NCBI RefSeq assembly: GCF_008386395.1
Contig: NZ_CP043761.1
Location: forward strand, 496,001 to 560,000
Length of the DNA stretch: 64,000 nucleotides
From: Paenibacillus sp. 37
Lineage (GTDB): Bacteria > Bacillota > Bacilli > Paenibacillales > Paenibacillaceae
Direction: 5' to 3'
Within the stretch, counting starts at the first letter, position 1. Each line of letters opens with the position of its first letter. The position numbers and the translations under genes are program-made. A model generated the notes under the pieces. The model did no database searches, was not told the DNA's origin, and was given only the letters and a program-made list of their open reading frames with translations. Below are positions 1 to 64,000 of the stretch, piece after piece.

Positions 1-1148
1 AGGTGAACGAGCTTGGCAGACAATATGGTATGCCGGTGGACCCGTGGAAAAAAGTATCCGAGTGCCCGCTTGGCATGCAGCAGCGTGTTGAAATTCTCAA
101 GGTGCTGCATCAGGGTGCAGACATCATTATCTTGGATGAACCTTCGGCGGTACTGACACCGCTGGAAGTAAAGGAACTGCTGGCGAACATGAAATCACTC
201 GCCAAGCTGGGCAAAACCTTTGTACTAATTACCCACAAGCTGCAAGAAGTCATGGATGTAGCCGACCGGATCACGGTGCTTCGAGATGGTCAGGTGACTG
301 GAACACTGGAAGCCAAGGATACACATGTGGAGGAATTATCTCGTCTAATGGTTGGTCGTGAACTTGTGCGTATGGACAAGCAGCCATCGGTTCCAGCAGA
401 AGCCGTTCTTCAGGTGGAGGGGGTTAATCTGTCTGGAGCAAAGGATCGTTCAGCGCTCAAGGATATCCACATGGAAGTTCGAAAAGGCGAGGTTGTTGGT
501 ATAGCAGGCATCTCGGGTAACGGCCAGTCGGAACTAATTCAGGTCATTGCAGGACTGCGTAAGGCAGACAGTGGTCGCGTTGTACTCTCCGGGCAGGATA
601 CAACCAATTGGCCTGTACGGCGCATTCGGGAGCATGGACTTGCTCATATTCCGGAAGATCGTTACATGTGGGGAGCAGCCAAGGATGCGAGTGTTCGCGA
701 GAACGGACTGATGGGCCATCATCATCGCTTGCAGTCACGTGGCATTATCAAAGCGAAAGCAGCAAGAACGATGGTAGAGAGCTGGATCAAACAGTTCAGC
801 ATCAAGACGGGATCTGCGGAGACCAAGGCGCAGTTTCTGTCCGGAGGTAATTTGCAGAAGCTGATTGCCGCTCGTGAATTTGCACAGGATACACCGTTTC
901 TGATTGCAGCCGAACCAACCCGTGGTGTGGATATCGGAGCGATGGAGACGATTCATGCCGAATTGCTACGCAAACGTAGTGAAGGTGCGGGTATTCTGCT
1001 CATTTCATCGGAATTGTCTGAGATTTTGCAATTATCGGATCGCATTATTGTGATGTATGAAGGTGAAATTGCCGGGGAACTGAGAGCAGAGGAAGCAACT
1101 GAGGAACAGATCAGCTTGTTAATGGCAGGAGGGAAAGAGCGGATATGA
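1..1148 (+). CDS. nupO: Nucleoside ABC importer ATPase, 3' part (NupO/YufO-like)
   Basis: This is the C-terminal part of a double-domain ATPase that powers nucleoside uptake; the 5' end lies before the window. What remains of the first nucleotide-binding domain has a signature-like LGMQQRVEI, Walker B IIILDEPSAV and the THKL switch histidine. The second domain is complete, with a degenerate P-loop GISGNGQSEL, signature LSGGNLQK and a Walker B ending in AEPTRGVD. Such a degenerate second domain is typical of the ribose/nucleoside importer family. The stop overlaps the next start by 4 bp (ATGA), and two BPD_transp_2 permeases follow, as in Bacillus yufNOPQ. The exact nucleoside cannot be read from sequence. 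Confidence 0.93.
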   Translation, partial: VNELGRQYGMPVDPWKKVSECPLGMQQRVEILKVLHQGADIIILDEPSAVLTPLEVKELLANMKSLAKLGKTFVLITHKLQEVMDVADRITVLRDGQVTGTLEAKDTHVEELSRLMVGRELVRMDKQPSVPAEAVLQVEGVNLSGAKDRSALKDIHMEVRKGEVVGIAGISGNGQSELIQVIAGLRKADSGRVVLSGQDTTNWPVRRIREHGLAHIPEDRYMWGAAKDASVRENGLMGHHHRLQSRGIIKAKAARTMVESWIKQFSIKTGSAETKAQFLSGGNLQKLIAAREFAQDTPFLIAAEPTRGVDIGAMETIHAELLRKRSEGAGILLISSELSEILQLSDRIIVMYEGEIAGELRAEEATEEQISLLMAGGKERI

Positions 1149-2212
1149 ATCGGGTAAAAGAAACACTTCGCGGACTCGTACAGCCGCTGCTTGCCGTATT
1201 CATCGGTCTGATTGCAGGGGCTGTGGCGATTCTGATTGTTGGCGGTAATGTGGTGGATACGTATGCGGAGATGTGGAAAGGGGCCTTCGGCAACTTCTAC
1301 TTCTTCACCAATACACTGGCTCGTTCCACACCGATCATCTTGGCGGGACTTGGCGTAGCCTTGGCATTCCGTGCCGGATTTTTCAATATGGGAGCCGAAG
1401 GCCAGATGATTCTTGGCGGGCTCAGTGCCGCGCTCACGGCGCTCTATCTGCCAGGCCCGGGCTGGTTCGTGTGTACTGCTGCGATTGTAGCAGGTATTGT
1501 TGCCGGAGGAGTCTGGTCTCTGTTTGCAGGTTGGCTGGATGCTCGTTTCGGCATGAATCTGTTGATTACAACTTTACTACTTAACTATATTGCCATCTAT
1601 TTTGGCGGTTACATGGTCTCCTATCCATTCAAGGATCGGACTGGATCAGCAGCGATGGCTCAGACACCCATGATTGACCAAAGTATCTGGTTGCCGAAGT
1701 TGTTCCAGGGCATGGGACTGCATGCTGGCTTCATCATTGCCATTGTCGCGGCTATGCTGATCTACTGGTTCACTCACAAAACGGTGACGGGTTACGAGAT
1801 CCGCATGCTCGGCAGCAACCCGTCCTTTGCAACCTACGGTGGTGTTCGCCGCATTCGCATGATGATGCTGTCCATGGTCGTTAGTGGTGGACTTGCTGGA
1901 CTTGCAGGTGCGGGAGAAGTGCTGGGTACACAGTACCGTTTCCTTGATGGCTCGTTGTCATCGGCAAGTTATGCATGGAGCGGCATTATGGCCACGCTGC
2001 TTGCCCGCTCGCATCCACTCGGTACAGCTGTAGCAGCCATTTTGCTCGCTGCGTTACAGACAGGTGCCATGGGGATGGAACGGAATACGGATGTGCCGCT
2101 GGAAGTCGGCAGTGTCATCCAGGCAGTATTGACGTTATTTGTATCAGCTCAGATCGGTTATTCATTCCTGAAGCGGAGAAAGGAGAAAAAGTCCAATGCA
2201 ACAACTGTTTGA
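1145..2212 (+). CDS. nupP: Nucleoside ABC importer permease 1 (NupP/YufP-like)
   Basis: Integral membrane permease of 355 residues from the BPD_transp_2 family, which forms the channel of the nucleoside importer together with the next gene product. The sequence is rich in hydrophobic helices (first at about residues 12-35), with a conserved RAGFFNMGAEGQM segment near residue 75 and GGLAGLAGAGEVLG near 245, both typical of YufP/BmpC-like permeases. The ATG overlaps the ATPase stop by 4 bp, which implies translational coupling. Function follows from family and operon; substrate is inferred. Confidence 0.93.
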   Translation: MNRVKETLRGLVQPLLAVFIGLIAGAVAILIVGGNVVDTYAEMWKGAFGNFYFFTNTLARSTPIILAGLGVALAFRAGFFNMGAEGQMILGGLSAALTALYLPGPGWFVCTAAIVAGIVAGGVWSLFAGWLDARFGMNLLITTLLLNYIAIYFGGYMVSYPFKDRTGSAAMAQTPMIDQSIWLPKLFQGMGLHAGFIIAIVAAMLIYWFTHKTVTGYEIRMLGSNPSFATYGGVRRIRMMMLSMVVSGGLAGLAGAGEVLGTQYRFLDGSLSSASYAWSGIMATLLARSHPLGTAVAAILLAALQTGAMGMERNTDVPLEVGSVIQAVLTLFVSAQIGYSFLKRRKEKKSNATTV

Positions 2213-3119
2213 TGCAGCCATGTTTGGCTCAACCTTGCGGATTATGACTCCAATCCTGCTTGCAGCGCTCGGTGGGGCTTTATGTTCCCGTGTCGGTCTG
2301 TTCAACGTGGGTCTTGAAGGACTGGTTTTGATTGGTGCGTTCTCCGCCATTGTCGGTAATTATCTGTTTGGCAATGTGCTGCTGGCTGTACTCTTTTCCA
2401 TTATTATCGTCATGTTGTTCTCGGCGCTCTTTGCCTTTATAAGTATTAATCTCAAGGCCAACGCCATCGTGGTCGGGATCTCGCTCAATTTCCTGGCTGC
2501 GGGGGTGACGACCTTTGCACTGCGTGCGATTTTTGATGTAAAAGGTGCATACTACGACAAGGACATGGTTGGACTTCCCAAGTGGGATATTCCGCTGATC
2601 AAAGACATCCCGTGGGTGGGCGATGTATTATCGGGACATAGTCCCTTGGTCTACCTCGGTATTGTGCTCGTGATTGGACTGCAATTCTATCTGTTCAAAA
2701 GTGTATCCGGCTTCCGCCTGCGCTCCGTCGGTGAGAACCCGATTGCAGCACAGAGCATCGGGATCAAGGTACGCGGCATCCAGTACGGTGCGGTTCTGAT
2801 GTGCGGTGTGTTGTGTGCTCTGGCTGGCGCACAGTTGTCGCTCGGTCAGGTGACGATGTTTACCGAAGGCATGACTGCTGGTCGTGGCTTTATCGCGCTG
2901 GTGGCAACGATGCTGGGGCAAGCGAATCCGCTTGGCGTGATGGGCTCCAGTGTACTGTTTGGCTTCATGGAAGCATTGAGTATTCGTCTGCAAGGCTTCT
3001 CCTTGCCAACCCATTTCACATTGATGCTGCCGTATATTGTAACGCTGGTCGCGATGTTCTTTTTCAAAGACCGCACTTATGCACAAGATGCACTGAAAGC
3101 GGGCGGAAGCTCGCGTTAA
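2196..3119 (+). CDS. nupQ: Nucleoside ABC importer permease 2 (NupQ/YufQ-like)
   Basis: Second permease subunit, 307 residues, BPD_transp_2 family. It shares the SRVGLFNVGLEGL and GVLCALAGAQLS segments with its partner, and carries about eight to ten hydrophobic segments. An AAAGGAG site lies just before the ATG, which is inside the last codons of the previous gene (17 bp overlap). The pair with the preceding permease makes the heterodimeric channel known for NupPQ. It is followed by a 47 bp gap to the sulfite-oxidase-like gene. Confidence 0.93.
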   Translation: MQQLFDAAMFGSTLRIMTPILLAALGGALCSRVGLFNVGLEGLVLIGAFSAIVGNYLFGNVLLAVLFSIIIVMLFSALFAFISINLKANAIVVGISLNFLAAGVTTFALRAIFDVKGAYYDKDMVGLPKWDIPLIKDIPWVGDVLSGHSPLVYLGIVLVIGLQFYLFKSVSGFRLRSVGENPIAAQSIGIKVRGIQYGAVLMCGVLCALAGAQLSLGQVTMFTEGMTAGRGFIALVATMLGQANPLGVMGSSVLFGFMEALSIRLQGFSLPTHFTLMLPYIVTLVAMFFFKDRTYAQDALKAGGSSR

Positions 3120-3166
3120 TTCCTGAATGCCCATGCTAGAGGCAGAAGAAGAAGGAGGAATTCCAC

Positions 3167-3838
3167 TTGCATAACAAGGCTGAACGTTTGAAAAAAAGTA
3201 AAACCCCGGCACCCAAAACGGGTAACGATCACGGAGATCGGCTGCCGCCGGGACAGATGCTGACGGAGAAATTCCCGATTCTGCATGAAGGGGAAGTGCC
3301 GGAATATGACCTGTCCACATGGGACCTGAAAGTATTCGGCGAAGTGGAAGAGGAGAAGGTGTTCTCCCTGGCCGAGTTGCAGGCGATGCCACAGGTGAAC
3401 ACGGTAAGTGATATTCACTGTGTCACACGCTGGTCCAAATTCGATACGCCGTGGGAAGGTATTCGCTTCTCGGATTTTGTGAAACTTCTGGGGGTTAAGC
3501 CGGAAGCAAAATACGTCATGATCCATGCGGATCATGATTATGAGACAAATGTACCGCTCGAAGAATTGATGCATGATGATGTATTGCTTGCATTCAAATA
3601 TAACGGCGAACCACTAACGCCCAAGCATGGTTTTCCACTGCGTATGGTTGTGCCACAACTTTACTTCTGGAAGAGTGCGAAGTGGATACGTGGGCTGGAG
3701 TTCATGACCGAAGACCGTAACGGATTCTGGGAAGTGAATGGTTTCCACCATTTTGCCGATCCGTTCAAGGAGCAGCGCTTCTCGGGTGAAGATCTGCCGA
3801 TTCCGGAAGACGAGTGGACGAAGAAGGAGTTTGATTGA
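3167..3838 (+). CDS. Sulfite-oxidase-fold molybdopterin oxidoreductase
   Basis: A 223-residue protein of the bacterial SUOX/Oxidored_molyb family. The segment SDIHCVTRWS puts the conserved molybdenum-ligand cysteine at residue 85; PWEGIRFSDFV and the PLTPKHGFPLRMVVP motif follow, as in YuiH-type proteins. There is no signal peptide or Tat motif and no haem or dimerisation domain, so it is a short cytoplasmic form whose substrate is unknown. It starts at TTG, 7 bp after a strong AAGGAGG. It lies between the nucleoside permeases and a nucleoside phosphorylase with tight spacing, so it probably belongs to the same transcript; a role in purine catabolism is only a guess. Confidence 0.85.
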   Translation: MHNKAERLKKSKTPAPKTGNDHGDRLPPGQMLTEKFPILHEGEVPEYDLSTWDLKVFGEVEEEKVFSLAELQAMPQVNTVSDIHCVTRWSKFDTPWEGIRFSDFVKLLGVKPEAKYVMIHADHDYETNVPLEELMHDDVLLAFKYNGEPLTPKHGFPLRMVVPQLYFWKSAKWIRGLEFMTEDRNGFWEVNGFHHFADPFKEQRFSGEDLPIPEDEWTKKEFD

Positions 3839-3839
3839 T

Positions 3840-4598
3840 ATGTTGATGCCTATTTTGCAGATTCATTCGGAAGACATGCCGGCATATGCCATTGTCTGTG
3901 GTGATCCGGCACGTGCGGAGAAGATTTCCCGTAAGTTGGAGCAAGCGAGAGAACTGGCGTTCAGTCGGGAGTATCGCACGTTTGTTGGTCTGTACGAAGG
4001 GGTACAGATCGCTGTGGTCAGCCATGGTGTAGGGTCACCTGGAGCGGCTGTCTGCTTCGAGGAATTGATTCGAGCGGGTGTAACAACCCTGATTCGTGTA
4101 GGTACAGCGGGATCGTATACAGCGGATTATCCGGCAGGTAGTGTGATTGTGAGTACAGCCGCTGTTCGTACAGATGGATTGACTCGCCAACTGGTGCCGG
4201 ATGGTTTCCCAGCGGTAGCGGACATTGGGGTGACGCAAGCGTTGATTGAAGCTGCTCGTGAGCAGGGGAACGCGGATGCTACAACCTTTGCAGGCAAAGT
4301 GGGCGTTGGTATCACCGTAACGCTGGATGCGTTCTTTGCAGGCGTGGAAGAGATTCCACACCGCAAGTACAAGCAGGCTGGAGCACTTGCGGCCGAGATG
4401 GAAATTGCGGCACTCTACATCGTCAGCACCTTACGTGGCGCTCGTGCCGGAGCCATTGTCGCAATTGATGGATTCGCGGACAGCGATCTGGCTGCCGAGT
4501 ATGATCCGCATACGGATGCGGTTGGACAAGCGGTGGAGGGCGAGATTAATGCAGCGCTACGTGCGCTAGCCGCGCTTGCGCGTCAGGATATGCAGTAA
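3840..4598 (+). CDS. Nucleoside phosphorylase (PNP/uridine phosphorylase family)
   Basis: A 252-residue enzyme of the PNP_UDP_1 superfamily, which splits a nucleoside with phosphate into base and (deoxy)ribose-1-phosphate. Visible motifs are CGDPARAEKIS (phosphate site), RVGTAGSY in the middle, and AAEMEIAALYIVS, which matches the family's Glu-Met-Glu ribose-binding region. The start was set at the ATG one base after the previous stop, 9 bp after AAGGAG; the frame is open further upstream but only as overlap with the previous gene. As the last gene after the nucleoside importer it probably processes the imported substrate. Purine versus uridine specificity is not decided. Confidence 0.88.
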   Translation: MLMPILQIHSEDMPAYAIVCGDPARAEKISRKLEQARELAFSREYRTFVGLYEGVQIAVVSHGVGSPGAAVCFEELIRAGVTTLIRVGTAGSYTADYPAGSVIVSTAAVRTDGLTRQLVPDGFPAVADIGVTQALIEAAREQGNADATTFAGKVGVGITVTLDAFFAGVEEIPHRKYKQAGALAAEMEIAALYIVSTLRGARAGAIVAIDGFADSDLAAEYDPHTDAVGQAVEGEINAALRALAALARQDMQ

Positions 4599-4668
4599 GG
4601 TTAAACCTCGACTTTGGTGTATTTGTGGATTCAAAGAGATATAGAATTTGTAAGACGAATGGATTAAC

Positions 4669-4708
4669 AAAAAATCCAGATTTCCTTCAAAAGGATTCTG
4701 GATTTTTT
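4669..4708 (+). terminator. Terminator of the nucleoside operon
   Basis: AAAAATCCAGA and TCTGGATTTTT form a near-perfect stem, with an inner TCC/GGA extension around TTCAAAA and a T run at the end. It lies 70 bp after the phosphorylase stop. Confidence 0.75.
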
Positions 4709-4874
4709 CGCTAGCAATCGAAGCATGAATAATGTAAGGTGACTGATCTATGATGTAAGCTCTCAGTAAGATTGTTTAGTTGAGCTTAAATAAAATGCGA
4801 TATTACACAGCCGCAGTAAATTTTGTATTGTTAAAAATTAACTACCTGATGTCCAATTGTGCCAGAATTCGCAA

Positions 4875-4926
4875 CAAAAAAAGGACCTCATTTTCCAGCT
4901 GAATGTGAAAAATGAGATCTTTTTTG
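4875..4926. terminator. Bidirectional terminator
   Basis: AAAAAAGGACCTCATTTT pairs with AAAATGAGATCTTTTTT with one or two mismatches around a short loop; A run on the left and T run on the right fit termination from both directions. It probably serves the leftward gene ending at 5035. Confidence 0.7.
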
Positions 4927-5034
4927 AGCTTAAAGACACTCCCTAGTGTCATTAGCAGGAATGATTGAACACTTCAACATTTAATATATGAATTCTTGAT
5001 CGTAGCCATGTTAATTACAGTTACCATCGTTACA

Positions 5035-5712
5035 TTAAGAAAAAGAAATGTATCGAATTACATTTGTATTCTTATCAACTGAGAGCTTAATTTGATTGCA
5101 CACATTAGCAAACAATCGGATACTAACTTTATCTTTTATGAAATCGTTGAATTCCCAATTATCGACCCATAATACGAATTCCTGTCCTGCTAGAATGAAA
5201 GTTTCTTTAATATTGTTCCAAAATTCATTCAGTTCCTTGGCTTGTAATTTATCGATCAAATCTAAATTGATTAGATATTCTTCAACCTCTACATTATGAA
5301 AATCATCTCCTACATTGCCATTAGGAAATAAATCATATATTATTTCACTACACTTTTTTGCTTTATAAAGTTCTAAAAAACGATCCAAATAAACTTTTTT
5401 TATATTTTGAAAATAATATGATACCTGGGAATTATTCTCCAATTTTTTTACATTTTCAAAATATTGAACCAGTTGCATTATTTGATTTCCTTCTGAACTT
5501 TTATCTGTAGGAATATTTAAGAGTCCTTGTGGATCTACAAATACAAATGGGGAAATAAATAATTGTTCAAATAAATTGAAATGTAAATCTTGAATATCAG
5601 ATCCATCAGAAGACGTATCTACTTTGATATACCTATTCCTTTTCCTAGCTAGGGTGTCAGGATAGTTCGCGACATCATCATCTTTAATCTCAAGTTTTTC
5701 AAATAAATTCAA
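5035..5712 (-). CDS. Hypothetical protein, AT-rich orphan
   Basis: A 225-residue, soluble, acidic, Asn/Phe/Tyr-rich protein that I do not recognise. I see no signal peptide, membrane helix or catalytic motif. The frame opens further up at 5802, but that ATG lies inside a terminator hairpin. A TTG at 5712 with GGGAGG seven bases upstream is the better start. Codon use is AT-rich compared with the flanking operons, which suggests acquired DNA. It follows the secreted protein gene at 5821-6339 on the same strand, but a strong terminator separates the two. Confidence 0.6.
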   Translation of the reverse strand: MNLFEKLEIKDDDVANYPDTLARKRNRYIKVDTSSDGSDIQDLHFNLFEQLFISPFVFVDPQGLLNIPTDKSSEGNQIMQLVQYFENVKKLENNSQVSYYFQNIKKVYLDRFLELYKAKKCSEIIYDLFPNGNVGDDFHNVEVEEYLINLDLIDKLQAKELNEFWNNIKETFILAGQEFVLWVDNWEFNDFIKDKVSIRLFANVCNQIKLSVDKNTNVIRYISFS

Positions 5713-5765
5713 GGTGTTTCCTCCCAGATCTTTATTTATGCATTTTATATCATTACTATTCGGAA

Positions 5766-5808
5766 AACAAAATGTCGAGACACCGGAAGGTATTCTCGAC
5801 ATTTTGTT
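5766..5808 (-). terminator. Terminator after the secreted-protein gene
   Basis: AACAAAATGTCGAGA and TCTCGACATTTTGTT are perfect 15 bp arms around 13 bases; read leftward the stem ends in TTTTGTTTT. It lies 13 bp past the stop of the gene at 5821-6339 and rules out the upstream ATG of the next gene. Confidence 0.85.
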
Positions 5809-5820
5809 ACACTCAGAAAC

Positions 5821-6339
5821 TTATTTTGTTGTAAAATATGCGTTTCCTGTAGTAATAACTTTTAAAACTCCCTTGGTAGTAGTAACAGAACCAGTTAAAG
5901 TTACTGCATGTTGACCTGGTTTAGTAAAAATGCGATCATCTTGATTTTGTTCAAAATTCTTAGTTTGGAAAGTTGAATACTTAAATGGTGTTCTCACTAA
6001 ATCAGAATACGCTAACTCTAAATCTACTCTAGTAATTTTAGCCTGTGGAGTTGTTATATATACGCTCCAGTCCACAAACACATGATTACCGTTCTCTACT
6101 TCAGCTACTACATCAGCGTAACCATCAAGTGGCTTCACAGCCATAGTCGTTATAGATCCATCATTAGCCTGGGCTTGTTCACTAGGTATAAATGTCAATG
6201 GGATTCTAATTGAGACAATATTAGACTCTGACTGATCTGCAGTATTATTTACCAATTCAGAGGCATAAATACTTGATGGACCAACTAACAACACTACCAT
6301 GGTCATAACAACTAAAAATAATTTCTTGAGATTCTTCAC
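5821..6339 (-). CDS. Secreted hypothetical protein
   Basis: A 172-residue protein with a clear Sec signal peptide: MKNLKKLF, a hydrophobic core VVMTMVVLLVG, then a likely cleavage near SIYAS (about residue 27). The mature part is beta-rich, with many Thr/Val residues and a C-terminal GKV-like strand pattern ending in TGNAYFTTK. I recognise no family. The ATG has GGGAGAT upstream on the minus strand. It sits in the AT-rich patch and is followed by its own terminator. Export is well supported; function is unknown. Confidence 0.75.
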   Translation of the reverse strand: MKNLKKLFLVVMTMVVLLVGPSSIYASELVNNTADQSESNIVSIRIPLTFIPSEQAQANDGSITTMAVKPLDGYADVVAEVENGNHVFVDWSVYITTPQAKITRVDLELAYSDLVRTPFKYSTFQTKNFEQNQDDRIFTKPGQHAVTLTGSVTTTKGVLKVITTGNAYFTTK

Positions 6340-6584
6340 TTTTACATCTCCCTATTATTAATTTCATTAATAAGGATAACATTGAAAAACAAGGAATTCA
6401 TATGATGCAAAAGTCATATAGTATCGACAAATAATGGAGCTTTTTGTCGAATCACTTTTAACTTCTCTGGAAAACGTTCGATTTTCCTTGATTCCCTCCA
6501 TACCAGAGTTGGAATACGAAGTAGAGGAAATCATTTTGGATAAACAGGTTGATTTCGATTAACGGGGAACAGGATATATCATGA

Positions 6585-6641
6585 AAAATGACGTATGGAT
6601 GATGCGCATGTACTAAGGGCGCAAAATCTATACGTCATTAT
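6585..6641 (-). terminator. Terminator overlapping the regulator stop codon
   Basis: AATGACGTAT and ATACGTCATT are perfect arms, with inner TTGCGC and GCGCAT pairing; read leftward the stem is followed by TTTTT. The stop TAG at 6628-6630 of the ribbon-helix-helix gene lies within the upstream arm region. Confidence 0.7.
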
Positions 6642-6813
6642 GTGTATCTGGGGAAATAACACCTTGTTCTTTCTCAAACTCTTCAATATGTTGTTCAATA
6701 AGATACTCAATCTGCATCGCAATAGATCGTTTGTTTTTGTCCGCAATCACTTTAATTTTCTCAAAATTCTTTTCTCGCAGCCTAAGTGTAAAGACTCTTT
6801 TATCAGTAGCCAT
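6628..6813 (-). CDS. Arc-like ribbon-helix-helix DNA-binding protein
   Basis: A 61-residue protein of Arc/MetJ-type ribbon-helix-helix size and pattern. An N-terminal beta strand KRVFTLRLRE is followed by helix NFEKIKVIADKNK, the RSIAMQIEYLIEQHI second helix and an acidic tail. Dimers of this fold insert the strand into the major groove, usually at short palindromes. The ATG at 6813 is preceded by GAGGAG; the longer open frame up to 6921 has no ribosome site and runs through the promoter region. It is divergent from the gene at 6949, and two GTGAYGTCAC palindromes lie between them, so autoregulation and control of its neighbour are likely. Confidence 0.75.
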   Translation of the reverse strand: MATDKRVFTLRLREKNFEKIKVIADKNKRSIAMQIEYLIEQHIEEFEKEQGVISPDTHNDV

Positions 6814-6882
6814 GAAATAAAATCTCCTCAAAAAGTAATGTTCATATTGTATCATTACAAAATAATTCAATATACAATCATA

Positions 6883-6932
6883 TTGACATCTAGGTGATGT
6901 CACTTTAATATTTATATTCATAGTGACGTCAC
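6883..6932 (+). promoter_or_regulatory. Promoter with twin palindromic operators
   Basis: TTGACA (6883-6888) and TAATAT (6906-6911) are 17 bp apart, facing the gene at 6949. GTGATGTCAC (6894-6903) sits between the two boxes and the perfect palindrome GTGACGTCAC (from 6923) lies downstream near the start of transcription. That placement fits repression by the neighbouring ribbon-helix-helix protein. Binding is inferred, not shown. Confidence 0.6.
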
Positions 6933-6948
6933 TTTTTTGGAGGAGATC

Positions 6949-7236
6949 ATGGAGAACTTCGAAGAAATATTTAACCAGTTCAAAGCTCTTTGTATGGAGA
7001 GTATCGGAAATCTTGTGATTTATAATTCAAAAGAATATAAAAGATTGAGTCAAGAAAGTGATCGTTTATTTATGGAGCTATGTGATTATGTTAAGCCAGA
7101 GGGGATGGCTTTATTTTTGGACTATTGTAATGTAATAACCCTTCTTCAGGGTACAGCAGAGTCAGTAATGTATGAGCAAGGGTTAAGAGATGGATTTAGC
7201 TTAATAAAGTTAATGTTTACGTCAAATAACACATAA
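6949..7236 (+). CDS. Small hypothetical protein
   Basis: A 95-residue acidic, helical protein with a central YNSKEYKRLSQESDRL segment and a likely amphipathic C-terminal helix. I do not recognise the family with confidence. Start chosen at the ATG 4 bp after GGAGGAG; an in-frame TTG at 6937 lies before that site. It is controlled by the promoter with twin palindromes and faces the ribbon-helix-helix gene, so the two probably form a small regulatory module in the AT-rich patch. A phage- or plasmid-derived origin is possible. Confidence 0.6.
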   Translation: MENFEEIFNQFKALCMESIGNLVIYNSKEYKRLSQESDRLFMELCDYVKPEGMALFLDYCNVITLLQGTAESVMYEQGLRDGFSLIKLMFTSNNT

Positions 7237-7336
7237 CTTGGGGATGGCCTGTCCCTCGCGAAGAATGATAATGCAGAAAGTGGGCACGTTATATAAAGGA
7301 ACATCACCATGAACATGAAAAAGGGAGGACTCTACG

Positions 7337-7522
7337 ATGACACAGAACAATCAGCCTCAGGACGAGGCGGAAATTCGCAACAAGCTGGATGAAGACGGGG
7401 ATTCCTTGATGGAGAAAAAGAAGATTTTGAGCGGAGTGGACATTGAGCCGCAGGCGGACGAATGGGCAGCGAAGCCATCACCTGTTGCTTTTAATGAGGG
7501 AAATACATCTTCGAAAAAATAA
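7337..7522 (+). CDS. Small acidic hypothetical protein
   Basis: A 61-residue, highly charged, probably disordered protein (MTQNNQPQDEAEIRNKLDED, then SLMEKKKIL). It has no hydrophobic segment and no cysteine. GGGAGG lies 8 bp before the ATG, and a terminator follows at 7572, so it looks like a one-gene unit. Base composition returns to the local average here. Function unknown. Confidence 0.6.
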   Translation: MTQNNQPQDEAEIRNKLDEDGDSLMEKKKILSGVDIEPQADEWAAKPSPVAFNEGNTSSKK

Positions 7523-7571
7523 TCAACATGAGCATCATATGGGCTTGATGGAATGAAGATAAATTTAGCGA

Positions 7572-7602
7572 AGCAGGTACCCTTATGGTATCTGCTTTTT
7601 GG
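7572..7602 (+). terminator. Terminator after the small acidic protein gene
   Basis: AAGCAGGTACC and GGTATCTGCTT form a stem with one G-T pair, a CTTAT loop and a TTTTT end. A TATAAT box follows at 7606-7611 for the next gene. Confidence 0.7.
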
Positions 7603-7625
7603 TTGTATAATAATGTAAAATTCAA

Positions 7626-8138
7626 ATGAGTGAAAGAGTGATGGGGATGAGCACGAAGGGTACTGTTAGCATTCGAAATGCAGAAATGAGGGACTACTCT
7701 GGCGTGTCAATGTTGATGGATGAGCTGCACCAGATGCATGTTGAGGCGCGGCCGGATCTATACAGAGTGTTAGAGACCAGGATGGAGGAGAAGGAATTCA
7801 CCGAACTACTGGAAACGGACAAGCGTTACCTGTATGTTGCCGAATCTTTAGAAACGGGCTTGATTCTGGGTTACGGGAGTGCGCAGTTAAGTGTAATTCA
7901 GGATAACCCACTGATGGTGGATCGCAAGATGTTATACATTCATGAACTTGTAGTGGATACCAAGCATCGGGGCCAAGGAACGGGCAAACAGTTAATCCAG
8001 GCATTCATCGAGCTAGGAAGAGAGCTTCAGGCAGACAGCGTGGAATTATCCGTGTCGACGTTTAACTCGGGCGCACAGGCTTTCTATGAACAGATGGGTC
8101 TGGTCGTCCGCAGCAGCAGGATGGAATATACCTTGTAA
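7626..8138 (+). CDS. GNAT family N-acetyltransferase
   Basis: A protein of at most 170 residues with the GNAT acetyl-CoA fold. The N-terminal SIRNAEMRDYSGVSMLMDEL is typical, motif A is HELVVDTKHRGQGTGKQLI (R/QxxGxG/A loop RGQGTG), and the C-terminal part reads ELSVSTFNSGAQAFYEQMGL. It transfers an acetyl group to an unknown amine. The outer ATG at 7626 has no ribosome site and lies only about 15 bp past a TATAAT; in-frame ATGs at 7641 (after GAAAGAG) or 7647 are at least as likely. Confidence 0.85.
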   Translation: MSERVMGMSTKGTVSIRNAEMRDYSGVSMLMDELHQMHVEARPDLYRVLETRMEEKEFTELLETDKRYLYVAESLETGLILGYGSAQLSVIQDNPLMVDRKMLYIHELVVDTKHRGQGTGKQLIQAFIELGRELQADSVELSVSTFNSGAQAFYEQMGLVVRSSRMEYTL

Positions 8139-8206
8139 GATGCACTGCTCTTTATAATTCGAACAAGCAATCATCTATTTTTAACAAAATATCAGAATAC
8201 TCTTGA

Positions 8207-8223
8207 ATACCCCCATGGGGTAT
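8207..8223 (+). promoter_or_regulatory. CsoR operator before csoR
   Basis: ATACCCC CAT GGGGTAT is a perfect 7-3-7 palindrome matching the known CsoR operator consensus. It lies 38 bp upstream of the csoR start and implies autoregulation by copper. Confidence 0.85.
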
Positions 8224-8260
8224 GTTACTCTTAGAAAAGAACGAAAGAAAAGGGGTGTTC

Positions 8261-8662
8261 ATGATGGATCATCAGAGCCATCCCGAGGAACCTTTGCAAT
8301 CCTCCATGTCCGATTCAACGGAAGCTTCGGCTACAGTTCAAGAAGCAGTATCCTGTCATGCCGAAGGCAGTGATGGGAAGCATGTGCGCAAGAGTCACCA
8401 TTCGCAGGAGATGAAGAGTAACCTGGTTTCTCGTTTGAACCGTGTGGAAGGTCAGATTCGCGGGATCAAGGGATTGATCGAGAAGGATACGTACTGTGAT
8501 GATGTGCTGACGCAGATTGCGGCGGCTCAGTCTGCTCTTAATTCGGTAGGCAAACTTCTGCTTGAAGGCCATATGAAGAGCTGTATCGTTGAACGCATTC
8601 AGGCTGGTGAACATGAGGTTGTCGATGAACTGCTGGTTACGATGCGGAAGTTAATGAAGTAA
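8261..8662 (+). CDS. csoR: Copper-sensing repressor CsoR
   Basis: A 133-residue all-helical repressor of the DUF156/CsoR family. It binds its operator as apo-protein and leaves DNA when Cu(I) is bound by the Cys-His-Cys site. That triad is visible as C79, H104 and C108 (in TYCDDV and EGHMKSC). The first 45 residues are a His- and Ser-rich extension not found in short CsoR proteins. ATG at 8261 chosen because AAAGGGG lies before it. It is followed by copZ and copA, with CsoR boxes before csoR and copA. Confidence 0.93.
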   Translation: MMDHQSHPEEPLQSSMSDSTEASATVQEAVSCHAEGSDGKHVRKSHHSQEMKSNLVSRLNRVEGQIRGIKGLIEKDTYCDDVLTQIAAAQSALNSVGKLLLEGHMKSCIVERIQAGEHEVVDELLVTMRKLMK

Positions 8663-8699
8663 GCTACATTGATTTACCTAATGAAGTTATCATTTTAAT

Positions 8700-8714
8700 A
8701 TACCCCAAGGAGGA
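8700..8714 (+). promoter_or_regulatory. CsoR half-site overlapping the copZ ribosome site
   Basis: ATACCCC at 8700-8706 is one arm of the CsoR box and runs directly into AAGGAGG, the copZ ribosome site. The second arm is degenerate, so binding here is doubtful. Confidence 0.3.
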
Positions 8715-8721
8715 ATTTAGA

Positions 8722-8922
8722 ATGTCTAATGTTACGTTGAACGTTACGGGAATGTCTTGCAATCACTGTGTGAAGTCGGTTGAAGAGGCTGTGAAGAATA
8801 CCGGTGCGAGTGGTAAGGTTGATCTTGCAGCGGGTACAGTAGCGGTGGAATATGATGAGCAGACGGTGAACGTGGATCAGATCAAAGCTGCCATTGAAGA
8901 TCAGGGATACGATGTAGTCTAA
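8722..8922 (+). CDS. copZ: Copper chaperone CopZ
   Basis: A 66-residue single heavy-metal-associated domain. GMSCNHC near residues 10-16 is the MxCxxC Cu(I) site, and the length equals that of CopZ in other Bacillota. It carries Cu(I) in the cytosol and hands it to the N-terminal domains of CopA. AAGGAGG lies 7 bp upstream. It is between csoR and copA, all rightward, and is probably co-transcribed with csoR. Confidence 0.93.
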   Translation: MSNVTLNVTGMSCNHCVKSVEEAVKNTGASGKVDLAAGTVAVEYDEQTVNVDQIKAAIEDQGYDVV

Positions 8923-9022
8923 CGGCATTGCAGGCTTAAACCGAACATGCTCATGGGTAAAAAGAGGTCAGTGGCTTTTTTTTCCTACGAGTCAGGTTTA
9001 AGCCTAATTTTCTGCCTGATAC

Positions 9023-9042
9023 ATACCCCTTGGGGGTATAAT
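9023..9042 (+). promoter_or_regulatory. copA promoter with CsoR operator
   Basis: ATACCCC TTG GGGGTAT (9023-9039) is a second perfect CsoR palindrome, and its right arm shares bases with a TATAAT -10 box (9037-9042). Bound CsoR would block polymerase directly. No good -35 box is seen. Confidence 0.85.
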
Positions 9043-9087
9043 TGATTGCAACATACATTAATTTGAATCGACATGAAAGGAGCTGAC

Positions 9088-11628
9088 ATGATGGATAACT
9101 CAACGAATAAACCAACGGATAGATCATCTGAACCCACCCCAATACCAGCTATGGCAGACGCACCAGGACTGAAGGCAACACTGCATATCACGGGGATGAC
9201 CTGTGCTGCATGTTCTACACGAGTGGAGAAGGGATTGTCCCGCATGGAAGGTGTGCATCAGGCCAATGTGAACCTTGCGATTGAACAGGCAACCGTTTCT
9301 TATGATCCAAAGACAACCAACGTGAATGCGTTGCGGGATAAAGTAGAGGCGCTTGGCTACGGAACGGTGTCCGAATCGGTTGATCTGAACATCACCGGTA
9401 TGACGTGTGCTGCCTGTTCTGCCCGGATTGAAAAGGGTCTTTCCCGACTACCGGGGGTATCTCAGGCGAATGTGAATCTGGCGCTGGAGACAGGGCATAT
9501 CGAATATGCCGCTGGTGCATTGAAACCTTCGGATATTACCGCCAAGATCAAGCAGATGGGCTATGGTGCTGAACTGCAATTGACCCAAGAAGAGACCACA
9601 TCTGTTCGTGAACGTGAGCTGCAACGCAAAAAGTGGAAATGGATGATATCGGCTTTGTTATCGATTCCTTTGCTGTGGGCAATGGTTGGGCATTTCTCGT
9701 TCACATCCGGAATCTATGTACCCGAGCTGTTCATGAACCCATGGTTCCAACTGCTGCTGGCAACACCGGTACAGTTCGTGATTGGGTGGCAGTTCTATAT
9801 AGGAGCGTACAAAGCACTTCGCAACCGCAGCGCGAATATGGATGTTCTTGTCGCACTGGGTACCAGCGCAGCGTTTTTCTACAGTCTGTATCTGACGTTA
9901 TCCAGTGGGTACTTGCCTTTTGCGTCGGTGGATCATGGTGCAATGGGAACGAGCACAGCTGCCATGCCTTCGGTAGAACTCTATTATGAGACAAGTGCAA
10001 TTCTAATTACGTTAATTTTACTGGGAAAATGGTTGGAAGCTGTGGCGAAAGGTCGCTCTTCACAGGCGATCAAAAGCCTGATTGAGTTGGCTCCACGTGA
10101 AGCCCGTGTCATCCGGGATGGACAGGAAGTTATGGTTCCTGCTGCATATGTTGCGGTAGGAGAACTCATTCTGGTGAAGCCGGGTGACAGCATACCAGTA
10201 GATGGTATCGTTGAGGAGGGGCAATCCTCTGTAGATGAATCCATGCTAAGTGGAGAGAGCCTTCCCGTGGATAAAAAGCCGGGAGATGCCGTTACAGGTG
10301 CTACGCTGAACAAAAATGGAGTATTACGACTGCGTGCGACCCGAGTAGGTTCCGACACGGTTCTGTCCCAGATTATCAAAGTGGTGGAACAAGCACAGGG
10401 CTCTAAAGCGCCGATTCAGCGGATTGCAGATGTTATATCCGGCATTTTTGTTCCGATTGTCGTCGGCATAGCTGCATTGACATTCTTGATCTGGTATCTG
10501 TTTGCAAGTCCGGGTGACTTCGCCGGTTCTCTTGAAAAAGCCATTGCTGTGCTCGTCATTGCCTGTCCATGTGCACTGGGGCTGGCCACGCCGACCTCAA
10601 TCATGGCTGGATCAGGCCGTGCTGCTGAGTACGGCATTCTGTTCAAAGGCGGCGAACATCTGGAGTCCGCACAACAGATTCAGACCGTGGTGCTCGACAA
10701 AACAGGTACAGTGACTCAAGGTAAACCCGTGCTTACCGATGTTATCACGGCTCCGAATTGGACGGAATCGGATCTGCTTGAACGTGTGGGAGCGGCTGAA
10801 CAGAGTTCCGAGCATCCGCTGGCAGAGGCGATTGTTGTGGGTATCCGTGCCAAGGGCCTGGAGCTGATCCCAACAGAGAAGTTCGAGAACATACCGGGAT
10901 ATGGTGTGCGAGCTTCAGTAAAAGGGCAGGAAATTCTGGTCGGCACACGGCGATTGCTTGCGGATGAACAGGTCAATGTCTCAGAGGAAACCGTTCAACA
11001 GATGAACCGACTGGAAGAGCAGGGGCGTACAGCGATGCTGGTAGCGGTGGATGGTCAGTGGGCAGGAATTGTGGCAGTGGCTGATACCATCAAGGATACC
11101 TCTCGTGAAGCGATCGGTCGTCTTCAGGCGATGGGGATTGATGTTATCATGATCACGGGAGACAATGAGCGGACTGCTCGCGCTGTAGCGGAACAGGCAG
11201 GGATCGGTAAAGTTCTGGCTGAGGTTCTGCCCGAAGGTAAAGCTGCGGAAGTGAAGAAACTTCAGGAGAGTGGCCTGAAAGTTGCCATGGTAGGTGACGG
11301 TATTAATGATGCTCCAGCACTCGCTACTGCTGATATCGGGATGGCCATCGGAACAGGAACGGATGTAGCGATGGAAGCGGCAGATATTACATTAATGCGT
11401 GGTGATCTGAACAGCATTGCAGATGCGATTGAAATGAGCCGGCGCACGATGGGTAACATCAAACAAAACCTGTTCTGGGCACTTGGATACAACGTTATTG
11501 GTATTCCCATTGCGGCAGTTGGCTTCCTGGCTCCATGGCTGGCAGGGGCGGCGATGGCGTTCAGCTCCGTATCGGTTGTACTGAATTCCCTACGTCTGCA
11601 ACGCATGAAGCTGAAGAGAAATGACTGA
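9088..11628 (+). CDS. copA: Copper-exporting P1B-type ATPase CopA
   Basis: An 846-residue Cu(I) efflux ATPase in the membrane. Two N-terminal metal domains have GMTCAAC (cysteines 39/42 and 107/110). Then come the membrane helices, the actuator SGES loop, CPC at 493-495 in the transport helix, the phosphorylated Asp537 in DKTGT, the SSEHPLAEA motif, and [10 protein letters not shown]. The last helices hold [12 protein letters not shown], the P1B-1 signature for Cu(I). The start was set at 9088, after AAAGGAG; an ATG at 9073 precedes that site. A CsoR operator overlaps its promoter and copZ lies just upstream. Confidence 0.95.
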
Positions 11629-11689
11629 ACGACCTTTGTTTGGAGATACATTCAACGCCTTATTGTAAATGAAGTGAGGATGAATAAAT

Positions 11690-11721
11690 GCGCGGTTCGC
11701 TGCGGCGGACCGTGTTTTTTT
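11690..11721 (+). terminator. copA terminator
   Basis: CGCGGTTCGC and GCGGACCGTG pair around TGCG, followed by seven T. It lies about 60 bp after copA. Confidence 0.75.
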
Positions 11722-11879
11722 GTTGAGAAAAATATAGTTAAGTCGCCAGAAAGTAAGCCTAAATTGTTGGTATAGATGTTCTTTTCTACGGAGAAAAGAT
11801 AGCATAATGCTCTTTTGTGAAAATGGATCGATTGTATTCATGAATAAAGCTTACGTTTTCTGAATATTTCAAAAATGAG

Positions 11880-11939
11880 TTGACAATATGGTCATATTCA
11901 CATAAAATTTAAACGATCGTTTGATTCAAACAACTGTTT
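11880..11939 (+). promoter_or_regulatory. Promoter with double TetR-type operator
   Basis: TTGACA (11880-11885) and TAAAAT (11903-11908) are 17 bp apart. AAACGATCGTTT (11911-11922) and AAACAACTGTTT (11928-11939) are two AAAC-N4-GTTT palindromes 17 bp centre to centre, just past the -10 box. The TetR-family protein at 13298 is the natural candidate to bind them. Confidence 0.65.
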
Positions 11940-11981
11940 AAATCAAATTAGAACTATTTTGAGTAATGGAGGACACCTTTT

Positions 11982-13142
11982 ATGTTACAGGCTTTACGTA
12001 CATTGTTTAAAAAACCGCCAGTGATTGTAGGGATCGTAACAGCACTTATGTTCCAAGTGATCTTTAGCGTGATCTGGATGACCGCATATTCTGGAGTAAA
12101 TGACCGTGCAAAAGAATTGACGGTTGCAATTGTGAATGAGGACGGCGAAATGTCCAAAGGAATTGCAGATTCGCTCGCTGGAACACTGCCTTTCCATACC
12201 GTATCCAATCTGAGTGCAGCTGAAGCGTTGGATCAGTTAAATCATCACCAAGTACACATGGTGCTGGATATCCCGGCTGGATTTAACGAATTGCTTCAGA
12301 CGGCTGGCTCAACCGCCGAGATTAAATACACCATTAATGAAGCAAACCCGGTTACGATTAAAAGCATGATGCAAGGTGTATCACAAAGTGTGACAAACAC
12401 GATTAACAAACAAGCTACAGCGCAAGGGGTACAAACGGTACTTACTGCTTCGGGCGCGCCTGCTGATCAGGCTGCTGAAGCCGCTGCGAACCTGGCTACC
12501 CGAGTGGAAGGAACGACAACGTCCATCAACCCGGTTAACGGGATGAATAATCAGATGGTGCCAATGATGATGGTACTGGCTTCCTATGTAGGTGCCATGA
12601 TCATGGGGATGAACCTCCAGACAGCCATGGGTATGCTGTCATCTACCTATTCCCGATTGACTTTGTTTGGCGCAAGAGTCGTCATTAACGTGGGTTCTGC
12701 ATTGGTCGTCTCCTTGCTGGGATCATCGCTGATCGTGGCACTGGGCGGACAGATTGCACAAGGATTCGTTGCGTTCTGGTTATTCCAGGCACTCTTCCTG
12801 TGCACGTTCATGTTCTTCTCCCAGTTCTTCCTGATCTGCTTTGGACCAGCAGGAAGTCTGTTCAACATCATCTCACTGTCCTTGCAACTGGTATCTTCCG
12901 GTGCTATGGTACCGCGTGAATTGCTGAACAGCTTCTATAGCGGCATTGGGCAGTATCTGCCTGCAACATACGCCGTTCAGGGTATTCTGAGCGTGCAATT
13001 GGGAGGCCCGGGAGTTCAGTCTGCTGCAGGATCTATCGTCATTGTACTGTTGGTTGCTGTTGCTTTGTCACTGGTCGTGACGTTATTGAAAAAACAACGC
13101 ATGCCAGCTATGGCTCCAAGCCCGGCTCAAGCAAACAACTAA
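11982..13142 (+). CDS. YhgE/ABC-2-type membrane protein
   Basis: A 386-residue membrane protein of the YhgE/Pip-DUF3533 or ABC-2 permease type. One helix near the N-terminus (residues 14-36) is followed by a long outer loop of about 150 residues, then five to six helices in the C-terminal half, including SYVGAMIMGMNLQTAMG. This layout is that of ABC-2 exporters and phage-infection-protein-like proteins. No ATPase is adjacent. Under a promoter with TetR operators and followed by a TetR gene, it is probably a regulated efflux or envelope-stress component; substrate unknown. Confidence 0.75.
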   Translation: MLQALRTLFKKPPVIVGIVTALMFQVIFSVIWMTAYSGVNDRAKELTVAIVNEDGEMSKGIADSLAGTLPFHTVSNLSAAEALDQLNHHQVHMVLDIPAGFNELLQTAGSTAEIKYTINEANPVTIKSMMQGVSQSVTNTINKQATAQGVQTVLTASGAPADQAAEAAANLATRVEGTTTSINPVNGMNNQMVPMMMVLASYVGAMIMGMNLQTAMGMLSSTYSRLTLFGARVVINVGSALVVSLLGSSLIVALGGQIAQGFVAFWLFQALFLCTFMFFSQFFLICFGPAGSLFNIISLSLQLVSSGAMVPRELLNSFYSGIGQYLPATYAVQGILSVQLGGPGVQSAAGSIVIVLLVAVALSLVVTLLKKQRMPAMAPSPAQANN

Positions 13143-13178
13143 ATACAAAAGATGCATGAAACGGCTTCAGAGATAGGA

Positions 13179-13211
13179 CAAGCACCCCGATGATTTTCAT
13201 CGGGGTGCTTG
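13179..13211. terminator. Strong hairpin after the membrane-protein gene
   Basis: CAAGCACCCCGATGA and TCATCGGGGTGCTTG are perfect 15 bp arms around TTT. No T run follows, so it may act as a weak terminator or mRNA stabiliser. Confidence 0.6.
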
Positions 13212-13297
13212 GTGTAATATAATAGACAGATGATTCGCTGGCTGCAGTCCTTGAGCTGGAGCGAATGAGATGAACGGACAAGAGGGAGCGGGACGGA

Positions 13298-13897
13298 ATG
13301 ACTGAACCGGAGTTGGATATCAAAACGAGGATATTACTTGCAGCCAAGAAGCTTTTTGCACAGCAGGGGTATGACGGGACGAGTGTTCGTCAAATCTGTG
13401 ATGAGGCGGGTGCGAACGTGTCACTGGTCTCATACCATTTTGGCGGAAAAGAAAAGGTGTTCGAGGCATTATTCGAACATTTCTTCCCCGATCATATGAT
13501 GAACTCGCTGGCGGAAGAGTCCATGTCCTCGCCTGTGGAAGGTATCCGACGAATTATTGGTGAAGTTGTGAAGTTCACGATGACAGATCGGGAGATGAGC
13601 GATATTGTGCAGCTTGAAATTACACTGCGTACACATCGCACAGCTACCGTATTTCGTTTTCTGGACCCCGTCTGGACACGTGTGAGGGAACTACTGCAAG
13701 AAGGAAAAGACCAGGGATTATTCCAAATCGAGTCCGTATCTTATGCAATGCTTCAGGTTATGGGTGTGGCTTTGGCGCACAAACGGGCCAAGAATTCACG
13801 ATTTGGCTTTGATTATCAACATATGAATACAGACGAGCTCGCGGAGCAGACGATTGAGTTCGTACTTCGAGGATTGGGAGTGAACCGCCATGAATGA
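13298..13897 (+). CDS. TetR family transcriptional regulator
   Basis: A 199-residue one-component repressor. The N-terminal helix-turn-helix is clear (LFAQQGYDGTSVRQICDEAG, then SYHFGGKEKVFEALFE at about residues 24-60). The C-terminal ligand domain has no known pocket signature; HKRAKN near residue 165 is unusual. It probably binds the double AAAC-N4-GTTT operator before the gene at 11982. Its stop overlaps the nitroreductase start by 8 bp, so the two are co-translated. Confidence 0.88.
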   Translation: MTEPELDIKTRILLAAKKLFAQQGYDGTSVRQICDEAGANVSLVSYHFGGKEKVFEALFEHFFPDHMMNSLAEESMSSPVEGIRRIIGEVVKFTMTDREMSDIVQLEITLRTHRTATVFRFLDPVWTRVRELLQEGKDQGLFQIESVSYAMLQVMGVALAHKRAKNSRFGFDYQHMNTDELAEQTIEFVLRGLGVNRHE

Positions 13898-14633
13898 AAC
13901 CATTGAGTTGATGATGAAACACCGCTCTGTACGAAAGTTTAAGCCAGACCCGGTAAGTGATGAGCAGCTTGCAGCCATTGTATCGGCAGGGCAGATGGCT
14001 TCCTCTTCAAGCAGTGTACAAGCTTATACCGTGATTGCTGTGACTGAATCGGAGCAAAAGGCCAAGCTGGCTGAACTGGCAGGCAATCAGGCCTACGTCA
14101 ATGAATGTCCGGTATTTCTCGTATGGTGTGCTGATCTGTACCGGCTGAGTGATGCTGCGAAACGTCATCTTCCTGAGAAGGAATCGTATGCCGATTCGAC
14201 CGAGAATTTCATGGTAGCCACGATTGATGCCGCTTTGGCTTCCCAGAATGCCGCTCTTGCAGCCGAATCCCTTGGCTTCGGAATCGTATATATCGGCGGG
14301 CTTCGTACTCGGATTGAAGAAGTCGCTGAGCTGTTAGGATTACCTGAAGGCGTATATCCGGTGTACGGCATGTGTATTGGTGTTGCAGATCAGGAAACGG
14401 GAATTCGCCCACGTCTGCCGCTGGATGCAGTCCTGCATCATAATCGATATAATGCCGAGCAGAGCCTCCAAGGTGTTGCGCAGTATGATGAGACCACAAC
14501 CGCGTACATGAAAGAACGGACCAATGGAGAAAGAACGACCCCATGGTCCGAACTGATGGCGAAGCGCTTGACTGAGCCGACAAGATTGCAAGTGAGACCG
14601 TTCCTGGAAGGCAAAGGATTCTTGAAGCGTTAA
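13890..14633 (+). CDS. NfsA-type NAD(P)H-dependent nitroreductase
   Basis: A 247-residue FMN enzyme of the nitroreductase superfamily, oxygen-insensitive NfsA/FRP branch. The N-terminal KHRSVRKFKPDPVSDEQL carries the FMN phosphate-binding Arg/Ser cluster. ASSSSSVQAYTVI and LGFGIVYIGGLRT follow in the expected order, and the basic C-terminus (TRLQVRPFLEGKGFL) fits the NADPH-binding part of NfsA. It reduces nitro compounds, quinones or flavins. The start lies inside the end of the TetR gene, which suggests control by that regulator. Confidence 0.88.
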   Translation: MNETIELMMKHRSVRKFKPDPVSDEQLAAIVSAGQMASSSSSVQAYTVIAVTESEQKAKLAELAGNQAYVNECPVFLVWCADLYRLSDAAKRHLPEKESYADSTENFMVATIDAALASQNAALAAESLGFGIVYIGGLRTRIEEVAELLGLPEGVYPVYGMCIGVADQETGIRPRLPLDAVLHHNRYNAEQSLQGVAQYDETTTAYMKERTNGERTTPWSELMAKRLTEPTRLQVRPFLEGKGFLKR

Positions 14634-14649
14634 TTTGAACGGAAGGTAG

Positions 14650-14836
14650 TTACACTTGCCATTCCGATGACAGAACAACCTTCCGATCGCTGTTATCCCT
14701 AGATTTTTTGATTCAATTTTTGTAAAGGTGAAAATCTAGTGATAGCCGATGCTTCCGATGAAGCTTTCTTTCAGAAAGCTTTTAGGCGAACGCCCTGCTT
14801 CCTCAGGTTATTTCTGTCCTCTACATTCTTGTGTAA
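14650..14836 (-). repeat. Dispersed repeat family 1, copy A
   Basis: A 187 bp element bounded by TTACAC (14650) and GTGTAA (14831). Read on the minus strand it contains GGGATAACAGCGAT (complement of 14686-14699), a CTAGATTTT/AAAATCTAG stem, and the insert AAGCTTTCT-ttc-AGAAAGCTT (14761-14781). It fills most of the space between the converging nitroreductase and TatD genes. Copies B, C and D lie at 17910, 34621 and 43290. No coding frame; it resembles a MITE or a structured intergenic element. Confidence 0.8.
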
Positions 14837-14869
14837 AAATTTTGTTCAACTGATATATACGGTAAATTA

Positions 14870-14903
14870 GAAGTCAGTCGGGGAAAAGTCGACTGGCTTC
14901 TTT
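14870..14903. terminator. Terminator between converging genes
   Basis: AGAAGTCAGTCG and CGACTGGCTTCTTT pair with one mismatch around GGGAAAAGT. It serves the nitroreductase gene from the left, and possibly the TatD-like gene from the right. Confidence 0.6.
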
Positions 14904-14955
14904 GTGCTGTGCTGGCAGAGTAAGCGAGTTTGCTTGCTTCTACAATAATGTTGAC

Positions 14956-15762
14956 TCAAGTTAATCCATAGAAACGCTTTGTGTTCTGATGAAAGAGACG
15001 GGCGGCCCGTTCGGTTCCCATGCCGGTGATCTCACTCCATGCCTGAATGACTTGTCTGGTCATGGCAGGGTGTGTCATTCGTCCCTGAAACGGCCCTTCG
15101 AAGGGCCAAGGTCCGTCGGTCTCGGCCATCACTTGTTCTGAAGGATATCGCCGGGCGAGTTCACGAATCTCTTCTTCATAGACAATATCCGGTGTGAAGG
15201 AAATGAAATAACCGTTGTCCGCTATGCGCCTTACGGTTTGGCGAGAACCCTTGAACCAGTGGAAATGAGCACGTCGGAATTGATATTGCTCCAGCAGATC
15301 ACAGACAATATCCGCATCATCGTATACTGCATGAAGGACAAGTGGTTTGTTATGCTTTTTCGCGAGTTGGATGAACCGTTCAAGCAGCTTGATATACCCG
15401 CTCTGATCGAAGCGCTGTCCTGCCTGCTCCGCTTCCTGACGATTGTAATAGGGAAGGCCAACTTCTCCGATGGCTGTAGCTTGTCCAATATGCTCTTCGA
15501 TCCATTGGAAGAACAGGTCCATTTCTGCAACGGAAGGCAGTTCCTGTTCTGGATGAAAACCGAAGGCCGGATAGATGGTGCGTGGATGTTGTTCGGCAAG
15601 CTCCAGATTGGCTTGGGCAGAAGCGAGATTCATGGACACGGCAATGACTGCTTCGACCTGGTGAGACGGGAAAGATAACAGCATCTCGCGTTGTTCGTCA
15701 GGGGTATACTGGTCGAAGTGAATATGAGCATCAATTAATGGTGCAAAAGCTTGAGAATGCAC
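14956..15762 (-). CDS. TatD-family metal-dependent hydrolase
   Basis: A 268-residue TIM-barrel hydrolase of the TatD DNase family. The metal site is visible as DAHIHFD near the N-terminus, GEVGLPYY in the middle, HAVYDDADI, HFHWFKGS and the ETDGPWPF aspartate motif. The ATG at 15786 lies before the ribosome site; AAGGAGGA followed 9 bp later by GTG at 15762 gives a better start. It is a single leftward gene next to the thiamine-precursor operon. Substrate not known; a nuclease or general hydrolase role is family-based. Confidence 0.87.
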   Translation of the reverse strand: MHSQAFAPLIDAHIHFDQYTPDEQREMLLSFPSHQVEAVIAVSMNLASAQANLELAEQHPRTIYPAFGFHPEQELPSVAEMDLFFQWIEEHIGQATAIGEVGLPYYNRQEAEQAGQRFDQSGYIKLLERFIQLAKKHNKPLVLHAVYDDADIVCDLLEQYQFRRAHFHWFKGSRQTVRRIADNGYFISFTPDIVYEEEIRELARRYPSEQVMAETDGPWPFEGPFQGRMTHPAMTRQVIQAWSEITGMGTERAARLFHQNTKRFYGLT

Positions 15763-15852
15763 GAGGGAATTCCTCCTTGTGGTCATTTATATTCTAACTA
15801 TGTTACGCAGAATTTCTTATGGTGGATCACCCATTAAAGGGAAATAATAACT

Positions 15853-15887
15853 TAAAAACCCGCGCTATTATGATAGGCGGGCTTTCT
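15853..15887 (-). terminator. Terminator overlapping the end of the ATPase gene
   Basis: Read leftward, AAAGCCCGCCTAT and ATAGCGCGGGTTTTT form the stem, with one bulge. The ATPase stop TAA (15868-15870) is in the loop, so the last four codons are part of the terminator. Confidence 0.75.
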
Positions 15888-16776
15888 GCTGCTCTTCTCT
15901 CATCCACTGTGCAATCTGCCGTTTACGCTCCAGAAAAGCAGATTCCTCCGTAATTTCTTCTCGTCTGGGGCGATCAAAAGGAACATGTACCTCGTGCAAC
16001 ACTGTTGCAGGTCGGTTGGATAACACATAGACCCGATCTGCAAGCAGCAATGCTTCTTCGATATTATGGGTGATGAACAGCACCGAGCGGCGGTTCTGTT
16101 CCCAGATATCGAGCAGCCAGCGCTGCATGTCGCTACGTGTCAGTGCATCCAGCGCGCTGAAGGGTTCGTCCAGCAGCATCAGTTCCTGCGGACTGAGCAG
16201 GGCGCGCAGGAATGCAGCACGCTGCTGCATTCCGCCCGACAGCATATGAGGGTATGCCTGCTCGAACCCGGCAAGACCCACGCTGCTTAACCACTTACGA
16301 GCTTCTGCAAGTGCTTCGGTCCGAGGGGGAGCGCTTGAAGCTACTTCTCCAGCAAGCAGTACATTGTCTTCAATGGTCCGCCAAGGGAAAAGAGCAGGCT
16401 GTTGTGGCATATAACTGATCTTGCCACGTTGGCCCGTTACATCATGATCGTCCATGAACACTCGCCCTTCCTGTGGCTTCAGAAGACCGCCGATGATATG
16501 GAACAGGGTGCTTTTGCCACAGCCGGATGGCCCAACGATAGCAACAAACTCGCCTTGCTCCACAGTCAGGGATAGGCCGTTCAGAACCGGTAACCTGCTC
16601 CGCCGTTCACGGAATGATGCATGAACATCCACGACATCCAGTGCAGGTGGAACCGTAGCAGCAGTCGTATTTGTCGGTAGACCAGGATTAGCCGAGTGAA
16701 GTTTTTCACCGTGCTTTGGTTCCAATGCGCGTGCTCCCCGTTCAGGCTGGACATGTTCGTCCTGTTGCCGATTCAT
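15868..16776 (-). CDS. Thiamine-precursor ABC transporter ATPase (ThiZ-like)
   Basis: A 302-residue ATPase of the NitT/TauT type. Walker A is [10 protein letters not shown]-loop SYMPQQPALFPWRTI, signature LSGGMQQRAAFLRALL and Walker B LMLLDEPFSALDALT; the switch histidine is in FITHNIEEA. An N-terminal extension of about 45 polar residues has no known role. It is the last gene of a leftward unit with a permease, a thiamine-binding-type protein and a THI5-like binding protein behind a TPP riboswitch, so uptake of thiamine or its pyrimidine precursor is likely. Confidence 0.88.
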   Translation of the reverse strand: MNRQQDEHVQPERGARALEPKHGEKLHSANPGLPTNTTAATVPPALDVVDVHASFRERRSRLPVLNGLSLTVEQGEFVAIVGPSGCGKSTLFHIIGGLLKPQEGRVFMDDHDVTGQRGKISYMPQQPALFPWRTIEDNVLLAGEVASSAPPRTEALAEARKWLSSVGLAGFEQAYPHMLSGGMQQRAAFLRALLSPQELMLLDEPFSALDALTRSDMQRWLLDIWEQNRRSVLFITHNIEEALLLADRVYVLSNRPATVLHEVHVPFDRPRREEITEESAFLERKRQIAQWMREEQQKARLS

Positions 16777-16813
16777 ATGGTCATCACTTCCTAATTACAG
16801 ATTACTTGCTTTA

Positions 16814-17572
16814 CTACCGCTTCTGTGGCCGCCAGCGCACGAGCAGCTTCTCCAGAAGGGCAATGAACAGGAAGAGCAGCAAGCTGAGCGCGACAATAAT
16901 CATGATCGCCACGAATAGGCGGTCCGTACGATAAGCCGACTTTTGCAGCATCATATAATAACCAATACCCTTATCTGCACCGATCCATTCGGCGATAATG
17001 GCACCCATTACGCTATAGGTAGCAGCGATTTTGACACCGGAGAACACGGATGGCAGCGCATGGGGAAGCTCCAGCTTCCAGAAGATATGATGACGTTTCG
17101 CACCAGCCATGCGCATATAGTTCATCATCGCTGCATCTGTACGGGTCAAGCCGTCCATGGCTGCCACTGCAACGGGGAAGAAGCAGACGAGGATGATGGT
17201 AATCAGCTTGGGCAACAGCCCGAATCCGAACCAGATTAACAGGAGCGGCGCGAGCGCGATGGTCGGAATATTTTGACTAAGAATAAGTAATGGATACAGG
17301 GCTGACTTGAGAAAAGGAACCAAATGCAGCACCATCGCGATCAGTAATCCAACCGCTGTGCCGGCGGCGAATCCGATAAGCGTTAACTGAATGGTTGCGG
17401 AAGCGTGCATGCCAAGCCGATCAGCCTGGGATGCCGCTTCGCGGGCGATATCAGACGGTGCTGGCAGCATCCATTTTTCAATATGGAACAGGGAGACAGC
17501 TCCCTGCCATATCGCTATAAAGAGAATAACCGCCACAATGGGCGGCCATACACTTTTGAAATAGGCATTCAT
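16814..17572 (-). CDS. Thiamine-precursor ABC transporter permease (ThiX-like)
   Basis: A 252-residue BPD_transp_1 permease with six hydrophobic helices. The coupling loop reads DAAMMNYMRMAGAKRHHIFWKLELPHALPS (key residues M-AGA and LP), which meets the ATPase. The ATG overlaps the preceding stop by one base (TAATG), so translation is coupled to the MTH1187-like gene. Family members import aliphatic sulfonates, nitrate or the pyrimidine HMP; the riboswitch upstream favours the last. Confidence 0.88.
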   Translation of the reverse strand: MNAYFKSVWPPIVAVILFIAIWQGAVSLFHIEKWMLPAPSDIAREAASQADRLGMHASATIQLTLIGFAAGTAVGLLIAMVLHLVPFLKSALYPLLILSQNIPTIALAPLLLIWFGFGLLPKLITIILVCFFPVAVAAMDGLTRTDAAMMNYMRMAGAKRHHIFWKLELPHALPSVFSGVKIAATYSVMGAIIAEWIGADKGIGYYMMLQKSAYRTDRLFVAIMIIVALSLLLFLFIALLEKLLVRWRPQKR

Positions 17573-17862
17573 TAGCGGTACTTCTCCGTCAGGGTATCCA
17601 TGCTGAAGCCAGTAGGGCTATGGGCGATTTTGATCTGGGAGATGATGCTTGGGCTGCCAGCCTCGACGAGTACTTCGTGCATTTTGCGGACAACCTCCAG
17701 CAGTTCCTCCAGTTCCCCCTCCATCGTGGTGTCGAGCGGGTTCACCTGATATTTCAGGCCAGATTGCTGAATAACTTCAATGGCGCGATCTACATAAGGA
17801 TATGAGTTCTCGCCATTAGGCGTTTTCGGAATAACCTGAATGCTAAGTAGTGTGCTTGCCAT
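17572..17862 (-). CDS. MTH1187/YkoF-type thiamine-binding protein
   Basis: A 96-residue ferredoxin-fold protein of the DUF77/MTH1187 family, whose members bind thiamine or related pyrimidines. The conserved pattern is an N-terminal strand STLLSIQVIPKT, then YPYVDRAIEVIQQSGLKYQV, then PLDTTMEGELEELLEVV, in the usual order. AAAGGAG lies before the ATG. Its position between binding protein and permease genes fits a substrate-holding role in the cytosol. A dispersed repeat separates it from the binding-protein gene. Confidence 0.85.
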   Translation of the reverse strand: MASTLLSIQVIPKTPNGENSYPYVDRAIEVIQQSGLKYQVNPLDTTMEGELEELLEVVRKMHEVLVEAGSPSIISQIKIAHSPTGFSMDTLTEKYR

Positions 17863-17909
17863 GAGAGATCACGGCTCCTTTCGTGATATATAAAATGAAC
17901 TAATGACGG

Positions 17910-18058
17910 TTACACTTGCCACTTCGATGACAGAATAACCTTCCAATCGCTGTTATCCCCAGATTTTTTTGATTCCCTTTCTCTAAAGGGAAAATCCGGT
18001 GATAAAGGCGACCGCTTCGCTTTTTCACGTTATTTCTGTCCTCTCCGTCCTCGTGTAA
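17910..18058 (-). repeat. Dispersed repeat family 1, copy B, inside the thi operon
   Basis: A 149 bp element bounded by TTACAC (17910) and GTGTAA (18053). The minus strand carries CACCGGATTTT, CCCTTT-AGAG-AAAGGG, AAAATCTGGGG and the ATAACAGCGAT core. It lacks the AAGCTTTCT insert of copies A and C. It sits between the binding-protein gene and the MTH1187-like gene, so it would be transcribed as part of the operon mRNA. Confidence 0.8.
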
Positions 18059-18086
18059 ATATTAAGTTCGTTTTATATGAGATATT

Positions 18087-19127
18087 TTATTGGGGTAAAA
18101 ACGCGTTCGTATATGCTTTGCTCACGTCGACCTGTTCATCCAGCAGTTTTTTGCTAAACATCCAGTCGGTGTAGTTCTGCCATACTTCCTGTTTCTGTTC
18201 TCCCCAGCGCGGGGCGTCATCCGTGTACTTTGGACTAAGCCATTTCTGGCTTGCCAGGACCAAGTCTTTATCCAGATCCGGGACGGCCTTGATCAGAATA
18301 TTCGCTGCGTCTTCGGGATGATCAATTGCGTATTGATATCCTTCTGAAGTGGCTTTCAGGAATGCTTTCACCAACTCAGGGTCGTTCTGAATCGTCTGCT
18401 CGTTTGTTACGAGAACAGGCGTGTAGTAATCCAGTGCATCTGAATAATCCTTCACATATAACATGTCGATCGGTTCTCCGCGCAGTTCAGCTTCAATCCC
18501 CGTCCAGGCGTAGAAAATCCACGCGAAATCAATATCCCGTTTCACTGCGGTGAAAAAGTCAGCGTCACCCATGTTAATGTTTTTTACTTTGGATACATCG
18601 GCTCCGTCGCCTTCCATAATGGATTGCATCACGGCTTCTTCCACAGGCGAACCCCAACCGCCATAGGTTTTCCCTTCAAAATCTTTCGGTGACTTGATAT
18701 TCCGATCCGCCGGAGCAGCGAACCCGGATGTATTATGCTGAATAACTGCTGCGATGGAGACGAGTGGAACACCTTGTGTACGGGCTTGAGTTACACTTTC
18801 CTGATAACTTACGCCAAAAGGCACTTCATTCGAGGCAACCATCGTATCTGCGCCGCCGGCACCTGGCTGGACAATCTCCACATTCAAGCCTTCGGCCTTA
18901 TAAAAACCTTGATCTACAGCTGCATATAAGCCGGTATGATTCGTATTTGGTGTCCAGTCGAGTACGACTTTAATATCCTTGAGGGCTGCGTTGTCACCTT
19001 CGTTGCTGCTCTCCGTATTCGTGTTGCCGTTCTGTTCTGCCGGGGCAGCTTCTTTACCGCCACATGCGGCCACGGTCACCAGTAGTACACATAAGAGCAA
19101 CAGTCCCATTGTTTTACGCCATTTCAT
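18087..19127 (-). CDS. Thiamine-precursor binding lipoprotein (ThiY/THI5-like)
   Basis: A 346-residue substrate-binding lipoprotein of the NMT1/THI5 family. The signal peptide ends in a lipobox VAACGG (cysteine about residue 22) and is followed by a Glu/Asn/Ser-rich linker. VVLDWTPNTNHTGLYAA is the family's N-terminal motif, then GGADTMVASNEVPFGVSY, and a C-terminal periplasmic-binding fold. The start was set at 19127 after GAAGGAGAG; the open frame continues to 19196 without a ribosome site. First gene after the TPP riboswitch. It probably binds HMP or formylaminopyrimidine outside the membrane. Confidence 0.9.
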   Translation of the reverse strand: MKWRKTMGLLLLCVLLVTVAACGGKEAAPAEQNGNTNTESSNEGDNAALKDIKVVLDWTPNTNHTGLYAAVDQGFYKAEGLNVEIVQPGAGGADTMVASNEVPFGVSYQESVTQARTQGVPLVSIAAVIQHNTSGFAAPADRNIKSPKDFEGKTYGGWGSPVEEAVMQSIMEGDGADVSKVKNINMGDADFFTAVKRDIDFAWIFYAWTGIEAELRGEPIDMLYVKDYSDALDYYTPVLVTNEQTIQNDPELVKAFLKATSEGYQYAIDHPEDAANILIKAVPDLDKDLVLASQKWLSPKYTDDAPRWGEQKQEVWQNYTDWMFSKKLLDEQVDVSKAYTNAFLPQ

Positions 19128-19263
19128 CTGTGATTCTCTCCTTCGGTATGTCCGGCCGATTGGCACGGGGTACTCCTTGGCTTCATATCCAATCATCTTG
19201 CATAAATCGACAGATTTATACCAGTTGGATCTGGATGACTTATTTTTGTTTCGATAAATAAAA

Positions 19264-19293
19264 CAAAAAAAGCGTCCCGTAATCCGGGACGCG
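19264..19293 (-). terminator. Riboswitch expression-platform terminator
   Basis: Read leftward, GCGTCCCG-gatta-CGGGACGC is followed by seven T. It lies between the TPP aptamer and the binding-protein gene and is the off-state terminator. Confidence 0.88.
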
Positions 19294-19343
19294 TGCAGGC
19301 GTTAGAGAGGTGGCGTTCAGCCAGAGGGCTGTGCCATTTCGAT

Positions 19344-19437
19344 ATACTCCGATTCCTACGCTGGCATGATCCAGATCAGGTCTAAGGGTTAGTATCTTGG
19401 TGGGATACACTCTCAGCCGGCCAATTCCGACTCCCCT
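19344..19437 (-). promoter_or_regulatory. TPP riboswitch (THI box)
   Basis: Read leftward, the conserved blocks GGCTGAGAG, ACCCTTAGACCTGATCTGG and ATGCCAGCGTAGGAA are all present in order. Binding of thiamine pyrophosphate should favour the downstream terminator and switch off the transporter operon. Confidence 0.95.
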
Positions 19438-19881
19438 GGGAAACTATGAAGTTACGGGCATTACTAGGTGTAATTATAGGCCAGAGGCCCATTCGTGTCC
19501 AGTCAGGAACTGGATGGGGACAGATATGAACTTATCAAACAGGCCTTTATACAGATGTATATCAGCCTGTTTAGATGTGTTATTTTCAATAATTATCATT
19601 GCGAATCATATAAGGAAATCTGGCTGAGTGTAAAAGCACCGGATAGTGGGTCATAGCCTAAGTGCTGAAGATCTGGAGGGCTCCCAACAAATACTTAGAT
19701 CAAATCCGATGTTTGATATCTCGTCGCATAAGGGCTGCTTTCCCTATTTCAGTGATCAGCTTTTGCTCGTTTGACCTTGAGCGGTGCAGCTTGAGTAATT
19801 TAAACAACATAATTTAGATACAAAAGGAGATAGTACTGCTATACAAATAAATACTTTTACATACAAGTGGGGGAGTACTGA
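19438..19881. other. Divergent intergenic region
   Basis: No gene seen. It holds the promoter side of the TPP riboswitch and a hairpin AAACAGGC (19537) / GCCTGTTT (19571) of unknown role. The phospholipase-D-like gene has GGGGGAG before its ATG, but no clear promoter boxes. Confidence 0.5.
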
Positions 19882-21282
19882 ATGATCCTTAAAACCATAA
19901 TCGCAATTATTTTGTCCTATAGTGTCTACGTTTTTTTCACGGCTTACCTTTTATTTTTGGTTCCGTCTCCATCGACTATTGAAAATACGGATATGCAAAA
20001 AACGTTAACAGAAGGAAGTACAACAGATCGCGTAATGCTCCTGGAGGACGGCTTTCAATCGGGTCAGGTGAGAATCCAGACCATTCGAGAGGCGAAAACA
20101 AGCATCGACCTGGCGTATTACTCCATCCAAAAAGGAAAAACATCTCAACTCTTTTTTGCTGCGTTATTCGATGCAGCTGATCGGGGTGTTCATGTTCGAA
20201 TCATTTTAGACGGGATTTTTCACAGCATGCGCGGAGAGTTGCGTAATATTCCAGATGCCATTGCAGCTCACCCCAATGTGGAATTAAGATATTATGAACC
20301 ACTCCACCTATTTATGCCATGGACATGGCATAACCGTATGCATGACAAGATCCTTCTTGTCGACAACACATATGGCATTATTGGCGGCCAAAATATTGGT
20401 GATAAATACATGGCATCGCAACCCCCAAAAGACTATGTATTCGATCGGGATGTCCTTGTTTACAATACAAACGATAATACGAACAGCACGGTTGTTGAAA
20501 TGAAACAATATATAGATCAGTTATGGAACCATCCATTCACCAAACCAGAAAAACATGCAAAACGTCAGCATCATGCAAAGGGGCTAAAAGAGCTTTCTCA
20601 ACTAGCTGAGTTATATCAAAAAGCTCAGGCTCAGAACGATCCTTTTGTTAAAGTGTTGCCAAAGGAATGGGTTCGAGGAGCGCTTCATTCCGACCACGTT
20701 GCTTTCATTCACAATCCAATTAAAAGGCTGTATAAAGACCCGATCATGTGGAGAACATTTGTTCATTTCGCCAATCAAGCAAAGTCGAAAGTGTACCTTC
20801 AGACGCCATATGCCATTCCTACCAAGAAAATGGAGAAAGCCGTACATCTGTCGATGAATCCAGAAACAGAATGGGTCATGCTGACGAATTCAATCCAACA
20901 GACCCCTAACCCTTTGGCTTTCGCGGGATACTTAAGCTCTAAAAAACGGTTGCTTGATACCAGTCTGGCCATATATGAATACGAAGGCCCTTATTCCATA
21001 CACGGCAAATCATTTGTCATGGATGATTACCTCAGCATGGTTGGTTCGTATAATTTTGATCCCAGATCTGCCTTCCTCAATACTGAATCTGCTGTGGTCA
21101 TTTCTGGTTCTGCATTCGCCGACCAACTAACAGAGGCTATGGATATCAAACGTGCACATAGTACACTTGCGGTTAAAGGTGAGCATCCAGCAGAATCTAC
21201 GAATCAGAAAGGCTCTGTTTTCAAACGAATGGCAATCACAGCGTTATCCAAACTGTCTTTTCTCTGGAAATTTATGTTGTAG
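19882..21282 (+). CDS. Phospholipase D-like protein (cardiolipin synthase type)
   Basis: A 466-residue protein with an N-terminal membrane anchor (about residues 5-28) and two HKD motifs. The first is MHDKILLVD (H154, K156, D161), the second is IHGKSFVMD (H374, K376, D381) followed by GSYNFDPRS. Two HKD motifs make one active site that forms a phospho-histidine intermediate. Length and N-terminal anchor fit cardiolipin synthase or a related phosphatidyl transferase; a phospholipase is also possible. It is followed by a small membrane protein gene about 170 bp away. Confidence 0.85.
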   Translation: MILKTIIAIILSYSVYVFFTAYLLFLVPSPSTIENTDMQKTLTEGSTTDRVMLLEDGFQSGQVRIQTIREAKTSIDLAYYSIQKGKTSQLFFAALFDAADRGVHVRIILDGIFHSMRGELRNIPDAIAAHPNVELRYYEPLHLFMPWTWHNRMHDKILLVDNTYGIIGGQNIGDKYMASQPPKDYVFDRDVLVYNTNDNTNSTVVEMKQYIDQLWNHPFTKPEKHAKRQHHAKGLKELSQLAELYQKAQAQNDPFVKVLPKEWVRGALHSDHVAFIHNPIKRLYKDPIMWRTFVHFANQAKSKVYLQTPYAIPTKKMEKAVHLSMNPETEWVMLTNSIQQTPNPLAFAGYLSSKKRLLDTSLAIYEYEGPYSIHGKSFVMDDYLSMVGSYNFDPRSAFLNTESAVVISGSAFADQLTEAMDIKRAHSTLAVKGEHPAESTNQKGSVFKRMAITALSKLSFLWKFML

Positions 21283-21452
21283 ATAAAAACTGCATTCTAT
21301 TGAGGTTGAATTTTTCTCCGCTTCATCGAAACTTGCGTTTCTCGCGTCAACCTGCAATTCATCACACGGGAAGAAAATCAGATTTGTTCACGGAATGTTC
21401 ACTTATGTGGAGGGTTTACTCATCTCTATAATTACGAAGGTAAACAGAGAGG

Positions 21453-21962
21453 ATGAGAGAATTGCCAACAAGCAAGAAGGAACAAATTTTTTTCGGATTA
21501 ATGATGTGTACAGGAATGGTCTTGGTCATGATGTTCTTCAATCTATGGCACAGTGGGCTACTCGGCAAGATGTCCCCGCTTGAAATACTGTTTCAATTCA
21601 TATTGTGTTTTGTCATCGCTTTTCTGGTGGAGTCCTTCATTGTTGGCCCAGTAGCGAGAAAAATTGCATTTTCCTTACCTTTTGACAAGTCCAACAAGAT
21701 CCTTGGTGTGCTGGTCATGTCATTTTTCATGGTACTTGGCATGGTTCTGATCATGTCCTTGTACGGAATGATTTCAGCGTATCTTGCGGACCAATTAATT
21801 GGGGTATCCTTACTTGGTACGTACCTTCATACAATTACTCGTAATTTCAGCCTCGCGCTTCCCTATCAATTAATTATTCTGGGGCCGCTCGTACGATATG
21901 TATTCGGTAAATTCATCAAGGGCAACGGGCCTGTAATGCCTGCTGTTAACAAAAGTGTGTAA
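21453..21962 (+). CDS. DUF2798-type membrane protein
   Basis: A 169-residue membrane protein with four hydrophobic segments arranged as two similar halves (QIFFGLMMCTGMVLVMMFFN and ILGVLVMSFFMVLGMVLIMS). That internal repeat is typical of tandem DUF2798 proteins. GAGAGG directly abuts the ATG, an unusually short spacing, so the start may be slightly different. Function unknown. Confidence 0.75.
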   Translation: MRELPTSKKEQIFFGLMMCTGMVLVMMFFNLWHSGLLGKMSPLEILFQFILCFVIAFLVESFIVGPVARKIAFSLPFDKSNKILGVLVMSFFMVLGMVLIMSLYGMISAYLADQLIGVSLLGTYLHTITRNFSLALPYQLIILGPLVRYVFGKFIKGNGPVMPAVNKSV

Positions 21963-22080
21963 TTCCGATGGCTTAAAGTATTTCCTGGGCAATCTTGTGC
22001 AAATGAATAGATCGTATTCTCACCTGTAATGAAAGGTGATCTGAGGCAAAGATAGGATACTTTTCACCATGATTACAGCG

Positions 22081-22275
22081 CTAACGAATCGAGGACATCT
22101 TATTCGGCCAGTTTCTAAGGGAATGAAAATCTAACGAATCTCAGTGGTGTTATTATGAAAAAAACCTCCAACGAGGCATTTAATTGAAGCTAATTATCTA
22201 TAATAACGTCTCTAGGATTCGTTAGATTTCAAATATGCAGAAATGGAGGGGGATAGCGTGTGCTAGGTTCGTTAG
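22081..22275. repeat. Dispersed repeat family 2, copy 1
   Basis: CTAACGAATC occurs at 22081 and 22131; its complement GATTCGTTAG is at 22216, and GGTTCGTTAG at 22266. Between them are CAGTGGTGTTATTATG and a TAATTGAAGCTAATTA palindrome. A related stretch lies at 58515-58640. No coding frame; the outward pairs could fold into a large hairpin. Confidence 0.6.
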
Positions 22276-22291
22276 AACAGAGTAACGCTAA

Positions 22292-22334
22292 AACAAAATG
22301 TCCACCGCCAAAGTCATGGAGGTGGACATCTCAA
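22292..22334 (-). terminator. MFS gene terminator
   Basis: Read leftward, ATGTCCACCTCC and GGCGGTGGACAT form the stem, followed by TTTTGTTTT. It lies 50 bp past the MFS transporter stop. Confidence 0.8.
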
Positions 22335-22384
22335 TCCCTATAATTGGTAATTCGACTCTCAGGCTAAGGGCGGACCCATAACTG

Positions 22385-23620
22385 TTAAGTCGCTGAATCG
22401 ACCACATGTTTGTTCTGCCACTGGTACGTGATCAAACTAATGACAAGCAGGCCAACTGCAAAGATGGCAAGCATCCATGCAGACTGATTAACCTCCAGAT
22501 GATCAAGACTCCATCCCGTGATCAAAGGCAGAATGGCACCGCCGACCCCACCTGAGGCAATCAAAATGCTGGGTGTGGATTCTTCAGTTCCGGGTAGCAG
22601 TTTGCTGGCGAAGACAAGGGCAATGGAGAAGATGCCTGACATCGCAAGTCCGAGTAGTAAGATAATGAGAAATGCAGACCATATTTGGTTAGTAAATGGA
22701 AACACCATTAACAAAAGCACAGATGCGAGACAACTATAAAGCACATAGACGCGGTATTGGAATTTCTCTGCGATATATCCCGCGAAGAGCCGTCCTACAG
22801 ACATGGCAATCCAGAAGCAGGTAACACTCAGTGCTGCTCCGGCTTCCTTCATGTTCATTTTCTCAATCAGGATCGCTGGCATGAAGTTCGCAAGACTCAT
22901 CTCGGTGCCAACATAAAGGAAGAAGAACAGGACGAATAGAACCAGAAGAGTCAGGTTACGTCCGCGAAAGGTTGGACCGGATGTACTGGTAGCTGCGGAA
23001 TGCAGTTCATCTGAAGCACCAGCAGTGTGCGTATGTACCGAACGATGATTTGACCCCCGCCGATCCAGCACCTGATCCAGCTCACCGAATGATCCTTTCG
23101 CCCAGAAAACAAAGGTCAGCGCTGCGCAGATTGCAACAACGAGAAAGGACAGACGCCAGTATCCGGCAGCAATCAGTCCGCTGGCCATGAGCGGCATGAC
23201 CATCGCTCCGATCCCGAATAACACTTCCAGTCGGCTCATGGCAACGGCCGTATTGTCTTTGATTGCAGCGATGATAATGGTCCCAATAACCGCTTCAACC
23301 ATTCCGAATCCGAAGCCGGCAGCGGGTGCGATGACGAACATCCAGCCCCATGGTGGCAGCAGCATGTAGGATAATTCTGCAATACAGAGCAACGCTGTGG
23401 CGATTAACAAGCCTCCCCTTTTACCGAAGCGTCGGTTCAGCCATGGAGATAACAATACACCGCCCAGGAATCCGGCAAATTGAGCAAAGATCAATGTCCC
23501 GCCCTGGCTATAATCTTTGCCGTAATGTTCAAGTGCAACGGGCAGAATGGAACCGAGCACAACGTGGGCAAGTCCAATCAGGAAGTAGGAGAGACACCCG
23601 ATCCATAGTAATTTTTTCAT
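22385..23620 (-). CDS. MFS transporter
   Basis: A 411-residue transporter with about 12 membrane helices in two halves and a charged central loop near residues 190-215. SPWLNRRFGKRGGLL after helix 2 is the major facilitator A-like motif. The overall pattern resembles FucP/FsR-type carriers that accept sugars or drugs; substrate cannot be called. AAGGAG lies 6 bp before the ATG. It is divergent from the serS T-box region. Confidence 0.88.
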   Translation of the reverse strand: MKKLLWIGCLSYFLIGLAHVVLGSILPVALEHYGKDYSQGGTLIFAQFAGFLGGVLLSPWLNRRFGKRGGLLIATALLCIAELSYMLLPPWGWMFVIAPAAGFGFGMVEAVIGTIIIAAIKDNTAVAMSRLEVLFGIGAMVMPLMASGLIAAGYWRLSFLVVAICAALTFVFWAKGSFGELDQVLDRRGSNHRSVHTHTAGASDELHSAATSTSGPTFRGRNLTLLVLFVLFFFLYVGTEMSLANFMPAILIEKMNMKEAGAALSVTCFWIAMSVGRLFAGYIAEKFQYRVYVLYSCLASVLLLMVFPFTNQIWSAFLIILLLGLAMSGIFSIALVFASKLLPGTEESTPSILIASGGVGGAILPLITGWSLDHLEVNQSAWMLAIFAVGLLVISLITYQWQNKHVVDSAT

Positions 23621-23742
23621 AAAGAACTCCTTCTACATATATACATAAATTGAGGATCACAATAAAGCGTAATCATGAAGACAAAGTCTATCATAACAGG
23701 ACAAGTTACGTTGTGCCATGAATTCCTGATCGATACAAAAGG

Positions 23743-23772
23743 TTGCAATTTGGTCTATCGTTCGTATATACT
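23743..23772 (+). promoter_or_regulatory. Promoter of the serS leader
   Basis: TTGCAA (23743-23748) and TATACT (23767-23772) are 18 bp apart, just before the T-box leader. Confidence 0.55.
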
Positions 23773-23778
23773 GAGACA

Positions 23779-23986
23779 CAACAATTACAGATCGGACCAT
23801 GCCGTTGATGAGCATCCAACTCGGAGGCGTTTTCGCCAGGGGAGCGATATTTCCCCAAGTTAACCGGAACCGCCCGTTATCGCGGACCAAGAGGCTGGAA
23901 GCAGGATATCCTGATTCAGCAAGTTGGGTGGCACCGCGAGCAGAGCGCTCCTCGTCCCAAGGGATGAGGGCGCTCTTTGTATTTTT
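23779..23986 (+). promoter_or_regulatory. Serine T-box leader
   Basis: AGTTGGGTGGCACCGCG near 23921 is the T-box antiterminator sequence that pairs with the CCA end of uncharged tRNA. It is followed by a GAGCGCTCCTCGTCCC / GGGATGAGGGCGCTC terminator (23943-23978) and a T-rich tail. Uncharged tRNA-Ser should allow read-through into serS. I could not place the specifier codon with certainty. Confidence 0.9.
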
Positions 23987-24008
23987 ACAGCCAAAGGAGA
24001 CGGTGACC

Positions 24009-25307
24009 ATGTTGGAAATGAAGTGGATTCGTGCACATGCGGATGAGGTTCAGGCCGCAGCAGACGGGAAAAAAATCAAGATTAACATTCGCACATTGCT
24101 GAAGCGGGATGAGGAACGCAGAGCGCTTTTGCAGGAATCGGAAGAAGGACGCAGATTACGCAATACGTTATCCGCAGACATTGGCAGACTCATGCAAGCC
24201 GGGAATCGGGAAGAGGCCGAGGGTTTGCGTGCTCAGGTGAAACAGATCAATGAACAGTTGGAACACGTGGAAGCGAAGCTTGCCCCTGTGCAGGAGGAAG
24301 TAACGAAGCTGCAATGGCTGGTACCGAATATCGTATCCACGGATACCCCGAAAGGCACGTCGGATGCGGATAATGTGGAGCTGCGACGTGTGGGAGAGGT
24401 GCCAACGTTCGAGTATAACACCAAAGATCACGTGGAACTTGGGGAGTTGCATGATCTGATCGATATTCCCCGTGGCGTTAAGATTGGTGGTACGCGAAGT
24501 TATGTATTGAAAGGCGCTGGCCTTCTGCTGCATCGGGCAGTACAGCAACTTGCGCTGGATTTGCTGCTGAAACACGGGTTTACACCGATGGAGGTTCCGC
24601 TGATGGTCAGGGAGGATGCGCTGGTGAACACCGGATTCTTCCCAACCGGTCGAGATCAGGTCTATGAACTCGAAGGGGAGAACAAGTGGCTGGTGGGAAC
24701 TTCTGAAGTGCCGCTGGTCTCGTATTATGCGGATGAGATTGTCGATGTTCAAGAGCCTGTGAAGCTGGCCGCGATATCGACGTGTTTCCGCAGTGAAGTT
24801 GGCTCCGGCGGACGTGATGTACGCGGATTGTATCGTGTGCACCAATTTGCCAAAGTTGAGCAGGTCATTCTCTGTGCCCCTGATGCGGAAGAATCGGAGC
24901 GTATGTTGCAAGAGATTACGGGACACGCTGAGGAATTGCTGCAATTACTGGAACTGCCGTATCGTGTTGTCGCTGTATGTACCGGAGATATGTCGCAGAA
25001 AACGTACAAACAGTATGATATCGAGACTTGGATGCCAAGCCGCGATGCATATGGAGAAACGCATTCGTCGTCGAATCTGCATGATTTTCAGGCTCGCCGT
25101 TCGAACATTCGTTGCCTGGATGCCGAAGGCAAGTTGGCCTATTGTCACACGCTGAATAATACGGCTGTGGCATCGCCGCGTATTCTGATTCCTTTGCTTG
25201 AGAATCATCAGCAGGAGGATGGAAGCATTCGAATTCCGGTAGCCCTGCGGCCCTATATGGGCGGCGCGGAGAGCTTGATTTTGCCAGAGCAGGATGAAGT
25301 GAAGTAG
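24009..25307 (+). CDS. serS: Seryl-tRNA synthetase, divergent form
   Basis: A 432-residue class II synthetase. The N-terminal 105 residues form the long coiled-coil arm that holds tRNA-Ser. Motif 2 is TCFRSEVGSGGRDVRGLYRV and motif 3 carries its arginine in VASPRILIPLLENH. The serine-site loop reads LNNTAVASPR in place of the usual NGSGLAVGR, and ETHSSSN replaces EISSCSN. This differs from the standard enzyme and suggests a second or variant SerRS. ATG at 24009 chosen, 9 bp after AAAGGAG; the frame is open through the T-box but cannot be coding there. Confidence 0.9.
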   Translation: MLEMKWIRAHADEVQAAADGKKIKINIRTLLKRDEERRALLQESEEGRRLRNTLSADIGRLMQAGNREEAEGLRAQVKQINEQLEHVEAKLAPVQEEVTKLQWLVPNIVSTDTPKGTSDADNVELRRVGEVPTFEYNTKDHVELGELHDLIDIPRGVKIGGTRSYVLKGAGLLLHRAVQQLALDLLLKHGFTPMEVPLMVREDALVNTGFFPTGRDQVYELEGENKWLVGTSEVPLVSYYADEIVDVQEPVKLAAISTCFRSEVGSGGRDVRGLYRVHQFAKVEQVILCAPDAEESERMLQEITGHAEELLQLLELPYRVVAVCTGDMSQKTYKQYDIETWMPSRDAYGETHSSSNLHDFQARRSNIRCLDAEGKLAYCHTLNNTAVASPRILIPLLENHQQEDGSIRIPVALRPYMGGAESLILPEQDEVK

Positions 25308-25333
25308 AGAGGTTATATAACGCTTTAGGCAGT

Positions 25334-25389
25334 AGAAGAGGGGATGTTCCATACGTCTTGTAAAATGACGGTGGACATCCCCTTTTAAA
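25334..25389 (+). terminator. serS terminator
   Basis: AGAGGGGATGTTCCA and GGACATCCCCTTTT form a long stem with a few mismatches and end in a T run, 30 bp past serS. Confidence 0.75.
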
Positions 25390-25533
25390 TGATAACGCTA
25401 TTTAATTAACCAATCCCCTAATACTTTGTGCCAAATTTACTAATCTGGTTAGTTCTCGGACCTAAGGTATAGCTTACTTTTTTGTTCACAAATTTCTTCG
25501 TTTATGTAAGTAAATAAAATTATTTTTTAAATG

Positions 25534-25626
25534 TTAACGCAGCTTCCATTCACGCTCGTTAATGATTTCAATTTGTCCAGATTCAAGGGCTTTTTTGAAA
25601 CAATTGCGGGCTGCAGTATTACGCAC
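25534..25626 (-). CDS. Possible 30-codon ORF or gene fragment
   Basis: A GTG-started frame of 30 codons begins VRNTAARNCFKK and ends NEREWKLR. It reads like the C-terminal helix and strand of a real protein rather than random sequence, but a weak GGGAAG is the only ribosome-site candidate and the frame is closed by TAA four codons upstream. It could be a small protein or the relic of a deleted gene. It lies in 440 bp with no other gene between serS and the Ig-like gene. Confidence 0.25.
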   Translation of the reverse strand: MRNTAARNCFKKALESGQIEIINEREWKLR

Positions 25627-25747
25627 CTTCCCATATTATACAATGAAAATCCAAGACTCTCACTTATGTTATTCAACTTTATGCAATTCGTATCCGATAT
25701 AATATAATAGAAGTAAAATATTGGATTATGGGAGTTGGGAATTAAAA

Positions 25748-26854
25748 ATGAATAGAATCAAATTGGCGCTTCGAGGCATACTTGCTCTAATTATGGCATT
25801 AACCGTACTGGTCCCTTCGTTGGCCTTGGCGGCTACTGGTGACGTGAAATCGATTGAAATAACCAATAGCAGCCCGCAGAAGATGAGTGTTTCCGAAACA
25901 GCTGCGCTTCAGGTGATGGCAACGGTAGAAGGTTTTGATAACAAACAGGATGTTACCGAAGGTGTGACTTGGTCCACCAGTAATGCAGCGGTTGCGAAGA
26001 TGGTGAAAGGCAAAGTCAAGGCTGTGGCCGCAGGCGAAGCAACGATTTTTGCAGAGGTAGATGGGGCAAAAGCCCAGTTGGTTGTCCAAGTGCAGGAGAA
26101 GATCAAAAGCATCAAAGCTTCACCGAAATCCTACAGTTTTGTTAAAGGCAGTGAAAGCACCCTTCCGAAAGTAAGTATTACCCGTGCGAACGGCAAGGAA
26201 GAGGATGTGACGTCTGAGATTGTGTGGTCCGTATCCACTTCTTCGGCTGTGCTGGAAAACGGTAAAATCAAAGGCGTTACACCCGGCAGAGTTTTGCTGC
26301 AAGGTAAGTACGGAACAACGATTGTAAAAGTTCCTGTTGCCGTGACGGATGAGATTACCAAAGTTGAAGTCACTCCTGCCACAATGCAGCTGAACATCAA
26401 GAAGTCCAAAGCGTTGAAGGTCATCGGGACCTACGCGAATGGCAAAACGATCAACCTTTCGAAACAAATCATATGGACCTCTTCCAACACAAATGTAGCT
26501 GTCGTGAAAAATGGAACCGTTAAGACGCTGACCGAGGGACAAGCAACCTTGACAGGAACTTATCAAAATCAGACAATAAAGGCAGAGGTTACCGTTGTAC
26601 CTTTGCTCAAAAAGCTGATTACAGGCCAGAAAAAACTGGTTTTGTCCCCACAGGGAAGCACAACACTGAGTGTGATGGCCCAGTATGATACGGGTAAAAC
26701 CATTGTTGTGACGAACAGCGCGGTATGGAGCAGCACAAAGCCGGGCGTAGCGACAGTAACAAATGGCAAGATCGTGGCTGTAGGCAAAGGTAAAACGTCT
26801 ATCACGGCCAAGTGGGGCAATAAAAAAGTGACGATCCCTGTTACGGTAAAATAA
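25748..26854 (+). CDS. Secreted protein with four bacterial Ig-like (Big_2) domains
   Basis: A 368-residue exported protein. The signal peptide (MNRIKLALRG, then a hydrophobic core, cleavage near SLALAATG) is followed by four repeats of about 80 residues. Each has the Big_2 pattern of VTW.S.N..VA.V..G.V.AV..G.A.I (for example VTWSTSNAAVAKM and AVWSSTKPGVATV). There is no enzyme domain, SLH motif or sortase site. Such proteins act in adhesion or as spacers on the surface. The start at 25748 was preferred to an ATG at 25721 because GGGAG lies between them. Confidence 0.85.
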   Translation: MNRIKLALRGILALIMALTVLVPSLALAATGDVKSIEITNSSPQKMSVSETAALQVMATVEGFDNKQDVTEGVTWSTSNAAVAKMVKGKVKAVAAGEATIFAEVDGAKAQLVVQVQEKIKSIKASPKSYSFVKGSESTLPKVSITRANGKEEDVTSEIVWSVSTSSAVLENGKIKGVTPGRVLLQGKYGTTIVKVPVAVTDEITKVEVTPATMQLNIKKSKALKVIGTYANGKTINLSKQIIWTSSNTNVAVVKNGTVKTLTEGQATLTGTYQNQTIKAEVTVVPLLKKLITGQKKLVLSPQGSTTLSVMAQYDTGKTIVVTNSAVWSSTKPGVATVTNGKIVAVGKGKTSITAKWGNKKVTIPVTVK

Positions 26855-26950
26855 ATCTTCATATAATGAAGCGCTTTGCATAAATCCAAACATAAATTCA
26901 GTACATCATCACGTTAAATATCATCAATGTGATTAAGGGTATCAGACAAT

Positions 26951-26978
26951 CAGGGGCGTAGACATACGCTCCTTTTTT
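26951..26978 (+). terminator. Terminator after the Ig-like gene
   Basis: GGGGCGTA-gaca-TACGCTCC is followed by six T. The rest of 26855-27242 holds no convincing gene; AAGAGGAGG before 27243 is the ribosome site of the next gene. Confidence 0.8.
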
Positions 26979-27242
26979 GGATATATAGAATTATGTATCT
27001 GGGATGACCTCTGCTAGAACAACAATATAACAGGATTGGATGGGATGAATTATGAAAGCTTCGATTATAAGCTCAGATTCTAATTCTAGTGATCTGGCTT
27101 ACCTGAAATATCTTCTTTTATCCCTAAGTTCCATACTAACATTTCAACGGAATACTACGATTGAGTGCATGAAGCAACGCACCTATGAAAAATACAGAGA
27201 AGGTTATCATTTAAAATGTCATGGTCAAGAGGAGGTACCTGA

Positions 27243-27794
27243 ATGACAGATCCCTTGCAACCGGAAAACTGGCCTGCCTGGGCGACAGAGGCGGTAGAGA
27301 TTGCTCCGGCCAACCCCAATTGGGATGCGCAGGCTCAGGAAGAAATCGGACAACTTAAACACCTTCTACAGCAGTTTAATATCCATCAATTCGAACATAT
27401 CGGAAGTACGTCCATTCCAGGGTTACCCGCCAAGCCCATTATTGATCTGATGGCAGAGGTACAGTCATGGGACGACATGGATCTGATTGCGGATCAGCTG
27501 AATCCGTTGGGCTGGAACTACGTTCCGCCTGAACTGGATGGGAGGGAGTACAGACGATTCTGGGTCAGGGTTAAGGATGGCAAGAGAGCTGTACACCTTC
27601 ATCTGATGCGCCCGGGAGAAGAACGCTGGGATCGTCAAATTCGGTTTCGGGATGTGCTGAGAAAACGCCCAGATCTGGTGGAAGCTTACGCCGTCCTGAA
27701 GATAAAGCTTGCTGATGAGAACAAGGAAGATAGGGAATCGTATACCGCTGCCAAAACGCAATTTATTTTACAAGTGCTCGATGAAGGCGTGTGA
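27243..27794 (+). CDS. GrpB/UPF0157 nucleotidyltransferase-fold protein
   Basis: A 183-residue protein of the GrpB family. HIGSTSIPGLPAKPIIDLMAEV is diagnostic: the GST and the two acidic residues form the nucleotidyltransferase-like site. HLHLMRPG and FRDVLRKRPDLVEAY follow as usual. Its biochemical activity is not established for the family. A strong AAGAGGAGG precedes the ATG. It opens a run of small rightward genes that extends to 34358. Confidence 0.88.
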   Translation: MTDPLQPENWPAWATEAVEIAPANPNWDAQAQEEIGQLKHLLQQFNIHQFEHIGSTSIPGLPAKPIIDLMAEVQSWDDMDLIADQLNPLGWNYVPPELDGREYRRFWVRVKDGKRAVHLHLMRPGEERWDRQIRFRDVLRKRPDLVEAYAVLKIKLADENKEDRESYTAAKTQFILQVLDEGV

Positions 27795-27798
27795 TTGA

Positions 27799-28206
27799 TT
27801 GAAAAGCGTACTTATCAGAGAAAGGCTGATCTATTTCTTCGCAGTCATGATGACCATGGCGGCAGGAATCGCATCCAGACACTTTGGTAAACGATTGCCG
27901 GATTGGGTGCATGAACATTTCGGAGATGCATGTTGGGCGGGCATGATTTATTTCGGAGTACGCATGGTGTGGCCTCATCTCAGCTTGGTATGGGCGATGT
28001 GTTTGAGCTGTGTATTCAGCTGGATGATTGAGTTCTCGCAGTTGATCCAGACGCCTTGGCTGATTGAGATACGCTCTACCGTATTAGGTGCACTTATTTT
28101 GGGACATGGGTTTCTGGTGATCGATCTGATTCGATATACGGTCGGTATTCTGTGCATGGTTGTGATAGATCGTTATTTCCTGAGAAATAAGATGGCTGGA
28201 TCATGA
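27799..28206 (+). CDS. DUF2809 membrane protein
   Basis: A 135-residue membrane protein with four hydrophobic helices. ASRHFGKRLPDWVHEHFGDACWA and CVFSWMIEFSQLIQTPWL are the conserved features of DUF2809. It starts with TTG four bases after the GrpB stop, with only a weak ribosome site, so it is probably translated by coupling. Function unknown. Confidence 0.82.
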   Translation: MKSVLIRERLIYFFAVMMTMAAGIASRHFGKRLPDWVHEHFGDACWAGMIYFGVRMVWPHLSLVWAMCLSCVFSWMIEFSQLIQTPWLIEIRSTVLGALILGHGFLVIDLIRYTVGILCMVVIDRYFLRNKMAGS

Positions 28207-28234
28207 ACTCAATTGAATCATGGAGGTGTGCTGA

Positions 28235-28792
28235 ATGAATGTAGAAAAACTTTTTGCCGAATCGCCCGAATTCGAAACACAGCGGTTAAAGCTGAGGCGG
28301 CTTGCGATGGATGATCTTGATGAGTATTATGCATTTGCCTCTGATCCCCAAGTGAGTCAGCAAAGCTTATGGAACTGCCATGAGACGGTAGAGGATTCCA
28401 TTCAATATATTCAGCGGGTACTGGATAATTATGAACGGAAAACGGTCTATATCTGGGCTTTTGTCCTGAAGGAAACAGGGACGTTAATCGGGAGGGGTGG
28501 CATTTTTCATCTCAACGATTCTATGCAGAGTGCTGAACTAGGGTACGCGATAGCCAGCAGTCAATGGGGCAAAGGTCTCGCAGCAGAAGCGATGCAACCC
28601 ATTGTGAATTATTGCTTTCGGGAACTGGACTGCAATCGACTGGAAGGGAAATGTAATGCAGGCAACATAGGCTCTGCACGCGTAATGGAGAAGCTGGGTA
28701 TGTCGTACGAAGGTTTACTACGCAAACAGTTGAAGATCAAAGGTGTATTTACGGATCAAAAATTGTACTCCCGTATCCGGGATGATCTATAA
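28235..28792 (+). CDS. GNAT acetyltransferase, RimJ/RimL type
   Basis: A 185-residue acetyltransferase. FETQRLKLRRLAMDDLDEYY at the start, the GYAIASSQWGKGLAAEAM acetyl-CoA loop (QWGKGLA) and EGKCNAGNIGSARVMEKLGM near the C-terminus match the RimJ/RimL subgroup that acetylates protein N-termini or small amines. GGAGG precedes the ATG. Target unknown. Confidence 0.88.
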   Translation: MNVEKLFAESPEFETQRLKLRRLAMDDLDEYYAFASDPQVSQQSLWNCHETVEDSIQYIQRVLDNYERKTVYIWAFVLKETGTLIGRGGIFHLNDSMQSAELGYAIASSQWGKGLAAEAMQPIVNYCFRELDCNRLEGKCNAGNIGSARVMEKLGMSYEGLLRKQLKIKGVFTDQKLYSRIRDDL

Positions 28793-28843
28793 TACTTCCA
28801 ATGACACATAGGGTACATCGCAGAAATTGAAGGAGGCGGAACC

Positions 28844-29173
28844 ATGATCTATAGTATTATTTCCCGTTCGTTGTGGGAGCAAGTGTCAAAGGGGACTGAG
28901 TATGCACCAGATAGCCTGGAGACAGACGGATTCATTCATTGTTCCACCAAGGAACAGATCCCATGGGTAGCCGGGCAATATTATGCAGGTCGCACGGATC
29001 TGTTATTACTTAGTATTGATGAGAAGGCGTTGAAGCCGGAACTGGTGTATGAGGATCTCTACGAATTGAATGAACTATATCCACATATCTATGGAGAGCT
29101 CAATCTGGATGCGGTTCGCAAAGTCATTCCATTTGAACCGAATGCAGACGGCACATTTTCATTTCCTGAATAA
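28844..29173 (+). CDS. DUF952 family protein
   Basis: A 109-residue protein with the DUF952 pattern: MIYSIISRSLWEQ at the start, LETDGFIHCSTKEQI with the conserved FIHCS, and PHIYGELNLDAV near the end. Members may be glutathione S-transferase-like or ADP-ribosyl-related in fold; no activity is proven. Strong GGAGG before the ATG. Confidence 0.85.
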   Translation: MIYSIISRSLWEQVSKGTEYAPDSLETDGFIHCSTKEQIPWVAGQYYAGRTDLLLLSIDEKALKPELVYEDLYELNELYPHIYGELNLDAVRKVIPFEPNADGTFSFPE

Positions 29174-29242
29174 AATAACATGTGACGCTTCTGTTTGAAC
29201 ATGATCAGGGGACAACATACTTTTTCGAAGGGTGGTTAACGG

Positions 29243-29833
29243 ATGGATATGAATCAGGTTTTTCTAGAGACAGCGGAGAAACAATTCCTGTATTACAAGC
29301 AGCTCGGGGAAAAAGCCATGGCACAACTGGAGTCCGAGCAATTGTTTCAATCCTGGAATGAAGACGCGAACAGCATTGCGGTAATCGTAAAACATCTATG
29401 GGGCAATATGCTGTCCCGTTGGACGGATGTACTGACAACAGATGGTGAGAAACCGTGGCGTGAGCGAGATGCTGAATTTGTGAATGATCTTACATCCCGG
29501 GAAGAGTTGCTTGCTAAATGGGAAGAAGGCTGGAATTGTCTACTCGAAGCCATTCGTTCGTTTAACCCGGAACAATTGTCTCATATCATATACATTCGCA
29601 ATGAAGGACACACCGTCATGGAGGCAATTATCCGGCAATTGGCGCATTATCCGTATCATGTCGGACAGATTGTATTTACCGCGAAAATGCTTAAAGAAAC
29701 AGCTTGGGACAGTCTCTCCATTCCGAGAAACGGGTCTTCTCAATATAATGGGGGCAAATTTGCCAAGCCGAAGGCACGCAAACATTTTACAGAAGATGAA
29801 CTTCATATCGAAAAAGGTGAGGAACAACAATGA
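29243..29833 (+). CDS. DUF1572 (DinB-like four-helix) protein
   Basis: A 196-residue protein of the DUF1572 family within the DinB/YfiT-like superfamily. Histidines of the putative metal site are seen in IVKHLWGNM and AHYPYHVGQI, with the segment LSRWTDVLTTDGEKPWR between them. The fold is linked to thiol- or metal-dependent detoxification, but function here is unknown. Its stop overlaps the phosphatase start by 4 bp. Confidence 0.83.
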   Translation: MDMNQVFLETAEKQFLYYKQLGEKAMAQLESEQLFQSWNEDANSIAVIVKHLWGNMLSRWTDVLTTDGEKPWRERDAEFVNDLTSREELLAKWEEGWNCLLEAIRSFNPEQLSHIIYIRNEGHTVMEAIIRQLAHYPYHVGQIVFTAKMLKETAWDSLSIPRNGSSQYNGGKFAKPKARKHFTEDELHIEKGEEQQ

Positions 29834-30420
29834 CTCAAATTGCATTGATTCGCCATGGAAGCACAGCGTGGAATAAGGAAAAACGTTCGCAGGGCCAGAC
29901 GGATAATCCGCTGGATCAGGATGGCAGGGAACAGGCCGTTTTACTTGCTGCGAGACTGGCCGAAGAATCCTGGGATGCCATCTATGCAAGTGACTTGGAA
30001 CGTGCAAGTGAGACGGCTCGCATCATTGGTGATCGCTTGGGTATTCAGGAGATTCATCTGGACCCTAGACTTCGCGAGATGGGTGGAGGACAGGTCGAAG
30101 GAACGACGGAAGAGGAACGGTTAGCCAAGTGGGGAGCGGATTGGAGTACTCTGGATCTGGGACGTGAGCTTGCAGATGCAGGGACTGTTCGAGGCAGTGC
30201 GGTGCTTGAAGATATTGTACAGCAGCACCCCGATGGAAGAGTGATTGTTGTCAGTCACGGGGCCGTCCTGCGGAATACACTGCGAGGTCTGGTGCCTGAA
30301 CTGGATATCAGCGTGAAACTGTCCAACACATCCATTACCCGGATCGCCAAGAATGAGAATGCGTGGCAATGCGAACTGTACAATTGCAGCGTGCATTTGG
30401 ATTCGTCCAGGGAGTCTTAA
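29830..30420 (+). CDS. Histidine phosphatase family protein
   Basis: A 196-residue phosphatase of the phosphoglycerate mutase-like superfamily. LIRHGSTAWN holds the RHG catalytic histidine, ASDLERASETA the second arginine, and VVSHGAVLRN the second histidine. It acts through a phospho-histidine and could dephosphorylate a sugar phosphate, alpha-ribazole phosphate or another small substrate. Translationally coupled to the DUF1572 gene (ATGA). Confidence 0.87.
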   Translation: MTQIALIRHGSTAWNKEKRSQGQTDNPLDQDGREQAVLLAARLAEESWDAIYASDLERASETARIIGDRLGIQEIHLDPRLREMGGGQVEGTTEEERLAKWGADWSTLDLGRELADAGTVRGSAVLEDIVQQHPDGRVIVVSHGAVLRNTLRGLVPELDISVKLSNTSITRIAKNENAWQCELYNCSVHLDSSRES

Positions 30421-30423
30421 TAG

Positions 30424-31257
30424 ATGGATGCTCTGACGTTAAAACAAAAATTACAGCATATTCAGTCGTCTAATCATTCCATTGATCACGAGGAAGAGCC
30501 TTACGCATTGGCACTGCATATGATGAAGCATATTGGTAGTACTGACCCTGTCCTGCGGGATGAATTGATCTATGTTACGTTTGCAACCTGGATTGGACAG
30601 GGTGTATTTTCGGAAGATCAGCTAAGGCATGTATTACAGTTGGCACTGGACGATCAGCACCTGTTCTATGGGATCGGAGAGCAGGGAACGGATAGTGTGT
30701 TTACGCGGACGTTCTCCGTATTGTTACTGCCTCCCATTCTGAATGTGGATCGTCAGCGACCTTTCCTGGACAAAGAGGATATCGCAGGGATTCACCATCG
30801 GTTGACTACATATCTGGTATGTGAAAAGGATGTTCGCGGCTACGTCGACGATAAGGGTTGGGCGCATGCCCCGGCACACGCGGCGGACGCAGTTGAAGAT
30901 CTGGTCCAGTCGCCCTATCTGGAGCAGGCGGATCTGTTGGAACTTCTGCATGCACTCACTGTGAAAATAACCGAATCAAGTGTAGTTTACATCCATGATG
31001 AGGATCAGCGAATAGTGCATGCCGTAATGACCATTCTGCGTCGCAATCTGTTGGAACAAAAGGATATTACGGTATGGATCGATACCCTTCATCAAGGAGA
31101 TCAGGTGGTGAACAGATCACTTCTGGAAACCAGTCATAGGAACCTGAATGTGCGTCTGTTTTTGCAGACACTGTATCTTGCGATACGGACAGAAGAAGAC
31201 GAGCCGTTTCCGGCGGTTCGTTCACTGGTACTACAGGCACTGGAGAGAGATCAATAA
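30424..31257 (+). CDS. DUF2785 family protein
   Basis: A 277-residue helical protein. RGYVDDKGWAHAPAHAADAV is the family hallmark, with conserved His residues that may bind a metal; DELIYVTFATWI lies near residue 45. Starts three bases after the phosphatase stop, so the genes form one unit. Function of DUF2785 is unknown. Confidence 0.83.
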   Translation: MDALTLKQKLQHIQSSNHSIDHEEEPYALALHMMKHIGSTDPVLRDELIYVTFATWIGQGVFSEDQLRHVLQLALDDQHLFYGIGEQGTDSVFTRTFSVLLLPPILNVDRQRPFLDKEDIAGIHHRLTTYLVCEKDVRGYVDDKGWAHAPAHAADAVEDLVQSPYLEQADLLELLHALTVKITESSVVYIHDEDQRIVHAVMTILRRNLLEQKDITVWIDTLHQGDQVVNRSLLETSHRNLNVRLFLQTLYLAIRTEEDEPFPAVRSLVLQALERDQ

Positions 31258-31295
31258 CGATACGCTAAACGTGTGGATAAAGGGGGAGATGGCGC

Positions 31296-32012
31296 ATGAC
31301 CGGATTGACGTATGCATGGACGGAAGAGATTTTATCTCCGCTGGGTGAGACAGCAGTTATCATCCATTGCGGGGATCAATTGTCTGACGCGGTGCAGCGC
31401 AGAGTGATGTCTGTATGTGCTTTGCTGGAAAAGAGCACTCTGTCAGCCATGATCGAATGGGTGCCTTCATATACGTCCGTTACAGTATTTTACGATCCGT
31501 TTATCTCCCCTTATCCCCAGTTATGCCGCACTCTGCTTCATCTGTTGAATCAAATGAAGGAATCCGTCCAAGACAAACCCAGAACGGTCACGATTCCCGT
31601 ATGTTATGGTGGCGAGTGGGGGCCTGATCTGGACTACGTTGCCAGTGAACATAGACTGACCGCAGAGGACGTTATTGCGATTCATACATCCGGGGATTAT
31701 CTCGTACATATGATAGGATTCGCACCGGGTTTTCCGTATCTCGGCGGGTTGTCTGAACAGATTGCTACGCCCAGACGGGCAACGCCAAGGCTTCGGGTTG
31801 AGGCGGGTACAGTAGGTATTGGTGGCAAACAGACGGGAATCTATCCGGTGGATACACCCGGGGGGTGGCAATGTATTGGACGAACGCCACTCCGGTTGTT
31901 TCGGCCGGAAGAGAACGTACCGAGTTTGCTGGCAGCAGGTGATCGGGTTCGATTTGAACAGATTACGATGCAGGACTATCTGGCGTTGAAGCGGAAGGAG
32001 GGCGAACGATGA
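31296..32012 (+). CDS. pxpB: 5-oxoprolinase subunit PxpB (KipI-like)
   Basis: A 238-residue subunit of the ATP-dependent 5-oxoprolinase PxpABC, which converts 5-oxoproline to glutamate. IHTSGDYLVHMIGFAPGF and YLGGL form the family signature, with VEAGTVGIGGKQTGIYP and TPGGWQCIGRTP behind it. In Bacillus the same protein (KipI) also inhibits a sporulation kinase; that role is not implied here. It overlaps pxpC by 4 bp. Confidence 0.92.
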   Translation: MTGLTYAWTEEILSPLGETAVIIHCGDQLSDAVQRRVMSVCALLEKSTLSAMIEWVPSYTSVTVFYDPFISPYPQLCRTLLHLLNQMKESVQDKPRTVTIPVCYGGEWGPDLDYVASEHRLTAEDVIAIHTSGDYLVHMIGFAPGFPYLGGLSEQIATPRRATPRLRVEAGTVGIGGKQTGIYPVDTPGGWQCIGRTPLRLFRPEENVPSLLAAGDRVRFEQITMQDYLALKRKEGER

Positions 32013-33043
32013 GTATTGAAGTGATTCGCCCCGGTCTGTTATCTACCGTTCAGGATGAAGGCAGAACCGGGTATCGCCGATATGGTATTCATCCTGGCGG
32101 GGTCATGGACACCTTTGCAGCCAGAGCAGCCAATATGCTTGTGGGCAACTCCCGACATGCGGCAGTGCTGGAGATGACGATGACGGGGCCGGAGCTTCGA
32201 TTTCAGGAGAGCCAGCTAGTCTCATTATGTGGAGCCGATCTGACGGCAACGGTGGATCATCTGCCTGTACCTTTGTGGCGTCCTGTGCTGGTGCGGGCTG
32301 GAAGTGTACTGAAGTTTGGTCAATGTCGTCATGGTTTGCGTGGATATCTGGCGATTGCGGGTGGAATAACTGTGCCTGAAGTGATGGGCAGTCGAAGTAC
32401 AGACCTCAAGACAGGTCTTGGCGGTATGGATGGGCGAGCCTTGCGCATAGGGGATCTATTATCCAATGGTGAACTTTCTGTCGAAGCGCGAGTATGGATG
32501 CAGCGTATGGAGCAGCAGGTAAAGGAGAGTGAGCGGGACCACCGAATATTGGCGCCTGCGTGGCTTTTATCTGAACGTGAAAGACCTGACTATTATGGGC
32601 AACCTGTTATTCGTGTGATGGAGAGTAAAGATAGTTCGCTGTTCAGCGAGGCAAGTCTGGGACAATTTTATGCGGAAAAATACGTGATCTCTCCGCAATC
32701 CGATCGGATGGGCTATCGCTTGCAAGGCTCCAGACTGGAGCTGAATCAGCCGCTGGATCGGCTGTCTGAAGCTGTTACCTATGGCACGGTGCAGGTGCCA
32801 CCTGATGGTCAACCCATCATCTTAATGGCAGATCATCAGACGATCGGAGGTTATCCTGTCATTGCACAGGTAGCTCGGGTGGATATGCCAATCCTGGCTC
32901 AGGCTAGGCCAGGAACCCAAATTTTTTTTAAGAAGATTACGCATGATCAAGCCGGACAGTTGTATATGGAACAGGAAAACAATATGCAACTCATAGATAA
33001 GCTGATACGCAGAAGAATTGCAGAAATGGGGGGAGCTTCATGA
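32009..33043 (+). CDS. pxpC: 5-oxoprolinase subunit PxpC (KipA-like)
   Basis: A 344-residue partner of PxpB, also called the biotin-dependent carboxyltransferase-like AHS2 domain. [18 protein letters not shown] and [19 protein letters not shown] are diagnostic at the N-terminus; [16 protein letters not shown] and [13 protein letters not shown] motifs appear near the C-terminus (here [10 protein letters not shown]). The ATGA overlaps at both ends tie pxpB, pxpC and pxpA in one transcript. Confidence 0.92.
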
Positions 33044-33813
33044 ATACCTCGAAAACCTTGGATATCAATTGTGATCTGGGCGAAAGTTATGGTATATATC
33101 GCACTCTATCCGATGAGGCCATTCTACCCTTGATTACATCAGCCAATATTGCCTGCGGGTTTCATGCAGGAGACCCGGCTACAATGCGGCTGACGGTGGA
33201 GAGGGCATTGGAGCATCAGGTTGCGATTGGAGCCCACCCCGGGTTGCCGGATTTGCAAGGGTTTGGCAGAAGACGTATGGACATTACGCCACGGGAAGCA
33301 TATGACATGGTGGTGTATCAGATTGGTGCGCTGGATGCCTTTGTCAATGCAAGTGGGGGGCACATGCATCACGTAAAACCACATGGTGCTTTATACAATA
33401 TGGCCGCAGAAGATACGAAGCTTGCTGAAGCCATTGTGGAGGCAATCTATCGAGTACAGCCTGATCTGTATTTGTATGGTCTGGCGGGCAGTGAGCTGAT
33501 TCGCGCTGCGGATCGCATCGGTATGCGCAGTGTGAGCGAGGTGTTTGCGGATCGAACCTATGGGGCGGATGGTAAGCTTACCCCTCGCAGCCAAGCTGGG
33601 GCCCTCATTGAAGAATCGGGACAAGCGATTGCTCAAGTGCTCCAGATGGTAAAAGACGGCGTAGTTGTATCCACAGATGGTACGTTGGTTCCCATTAAGG
33701 CAGAGACAGTCTGTATCCACGGTGATGGAGCGAACGCGTTGGAATTTGCTCAAGAAATTCGTCGTGTGCTGGAATCGGAAGGCATTAAATTATCTGCGCA
33801 TACCACGGGATGA
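33040..33813 (+). CDS. pxpA: 5-oxoprolinase subunit PxpA (LamB/YcsF)
   Basis: A 257-residue TIM-barrel subunit that opens or phosphorylates 5-oxoproline together with Pxp[25 protein letters not shown], and [11 protein letters not shown] are conserved family motifs, and [18 protein letters not shown] follows. It is the third gene of the pxpBCA unit, a common order in Bacillota. A 77 bp gap leads to the Nudix gene. Confidence 0.93.
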
Positions 33814-33890
33814 TAACCATGTTCAGCAGAACAACAGTAGTATCAGGTTGTTCGGATTGAACTCTGAAATTTTGGAATGACAAGGAGTGA

Positions 33891-34358
33891 ATGAACAGAA
33901 TGAAACCCATACGCAACTCGGCAAAGGCTGTCATTGTGCAGGATGGACGATTGCTGGTCATCCGGCTGGAAGACCAATATGGTACCGCTTATGTGTTCCC
34001 CGGTGGAGGACAGGAGAAAGGTGAAGAACTCAAGGATGCGGTCGCACGCGAATGTCTGGAGGAGATTGGTCAGGCCGTGAACGTGGGAGAGCTGTTACAT
34101 ATCCGGGAGTATATCGGTAAAAATCATGAATTCGCCGAGTGGGATGCAGACATCCACCAGGTTGAATTTTATTTTGCATGCAGCCTGATAGATCCGGAGG
34201 CAACCGTTTTTGAAGGCTCCAATCCAGACGACCACCAAGTCGCCGTGGAATGGATTGCGCTGGAAGAGCTGTCGCAGGTTCGTTTATATCCAAAAACTAT
34301 AGGTGAGCTGCTGCTTAAATCGGATTCTTCATCAATATATCTTGGAGATCTGAATTAG
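33891..34358 (+). CDS. Nudix hydrolase
   Basis: A 155-residue hydrolase of nucleoside diphosphates linked to another moiety. The Nudix box reads GGGQEKGEELKDAVARECLE then EIG, and matches Gx5Ex7REUxEExGU in full. AAGGAG lies 3 bp before the ATG at 33891 and 12 bp before an in-frame ATG at 33900, so the start is uncertain by three codons. Substrate unknown. Confidence 0.88.
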   Translation: MNRMKPIRNSAKAVIVQDGRLLVIRLEDQYGTAYVFPGGGQEKGEELKDAVARECLEEIGQAVNVGELLHIREYIGKNHEFAEWDADIHQVEFYFACSLIDPEATVFEGSNPDDHQVAVEWIALEELSQVRLYPKTIGELLLKSDSSSIYLGDLN

Positions 34359-34620
34359 ATCACCCATGAAGAAATTTTGCGCTAACCCCTTTATGTAAAC
34401 ACTTTTATAAAGCGATTTGCCGATTTTGTCACGTTTGCGTGCAGGTTCAAGGGATTCACCATAGGTGAGGTGGGTACACTATAAGTACAGGCTTGTTACA
34501 GAGCTGCATTAAGCTGGCTCTAGTGATAAGCGATTAATGAACTGTCATTAAACAAAAGAGAGAGTAACAACTACACTTCTCTTTGTACTTTTATTAATCA
34601 ACCTTAATTGGGAGAACGGT
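34359..34620. other. Intergenic region before repeat copy C
   Basis: No gene seen. CGCT/AGCG plus TTTAT/ATAAA pairing around 34380-34415 may be the Nudix terminator, but there is no T run. The start of the next gene is at 34849, after the repeat. Confidence 0.4.
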
Positions 34621-34800
34621 AGACGTAGTGGAGGGGACGGAATCGATTCTGAGGAAGCGAAGCGTTCGCCTAAAAGCTTTCTGAAAGAAAGCTACATCGG
34701 AAGCATATGCTATCACCGGATTTTTCCTTTGAGAAAAGGGAATCAAAAAAATCTGGGGATAACAGCGATCCAAAGAACGATCCGTACCCGCAACGGCCGC
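34621..34800 (+). repeat. Dispersed repeat family 1, copy C
   Basis: In plus orientation: GAGGAAGCGAAGCGTTCGCC, the AGCTTTCT-gaa-AGAAAGCT insert (34675-34693), ATCACCGGATTTTT, CCTTT-GAG-AAAAGG, AAAAATCTGG and the GGGGATAACAGCGAT core (34755-34769). The outer ends are worn compared with copies A and B, so limits are approximate. It lies upstream of the gene at 34849 and opens that gene's frame artificially. Confidence 0.78.
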
Positions 34801-34848
34801 CTACAAGAGTTCTTCAAATATTCCCCCAAACCGAAAGGAGCACTTCCC

Positions 34849-35265
34849 ATGAACCAGACTGAATTGGAACAAAACATTGTAAAAGCATTGGAAAACAACC
34901 CTTTTTGCAGCTTCTCCACTGTGGAGAATGGTAAACCGAAATCCCGCTATATGGCGCTTTTCAACGATGGACTGAACATTCATCTGGCAACGAACCGCCG
35001 TACACACAAAGTAGAGGAACTGGAGAATAATCCGAATGTTAGCCTGCTACTGGGTTACGAGGCTGGTGGTTCCAAGGAAGTCGTTGAGATCGAAGGAACC
35101 TGTGAAGTGACCAAGAACGAAGGCTTGCGTGAGCAAGTGTGGAACGACGAACTGAAGGCGTGGTTCGATGGACCTAATGATCCAAACTATGTCATTCTGG
35201 ACATCACCCCGACTCGTATTGAATATACAGGGAAAGATCATGAACATCATGTGTGGGAACAATAA
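34849..35265 (+). CDS. Pyridoxamine 5'-phosphate oxidase-like FMN-binding protein
   Basis: A 138-residue split-barrel protein of the PNPOx-like/general stress protein 26 group. CSFSTVENGKPKSRYMALFNDG near residues 20-40 is the FMN-binding strand pattern, followed by HLATNRRTHKVEELENNPNV. It is too short for a true PNPO and may be a flavin reductase or F420/haem-binding relative. The start was set at 34849, 8 bp after AAAGGAG; upstream frame runs through the dispersed repeat. Followed by its own terminator. Confidence 0.83.
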   Translation: MNQTELEQNIVKALENNPFCSFSTVENGKPKSRYMALFNDGLNIHLATNRRTHKVEELENNPNVSLLLGYEAGGSKEVVEIEGTCEVTKNEGLREQVWNDELKAWFDGPNDPNYVILDITPTRIEYTGKDHEHHVWEQ

Positions 35266-35331
35266 TCCGAATATGAACATAACCTCTGCAAAGTAGCGTC
35301 CTTATGCGAAAATACGCGCAGAGTTTAATCC

Positions 35332-35366
35332 AACCGTGAAAGCCATGAAGGTTTCACGGTTTTTGG
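35332..35366 (+). terminator. Terminator after the PNPOx-like gene
   Basis: AACCGTGAAA and TTTCACGGTTTTT are perfect arms around GCCATGAAGG. Confidence 0.85.
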
Positions 35367-35742
35367 TATGGATGAATAAAGATGAATTGGTTATACATGT
35401 AAGCCACATGTAATATACGTATTTTAAAGATAATAAGTACGATATACCTACTAAAATGTTGAAAAAAATGTCGAAATCACGCATGATAATGTAAACTTAC
35501 CTAGGTATGTGCGGTTAATGTAAAAAATAATGCTTTTCAATGGCTGAACATTGCGTTATGATTTTGAATGTAAACGACAAGCACAGACATAAATAGATGT
35601 TCATGTGAGATAAACTTACCTGAAATTCCGATGCATGTCATCAGAGCGTCAGTACGCACAACCCATGAGATCTATCTTTTTTCTGCGCTCTTCGTTTGCC
35701 CATTAATGCATGATTCAATGTACATAACCGGGAGGGGTTATT
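35367..35742 (+). other. Upstream region of the 5'-nucleotidase gene
   Basis: No gene seen in this AT-rich stretch. TAAACTTACCT is repeated exactly at 35492-35502 and 35611-35621, and ATGTAAAC at 35489 and 35569, which may be regulator sites. A clear GGGAGGGG lies before the TTG start. Confidence 0.4.
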
Positions 35743-38016
35743 TTGAAAACGAGTAAAAAAGTATTATCAAGCCTGACTGCCGCTTTGGTTGCATTAAACG
35801 TGCTTGCGGTGTTTCCGGTACCTGTATCGGCTGCGGATGCTGCCAAAGTTAAACTGCGGATCATGGAGACAACAGACATTCATGACAATCTGATTAACTA
35901 CGATTATTATTCCGACAAAGAGACAGATCAGTATGGACTTGCCAAAACAGCTACACTGATCAAAAAAGCGCGTGATGAAGCCAAGAACAGCTTGCTGTTC
36001 GACAATGGTGATCTGATTCAGGGTAACCCGCTGGGAGACTATGTTGCGAAGATTGATCCACTGAAAAAGGGTGAGACTCACCCTGTATATAAAGCGATGA
36101 ATCTGCTCGATTATGATGCAGGTAACATCGGTAACCATGAGTTCAACTATGGTCTGGACTTCCTGGACATGACGCTGGAGGGAGCGAACTTCCCTTACAT
36201 TAATGCCAATGTTTATGTAGACGATGGTGATGATGATGAGACAAATGACAAGAATTACTTCACACCGTATGAGATTTTGGATAAAAAAGTAACGGATGAG
36301 ACTGGCAAAGAACATACGATCAAAGTGGGTGTGATCGGATTTGTACCGCCACAAGTCATGCAGTGGGACAGCGCTAACCTTGAAGGCAAAGTCATCGCCA
36401 AGGATATTATTGCTACCGCTAAAAAATTCATTCCAAAAATGAAGGCCGAAGGTGCCGACATTATTGTAGCCATTCCTCACTCCGGATTTGAGGATATCCC
36501 TCAAACGGATCTGATGGAGAACTCCGTACTGTACCTGAGTCAGGTAGAAGGCATTAATGCCATTCTGTTTGGACATGCTCACAAAGTATTCCCAAGTGCT
36601 GATTTTGCCGGCAAAAAAGGGGTAGACCTTGAGAAAGGCACAATCAATGGCGTTCCTGCTGTTGAGCCAGGGTTCTGGGGTGATCACCTGGGGATTATTG
36701 ATCTGGATCTGGAGCTGGTTGATGGCAAATGGAAAGTGGTGGATTCCAAAACGGAAGCACGCCCAATCTATGACACTGCGAACAAAAAGCCACTGGTAGA
36801 TGCGGATAAAGACATCATTGATGCGGTTCATGAAGAGCATGAAGGTACATTGGAGTATGTTCGTGGTCCAGTAGGCGAAACGACAGCACCGATCAACAGC
36901 TTCTTCGCTCTGGTTCAGGATGATCCATCCATTCAGATCGTAACGAATGCACAGAAATGGTATGTCGAAAAACATATGCAAGGTACGGAGTATGAGAAAA
37001 TTCCTGTATTGTCCGCAGGTGCACCATTCAAAGCCGGTGGACGTTCAGGCGCTTCGTATTACACGAATATTCCTAAAGGCACCATTGCGATCAAAAACGT
37101 TGCTGACCTGTACGTGTATCCAAATACGGTACATGCTGTAATGGTTAACGGCGCAGAACTGAAAGAATGGCTGGAATGGTCTGCAGGCCAGTTCAACCAG
37201 ATTGACCCGGCCAAAGGTGGACAACAACAACTGATCAACAACGACTTCCCAACGTACAACTTCGATGTTATCGATGGTGTAACGTATCAGATCGATGTGA
37301 CACAACCAGCCAAGTATGACGGCAAAGCAACCGTTGTAAATGCATCGGCAAGCCGGATCAAGGATCTGAGTTTTAACGGTAAACCGATTGACCCAGCGCA
37401 AAAATTCATCGTAGCGACGAATAACTACCGTGCATCTTCATCCAAGCTGGCTAACCCGGACGGTAAACGTATCGTTCTGGCTGCACCGGATGAGAACCGT
37501 CAAGTGATCATCGATTACATCCGTGAAAATAAAACGATTAATCCGGCAGCGGACGGCAACTGGTCCCTGGCACCAATCAAACCATCTGCTGGTGTAACTG
37601 CAGCAGCACTTAACGACCTTGAAGTGGTATTCGCATCTTCCCCGGATGCCAAAAATCTGGTAGAAGCGAACCCGGCGATGTCTTTCATTGGTACAAATGA
37701 TGATGGTTTTGCTGAATACGGCATGAAATTGACTGGAGAAGCAACAACAACTCCGAAACCAGGTTCGGAGCCTGCTCCTACGCCTACAAAGCCAACTAAA
37801 CCTACGGAGCCGACTACTCCAACCAAACCAACGACCAAGCCACAGCCTGAGAAACCAGCGGGCGGCAAAGTGGTATATGTGGTGAAAAAAGGGGACAACC
37901 TGTACCGCATCGGTATGAAATATGGTGTGGACTGGCGCAAGCTGGCAACAGCTAACAAAATCTCGAATGTTCATAACCTGAAAGTTGGACAGAAAATCGT
38001 GATTCCCGCTTCTTAA
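35743..38016 (+). CDS. Secreted 5'-nucleotidase/cyclic phosphodiesterase with LysM
   Basis: A 757-residue surface enzyme. After a signal peptide (cleavage near VSAADA, residue 31) comes a calcineurin-like metallophosphatase domain with TTDIHDNL, FDNGDLIQGN, GNIGNHEFNYG, PHSGFE and FGHAHKVF. The 5'-nucleotidase C-terminal domain follows, then a Pro/Thr repeat linker (about 665-705) and one LysM domain (VVYVVKKGDNLYRIG to VGQKIVIP). LysM binds peptidoglycan, so the enzyme is held at the wall, where it would split 2',3'-cyclic nucleotides or 5'-NMPs to nucleosides and phosphate. TTG start after GGGAGGGG. Confidence 0.92.
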   Translation: MKTSKKVLSSLTAALVALNVLAVFPVPVSAADAAKVKLRIMETTDIHDNLINYDYYSDKETDQYGLAKTATLIKKARDEAKNSLLFDNGDLIQGNPLGDYVAKIDPLKKGETHPVYKAMNLLDYDAGNIGNHEFNYGLDFLDMTLEGANFPYINANVYVDDGDDDETNDKNYFTPYEILDKKVTDETGKEHTIKVGVIGFVPPQVMQWDSANLEGKVIAKDIIATAKKFIPKMKAEGADIIVAIPHSGFEDIPQTDLMENSVLYLSQVEGINAILFGHAHKVFPSADFAGKKGVDLEKGTINGVPAVEPGFWGDHLGIIDLDLELVDGKWKVVDSKTEARPIYDTANKKPLVDADKDIIDAVHEEHEGTLEYVRGPVGETTAPINSFFALVQDDPSIQIVTNAQKWYVEKHMQGTEYEKIPVLSAGAPFKAGGRSGASYYTNIPKGTIAIKNVADLYVYPNTVHAVMVNGAELKEWLEWSAGQFNQIDPAKGGQQQLINNDFPTYNFDVIDGVTYQIDVTQPAKYDGKATVVNASASRIKDLSFNGKPIDPAQKFIVATNNYRASSSKLANPDGKRIVLAAPDENRQVIIDYIRENKTINPAADGNWSLAPIKPSAGVTAAALNDLEVVFASSPDAKNLVEANPAMSFIGTNDDGFAEYGMKLTGEATTTPKPGSEPAPTPTKPTKPTEPTTPTKPTTKPQPEKPAGGKVVYVVKKGDNLYRIGMKYGVDWRKLATANKISNVHNLKVGQKIVIPAS

Positions 38017-38037
38017 AGTGTAATAAGCTGAGGAGGA

Positions 38038-38069
38038 GACCGACAGTCATCAGACTGTCGGTCTTTTTT
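38038..38069 (+). terminator. 5'-nucleotidase gene terminator
   Basis: GACCGACAGTC-atca-GACTGTCGGTC is perfect and ends in six T. Confidence 0.92.
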
Positions 38070-38229
38070 CTGCAAATTTGAATATATTTGTTCCAAGAAC
38101 CGTCATACAGGAAGTCATCAAAACAGTAGAGATTAATTTTAAGACCCATGATATAATATTTACAAACTTTGGGTATATACAAGTGAACATTAATGGACAT
38201 GGAATCTAAATTGGCAAGGGGGGTCCTAC

Positions 38230-39288
38230 ATGAATTGCAGTGGCTGCAGTCCAATCTATGCTATAGAGGGCCAAGGTACCTTGTACTTGCGTCCCATTTC
38301 CCCCGCTTTGCTGGAAGCGCTACAAACGCCGGGAAGACTTATTGAGACGTCGGATGACATGATGTGGATGGATTTTTCGAATCTTGAGACGGTTCAGAGC
38401 TTAATAGAAGAGATCGGCGAAATTGATCCGACATTACGTGATTCCCTAACCGTTCAGATTCTGCCTATTTACGAACAGGCTAATGAAGAAAGCTGGATTA
38501 GTCTAACCATGCAGGAGTCCCGTTTCAAACATGCGGAGCTTGTTTCCATTATTCTGGAGCATCAATTCAGCAGTCATATGCAACCCATCGTTGATGCATC
38601 GGAGCAGATCATCGGATATGAGTTTTTGCTTCGTCCTGCTGAGAATGGAAAATCCTTCAGTTCCTATGAATTATTTGAAGTTGCGCGTGAGACCGGACTA
38701 CATTCTTTTCTGGATCGATTGGCGCGTATTACTGCTATTGAGACCAGTGCCCTTTTTCTGCCGCATGGTGTCAAACGCTTCGTAAATTTCCTGCCTTCCT
38801 CCATATACAATCCTGAATATTGTCTGACACATACGTTTGAAGCGATTGAACGCCTTTCGCTGGACCCTAAAGATTTTGTGTTTGAAGTCGTGGAAACAGA
38901 GCAGATTCAGCATATGCCCATCTTGCAGCAAATATTTGAGGTATATCGTTCCCGTGGAATGTCGGTTGCACTGGATGATGTGGGTGCCGGATATTCGACA
39001 ATAGAGTTGATGAATCGGTTAGAACCGGATTTTGTCAAAATAGATCGAAGTCTTATTGACCGTTGTGATCAGGATTCGACCAAACAACAGCAAATTCTTC
39101 ACATTGTTGAGATGTCGAGTCGATTTGGAGGGCAAGTTCTTGCCGAGGGGATCGAACGGATGGAAGAGTTTGAATTCTGTCGTTCCATAGGTATTGAGCT
39201 TGCACAGGGCTACTATTTTGGTAAACCCTCGGCACAACCCCCAGGCGGTCCGTACTCTAATACTTCATCTAATTCATGGAATAATTAG
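38230..39288 (+). CDS. EAL-domain c-di-GMP phosphodiesterase
   Basis: A 352-residue cytoplasmic protein. The first 105 residues begin MNCSGCSP, with a CxxC pair that may bind a metal, and are otherwise unknown. The EAL domain keeps catalytic residues: YEFLLRP (EAL replaced by EFL), NFLPSS, EVVETE, DDVGAG, VKIDRSL, LAEGIE and AQGYYFGKP. It therefore probably hydrolyses c-di-GMP. Lacks GGDEF or membrane parts. Single gene followed by a terminator and a chemoreceptor gene, so both may affect motility. Confidence 0.88.
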   Translation: MNCSGCSPIYAIEGQGTLYLRPISPALLEALQTPGRLIETSDDMMWMDFSNLETVQSLIEEIGEIDPTLRDSLTVQILPIYEQANEESWISLTMQESRFKHAELVSIILEHQFSSHMQPIVDASEQIIGYEFLLRPAENGKSFSSYELFEVARETGLHSFLDRLARITAIETSALFLPHGVKRFVNFLPSSIYNPEYCLTHTFEAIERLSLDPKDFVFEVVETEQIQHMPILQQIFEVYRSRGMSVALDDVGAGYSTIELMNRLEPDFVKIDRSLIDRCDQDSTKQQQILHIVEMSSRFGGQVLAEGIERMEEFEFCRSIGIELAQGYYFGKPSAQPPGGPYSNTSSNSWNN

Positions 39289-39303
39289 TAACCTGTATCT
39301 TGT

Positions 39304-39334
39304 ACAAGTCGCTTCTGATCAGAGGTGGCTTGTT
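39304..39334 (+). terminator. Hairpin after the EAL gene
   Basis: ACAAGTC and GGCTTGTTT pair around an inner CTGATCAG palindrome. Short T run. Confidence 0.5.
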
Positions 39335-39461
39335 TGGCGTGCCTGCACATTTTTCACTCAAATAAAAACCCTCATTTAGCCGATATATAAGATAAGCCTT
39401 TTAGATTGATCCATACATACAAAGAAAGAGGGCATTTTTACATTTTGAGGGGGAGAAAGAC

Positions 39462-41552
39462 ATGAGTGAAACTCAGGATAATAAACCAATGAAAGCAGCG
39501 AAACCTGCCAAACCAAAACATAATCAAAATAAAAAGAAGAAGAAAAAGAAAGGTTTCGTCTGGAATATAAGGAACAAACTATTGGTCTCCTTCCTGGCCG
39601 TTCTGCTCCTGCCAAGCTTGGCGATCGGCTTGATCACACTAACGATGGCTGAAGATGGCGTACAAGGACAATTAGTGGATAGTGCCAAGCAAAGTGTGAG
39701 CACTGCCAATATCATTGTAGAAAGCCAAGTGAATTATAAGATCCATGATATTAACTATTTCGGGGATGCCCTTGATCCGGGCTTGGTCAAAGGGGAGAAC
39801 GATAGTCCAGAGCTTCAGTTGAAGCTGGAGCAATATCTGGGCTTGCATCCCGATGCCATGAACATTTTTGTAGGAACAACGGAAGGAGTCATGGTTCGGG
39901 GTAAAGCAACAGCAAGCAGTACGCGGGGAGATGCATATGATCCTAGGGAGCGGGAGTGGTACAAACTAGCGATGGAAAAGCCGGGTACAGCCGTTGTATC
40001 CGCTGTGTCTGTTAATACCGATGGCGTTGCCGTTGTATTTATCTCCAAAACATTAAAGGACCAATCCGGTGTTGTCGGTTTGTCTCTGGATCTAACAGAC
40101 CTGCAAGAGCAAGCATCCATTAAGGTGGGTAAAGAAGGCTACGTCATTATTTTGGATGCAAACAAAAATTATGTCGTATCGCCTGTAGCAGATGCAGGTA
40201 CACAGGAAGCTAGTGGTTTGCTGGATGAAATGTATGAGGGTAAAGAAGGTCAATTCGATTATGTATTCAATGAGCAACCGAAAACGATGATCTTTGCTAC
40301 CAATGAAGCAACGGGCTGGAAAATTGCCGGAACGATGTCTAAAAGTGAAATAACCAATGCGAGCAAGGACATTCGCATGATTACATTTGTAGTGATCCTG
40401 GCGGCTACGTTCCTTACGCTCATCTTCATAATCTGGTTTACACGCTCCATGCTGCGTCCAATCAAACGACTTCAGGAATCGGCCAGAGCGGTAAGTAAAG
40501 GCGACTTGACCGTGAAAATGGAAACTGGGCGTAAAGATGAAGTCGGGGAACTGGCAAAATATTTTGAACGTATGGTCGATAACCTGCGAATGATGATTCT
40601 TGGTGTACAAGAAACGACAGAGCAGGTATCTGCTTCTTCTCAAGAGTTGTCTGCCAGTGCAGAACAAACCACCAAAGCGATTGAACATTCAACACAGGCC
40701 ATTCAGGAACTGGCTGAAGGTGCAGAGCAGCAGGTAAACAGCGTGAAAGATGGATCGGGACAGATGAGCCGAATGGCAGAAGATGTTCGCATGATGTCCG
40801 AGCGTGTGCAATCGATTACGGCGAATATGCGGAATACGTCCGGAGCGGCTTCTTCTGGGAATGAGGCAGCAGGACAGGCTGTGGAGCAGATGAACAGTAT
40901 CCAGGAAACGGTGGAGCAGCTGGGAACGGTGGTTCAATCTCTGAATGCCCGTTCCGTTGAAATTGGTAGCATGGTTGATGTCATTGCATCCATCTCGAAA
41001 CAAACGAACTTGCTCGCATTAAATGCTTCTATTGAAGCGGCAAGAGCGGGGGATGCGGGTCGTGGGTTTGCAGTTGTAGCCGGTGAGGTACGCAAACTGG
41101 CAGAAGAATCCGGAAGTTCGGCAGCGCAGATTGGTGAGGTGGTTCATAATATCCGTCAGGACATGGATGCCGCTCTAATCGCCATGAATGCGGCTCAGAC
41201 TCGGGTAGGAGAAGGAATTCAGGCTGTGAATACGTCAGGACAATCCTTTGCTCAGATTCGGGAGGCGGTGGAAGATGCTGTTCATACATTGGATGACTTG
41301 TCCGCAACAACGAAACAACTGGAGAGTGGTGCATCCCACGTTGCCAAGGCGATGAGTGATATTTCGAATGTGACCCAGGAATCGGCTGCGAATACAGAAT
41401 CCGTGTCTGCATCTTCGCAAGAACAACTGGCATCGGTAGAAGAGATCGCATCATCCTCGGCACATTTGAACAGTATGGCGGAACAATTGCAGGGATTGCT
41501 TGGCATGTTCAAGATGGTGGAGGATACGCCGAAGGATAAGGGCAAAGAATAA
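39462..41552 (+). CDS. Methyl-accepting chemotaxis protein
   Basis: A 696-residue chemoreceptor. An unusual Lys-rich cytosolic start (seven Lys in a row near residue 25) precedes membrane helix 1 (about 40-62). A dCache-type sensor fills the outside loop to about 305, helix 2 follows, then HAMP ([20 protein letters not shown]) and the signalling coil with the tip [19 protein letters not shown]. Ligand unknown. GGGGGAG before the ATG. It signals to CheA/CheW, which are not in the window. Confidence 0.93.
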
Positions 41553-41740
41553 ATTCCAGCATTTTAGCAACATAATCTACCACAACTTTTATATATAGAA
41601 GAAAATAAAGATAGACAATGTTCCTGTAGCCCTGTATAAATATATCGTCTGGTTATTCTGCGCGTATAGCGGTGTAATCTTACAAAACAAGATCGAATTA
41701 ACGAAATAATATATGGATACAGGGTACAGCAGGAGGCTCT

Positions 41741-43033
41741 ATGGTATACGTAGCAATACTGATTTTTGTAGTAACAATCACCTTGGTAATCTGGCAACCT
41801 CGTGGATTGGGGATCGGTTGGACTGCCTCGGGTGGGGCATTGGTTGCCTTGCTATGCGGGGTCGTCAGCTTGAACGATGCCTCGGATGTAGCATCCATTG
41901 TATGGAATGCAACGCTGGCCTTTGTTGGCATTATTATGATTTCTCTCATTCTCGACGAGACGGGTTTCTTTGAATGGGCTGCCCTTCATATGGCAAGGCT
42001 GGCTGGAGGAGACGGTCGCAGACTGTTCTTCTACTCCATTCTGCTGGGAGCCGCAGTATCTGCCCTGTTCGCCAATGATGGTGCAGCGCTCATCCTGACG
42101 CCAATTGTACTGGCGATGGTGCGGGCATTAAAGTTTGATGAGCGTATGGTACTGGCTTTTGTAATGGCGAGTGGATTTATCGCGGATACTACATCGTTGC
42201 CGCTGGTCGTCAGCAATTTAGTTAACATTGTGTCTGCCGATTTCTTTGGCATTACATTTGTAGAGTATGCGGTACGCATGGCCGTGCCGAATCTGATCTC
42301 GATTGTAGCGAGTACGGGGATGTTATTCTTGTTTTATCGCAAAAGCATACCCCAGCGCTACGACATCTCTCTAGCACGCGATCCGAAGGAAGCAATACGT
42401 GATCCACGGATGTTCCGAATTGCCTGGTTCATGCTTGGGCTGTTATTGGTGGCTTACGCATCCAGTGAGTTTCTGCCGATTCCCGTGTCGGTGATCGTGG
42501 GCTCCGTTGCGCTGCTGTTCGCTTTACTGGCACGCAAGAGCGAGGCTGTTGATCTGAAACGGGTCATTAAGGAAGCGCCATGGTCAATTGTGGTGTTCTC
42601 CGTGGGCATGTATATCGTCGTATATGGACTGCGGAATGCAGGGTTAACGGATCATCTGAGCCGCTGGCTGGATGCCATAGCAGAGCATGGTCTGCTGGCT
42701 GCTTCGCTCGGAATGGGCATCATAGCGGCCGTATTGTCATCGGTCATGAACAATCTGCCGACCGTATTGATTAACCTGCTAGCCATCCAGGGCGCGCATA
42801 CCGAAGGTATCATTCAGGAAGCATTGATCTATGCCAATGTCATTGGTTCCGACCTGGGCCCCAAAATGACTCCGATTGGATCACTTGCCACATTGCTGTG
42901 GCTGCATGTGTTATCCCGCAAAGGTGTGAAGATTACATGGGGGTATTATTTCAAGGTAGGCATCATCCTGACGATTCCAACATTATTAATTACCCTAGCT
43001 GGATTGGCATTGTGGTTATGGATTCTAGGTTAG
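41741..43033 (+). CDS. ArsB-type arsenite/anion exporter
   Basis: A 430-residue membrane protein of the ArsB/NhaD ion transporter family with about 11-12 helices. [20 protein letters not shown] and [14 protein letters not shown] are the two inverted-repeat motifs of this family; [23 protein letters not shown] is highly typical of ArsB. It probably exports arsenite or antimonite. No ArsR or ArsC gene lies next to it, which is unusual for an arsenic operon. AGGAGG before the start. Ends before a terminator at 43086. Confidence 0.85.
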
Positions 43034-43085
43034 TTAAATTAGATTTTACATTAAGTATCAATAAGATAATTCTATTGTAATGTAA

Positions 43086-43137
43086 AAGGCTGCTCTCACA
43101 GCTGGTGCTACGCACTGGCAGCGAGGCAGTTTTTTTC
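43086..43137 (+). terminator. arsB-type gene terminator
   Basis: CTGCTCTCACAGCTGGTG and CACTGGCAGCGAGGCAG pair imperfectly around CTACG and end in seven T. Confidence 0.65.
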
Positions 43138-43206
43138 TGCTTTTGTACCTTCTATAGAAGAAACAGATTTTCTTTCTCTATTAAAGAATCAACAAAGTAT
43201 TTACAC

Positions 43207-43238
43207 AAGGCCAGCCTTTTATAGGGCTGGCCTTCTTT
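43207..43238. terminator. Second hairpin after the exporter gene
   Basis: AAGGCCAGCC and GGCTGGCCTT are perfect arms with TTTTATAG in the loop and CTTT after. No gene ends here, so it may be a repeat remnant or backup terminator. Confidence 0.6.
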
Positions 43239-43289
43239 GCCTACTTCCCAGGCAGGAGATGGAAATGCCTGAGATCCAACGAGCGCTGA

Positions 43290-43425
43290 CACAGCGAAGG
43301 GAACGGAACGATTGTGGAAAATCGAAGCGTTCGCCTTTATCCCCGGATGTATTCCTTGGAAAAAGTAAATCATATAAATCCGGGGATAACAGCGATTGAA
43401 ACAACGTCCGTTACCGAAGCGCCCA
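43290..43425 (+). repeat. Dispersed repeat family 1, copy D
   Basis: CGAAGCGTTCGCC, then a perfect stem TTATCCCCGGAT (43337-43348) / ATCCGGGGATAA (43378-43389) and the GGGGATAACAGCGAT core (43382-43396). The AAGCTTTCT insert is absent, as in copy B, and the inner stem-loop is worn. It lies about 170 bp before pstS; limits approximate. Confidence 0.75.
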
Positions 43426-43473
43426 CTTCAGCGCAATTTGTCTCAAATGATTTTCAATATACAGCCGATATTT

Positions 43474-43490
43474 TTAACATTGCGTTTACA
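43474..43490 (+). promoter_or_regulatory. Candidate PhoP box before pstS
   Basis: TTAACA (43474-43479) and TTTACA (43485-43490) are 11 bp apart, the known spacing of PhoP direct repeats in Bacillus. It lies 108 bp upstream of pstS. Only two repeats are seen; four are usual for strong control. Confidence 0.5.
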
Positions 43491-43598
43491 AAACACTGAT
43501 TTTAAGATGACATACCGAAACTACAATGAGTAAAGAGTTGATGGTGAACAAACAAATTCACAAAACGCCATCACTACATTGGGGGAGGAAAACAAAAC

Positions 43599-44525
43599 AT
43601 GTTTAAAAAGTTGCCGTTTATTTTGATGACCTTAACGTTCGTACTGGTGCTCGCTGCATGCGGATCGAAAAATGACGCGGGTACAGAGGGTGCTGCAAGC
43701 AATGGATCAGGGGAAGCTGCTGCTGAGCTTAGCGGTAACATTCTGGCAGTCGGATCGACAGCATTGTTACCTCTGGTAGAACAAGCTGGACAGAAATTTA
43801 TGGCAGTTGATGAATATAAGAACGTAACGGTTCAAGTTCAAGGTGGCGGTAGTGGTACTGGTTTGACACAAGTATCTGACGGACAAGCTACAATCGGTAA
43901 CTCTGATGTATTCGCAGAAGAGAAACTGGAGGACGAAGCCAAAGTAAAAGAACTGGTTGACCATCAAGTAGCCGTAGTAGCTATGGCTCCAGTTAGTAAC
44001 AAAGATGCAGGTGTAGCAGATTTGACGAAACAACAACTAGTCGACATTTTCTCCGGTAAAGTAACGAACTGGAAAGACGTTGGTGGCGCGGATAAAGCAA
44101 TTGTTATTGTAAACCGTCCAAGTAGTTCCGGTACTCGTGCAACGTTCGAGAAGTATGCATTGGGTGCAAAAATGGGTGATATCCAAGGTTCGATTCAAGA
44201 AGATTCTTCTGGTAACGTAAAAAAATTGGTAGCTGAAACGCCAGGTGCTATTGGTTACCTTGCCCTGTCTTACTTGGATGACAGCTTGCAAGTATTGAAA
44301 TACGAAGGTGTAGAAGCAACAGTTGAGAACGTAGAAGCAGGAACTTATCCGGTGTGGGCTTACGAGCACATGTACACCAAAGGTGAGCCGGATGCAGCAA
44401 CAAAAGCGTTCCTGGACTACATCCTGAGTGACGAAATTCAACAAAACGACGTGACAGAACTTGGATACATTCCAATGTCAGGCATGAAAGTAAAACGCGA
44501 TGCAGCAGGTAATGTGGTTCAATAA
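43599..44525 (+). CDS. pstS: Phosphate-binding lipoprotein PstS
   Basis: A 308-residue phosphate-binding protein. The signal peptide ends with lipobox LAACGS (cysteine about residue 21). Phosphate ligands of the family are in VGSTALLPLV, GGGSGTGL and RPSSSGTRATFEKY. It captures phosphate outside the membrane for PstCAB. GGGGGAGG precedes the ATG, a candidate PhoP box lies upstream and a hairpin follows, so it may be made in excess over the permease genes. Confidence 0.94.
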   Translation: MFKKLPFILMTLTFVLVLAACGSKNDAGTEGAASNGSGEAAAELSGNILAVGSTALLPLVEQAGQKFMAVDEYKNVTVQVQGGGSGTGLTQVSDGQATIGNSDVFAEEKLEDEAKVKELVDHQVAVVAMAPVSNKDAGVADLTKQQLVDIFSGKVTNWKDVGGADKAIVIVNRPSSSGTRATFEKYALGAKMGDIQGSIQEDSSGNVKKLVAETPGAIGYLALSYLDDSLQVLKYEGVEATVENVEAGTYPVWAYEHMYTKGEPDAATKAFLDYILSDEIQQNDVTELGYIPMSGMKVKRDAAGNVVQ

Positions 44526-44548
44526 TCTTTGAACTTGCGCATACAGCG

Positions 44549-44577
44549 AAAGAGGCGGACTCAGGTCCCGCCTCTTT
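44549..44577 (+). terminator. Hairpin between pstS and pstC
   Basis: AAAGAGGCGG and CCGCCTCTTT are perfect arms, with GACTCAGGTC between them. The T run is short, so partial read-through is likely; such hairpins protect the pstS mRNA and lower pstCAB levels. Confidence 0.65.
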
Positions 44578-44640
44578 ACGCGGTTTGCTCTGAAATAATC
44601 CCATATTTTGCATTAATTCTACTATAGAAGGATGGTTGTT

Positions 44641-45576
44641 ATGGAACAGACCGAAGGGGGAACGGTAATGAATAACAAGTTGAAACCGCGCCGGCCCTTA
44701 AAAGAAAAACATTATTGGGAAGAGTGGACGGGACGGATCTATACGTCGATTTGTGTCGTTTTCCTGATCGTTGTCATGTTTTCCATTGTTTATTTTGTAG
44801 CGTCCAAGGGACTGTCCACATTTTTCCAAAATGGAATAAGCATAAGTGAATTCCTTGGTGGAAAGACGTGGAATCCAACTGGAGAACCTGCGTTCTACGG
44901 GGCATTGCCGTTCATTACAGGTTCTTTCATTACAACCTTGCTTGCAGCATTGATCGCTAGTCCACTGGGCCTGTGTGCAGCACTCTTCATGACAGAGATT
45001 GTACCGGGTAAAGGGAAAAAGATATTGCAACCGGCGATTGAGCTTTTGTCTGGAATTCCGTCTGTTGTGTACGGATTTATCGGTCTGAGTGTCATCGTAC
45101 CTTTGCTGCGCAGTATCTTTGGTGGAACAGGCGTCGGGATTGCAGCCGGATGTCTTGTTCTCGCGGTAATGATTCTTCCTACGGTAACAAGTATTATGGC
45201 AGATGCGTTGTCCGCGTTGCCAAAAGGATTGCGTGAATCCTCTTACGCACTGGGTGCCACTCGCTGGCAAACCATCTACCGTGTCATCATTCCAACGACT
45301 TTGCCAGCTTTGTTGACAGGTGTCGTTTTGGGTATGGCCCGTGCTTTTGGTGAGGCCCTTGCTGTGCAGATGGTTATCGGTAATGCACCGCATGTTCCAA
45401 CATCCTTGCTTGAATCAGCTTCAACATTAACAAGTGTAATTACACTCAGCATGGGTAACACCACGATGGGTTCTGTTCATAACAATGCACTGTGGAGTAT
45501 GGCGCTTGTCCTGCTGGTGATGACATTTGTCTTCGTCATTCTGGTTCGCCTGCTTGAAAGGAGGAACCGGGTATGA
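44641..45576 (+). CDS. pstC: Phosphate ABC transporter permease PstC
   Basis: Permease of about 311 residues with six helices. EWTGRIYTSICVVFLIV is the first helix, and the coupling loop includes ESSYALGATRWQTIYRVIIP. Starts at ATG 44641 (9 bp after AGAAGG) or 44668 (after GAAGGGGG); 44632 directly abuts a ribosome site and is less likely. It forms the channel with PstA, and overlaps pstA by 4 bp. Confidence 0.93.
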   Translation: MEQTEGGTVMNNKLKPRRPLKEKHYWEEWTGRIYTSICVVFLIVVMFSIVYFVASKGLSTFFQNGISISEFLGGKTWNPTGEPAFYGALPFITGSFITTLLAALIASPLGLCAALFMTEIVPGKGKKILQPAIELLSGIPSVVYGFIGLSVIVPLLRSIFGGTGVGIAAGCLVLAVMILPTVTSIMADALSALPKGLRESSYALGATRWQTIYRVIIPTTLPALLTGVVLGMARAFGEALAVQMVIGNAPHVPTSLLESASTLTSVITLSMGNTTMGSVHNNALWSMALVLLVMTFVFVILVRLLERRNRV

Positions 45577-46466
45577 AAATGAAGGCAAAGACGGTAGATA
45601 AAATTGCAACATCCGTTATCGTTGTATTGGCCCTGTTCATTGTTATTATATTGCTCGGTCTGCTTGGCTTCATCATGTATAGAGGCATTGGACATATTAG
45701 CTGGAACTTCCTGACGAGCGCACCCCAGTTGCTTAAAGGTGGCGGTGGGATTGGTCCACAGCTCTTTAACTCCATATTCTTGCTTGTCCTGACATTGATT
45801 GTGACCATCCCACTCGGATGGGGCGGTGGAATTTACATGGCGGAATACGCCAAACCAGGCAAGATTACCAGCTTCATTCGTCTGGTCGTTGAAGTGTTGT
45901 CCTCATTCCCATCCATCGTTATCGGTTTGTTTGGTCTCTTGTTGCTAGTCAATCAATTTGGTCTTGGTTTCTCCCTGATCTCGGGTGCCTTGGCTCTGGC
46001 GATCTTTAACTTGCCACTGATGGTGCGGACAACGGAGCAGGCCTTCCGGGCCGTTCCGAAGGAACAGAAGGAAGCAGGTCTGGCGCTTGGGCTGTCCAAG
46101 TGGAAAATCATTACTTCCATTCTGTTGCCTGTAGCATTACCGAGCTTGATTACGGGTACGATCCTGGCATCGGGCCGGATCTTCGGTGAGGCAGCCGCAT
46201 TGATGTTCACCGCAGGTATGAGTAGTCCACCACTGGACTTTACGGATTGGAATCCGACAAGTCCAAGATCACCACTTAATCCTTTCCGTCCGGCAGAGAC
46301 ACTTGCTGTCCATATCTGGAAAGTGAATAGTGAAGGTATTGGGCCAGATTCCAAAGAAGTGGCAGCAGGGGCATCTGCCGTGCTTGTCATTCTCGTGCTG
46401 GCGTTCAATCTAAGTGCACGCTGGATCGGTCGGGTTGTATTCCGCCGCATGACAGCTTCGAAATAA
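45573..46466 (+). CDS. pstA: Phosphate ABC transporter permease PstA
   Basis: A 297-residue permease, second half of the phosphate channel. The coupling loop is VPKEQKEAGLALGLSKWK and the conserved GRIFGEAAALMFTAG follows. It also has a loop near residues 215-245 with WNPTSPRSPLNPF, usual for PstA. ATGA overlap with pstC; a GGAGG site leads into pstB 12 bp on. Confidence 0.94.
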   Translation: MKMKAKTVDKIATSVIVVLALFIVIILLGLLGFIMYRGIGHISWNFLTSAPQLLKGGGGIGPQLFNSIFLLVLTLIVTIPLGWGGGIYMAEYAKPGKITSFIRLVVEVLSSFPSIVIGLFGLLLLVNQFGLGFSLISGALALAIFNLPLMVRTTEQAFRAVPKEQKEAGLALGLSKWKIITSILLPVALPSLITGTILASGRIFGEAAALMFTAGMSSPPLDFTDWNPTSPRSPLNPFRPAETLAVHIWKVNSEGIGPDSKEVAAGASAVLVILVLAFNLSARWIGRVVFRRMTASK

Positions 46467-46478
46467 GGAGGAACCAAC

Positions 46479-47234
46479 ATGGCCATACCTTTTGGTACGG
46501 AACAGTTAAGCATATATTATGGACATTTCCAGGCGGTCAAACAGATTAGCCTGACGTTTCCTGAAGCAAGCGTAACGGCTCTTATCGGGCCGTCTGGCTG
46601 CGGTAAATCCACGTTCCTCCGGTCGCTGAACCGGATGAACGACGAGATTGCCGGTTCCCGTACAGAGGGACATATCTGGATGGACGGTAACGATCTGAAT
46701 GAGCCTGGAACCGATGTAATCAAGCTTCGCCAGAAGATTGGCATGGTGTGGCAGAAGCCGAATCCTTTTCATAAGTCCATCTACAATAATATCGCGTTTG
46801 GCCCCCGCTACCGCGGTACGAAGAGTAAGAAGGCACTGGATGAAATTGTGGAAAAAAGCTTGCGCCGTGCTGCGCTCTGGGACGAAGTGAAAGACAGACT
46901 GCATGAGTCAGCTCTGTCTCTCTCTGGCGGACAACAGCAGCGCCTATGTATCGCTCGCGCTTTGTCTGTTGAACCACAGATTCTGCTGCTCGATGAGCCG
47001 GCATCTGCACTTGACCCGGTATCTACGGGTAAAGTTGAAGAGTTGATTACCGAACTCAAGAAGGAGCTGCGGATTGTTATTGTTACCCATAACATGCAGC
47101 AGGCGGCACGCATCTCGGATTACACAGCTTATTTCTATCTGGGAAGCATGATTGAGCATGGGGATACAGAGCATATTTTCACGAACCCGGACAATCGTCT
47201 GACGCAAGAATACATTATGGGTCGTTTTGGTTAA
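46479..47234 (+). CDS. pstB: Phosphate ABC transporter ATPase PstB
   Basis: A 251-residue ATPase. Walker [20 protein letters not shown] is specific to PstB; the signature is [16 protein letters not shown] and Walker [37 protein letters not shown] shows the PstB switch and tail. Last gene of pstSCAB; no phoU follows, so signalling to PhoR must use other parts. Confidence 0.95.
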
Positions 47235-47304
47235 TTGGATCATGGAGTGTCACATAGAGCAACAGACAGAGAAATTGAGAAATAAATAGAGAGACAAAAG
47301 AAAG

Positions 47305-47344
47305 CACAATGCCTGGACGCTTGTTCGGGGGTTGTGCTTTTTTA
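47305..47344 (+). terminator. pst operon terminator
   Basis: AGCACAATGCCTG and GGGGTTGTGCT pair with small bulges and end in TTTTTTA. Confidence 0.7.
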
Positions 47345-47436
47345 ATTTATAATTTTAGTGGAATTTTCTGTATGTGGCATAAACATTATGCTACGATATT
47401 TAGTAATAAGAGAGCGTTTACATTATTTTGAAGGAG

Positions 47437-48453
47437 ATGTTGATAATCACTACGGATCAGATGTCTTACGACCATATGGCAGCTCAGATTATACAGAACT
47501 ACACTATTGAGAAACCTGTCGTTTCCTATATTCGTCACAACGAGAATCTGACGTATCATGTCGTTGATGAAGCAAGCGGGCAGAAGTATCTGCTCCGTAT
47601 CCATCAAGCCGCATATACAAGTATGACAGGCATTCAGCATACACCTCCTGCGCTGGAGGCAGAGATGAATCTGCTTCATGAGTTAAATGCAACGACAGCA
47701 TTGCGCGTGCAACATCCAGTACGCAACGCATCCGGTGAATGGGTCACGGTATGGACAAGTGAGGCAGGGAAAGAGATCTGCTGTACAGTACTGGAGTGGA
47801 TTGAGGGCAGGGACATCCAGCAGGGAGAACGTCTGACAACAGAGCAGATCTATGATCTTGGGGCACAACTGCAGATGCTTCATCAATATGGGCGTGAGCA
47901 GAATCAGACAGATCGAACTAAGGTACGGCCGGCATATGGCAACATTCATGAGAACTTGGTCATGCTAGGGCAGCTAGAGGAAGGTGTCCGACTGGGGATT
48001 TTTATAACGGAAGACTTCGATCTGCTTCGTGAGACGTTTGAGAACATTAATGAGCAGCTAGAAACATACCCGCAGCACGCGGAGACATGGGGAATCATTC
48101 ATGGGGATATTACTCGCAACAATCTGCTGATCACGGATCAGGGGATGTCCATGATTGATTTTTGTCTACACGGTTATGGTTATTATCTTTTCGATGCCGG
48201 AGGGGCAGCGCTTATGTTCAATCGGGAGGAACGTGACATATTCTTATCAGGTTATACCAAACAGATCGCACCACTGACGGATCGTGATATCCGATTAATG
48301 GAAGGGTTCATGTTGATCTTTACACTTGGTTATTATGCTTTTCAGATGGGGAACGAGTCTAGGCACGAGTGGATGAAAGATCGCATGCCGAAGTTATGCA
48401 GCAAGTATTGCAGACCTTATGTACAGAACGAGAGTATCTTCTACGAACTGTGA
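47437..48453 (+). CDS. APH-family kinase (aminoglycoside phosphotransferase-like)
   Basis: A protein of about 338 residues with the protein-kinase-like fold of the APH family. IIHGDITRNNLLITDQG is the catalytic loop (Brenner motif, Asp as base) and MIDFCLHGYGYYLFDAGG the metal-binding DFG-like part. N-terminal YHVVDEASGQKYLLRIHQ holds the ATP-site lysine region. The substrate may be a small alcohol, sugar or homoserine; antibiotic resistance cannot be claimed. Start uncertain: GAAGGAG lies directly before ATG 47437, and TTG 47440 is also possible, whereas TTG 47428 precedes the site. Confidence 0.8.
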   Translation: MLIITTDQMSYDHMAAQIIQNYTIEKPVVSYIRHNENLTYHVVDEASGQKYLLRIHQAAYTSMTGIQHTPPALEAEMNLLHELNATTALRVQHPVRNASGEWVTVWTSEAGKEICCTVLEWIEGRDIQQGERLTTEQIYDLGAQLQMLHQYGREQNQTDRTKVRPAYGNIHENLVMLGQLEEGVRLGIFITEDFDLLRETFENINEQLETYPQHAETWGIIHGDITRNNLLITDQGMSMIDFCLHGYGYYLFDAGGAALMFNREERDIFLSGYTKQIAPLTDRDIRLMEGFMLIFTLGYYAFQMGNESRHEWMKDRMPKLCSKYCRPYVQNESIFYEL

Positions 48454-48802
48454 ATTAGGGTGTGCAGATCAGGATAGGCTACGAACAGTGTGGTTCAAAT
48501 ATTATGGTTGCCTGAATACCCGAACAGTTTCGTGGACAATATCATAAATAGTAGTAAGCGCTTTATGAATTGAAGGAAAATGAAATAAGCTGTTTAAAAG
48601 TTCTCTTTATCGAATTAATGTAATGAAAGCTGACAAAATATTCTGGTTTTCATCGGTTCAATCGAAAATGAGGGAAATACATCCAAAGAAATCGTTAAGT
48701 TTGTTGACACTGATCTTCCGGTCGATTAATCTTAATGAAGAAGAAATGAACGATTTCCATTACTGTTCTGACATACGCTCAGAATGGTTCCATACAGCGG
48801 AT
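48454..48802. other. Intergenic region before the glycine riboswitch
   Basis: No convincing gene. AT-rich, and presumably holds the riboswitch promoter; a TTGACA at 48704-48709 is a -35 candidate with TTAATC at 48727 as a poor -10. An open frame from 48623 runs into the aptamer and is rejected. Confidence 0.35.
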
Positions 48803-49056
48803 GATAACGAGCGGGAGAGACCTGAGTTAGCCGAGCAATGGCTAGTCTTCAGGCACCGAAGGAGCAAGCTGCTGCGCACCCGGCGCAGCGGTTAATCTCT
48901 CAGGTAAATGTACCATCGTTGGACGCAACTCTGGAGAGTGCGCGAACTGCGCCACCCAAGGGGTATATGATCAGTCAGCCTGGTGACCTTGTCTGCAATT
49001 GCAGGGCATGCACCTTGTCGTGAGACACTGCTGATCGTGAAACTCTCAGGTATCGA
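48803..49056 (+). promoter_or_regulatory. Tandem glycine riboswitch
   Basis: Two glycine aptamers in series. Aptamer 1 has GAGCGGGAGAGACC, GGCACCGAAGGAGCAA and AATCTCTCAGG (48807-48904). Aptamer 2 has ACTCTGGAGAG, CGCCACCCAAGGGG and AAACTCTCAGG (48928-49050), with a long extra stem in its middle. A terminator follows at once and serine dehydratase genes lie downstream. Glycine probably permits read-through. Confidence 0.93.
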
Positions 49057-49096
49057 GGACAGAGAGAGGGCCTGTGGCCTTCTTCTGTCCTTTTTT
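49057..49096 (+). terminator. Glycine riboswitch terminator
   Basis: GGACAGAGAGAGGGCC and GGCCTTCTTCTGTCC pair with a few mismatches, followed by six T. It is the expression platform of the riboswitch. Confidence 0.85.
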
Positions 49097-49176
49097 GATG
49101 TCATCATTCAGTAATAAAGGAACATTATGGCATGGGATCTGGATGAAAATGACGAATACAATTGGAGGGTTATAAG

Positions 49177-49866
49177 GTGCGATTTAAAGATGTTTTCTCA
49201 ATTATTGGTCCGTCGATGACGGGGCCTTCAAGTTCACATACAGCTGGAGCGGCAAGGTTAGGGAGAATTGCTCGACAGTGGCTAGGATGTACGCCAGATC
49301 GTGCCCGGTTGACACTATACGGTTCATTTGCTGACACGTATCAGGGGCACGGAACAGATCTGGCACTGATCGGCGGTTTGCTGGATTATGTCACAGACGA
49401 TCCGCGTATTCCGGATGCAGAGCAATACGCAGAGGAAGCGGGCATGGAGGTTGAGTTTTATACAAGTGGCCTGCCTGCTCCTCATCCGAATACGGTCAAA
49501 ATTGAGTTGTGGCATGAAGAACGTGCCTGCTCCTTGATTGGTGCATCTATTGGTGGTGGAAGCGTATCGGTGCATTCGATGAATGATTTTCGTGTTCAGA
49601 TTAGTGGTGAGTTTCCGACACTCGTTCTGCGACATGCGGACAAAGCAGGAGTGCTTGCCTCGGTAACGTCCACGATCAGTTCATCCGGGGTTAACATCGG
49701 GTATATGCAGGTGGACCGCAAAGCCCGTGATGGCGAAGCGCTGACCGCGATGGAAATGGATGGTGTGCCTAATCCTGATATGCTCAAGCGCCTGAAGGAG
49801 CTGGATCATGTACTGGATATTCGTGTCATCGATTTGAAGAGAGGAGTTGATTCGGATGCGATTTAA
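49177..49866 (+). CDS. sdaAB: L-serine dehydratase, beta subunit
   Basis: A 229-residue subunit of the iron-sulfur serine deaminase, which turns L-serine into pyruvate and ammonia. SIIGPSMTGPSSSHTAGAAR is the N-terminal serine-site motif; an ACT domain closes the chain (LVLRHADKAGVLASVTSTIS). GTG at 49177 chosen, 7 bp after GGAGGG; the TTG at 49162 precedes that site. It overlaps sdaAA by 11 bp. Expression is set by the glycine riboswitch. Confidence 0.92.
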   Translation: MRFKDVFSIIGPSMTGPSSSHTAGAARLGRIARQWLGCTPDRARLTLYGSFADTYQGHGTDLALIGGLLDYVTDDPRIPDAEQYAEEAGMEVEFYTSGLPAPHPNTVKIELWHEERACSLIGASIGGGSVSVHSMNDFRVQISGEFPTLVLRHADKAGVLASVTSTISSSGVNIGYMQVDRKARDGEALTAMEMDGVPNPDMLKRLKELDHVLDIRVIDLKRGVDSDAI

Positions 49867-50833
49867 ACATTTACACGAACTGAATACGATCTGTACAGCG
49901 GAATCCAAAACGATTGCTCAGCTGATGATCGAGGAGCAAGTTCAGGAGACCAATACACCGGAAGCGGATGTTGTGAAGCAGATGTCTGAATATTATCAGG
50001 TGATGAAGGAAGCGGTACGTAAAGGGTTAACGGAAGATACAACATCACGCAGTGGATTAACGGGTGGAGACGGTAAAAGAATGGCCGAGTACATTCGCAA
50101 GGGTGAGACTTGCTCAGGAGATGCTTCCGCACTTGCCATGGCGTATGCCCTGTGTGTATCTGAAGTGAATGCCTCCATGGGGCGGATTGTGGCAACACCA
50201 ACAGCCGGTTCCTGCGGCATTATCCCTGGTGTTTTTATTAGCTCACAGGAGCGATTTGGCTGGACGGACGAACATTTGGTGAACGGATTGTTCTGTGCGG
50301 GAGCGATTGGTTATGTTATTGCGAACAATTCATTTATCTCTGGTGCCGAGGGTGGCTGTCAGGCGGAAGTGGGTTCCGCGATTGGCATGGCTGCGGGTGC
50401 CATGGTTGAACTGCGTGGAGGTACACCGGAACAGGTCGTTCATGCGGTTGGCCTAGCATTAAAAAATACACTGGGCCTTATCTGCGATCCAGTTGCAGGC
50501 CTCGTTGAGATCCCGTGCATCGTCCGTAACGGACTGGGTGCAGTTACGGCGCTGGCTGCGGCTGACATGGCACTGGCCGGAGTGCGTAGTGCTATTCCGT
50601 CAGATGAAGTCATCGACGTTATGCTGGAAGTAGGCAGTGCGATGCCGAGCCGCCACCGGGAGACGGCCCAAGGCGGGTTGGCCCAGACACCAACGGGCCG
50701 TAAAATGATGCAAAAGCTGGCTAAACCGAAGGCAAAGCGTGCAGAGCCTGAGCAGGAGTCGAAGCCAGAGGATTCTGATACAATTACAAGTGGTACGGAT
50801 AATGCTCAAGTGCACACGGACCCTCAGGCTTAA
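49856..50833 (+). CDS. sdaAA: L-serine dehydratase, alpha subunit (Fe-S)
   Basis: A 325-residue catalytic subunit. It has the cysteines that hold the [4Fe-4S] cluster (in GSCGIIPG, EGGCQAEVGSA and LICDPVAGLVEIPCI) and FCAGAIGYVIANN. The last 40 residues (KPKAKRAEPEQESKPEDSD) are a charged, disordered tail longer than in usual SdaAA. ATG at 49856 follows GAGGAG by 9 bp inside the end of sdaAB. Works as a heterodimer with the beta subunit. Confidence 0.93.
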   Translation: MRFKHLHELNTICTAESKTIAQLMIEEQVQETNTPEADVVKQMSEYYQVMKEAVRKGLTEDTTSRSGLTGGDGKRMAEYIRKGETCSGDASALAMAYALCVSEVNASMGRIVATPTAGSCGIIPGVFISSQERFGWTDEHLVNGLFCAGAIGYVIANNSFISGAEGGCQAEVGSAIGMAAGAMVELRGGTPEQVVHAVGLALKNTLGLICDPVAGLVEIPCIVRNGLGAVTALAAADMALAGVRSAIPSDEVIDVMLEVGSAMPSRHRETAQGGLAQTPTGRKMMQKLAKPKAKRAEPEQESKPEDSDTITSGTDNAQVHTDPQA

Positions 50834-50889
50834 TCTGAACGGGACCACTGAGATATAATCGGTGACATTATGATATATAACGGCGATAT

Positions 50890-50942
50890 AAAAACAAGCG
50901 TCCGCGAACCCGAATTCAGGTTCTGCAGGACGCTTGTTTATG
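50890..50942. terminator. Terminator between sdaAA and the GH13 gene
   Basis: AAAACAAGCGTCC and GGACGCTTGTTTA are perfect arms, with inner GCGAACC/GGTTCTGC pairing. A- and T-rich on both sides, so it can serve both converging genes. Confidence 0.85.
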
Positions 50943-51003
50943 CTGCCAGATGAAGCGAAGATAGGCTACTTAGTTATGGCTCAGAAGTATGTGTATTATA
51001 ACT

Positions 51004-52764
51004 CTAGTCCGGGCTCACAGACGTACTCAGTACGGCATATCCATACGCGGGCAGTTCAATGGCGAGTACGCCATCATCCTTGGCGGTACGATGGTTTCCA
51101 CCGAATAGCTCGGTCCATTCCCCGTCACCCGCCTCCAGTTCGACAATAGCCGTCTCTTCGGATCGATTGAACAGAACCAGAATGCGTTCCTCCTCATTTT
51201 GCCGCTCAAATACCAGTTGGCTGCCATCGGTACGAGCCTGCAGGAAACGAACGGTGCCTTCTGCACGCAGGGCAGGATGAGCATGACGCAGGGAGATCAG
51301 TTTCTGATAAAAGTCGAACAGTTCTCGGTCCTGCTTCGCTTCATCCCATTCCATGCATTTACGGCAGCCCGGATCATGTTCGCCGTCCATGCCAATCTCG
51401 TCTCCGTAATAGATGCACGGCGCGCCCATGTAACTGAACTGGAATAATGCAGCCAGCTTCATCTTGCGCTGGTCTCCTTCACACAGCGTGAGCAGTCGTG
51501 GGGTATCGTGACTGTCCAGCAAGTTAAACGCCACTTCGCTGGCCTGAAGCGGATAACGGGATAATTGTCGACCGATGGAGTTCGCGAACTGTTCGGCGTG
51601 CATTGTATTTTTCACAAAGAAGGCATTTACGGCATCGGTAAACGGATAGTTCATGGACGCATCGAACTGGTCGCCTTGCAGCCAGGAGGAAGACTCGTTC
51701 CATACTTCGCCCAGAATGTAGGCATCCGGATTAGCGGCTTTGACCACACGGCGGAAATCACGCCAGAAGGCATCATCCACTTCGTCTGCAACATCCAGCC
51801 GCCATCCGTCCGCGCCCACTTCCTTGATCCAATACTCCGCAACCTTCAGCAGATAGTCCTTAACCTCGGCATTCTCTGTATTCAGCTTTGGCATGTGCGC
51901 TTCGAATCCGAAGGTCTCATACGTAGGAATGCCGTCCTTCACGTCCAGCGGGTATTCGTGTACATGGAACCAGTCCTTGTATTTGGATTGTTCTCCGTTC
52001 TTCTGCACATCTACAAACGGCGCAAACGTCTTCCCGGAATGGTTGAACACAGCATCCAGAAGTACGCGAATTCCACGTGCATGGCACAGCTCGACCAGTC
52101 GTTTCACGGTATCTGCGTCACCAAAATGGCGGTCTACCCGCAGGTAGTCTTCGGTATCGTATTTGTGATTGGTGGTAGCTTCAAAGATGGGGGTGAAGTA
52201 GATCGCATTAATGCCCAGATCACTGATGTAATCCAGATGGTCGATCACGCCCTGAAGGTCACCACCGAAGAAATTGAAGGGTGTCGGCTCGCCGCCCCAC
52301 GGTTCCACCTTTTCCGGACTAATATCCGGGTTGCCGTTCGCGAATCGTTCAGGGAAAATCTGATAGAACACCGCATCCTTAACCCATGCAGGGGGTGTGA
52401 ATACAGCTCCGGCATGAATATAAGGGAACTGGAACATGCGACCTGGATCGTCCGGTTCTTCTTCCTGGAAGTCCGTCTCGGTCATCCAGATCTGTTCGTC
52501 TCCGTTTTTCAGCAAAAAAGAGTACTTCAGTCGGTGGTAGGGAGGTTTCACCTCGCCCTCGAAGTAATCGAACATCGAGTCAGAAGTGAACTTTGTTAAG
52601 GGGACCAGCGCTTTGGTTGCATCCCACGTATATTTGTCTCCGGTCAGGGCATGTACCTCAGTCAGATCATTCTTTTTGGCGCGCAGGCGCAGATGGATTG
52701 TATCTTGGTCATAGGCATAGGCCCAGTTTCGTTTCGGTTGATGATAGATGGCTTCCAGCAGCAT
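51004..52764 (-). CDS. Cyclomaltodextrinase/neopullulanase (GH13_20)
   Basis: A 586-residue glycoside hydrolase. A CBM34-type N-terminal domain (about 1-120) precedes the GH13 barrel. Catalytic regions are DAVFNHSGK, GWRLDVADE (nucleophile Asp), ILGEVWNESSSW (acid Glu) and LLDSHDTPRLL (third Asp). No signal peptide, so it acts in the cytosol on imported cyclodextrins or maltodextrins, as in the maltogenic amylase/neopullulanase group. A leftward single gene; no sugar transporter is adjacent. Confidence 0.92.
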   Translation of the reverse strand: MLLEAIYHQPKRNWAYAYDQDTIHLRLRAKKNDLTEVHALTGDKYTWDATKALVPLTKFTSDSMFDYFEGEVKPPYHRLKYSFLLKNGDEQIWMTETDFQEEEPDDPGRMFQFPYIHAGAVFTPPAWVKDAVFYQIFPERFANGNPDISPEKVEPWGGEPTPFNFFGGDLQGVIDHLDYISDLGINAIYFTPIFEATTNHKYDTEDYLRVDRHFGDADTVKRLVELCHARGIRVLLDAVFNHSGKTFAPFVDVQKNGEQSKYKDWFHVHEYPLDVKDGIPTYETFGFEAHMPKLNTENAEVKDYLLKVAEYWIKEVGADGWRLDVADEVDDAFWRDFRRVVKAANPDAYILGEVWNESSSWLQGDQFDASMNYPFTDAVNAFFVKNTMHAEQFANSIGRQLSRYPLQASEVAFNLLDSHDTPRLLTLCEGDQRKMKLAALFQFSYMGAPCIYYGDEIGMDGEHDPGCRKCMEWDEAKQDRELFDFYQKLISLRHAHPALRAEGTVRFLQARTDGSQLVFERQNEEERILVLFNRSEETAIVELEAGDGEWTELFGGNHRTAKDDGVLAIELPAYGYAVLSTSVSPD

Positions 52765-52992
52765 AATGAATTTCCTCCCGTCAGGTGTAGGTATAATATG
52801 TACTTGGTAGATTTGATTGATATAACATTCCCCACGTTAATGGATAAGCTATAATTAGAATGTGTGGTAACGTAAAGGAATTCAATATGGTTTCAACAAG
52901 ATATGAATCCATCTGTTATAGACAGCTTTTATTATGATGATGCTCAGATATATCATTAACCCAATGGGGGCAGAAAGGAAACGACTATTCGA

Positions 52993-53676
52993 ATGAAAAC
53001 CAAACTGTTATATATTGAAGATGATACGGAAATTGCGACTTGGGTCAGAGCCGATCTGGAGGAGCGCGGTTATGAGGTGGTATGGCTCGGCAGTGGTGAA
53101 GGTGCAGCGGAGGCTGCTGTCGGTTGCTCACTCATTATTCTGGATGTCATGCTGCCCGGGCTGGATGGATTTACGGTGGGCCAGCGACTGAAAAAAGAAC
53201 ATCCCGCGGTGCCCATTGTCATGCTCTCGGCCAGAACGTCCATTGACGACAAGTTGCATGGTCTCGATTTTGCCGATGACTATGTAACAAAACCATTTCA
53301 CCCCGATGAACTGGCTGCCCGGATTGAGGTCCAACTGCGTAAGGCGGGAACTGCGGTCTCATCGGATACAGCTCTGAAGCTGGATCATCTCTCCATCTAT
53401 GAGAAGGATAACCGCATCGTCAATGAGGAGACGGGGGATGAGATTGTTTTATCGGGAAAACAGTTCCACATCTTCGCCTACCTGCTACGACATATGGGCA
53501 TGATTCGAACCAAAGAGCAGATCTATGAAGCCGTCTGGAACGAGCCCTATCTGGATGGAGACAAGACTTTGATGGTACATATTCGACATCTACGTGAGAA
53601 GCTGGAACTTGATCCGGCCAATCCGGTAATTATTCAGACAGTCCGCGGTGTGGGATATCGCGTGAAGAAGCCATGA
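52993..53676 (+). CDS. OmpR-family response regulator
   Basis: A 227-residue regulator with a receiver domain (phospho-acceptor D51 in LIILDVMLPGLDG, K100 in DYVTKPFHP) and a winged-helix DNA-binding domain (KTLMVHIRHLREKLELD then VRGVGYRV). The ATGA overlap with the kinase gene shows they are partners. Probably controls the ABC transporter genes that follow. Confidence 0.93.
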   Translation: MKTKLLYIEDDTEIATWVRADLEERGYEVVWLGSGEGAAEAAVGCSLIILDVMLPGLDGFTVGQRLKKEHPAVPIVMLSARTSIDDKLHGLDFADDYVTKPFHPDELAARIEVQLRKAGTAVSSDTALKLDHLSIYEKDNRIVNEETGDEIVLSGKQFHIFAYLLRHMGMIRTKEQIYEAVWNEPYLDGDKTLMVHIRHLREKLELDPANPVIIQTVRGVGYRVKKP

Positions 53677-55244
53677 TCCGGCGGTTCCGAGAACGGAAGA
53701 CGATGAAGTCAGAACGGAAGGGAGAACGAAGCGCGGGTCAAAAGCAGTCTGGGCGGCGCAAGCTACGCTTCGGGCGGTCCTTGATGTCCAGATATATCAT
53801 CCTGATTCTAGCGGCAGTATTATTCGTGCCCGTCGTTCTTCCGATTATATCCATCCTATATGTTGTCGTAGTGAATAATACGAATACGAATCAAGCAGCA
53901 CCTTATGGTGACGTTACCCGGATTAGTAACCTCTGGTCGCGTGAAGCGAAGAACCTGGATGGTGCTTCGGATAAAGAGATTAAGGCCCGATTGGAGAAAT
54001 TACATGGCTCGTATCCCAAATCTTCCATGTATCGTGTGAATGCGAGCGGTGAGACCCTCTTCATTATCGGTGGTGAGGATGTAACCATTCAGAAATCCAC
54101 ATCCCCGGATGGGAGAACAGACACGACTTTGAGATGGTCACTGGATTCCGGGCAAACCACAGAGACTCATATTCCAGCCTTATGGAATGTAAACAACACA
54201 ATACAATTCATGAAAGAAGCTTCCTTTCGAGATCCGCTAACCGTAGTTACATACATCGGCGGAGGTGAAAAGGACAAGGGACAGGGCTTCATGATCATTG
54301 AAGTGCCGCGGTCACTTCTGCAAATGAATCAGAGTAACTGGCCGATGGAACTCTTGTATCTTGGTATCGTAATGACCCTCATCTTTCTGATCTTCATCAT
54401 TATGTCGATTCTCTTCTTCGCACGCATTCGCAAACGACTTATTCGTTTGCAGACGGCCATGATGATCACAGGCAAGGAAGGCCTCCCGCTTCCGGTAGAT
54501 ATCCGCCGGTCAGACGAGATCGGTCAACTGGAGGAATCCTTCAATCAGATGGTGCATCAACTGTCCGATAGCCGTCACCGTGAACGCGAGGAGGAACAAT
54601 TGCGCAAGCGTCTCATTGCGGGGCTTTCTCACGATCTGCGTACCCCGCTAACGGTGATTCGTGGACATATGCATGCTTTGCACAAGGAAGAGCTGAGCGA
54701 GCAAGGTGACCGTTCATTACATCGCATGGAAGCAAAGATGGAGGACCTCGGCGGGCTCATTGACAACATGTTATCCTACAATTTGCTCACGAGTGGGAAA
54801 TATACACTGAAGCTGGTAGAGAAAGATATACTGCGGATCGTCAGGGAAACGGCGGCCGCCTGGTACCCGGTCTGGGAGAAAGAGCAATTTGAGATTGATA
54901 TTGACCTGCCAGAGGAACCATTAATCTGGCATATGGATGAACAAGGCATGCGCCGTATTCTCGATAATCTGTTCCAGAACGTAATTCGTCATGCTGCCAG
55001 CGGGAAATATATTGGCATATCAACCCAGGAGATTCAGGGTGAGACGGCCATCATTATTCAGGATCGGGGTCCGGGAATGCAACCGAATTCCGACACAAAA
55101 GGCACAGGTTTAGGCTTATCCATTGTAGACCTGTTGATTCGTGAGATGGGTCTGCGCAAGCGGGTAGACAGTTCCGAGACGGGTGTCCAGACATATATCT
55201 ACAGTGGTAAGGGGAAACAGGGAAACAACAAACCGCTGAAATAG
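53673..55244 (+). CDS. Sensor histidine kinase
   Basis: A 523-residue membrane kinase. After a basic cytosolic start there are two helices (about 38-65 and 228-252) with an outer sensor loop of about 160 residues. A HAMP linker (KRLIRLQTAMMITGKEGLPL) leads to the dimer helix with His320 in LSHDLRTPLT, then the ATPase domain with NLFQNVIRHA and DRGPGM, GTGLGLSIV. The outer loop is too large for an intramembrane-sensing BceS type; its ligand is unknown. Confidence 0.92.
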   Translation: MIRRFRERKTMKSERKGERSAGQKQSGRRKLRFGRSLMSRYIILILAAVLFVPVVLPIISILYVVVVNNTNTNQAAPYGDVTRISNLWSREAKNLDGASDKEIKARLEKLHGSYPKSSMYRVNASGETLFIIGGEDVTIQKSTSPDGRTDTTLRWSLDSGQTTETHIPALWNVNNTIQFMKEASFRDPLTVVTYIGGGEKDKGQGFMIIEVPRSLLQMNQSNWPMELLYLGIVMTLIFLIFIIMSILFFARIRKRLIRLQTAMMITGKEGLPLPVDIRRSDEIGQLEESFNQMVHQLSDSRHREREEEQLRKRLIAGLSHDLRTPLTVIRGHMHALHKEELSEQGDRSLHRMEAKMEDLGGLIDNMLSYNLLTSGKYTLKLVEKDILRIVRETAAAWYPVWEKEQFEIDIDLPEEPLIWHMDEQGMRRILDNLFQNVIRHAASGKYIGISTQEIQGETAIIIQDRGPGMQPNSDTKGTGLGLSIVDLLIREMGLRKRVDSSETGVQTYIYSGKGKQGNNKPLK

Positions 55245-55324
55245 CTTTTTTAAACTAAACTTAAACTAGAGACTACTTTGGCTTTAACCTTGGAAGGTTA
55301 CGATAGTTCCGAGGTGATCATACA

Positions 55325-56239
55325 GTGAGTGAAAATATTATTCAAACGGCTAATCTATGGAAAACATACCGGGACCGTGCAGCGGTCCGTGAACTTGATC
55401 TGCATATTAAAAAGGGAGATATCTACGGCTTCCTCGGTCCCAACGGTGCCGGCAAAACAACAACGATTCGCATGCTTCTCGGCTTGATTAAACCAACCAA
55501 AGGCGTGATCCGTCTCTTCGACAAGGATATCCGCAAGGATCGCATGGATATCTTGCGCCGTGTGGGTTCCTTGGTCGAATACCCGTCCTATTACGGACAT
55601 CTGAACGCAGTAGAGAATCTGGAAACTTTGCGTCGCATCATCAATGTACCCAAATCAAGAATTGCTGAAGTGCTGTCCATTGTAGATCTGACCAAGGATG
55701 CCAAACGTTCGGTGAAGGGGTACTCCCTTGGGATGAAGCAACGTCTGGGTATTGCCAGCGCTTTGTTGGGTGAACCGGAGTTGCTGATTCTGGACGAACC
55801 AACGAATGGGCTCGATCCGGCTGGTATTCAGGAGATTCGGGAACTGATCAAACGTATGCCTCTGGAACATGGCATTACCGTTCTGGTTTCCAGCCACTTG
55901 CTGAGTGAAGTCGAACAGATGGCAAGTCGTGTTGGTATTATCCGTGAAGGCAAGATGGTGCTTCAGGATACCATCGCAAGTCTGCATAGTCAGACGGGCA
56001 GCTCGATCCGGTTAACGGTTTCCGAGCCGGAAGAGGCTATGAAGCTGGCGAGAGAACAGGGACAATTTGGTCAGCAACAAGGTTCTGCATTAACGTTCCC
56101 TTATATGGATAACAGTTCAGTGGCACTGCTTGTGCGCCGATTAATTGAGCAGGATCATGATGTGTATCGTGTAGAGGAACAGCGTCAGTCGCTGGAAGAT
56201 CTGTTCATGCGTGTCATTGGCGAGGGGGCTTCCATATGA
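55325..56239 (+). CDS. ABC transporter ATPase, BcrA/LanF type
   Basis: A 304-residue ATPase. Walker A GPNGAGKTT, signature YSLGMKQRLGIA, Walker B LLILDEPTNGLDP and SSHLLSEVEQMA identify the bacitracin/lantibiotic-immunity branch. The C-terminal 90 residues are the usual extension of that branch. GTG start after GAGGTGA. It overlaps the first permease by 4 bp and follows a two-component system, an arrangement seen for peptide-antibiotic defence. Confidence 0.9.
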   Translation: MSENIIQTANLWKTYRDRAAVRELDLHIKKGDIYGFLGPNGAGKTTTIRMLLGLIKPTKGVIRLFDKDIRKDRMDILRRVGSLVEYPSYYGHLNAVENLETLRRIINVPKSRIAEVLSIVDLTKDAKRSVKGYSLGMKQRLGIASALLGEPELLILDEPTNGLDPAGIQEIRELIKRMPLEHGITVLVSSHLLSEVEQMASRVGIIREGKMVLQDTIASLHSQTGSSIRLTVSEPEEAMKLAREQGQFGQQQGSALTFPYMDNSSVALLVRRLIEQDHDVYRVEEQRQSLEDLFMRVIGEGASI

Positions 56240-56952
56240 CCGGGCGTGCATTATCGTCAGACTGGCTCAAGATTCGGGGGAAAGGGATCTGGTTTCTTAT
56301 CTTTCTGGCCCCTCTTGGATTGACAGCGATGCAGGCGCTTAATTTTGGCTTACGGTTGGACTATCTGAAAGAGCAGTATGCTGATAACCTGTGGGGCGGA
56401 TTGTTGGGCAATGTAGTTGTCTTTGTACCGTTGTCCCTGATGCTGGGAGCAACCATTCTCAGCTCCATGATTGCTAATGTCGAGCATGAACAGGGATCGT
56501 GGAAACAGTTGTTAGCAATGCCGATTCCCAGACCAGCTGTATATTTGGCGAAGTTCTTGCTGGCTTGTCTGCTGCTGGTAATCTCCTGCCTGCTGCTAAC
56601 CGCAGGCATTATAGGTCTGGGTCTGATCTTCGGATTCCATGCCAGTGAGATCCCTTGGACGCATGCCATTAAGCTGGGGCTGTTGCCTTTAGCTGGTGCG
56701 CTTCCCGTGTTGTCGTTGGAGTTATGGCTCACAATGGTGAATAAAAATCAGGCGCTTCCCGTCACTCTGGGAATTGTTCTCGCGATAACAGGCATGTTTG
56801 CGCTCAGTATCTCACCGTATTTTCCACTTGCTTGGGCACAGATGGCTTGGAATGGACCTAATCCATATCTGTATGCAGGCATGGGAGCAGGTCTGGGGCT
56901 CTTGATCCTGTTGTTGGGTATGGTGCATTTTAGCCGGAAGGATGTGGCCTGA
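56236..56952 (+). CDS. ABC-2 permease 1 (LanE/G-type)
   Basis: A 238-residue membrane protein with six helices. LSSDWLKIRGKGIWFLIFLAPL at the start (shared pattern with the next gene), HEQGSWKQLLAMPIPRPAVYLAKF after helix 2 is typical of lantibiotic immunity permeases. It probably forms a heterodimer with the following gene product and removes peptide antibiotics from the membrane. Confidence 0.83.
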   Translation: MTGRALSSDWLKIRGKGIWFLIFLAPLGLTAMQALNFGLRLDYLKEQYADNLWGGLLGNVVVFVPLSLMLGATILSSMIANVEHEQGSWKQLLAMPIPRPAVYLAKFLLACLLLVISCLLLTAGIIGLGLIFGFHASEIPWTHAIKLGLLPLAGALPVLSLELWLTMVNKNQALPVTLGIVLAITGMFALSISPYFPLAWAQMAWNGPNPYLYAGMGAGLGLLILLLGMVHFSRKDVA

Positions 56953-56953
56953 T

Positions 56954-57688
56954 ATGAGCTTTGCGACAACGTATTTTCGAATTTTGTCTGCTGAGCGGTT
57001 GAAGATGGGCAAATCACCCATATGGCTCCTGATTCTGTTAAGTCCACTTATTGCACTGCTCATCGGACTGTTGTCCACTCCATCGGGGAATTGGCAGGTA
57101 CTGATGGGCACCATGGTCTTCTTACACGGATTGCTCCTTTTGCCGATGCTGACTGGCGTGTTTACGTCCTTTGTCTGCCGTTTCGAACATGCGGGAGGAG
57201 GGTGGAAGCAGATGCTGGTTTTGCCGCTCACACGTTCAGGTGTATATGCTGGCAAACTGACGATTGTACTCATGCTTCTGGCGGGTACACAAGTGTTGTT
57301 GCTGATATCCATTTTGCTGGCAGGCATGATCCATGGCATTACGATGGAGATACCCTGGGGATTCCTGGTGGGCAAACTACTGCTTGGGTTGTTGGCCTGT
57401 GTACCCTTGGCTGCCCTGCAGATGTTCGTTTCATTGGTGTGGAGTAGCTTTGCCGCACCACTCGCACTGAATTTTGCACTGACCATACCGAATATTCTCA
57501 TTGTAAACTCGGCGACGTATGGGCCGTATTATCCGTGGGCACAACCGATGATTCTGATGACACCCGTGGACGGCGCGGGTTTCGGAGCCTACAACGTGCC
57601 ACTGATGACGATGCTGGCGGTCGTCGGAGGCAGTGCTGTTATTTTTATTGGAATCGGCATGATGTATTTTGCCAAAAAAGAAATCTGA
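56954..57688 (+). CDS. ABC-2 permease 2 (LanE/G-type)
   Basis: A 244-residue paralogue of permease 1: HAGGGWKQMLVLPLTRSGVYAGKL aligns with the same region there. Six helices. ATG 56954, one base after the preceding stop, was chosen over ATG 56942, which overlaps that gene; GGAAGG lies 12 bp before 56954. Last gene of the five-gene unit. No lantibiotic precursor or modification gene is seen nearby, so it likely defends against outside peptides. Confidence 0.82.
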   Translation: MSFATTYFRILSAERLKMGKSPIWLLILLSPLIALLIGLLSTPSGNWQVLMGTMVFLHGLLLLPMLTGVFTSFVCRFEHAGGGWKQMLVLPLTRSGVYAGKLTIVLMLLAGTQVLLLISILLAGMIHGITMEIPWGFLVGKLLLGLLACVPLAALQMFVSLVWSSFAAPLALNFALTIPNILIVNSATYGPYYPWAQPMILMTPVDGAGFGAYNVPLMTMLAVVGGSAVIFIGIGMMYFAKKEI

Positions 57689-57784
57689 ATAATTAAATAT
57701 ATGCCTAGTTATCCTATGACCAAGATCCTCTTTTAAGCAAAACATGCAACGTTCTATTGTATGTGAGCTTGAGGGGATTTTTTT

Positions 57785-58345
57785 CTAATGTCTGACCCAA
57801 CCATCATGAATGGTCAGTTCCCGAATGATTTTGGCCGGCGCTCCGGCTACAAGTGTATTCTCGGGTACATCTTTGGTCACCGTGCTTCCTGCTGCCACGA
57901 CTGCATTTCTGCCAATAGTCACTCCCGGCAGAATGAGTGCACCTGTACCAATCCAGGCATTATCCTGAATCACAATCCGCTTGGCAGTCTGGCTCCCGTC
58001 ATCCAGCGAGTCAATTCGGTGGTAGGCACTGTCGAATATGCTTGTTCGAGGACCAATCATGACGTTATTGCCGATGGTCACTTCAACGTTAGCGGCAATC
58101 CCCACACCTGCATTAATCATGACGTCATCACCAATGGTTAATCGTGCACCTTTGACCACAGTTAACTGGGTTCCCCAAGGTTTGCCTATGATGTTAAGTC
58201 GTTTTCCTACTTGCAAATCACCCAATTTATTCAGATAAACCTTACCCCTGATTCGTGGCAGTAGGCCCATTGAGGGCTGGATTTTACCAAAGATGGCTAA
58301 ACCTCTTAGTTTACCGTAAGCAATTTTAACTCTGTTGGGCAGCAT
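57785..58345 (-). CDS. Hexapeptide-repeat acyltransferase
   Basis: A 186-residue left-handed beta-helix acetyltransferase. Hexapeptide repeats run from about 70 to 165 (LTIGDDVMINAGVGIAANV, VTIGNNVMIGPRTSIF, NAWIGTGALILPGVTIG, NAVVAAGSTVTKDVPENT). FDSAYHRIDSL holds the catalytic His of the WcaF/maltose O-acetyltransferase type. It likely acetylates a sugar of a cell-surface polysaccharide. A single leftward gene. Confidence 0.88.
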   Translation of the reverse strand: MLPNRVKIAYGKLRGLAIFGKIQPSMGLLPRIRGKVYLNKLGDLQVGKRLNIIGKPWGTQLTVVKGARLTIGDDVMINAGVGIAANVEVTIGNNVMIGPRTSIFDSAYHRIDSLDDGSQTAKRIVIQDNAWIGTGALILPGVTIGRNAVVAAGSTVTKDVPENTLVAGAPAKIIRELTIHDGWVRH

Positions 58346-58514
58346 GATTCATCCGTCCTCTCCGTAGTCAAAAAACTTTTTTTAAAGATTATAGCCTTTA
58401 CGATACAAAATGTATCGTAAAATTTTATATCGAGGCATCATAAGGGCGGATTATCTCTCTTTCTTTGAGAAACTTTGTTTCAGGCGGGGGGGGCGGGTTC
58501 ATCCTCTCAACTCC
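58346..58514. other. Intergenic region with G8 tract
   Basis: Holds the acyltransferase upstream region, with ATACAAAATGTATCG-like inverted repeats near 58400-58420 (CGATACA/TGTATCG), and eight G in a row at 58486-58493. No gene seen. Confidence 0.4.
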
Positions 58515-58640
58515 CTAACGAATCCGAGGAGTCTTATTCAAGGATTTGAAGTGATCTCAGCAATCTAAGGAACCTGAGGCATGTTATATCCAATGAAACA
58601 ACCGTTTGCAGCGTTTATCTCAGGAGATTATGGGGATTAA
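58515..58640. repeat. Dispersed repeat family 2, copy 2
   Basis: CTAACGAATCCGAGGAGTCT at 58515, then AATCTAAGGAACCTGAG near 58562 and AATGAAACAACC near 58592 align with the left half of the copy at 22081. The right-hand complements are missing or worn. No coding frame. Confidence 0.5.
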
Positions 58641-59025
58641 CGTGTCTGGTTTTCCTTAAAATTTACAAAGGGCACATGGACGCCAAATAAGATGTCCTGA
58701 GTTCTTTAGAAAAGCGTGTAGCCATTCGCCAGAATCACCTGACTTGGATTGAACTTCAAGGTTGTCAGAGGCTAACATTGATCCTTGTATAACTTGTCTT
58801 TTCTTGAAGACGCTCCTAAGTGATATCGAAATTCCAAGTATTACCTCAAACATCATGTGAATTGAATCATAGATTGTAAGCAAAATGAGACGAGAATCTG
58901 GTAAAATAAAAAAAGCTGTTTCTAGGCAGGCTTACATGGTTATTCGAGGGTAGGCCCATTTTTGCAAGGGATAATTAATCCCTGCTGTTAGATGAAGATA
59001 TTGGCTGAGAAAAGAGGGGTAAGCC
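58641..59025. other. Region before the PAS hybrid kinase
   Basis: No gene called. A leftward 75-codon frame (58656-58883) has no ribosome site. A hairpin-like AGCTGTTTCTAGGCAGGC segment and T-run occur near 58915. AGAGGGG at 59013 is the kinase ribosome site. Confidence 0.4.
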
Positions 59026-61734
59026 TTGGATATTAATAAAACGGAAACCCTGAAGCGCATTATTTCTGAGGGAAGTTCTTACCAATCACTGTTTTTTAAC
59101 CACCCGGATGCCATTTATGTAATGGACATCCATGGAAACTATATTGATGCTAATCCCTCGGTAGAGCGGATATCTGGGTATACACTGGATGACTTGATTC
59201 GTATGAATCAGAGTGAAATCTGTCCTCCGGACAGTGAAAATTCACGCAAAGAATATATTAAAGAGGTACTGGCTGGACGTTCAGTCAGTAATCCCATTAC
59301 TTTTTATCATAAAGATGGTTCCCTGAAACAGGCAGAGATCACGTATGTGCCTATAACGGAGGGAAAAGAAGTTGTAGGAATCTATGGCATTGCCAAAGAT
59401 GTTACCGATATCCTGGAAGTGCAACGTGAGCTTAAGGAGGCACAAGAGAAATATCAGGTGCTGGCTGACCATGCACAAGATCTGATTACAACTTGTGCTA
59501 CGGATGGCGAGTTATTATACGTTTCCCCTTCCGTGTACACCTTACTGGGTTATAAGCCGGAGGAAGTCATAGGAAAGTCCTTCAAGGATTATTGTTATTC
59601 GGGAGATTATCCGGACCCTATGGATCTTTCCAAGATCGGCAATGGTTGCAAGATGCGTGTGTTGCACAAGAAGGGACATTATATCTGGATGGAGACATTG
59701 GCGAAACCTGTTGCTGGAGAGCGTGGCAAGAGTGTCCAGATTGTAAGCATCAGCAGGGATATTACCCAGCATAAGGATGCGGACAGACGTCTTCGGGAAA
59801 GCCGTCAGCGATACAGATCGTTGTTCGAACATAACCCGTCAGCTGTGTATTCATTGAATCTGGAAGGTAAATATAGCGCAGTGAACAGCAAACTGGTGCA
59901 AATGCTGGATATTCCGCGCAATAAGCTTATTGGCCAATCTTTTTTATCCAATCTGGATAAATGCGAAGTACAAAACGGCAAACATTATTTTGAAATGGTG
60001 AAACAAGGCGAACCGCAATATTATGAGACCCGAATTGTCAATTCAAGAGGTCGAAAGATTGAAGTGTCCGTTACAAATGTGCCCATTATTGTGGATAAGG
60101 AAATGGTAGGCGTCTATGGGATCGTGTCCGATATTACCGAGCGCAAGGAATATACGGAGCGGATTCAGGAGCTCAGCAAGCAACATGAGTTGATCCTCAA
60201 CACGGTTACGGAAGGGATATATGGTTTGGATGCGGATGGAATCACCATGTTTATGAATCCTGCAGCAGCTTCGATGTTCGGTTATGAGGCGAAAGAATTC
60301 ATTGGCAAAAACTCACATCCCATCATTCATCACACCCGTGCAGATGGAAGTCATTTTCCACAAGAAGAGTGTCCGATCCACATGACCGTGTTGGATGGAC
60401 AGAGACGTTCAATCAAGGAAGATGTGTTCTGGCGTAAAGATGGCAGCAGCTTTCTGGTGCAGTATCAGGTGACGCCGATTATTGAACAGGGACAGATTCA
60501 GGGCGCGGTGGTTGTGTTCAATGATGTAACTGGCGAACGCGAAATTGTACGTGCCAAAGAAACAGCTGAGCTGGCAGCTCAGGCCAAGTCAGAATTTCTG
60601 TCGATGGTTAGCCATGAGATCCGGACACCGATGAACGGGATCGTGGGGATGACAGAATTGTTGATCGGTACCGATTTATCGGAAGAACAGCGTGAATATG
60701 CCGAGATTATTCGAGACAGCGGCGATGCTTTGCTGAACATCCTTAATGATATTTTGGACTTCAGTAAGCTGGAATCCGGGAAAATGGCACTGGCTTATGA
60801 ACCATTCGCATTACGCAAGATGCTGGAACAGGTTGCTGAACTGTTTAAACCGCGTGCAGATGAGAAACATCTGGAGATCAGATATCGTCTCAATCCAAGC
60901 ATCCCTGAGTTCATGGTCGGTGATGCCATACGTATCCGGCAGATTCTGGTGAACTTGGTTGGCAATGCGCTCAAGTTCACAGATCAGGGAAGCATTGATG
61001 TTAACGTGGATATTATTAAGGGCAGAAAGCCTGAAGACAGCGTTCTTGATTTTGCGGTGCAAGATACGGGAATTGGCATCCCGGCTGACAAGCTGGATCA
61101 GTTGTTTCAGTCCTTCTCTCAACTGCATCCGGTAATTAACCGGAAGTATGGTGGTACCGGACTGGGACTGGTCATCTCCAAGCGACTCGTGGAGATCATG
61201 GGAGGCAGTATCAGTGTCGAGAGTATAGAAGGGGAAGGCTCAACCTTCCGGTTTGCTGTTCCTGCGGCGAGTGTAGATGCTTCAGCAGAACAGACAGTAA
61301 GTCAGTTCCATCATGATCGCACACGTCAGAGTGACAAGGTCGCCATGCGTATTCTGGTGGCGGAGGATCATCCGGTAAACCGGAAGATTTTACGAGAATA
61401 TCTGGAGAAGCTCGGATACCACGCAGATGTATGTACCAATGGTGTGGAGGCAATTGATGCCATCTCTCAGAATGCTTATGATATTGTTCTGATGGATATT
61501 CATATGCCTGTGATGGATGGATTGAAGGCGACAGACCTGTTACACCGCCTAATTCCACAGGATCGCATACCTCCAATCATCGCAGTTACAGGCAATGCCA
61601 AACGTGAAGACAAGGAAGCTTGTCTGGAGATTGGTATGCGTGATTTTATTAGCAAACCGGTCATGCTAAGTGAGTTGAAGCGGGTGTTACAGCAATGGGG
61701 ACCAAGGGACGAACCTCAACTTGCACCGAATTGA
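59026..61734 (+). CDS. Multi-PAS hybrid sensor histidine kinase
   Basis: A 902-residue soluble kinase with no membrane helix. Four PAS domains lie at about 20-130, 145-255, 262-375 and 385-500 (each starts with a pattern like HPDAIYVMDIHGNYIDANPS). The dimer domain has His530 in VSHEIRTPMNG, then the ATPase domain (NLVGNALKFTD, DTGIGIP, GGTGLGLVISK). A C-terminal receiver has Asp824 in VLMDIHMPVMDG. No output domain or partner regulator is adjacent, so it is an orphan hybrid, possibly in a phosphorelay such as sporulation. TTG start after AGAGGGG. Confidence 0.92.
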   Translation: MDINKTETLKRIISEGSSYQSLFFNHPDAIYVMDIHGNYIDANPSVERISGYTLDDLIRMNQSEICPPDSENSRKEYIKEVLAGRSVSNPITFYHKDGSLKQAEITYVPITEGKEVVGIYGIAKDVTDILEVQRELKEAQEKYQVLADHAQDLITTCATDGELLYVSPSVYTLLGYKPEEVIGKSFKDYCYSGDYPDPMDLSKIGNGCKMRVLHKKGHYIWMETLAKPVAGERGKSVQIVSISRDITQHKDADRRLRESRQRYRSLFEHNPSAVYSLNLEGKYSAVNSKLVQMLDIPRNKLIGQSFLSNLDKCEVQNGKHYFEMVKQGEPQYYETRIVNSRGRKIEVSVTNVPIIVDKEMVGVYGIVSDITERKEYTERIQELSKQHELILNTVTEGIYGLDADGITMFMNPAAASMFGYEAKEFIGKNSHPIIHHTRADGSHFPQEECPIHMTVLDGQRRSIKEDVFWRKDGSSFLVQYQVTPIIEQGQIQGAVVVFNDVTGEREIVRAKETAELAAQAKSEFLSMVSHEIRTPMNGIVGMTELLIGTDLSEEQREYAEIIRDSGDALLNILNDILDFSKLESGKMALAYEPFALRKMLEQVAELFKPRADEKHLEIRYRLNPSIPEFMVGDAIRIRQILVNLVGNALKFTDQGSIDVNVDIIKGRKPEDSVLDFAVQDTGIGIPADKLDQLFQSFSQLHPVINRKYGGTGLGLVISKRLVEIMGGSISVESIEGEGSTFRFAVPAASVDASAEQTVSQFHHDRTRQSDKVAMRILVAEDHPVNRKILREYLEKLGYHADVCTNGVEAIDAISQNAYDIVLMDIHMPVMDGLKATDLLHRLIPQDRIPPIIAVTGNAKREDKEACLEIGMRDFISKPVMLSELKRVLQQWGPRDEPQLAPN

Positions 61735-61997
61735 ACAACTACTCAAATCAATTTCATAACTCATTAAAATAGATTTCTGTATGTAACTAAATATAGACGA
61801 AATGAACCGTTTTGATCTCTATCTAGCCTTGATTAAAGCAGCTGAAGGTATTATGAAGTTGATTCATCTGGCTGTGAAAAATAATAAACGCAAACATGCC
61901 AATAAGACTCCTCGCATGGAGTATTATTGGCATGTTTGCGTTGGCAGGCTTTTGAAGTTGAGCCGAAGCATACAAAGTGGAGTTGTATACGAGTGGC
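61735..61997. other. Intergenic region between converging genes
   Basis: No gene called. It contains the ldh terminator and an inverted pair AATCAATTTCATAA (61747) / TTATGAAGTTGATT (61851-61864). A short rightward frame (61802-62020) runs through the hairpin and into ldh and is rejected. Confidence 0.45.
61875..61942 (-). terminator. ldh terminator
   Basis: AACGCAAACATGCCAATA and TATTGGCATGTTTGCGTT are perfect 18 bp arms (61887-61942), with an inner ACTCC/GGAGT pair. Read leftward it ends in TTTATTATTTTT. Confidence 0.8.
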
Positions 61998-62951
61998 TTA
62001 TACCAATGTCAGACGATTGATGTTACCTGATAGGATTTCACAGGAATTATTGAATTTCTCACGTTCCGTTGCATCCAGATTCAATTCGATAATCTCTTGA
62101 ATACCATTGCCACCGATGATTGCAGGAACACCGACGCAAACGTTGTGCTGGTCGTACTCTCCGTCCAGAATGGCCGATACGGCGATGATTTTGTGTTCGT
62201 CATTGAGGATGGAACGAGTGATATGTGCGAGAGCATTGCCGATCCCGAATTGGGTAGAGCCTTTGCGAGTGAAGATCTCCCAGCCCGCATCTTTCGTTTT
62301 GCGTGCAATATCGTCTAGATCCAGATGTTTGAAGCGCTCCTTGTGCTGATCCATAATGTGCATAATCGGTTTGCCACCGATGGTCACATGGGACCAGGCT
62401 ACGAACTGGGATTCTCCATGCTCCCCGAGAGCATAACCATGCACACTGCGTGGATCGATGGAGAAGACTTCAGATAGCAGCGTTTTGAGTCGTGAAGAAT
62501 CAATGGACGTGCCTGTGCCGATGACATGCTCACGCGGAAGACCTGATAACTTCCATACCATATAAGTTACTATGTCAACCGGATTGGCAGCGACGACAAA
62601 AATCCCGTTAAATCCACTGTTCATGATCGGGACCACGATGTCTTTGGCAATCGATTCCGCTTCCTCCAGAATATCCAGCCGTGTCTGTCCTGGCTTGGGA
62701 TTCGCCCCGGCAGTTAAGATAATCACATCCATATTGCCACAATCGGCGTACGTGCCTGCATATACCTTGGTGCGGTTATGTGTGAAGTCCATACAATGGG
62801 AAAAATCCAATGCCTGAGCTACAGCACGGTCATACGTCCGGTCCACCATCATAATTTCCCTGCAAATTGATTGATTAATCATGGAATACGCACAACTCGA
62901 ACCGACAAGACCCGCCCCGATCACCGCTACTTTGCCTGATTTGCCTAACAC
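61998..62951 (-). CDS. ldh: L-lactate dehydrogenase
   Basis: A 317-residue NAD-dependent enzyme that reduces pyruvate to L-lactate. NAD site: [33 protein letters not shown] and [16 protein letters not shown] are conserved; the catalytic His is in [20 protein letters not shown] is the mobile loop, with the substrate-discriminating residue as in LDH rather than malate dehydrogenase. GTG start with GGGGG 10 bp upstream. It has its own strong terminator. Confidence 0.93.
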
Positions 62952-63495
62952 TGCCGTTCAGCCCCCATTTAGATTGATATTTATTCTTCAATTACGCGTC
63001 CTATGTTAAGTATAGTCCTTTATTTTATGCTGGAATCCACTTCTACGTTACATAAGATAACACATAGAAAAGCTGTACAGCAATGATATCCGCTATCGCG
63101 GGAGCGTATTGGAGTAAATGAGTTAACAAAATTGACATGAATAATTCTTAATCATATGATTTGACGGCGTTTGCACCTGTGTCATTCGACATGACAGCAT
63201 TCATGCTCGTTGTCGGATTGGGTATTATTTGTGCAGATCATATACCTGACAAAACTTCTTATTAATCCGCAGAAACAGAACAAAACCGCCAAAGGGATCT
63301 GCCGAGAAGTTGACGAATACATACGGACAAGCAAAAGATAAACATACTTGATCCATGAGACAGGTTGCCCCGATCCGATGACGGTTCCATAAAGGAACGC
63401 TGAAGCCATAATGTTTTTATCCAAGAATCAATTTCATAACTCACTAAAGTTATATGAAATTGATTCCCAAAAGACTTCATTCCGGGAGGGAATTA
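62952..63495. other. Intergenic region with inverted repeat
   Basis: No gene called. It separates ldh from the MerR-type gene. GAATCAATTTCATAAC (63425-63440) and its complement GTTATATGAAATTGATTC (63449-63466) make a stem with a bulge just before the next ribosome site; the left arm also occurs at 61747. TTGACA at 63132 could be a -35 box. A leftward 80-codon frame is weak. Confidence 0.45.
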
Positions 63496-64000
63496 ATGAT
63501 GATTGAAGAAGCAGGAGCAACGACGGAAACGGCCAAGAGCCTGGGCATAGGTGCCAGTACTCTTCGTAAATATGCGGCGGCACTGGAAGAACAGGGATAC
63601 CGGTTCGAACGGTCCGCCAACAAATCCAGACTATTCAAGTCCGACGACATTGAGTGCATTGAACGCCTGATGACTGAACTCAGAGAGCATAATCTACCCC
63701 TGGCTGATGCTGTGGTGACTGTATTGGCTCCTGAAGCACCTGTAGCTGTAGTAGAAGTAGATGTACCGGTGGTGGGAGTTGAAGGTCTGTCAGAGACGGA
63801 ATGTGCAGCGACATCAATGTCAATCGTATTCCCTGAAGAACCTGAAATAATGGGTAATCTGAGATCCTATGAAGGTCTGGGGCAACTGGTAAGTGAGGTG
63901 ACTTATGGTGCTGTAGAACAACAGCAGGATGATCGGGTACAATTGCTGCAACAGCGGGTTGATGAACTGGAGCTGGCGCTTCAGCATCTGGCTGATACAC
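63496..64000 (+). CDS. MerR-type HTH protein with coiled coil, 5' part
   Basis: At least 168 codons, open at the window edge. The N-terminus is a MerR-like helix-turn-helix: AKSLGIGASTLRKYAAALEE, then YRFERSANKSRLFKSDDIEC, as in RacA-type and DUF3967 proteins. A Val/Pro/Glu-rich stretch (about 80-130) links to a coiled coil that starts near VQLLQQRVDELELALQHL. Such proteins bind DNA as regulators or chromosome organisers. ATG after GGGAGGG; a second ATG follows at once. Not the metal-sensing MerR type. Confidence 0.75.
   Translation, partial: MMIEEAGATTETAKSLGIGASTLRKYAAALEEQGYRFERSANKSRLFKSDDIECIERLMTELREHNLPLADAVVTVLAPEAPVAVVEVDVPVVGVEGLSETECAATSMSIVFPEEPEIMGNLRSYEGLGQLVSEVTYGAVEQQQDDRVQLLQQRVDELELALQHLADT

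Follow-up and report, generated by a model that had tools for sequence, protein, structure and literature searches.

We describe a Paenibacillales-specific element family built around a conserved structured core, i.e. an intergenic repeat of roughly 150-200 bases, of which a covariance-model search found at least 150 copies in the genome of Paenibacillus sp. 37. The repeat has the appearance of an undescribed mobile element, probably one acting as RNA. At a confidence slightly short of even, we read it as a non-autonomous, MITE-like repeat whose core, we infer, acts in cis as RNA. Four copies are found in the window, i.e. the whole stretch of 64,000 nucleotides that was analysed, to which all positions below refer.

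Size and distribution of the family

All listed copies (at least 150) were located on the 7.08-Mb chromosome; the second contig, of 0.54 Mb, gave no match. Using covariance models, copies were detected in all 36 genomes of the genus and in 228 of the 296 genomes of the order, and a search of the class with model R3 gave matches in 39 of 398 genomes, a single one of which lies outside the order. The number of copies per genome ranged from one to at least 150. At the motif level, GGGGATAACAGCGAT with up to one mismatch occurred 140 times in the genome (positions given for 100 of them) against none for the reversed control, and exact CGAAGCGTTCGCC occurred 34 times against one for its control. 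The preliminary description had taken the four sequences of the window for more than chance duplicates. These motif counts, the at least 150 copies found where it had known four, and the covariation reported below rule chance duplication out.

The four copies of the window

Covariance model R2 recovered all four copies where they had been placed, with E-values of 1.3e-34 to 3.1e-28, and model R1 gave the same coordinates; gene calls come from a simple ORF finder. Copy A (14631..14859, minus strand, core 14647-14835) is of type I, i.e. bearing terminal inverted repeats (TIRs), and lies between a TatD_DNase gene (14956-15786, minus) and a convergent nitroreductase gene (13890-14633, plus). Its P2/P3 internal loop holds a 38-nt inserted module (AAAAGCTTTCTGAAAGAAAGCT..., 14746..14783, minus), which is missing from copy A of genome G021. 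By eye, copy A comes after a terminator-like hairpin. Copy B (17887..18080, minus strand, core 17907-18057), also of type I, has an operon-like setting between an NMT1-like gene (stop 18087) and a Thiamine_BP gene (start 17862). Copy C (34613..34816, plus strand, core 34619-34807) is of type II and precedes a PNPOx_N gene (ATG 34849); it holds a 38-nt module at 34672..34709 (plus), which is missing from the other ten aligned copies of this site, G012 having a module elsewhere in its copy. Copy D (43283..43434, plus strand, core 43285-43433), of type II as well, separates an ArsB-type gene from a pstS-like gene (43599) and precedes a conserved pst promoter block; its P2 and P3, TCGC-CTTTATCCCCGGAT...ATCCGGGGATAACA-GCGA, span 43331..43395 (plus). 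A terminator-like hairpin was seen by eye upstream of this copy.

The stem variants first reported, i.e. CGGAT/ATCTG in copies B and C, TAGAT/ATCTA in copy A and a perfect TTATCCCCGGAT/ATCCGGGGATAA in copy D, were all found again. The sequences given as common to the four copies need two minor corrections: CGAAGCGTTCGCC is exact in copies C and D only, with CGAAGCGGTCGCC in copy B and CAGGGCGTTCGCC in copy A, and GGGG is replaced in copy A by AGGGATAACAGCGAT.

Structure and covariation of the core

The core folds as a single long interrupted hairpin comprising P1, P2 (UCGC/GCGA) and P3, all of which covary. Among 66 diverse copies, 95.7% of the cells pair and two-sided changes occur in 34 of the 35 pairs. 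Covariation amounted to 0.686, against 0.212 for shuffled alignments and at most 0.127 for slid partners, none of the 500 shuffles reaching the observed value; the shuffle control ignores relatedness, which makes the slid-partner control the better guide, and the alignment (A5) was built against a model of the hairpin structure itself. These very strong counts support the earlier proposal that a folded hairpin, of RNA or of DNA, is under selection. The excess of G-U over A-C (89 vs 23) indicates that one particular strand folds, so that a covarying secondary structure on one strand, a feature of structured cis-acting RNA, is present. Folding z-scores were -3.98, -4.81, -4.36 and -4.55 for copies A to D, respectively, with none of 200 shuffled sequences as stable in each case.

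P2 was put by hand into model R2. From R1 to R2, most divergent copies gained score (e.g. L184 from 97.8 to 105.5 bits and L198 from 89.2 to 97.6), and L186 and several type I copies dropped slightly (L036 from 161.3 to 157.0); all four P2 pairs show two-sided changes. A local hairpin formed by GCGAAGCGTTCGC was rejected, as its 3' half (UCGC) pairs with the GCGA following P3 and the divergent copies give it no support. Conservation lies in the internal loops, the terminal arms differing between lineages, and a small loop is able to take the 38-nt module. Visual inspection further suggested two GNA-type 3x3 loops, a 10-nt bulge near AGCGnAGCGU and an apical ACC...GAAUCA.

Ends, gain and loss of copies

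Terminal inverted repeats, a MITE feature, characterise the type I copies only: both type I arms were present in 46 of the 150 listed copies (at most four mismatches each), and copies C and D have other arms. Position 8 of these arms is G-C in 25 copies and A-T in 15 (40 of 46 paired vs 22.6 expected) and position 11 is paired in 42 (vs 32.2 expected), the other 15 positions being near expectation. Copies end in TATATA-like palindromes, and comparison of occupied with empty sites revealed no clear target-site duplication. The genome contains 68 matches to the type I arm with at most two mismatches, including 16 away from the 150 listed copies; ten of these 16 fall in the nine orphan-arm loci inspected, i.e. 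five internally deleted copies, two truncated ones, one lone arm and one degenerate, near-complete copy. Inspection by eye of these nine loci revealed no transposase that could mark an autonomous parent bearing the type I arms, nor was any recognised beside the copies in 25 loci of low-copy genomes whose ORFs were listed.

Type I copies come and go and others stay at fixed sites. Copy A was found in only two (G000 and G021) of the 11 genomes compared and its site is cleanly empty in G002 and G008, which argues for spread of the element; in G015 the core of this site was lost, with a TAC microhomology at the deletion. All 11 genomes carry a copy at site C and one at site D. At site D, the core of G000 is 86-93% identical to those of G001, G012, G019 and G010, against 44-51% at fourfold synonymous sites, and the flanks diverge more than the core, which shows strong constraint on copy D; with 71-84% identity to more distant genomes, constraint on copy C is weaker. 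Site B had been considered cleanly empty in G011 and G003; this was dropped since what is left in both resembles arms and may result from deletion. In G002, site B holds a chimeric copy combining two subfamilies. Nested copies were noticed by eye at L015, at site B of G010, at sites C and D of G015 and at site D of G011 and G003, and no enrichment is claimed for them.

Genomic position and orientation

For the 105 copies that share the strand of their downstream gene, the start of this gene lies within 100 nt in 81 cases and within 60 nt in 63; 39 of 82 co-directional gene pairs are operon-like, and only 3 of the 150 listed copies lie inside an ORF. Phage copies directly follow an xkdX-type reading frame in nine of ten viral contigs (by eye), and two proteins from phage loci were assigned by Pfam to Phage_XkdX and Phage_holin_4_1. 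Once replication is taken into account, the strand of the gene still predicts that of the element (LR p=0.007), although between co-directional genes 23 of 105 copies point against both. Replication direction has an effect at least as strong: 115 of the 150 listed copies are co-oriented with replication (p=4e-11), and direction still predicts orientation after gene-strand correction (coefficient 0.87, SE 0.22, LR p=6e-5). Between non-co-directional genes, 31 of 44 copies follow the fork, i.e. 19 of 22 in divergent pairs and 12 of 22, hence without bias, in convergent ones. Upstream terminators, counted for 25 of 149 copies vs 9-15 in five simple shuffles, are too weak a signal to be used.

Possible modes of action

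Covariation, folding of one strand, position near start codons, the effect of gene strand on orientation, phage placement and the constraint on site D lead us to favour a cis-acting RNA. Transcription of the flanking operon would let the hairpin form in leader or intercistronic RNA, shortly before the ribosome-binding site of the next gene, and a putative conserved host factor (a protein, an RNase or the ribosome) would bind its purine-rich loops. The element would thereby act in cis as a signal for processing or stability of the mRNA of the downstream gene, and would have spread as a non-autonomous element using trans-acting help. Copy D may be poorly transcribed, being downstream of a terminator-like hairpin and upstream of the pst promoter block, and the replication effect on orientation argues against an RNA-only role, which leaves that effect unexplained. 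Copies could instead be independent small RNA genes, i.e. a trans-acting, dosage-amplified non-coding RNA, as conservation of the folded core across the order beside differing neighbour genes might suggest; this is highly improbable given how closely copies are tied in position to the following start codon, the fixed operon position of most phage copies and a copy number ranging so widely between genomes.

The functional molecule might also be single-stranded DNA, with a hairpin on the lagging-strand template at the fork involved in mobilisation, copying or a replication-linked role. Co-orientation with replication, including its persistence after gene-strand correction and between non-co-directional genes, is in line with such a molecule, and losses resemble within-hairpin deletions (the TAC microhomology of G015 and the internal deletions at five of nine orphan-arm loci). 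We nevertheless hold it to be rather doubtful, because the signal between non-co-directional genes is driven by divergent pairs, gene strand acts independently of replication, no transposase was recognised by eye in the 25 low-copy loci, and the conserved parts are internal, unlike those of HUH/Y1 elements, which are at the ends. An ordinary MITE, whose TIRs are acted on by a DDE transposase and which owes its structure and conservation to recent bursts and gene conversion as mere side effects, would suit the type I arms, the chimeric copy of G002 and the recent insertion of copy A. It is decidedly unlikely, as arms differ between lineages (by eye), arm positions 8 and 11 change in a paired way, target-site duplication is not clear and the nine orphan-arm loci inspected yielded no transposase-bearing element with type I arms; type II copies moreover lack type I TIRs, and yet copy D keeps both its site and its sequence, which strains this explanation. 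Finally, it is conceivable, if unlikely, that a mobile element was selected for its internal fold over its ends: a host factor would read the internal loops of RNA or of one DNA strand for both cis-regulation and spread, arms would drift while keeping their pairing, and, in much of the genus, resident copies such as the one beside the pst operon would now serve as domesticated regulatory RNAs.

Comparison with known systems

The preliminary description knew of no named family for the repeat. In Rfam 15, none of the four copies matched a family at gathering score; four sub-threshold matches were seen around copy C (E 0.63 to 7.7), and eight loci with divergent copies gave nothing up to E 0.5. 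Among the open-licence PMC articles listed on Paenibacillus repeats, MITEs, structured or noncoding RNA and the core sequences, none dealt with the element, which is no proof of novelty. If the favoured cis-RNA reading holds, a well-sequenced order harbours a very abundant structured non-coding element that has no Rfam family and no name in the literature searched, and that separates two properties joined in typical MITEs, i.e. spread and terminal sequence conservation. More than 100 natural variants in one genome would allow the effect of a long conserved hairpin on neighbour genes to be tested, and ready-made cases are offered by the copies that follow xkdX in phages and by the constrained one next to pstS.

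MITEs, including RUP, are short, non-coding, intergenic elements with terminal inverted arms, whose presence varies between related genomes. Type I copies resemble them in size, arms, intergenic location and variable presence, but cross-lineage conservation resides here in internal loops and not in TIRs, some copies are fixed, copy D is constrained and no parent was seen. REP/BIME elements, associated with RAYT transposases, are also strand-specific intergenic hairpins in many copies, whereas the present element is much longer, has internal conserved motifs and showed no recognisable adjacent Y1 transposase in the loci inspected. ERIC, NEMIS and BOX are long intergenic hairpins of other bacteria that can act on mRNA; a long hairpin between genes is common to all, the hosts differ, and we know of no sequence relation to the present element.

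In the B. cereus group, the bcr1-bcr18 repeats are intergenic, 100-400 bp long and mostly chromosomal, with up to 130 copies of bcr1, and are described as group-specific and linked to a TTTAT motif (PMC6542083). According to a second source, bcr1-bcr3 resemble MITEs, mRNA (UTRs or between operon genes) includes 84 of 165 repeat copies in one strain and 62 of 155 in another, and bcr3 correlates with longer half-life (PMC3446304). The present family is likewise intergenic, chromosomal in the copies listed for this genome and present in many copies; it appears to be set apart by the absence of a clear duplication, by its order-wide distribution and by covariation at nearly every pair.

Copies in the source genome

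The preliminary description had placed four repeat copies in the window, and all of them were recovered there both by reading of the sequence and as covariance-model matches: A (14650-14836, minus strand), B (17910-18058, minus), C (about 34621-34800, plus) and D (about 43290-43425, plus). The family extends well beyond these four, as the model R1, built from an alignment of 20 copies (A1), gave at least 150 matches in this genome, all those listed lying on the chromosome. The genome (7.62 Mb) comprises two contigs of 7.08 and 0.54 Mb, and the window spans positions 496001-560000 of the former; dnaA lies at position 25 of this larger contig, which was therefore taken as beginning at the origin. 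The second contig holds none of the 150 copies listed (about 11 expected by length). A degenerate near-complete copy (minus strand, about 606000 of the chromosome) lies outside the 150, so the true count exceeds that number. With at most one mismatch, GGGGATAACAGCGAT occurs at 140 genome sites (52 plus, 88 minus) and its reversed control at none.

Fold and covariation

RNAalifold on A1 placed two-sided changes at 15 of 30 pairs. After reading of divergent copies, the fold was revised with the stem P2 (UCGC/GCGA), for which other copies have UCGU/ACGA, CCGC/GCGG or GCGC/GCGC; the model including it (R2) scored most divergent copies higher and some others lower. Two-sided changes were found at 32 of 35 pairs in alignment A3 (80 rows, including two spurious reverse-strand matches) and at 34 of 35 in A5 (66 rows, none of them a reverse-strand match), where 95.7% of cells were paired. 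Covariation in A5, an alignment biased towards this structure as it was made by a model of the same structure, reached 0.686, against 0.212 after shuffling and at most 0.127 with slid partners. The paired stem variation previously read as the mark of a selected fold is thus borne out, and the fold is under selection. G-U cells outnumbered A-C cells (89 vs 23 in A5, p=2e-10; 100 vs 34 in A3), hence the folding strand is the strand as given. Conserved unpaired positions occur, among others, in the GNA motifs, in the bulge around AGaAgCGnAGcG, next to P2 and in CggAa.

Copy types and inserted module

Type I copies (A and B) have arms resembling CTATATAAGTTGAACTAA...TTAGTTCAACTTATATAG, both present in 46 of the 150 listed copies. 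Pairing between these arms exceeded expectation at position 8 (40/46 vs 22.6) and position 11 (42 vs 32.2), and was near expectation at the remaining 15. Type II copies (C and D) have a different P1 stem and other arms, and other genera have, by eye, arms of their own. Some copies, including A (14746-14783) and C (34672-34709), carry a 38-nt hairpin module in a single fixed loop. The module was gained or lost between orthologous copies; it sits at a different place in one locus and at both places in two others.

Several odd arrangements were observed. At eight loci the 3' arm is, by eye, tandemly repeated downstream in units of about 37-45 nt. Inverted pairs with 5' ends face to face, 336-340 bases apart, occur in four genomes (genome:contig:positions G106:C1:4079255-4079891, G187:C18:124749-125420, G222:C1:4992678-4993315 and G060:C10:18468-19093). 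One copy of the relative G015 (about 1820-2009 of its block) has swapped arms, with GTTCAACTTA at its 5' end and TAAGTTGAAC at its 3' end, an arrangement that inversion of either the core or the arms would produce.

Distribution

Searches over more than 40 genomes used stricter filters and missed weak matches; within that limit, R1 matched 41 of 59 relatives (36/36 of the genus, source genome included, and 5/23 elsewhere in the order), R2 had matches within the order in 228 of 296 genomes, which represent 29 of the 48 genera, and a third model, R3, matched 39 of 398 class genomes, including one that does not belong to the order, and 7 of 398 genomes of the phylum, all within the family of the source genome. 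Copy number ranged from 1 to at least 150 per genome. The single class genome outside the order has two matches (best E 5.7e-8), which may reflect transfer or a sister lineage. A core pattern gave at least 120 matches in named genomes; the 80 listed here belong to Paenibacillus, save three Saccharibacillus and one record named Bacillus sp. A plasmid collection yielded one matching record, from Paenibacillus (half of the query covered at 74.5%), phage records gave no match to the element, and ten viral contigs contain it. The repeat is very probably a real, selected structured element specific to the order.

History at the four sites

The source genome and ten relatives were compared over blocks of 60-64 kb surrounding the window, and some copies are present in certain genomes and absent from others. 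Site A is occupied in the source genome and one relative (G021) only, cleanly empty in two (G002 and G008), and in G015 retains both arms, the core missing at a TAC microhomology. Site B holds a copy in 8 of 11 genomes, in two subfamilies of which the copy of one relative (G002) is a chimera. Sites C and D are occupied in all 11 with constant orientation (excluding a second, opposite match beside D in G012), through nested or replaced copies in G015, G003 and G011.

Copy D is under constraint. Its core is 86-93% identical between the source genome and G001, G012, G019 and G010; in these comparisons five nearby genes show 44-51% identity at their fourfold sites. The flanks of D are less conserved than its core and the pst promoter block more so; differences within the copy concentrate in the apical loop. 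Low D scores (69-74%) in G015, G011 and G003 arise because the matched copy is the nested one. Site C is less conserved than D (71-84% to six more distant genomes).

Position, orientation and possible role

Among the 150 copies listed in the source genome, 115 are co-oriented with the replication fork and 82 of the 105 between co-directional genes point with those genes; beside co-directional lagging genes, 8 copies follow the fork and 7 the genes. Where the downstream gene lies on the same strand as the copy, its start is no more than 100 nt from the end of the model match in 81 of 105 cases. In a second set of 120 listed core-pattern loci from named genomes (75 usable contexts), 36 copies point with both genes, 9 against both, and 16 and 14 are mixed; the downstream start lies within 100 nt in 37/50. 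By eye, the element follows an xkdX-type frame in 9 of the 10 viral contigs, all nine prophage-like with the frame in a late operon. A holin-type gene comes next in five of seven inspected; another ends too early for a downstream gene, and in one the copy lies elsewhere. Two riboswitches were also located in the window: one of the TPP class (19335-19447, minus), upstream of the NMT1-like operon in which copy B lies, the other a tandem glycine riboswitch (48802-48924 and 48929-49064, plus).

Strand specificity, nearness to start codons, gene orientation and phage position are best joined if the fold works as RNA, in cis, on the downstream gene, a reading we hold tentatively, at somewhat short of even chances. 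The hairpin could perhaps instead have a DNA role, e.g. in mobilisation, for which the best argument is a replication effect independent of gene strand: in a logistic fit on 149 copies this effect was 0.87 (SE 0.22, p=6e-5), with 0.37 per flanking gene (SE 0.14, p=0.007), and 19 of 22 copies between divergent genes point with the fork. That role is weakened by the lack of fork bias between convergent genes (12 of 22). RNA and DNA roles may also go together.

Comparison with known systems

Terminal inverted repeats of the kind found in MITEs are confined to type I copies; for this reason, and since the loci inspected held no partner and occupied and empty sites gave no clear target duplication, the family was not classed as a MITE. 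Among described repeats, those of the bcr1 type from the B. cereus group (PMC6542083, PMC3446304, PMC2267715) come nearest; the present family differs from them in its range, its pervasive covariation, and its combination of conserved loops with variable arms.
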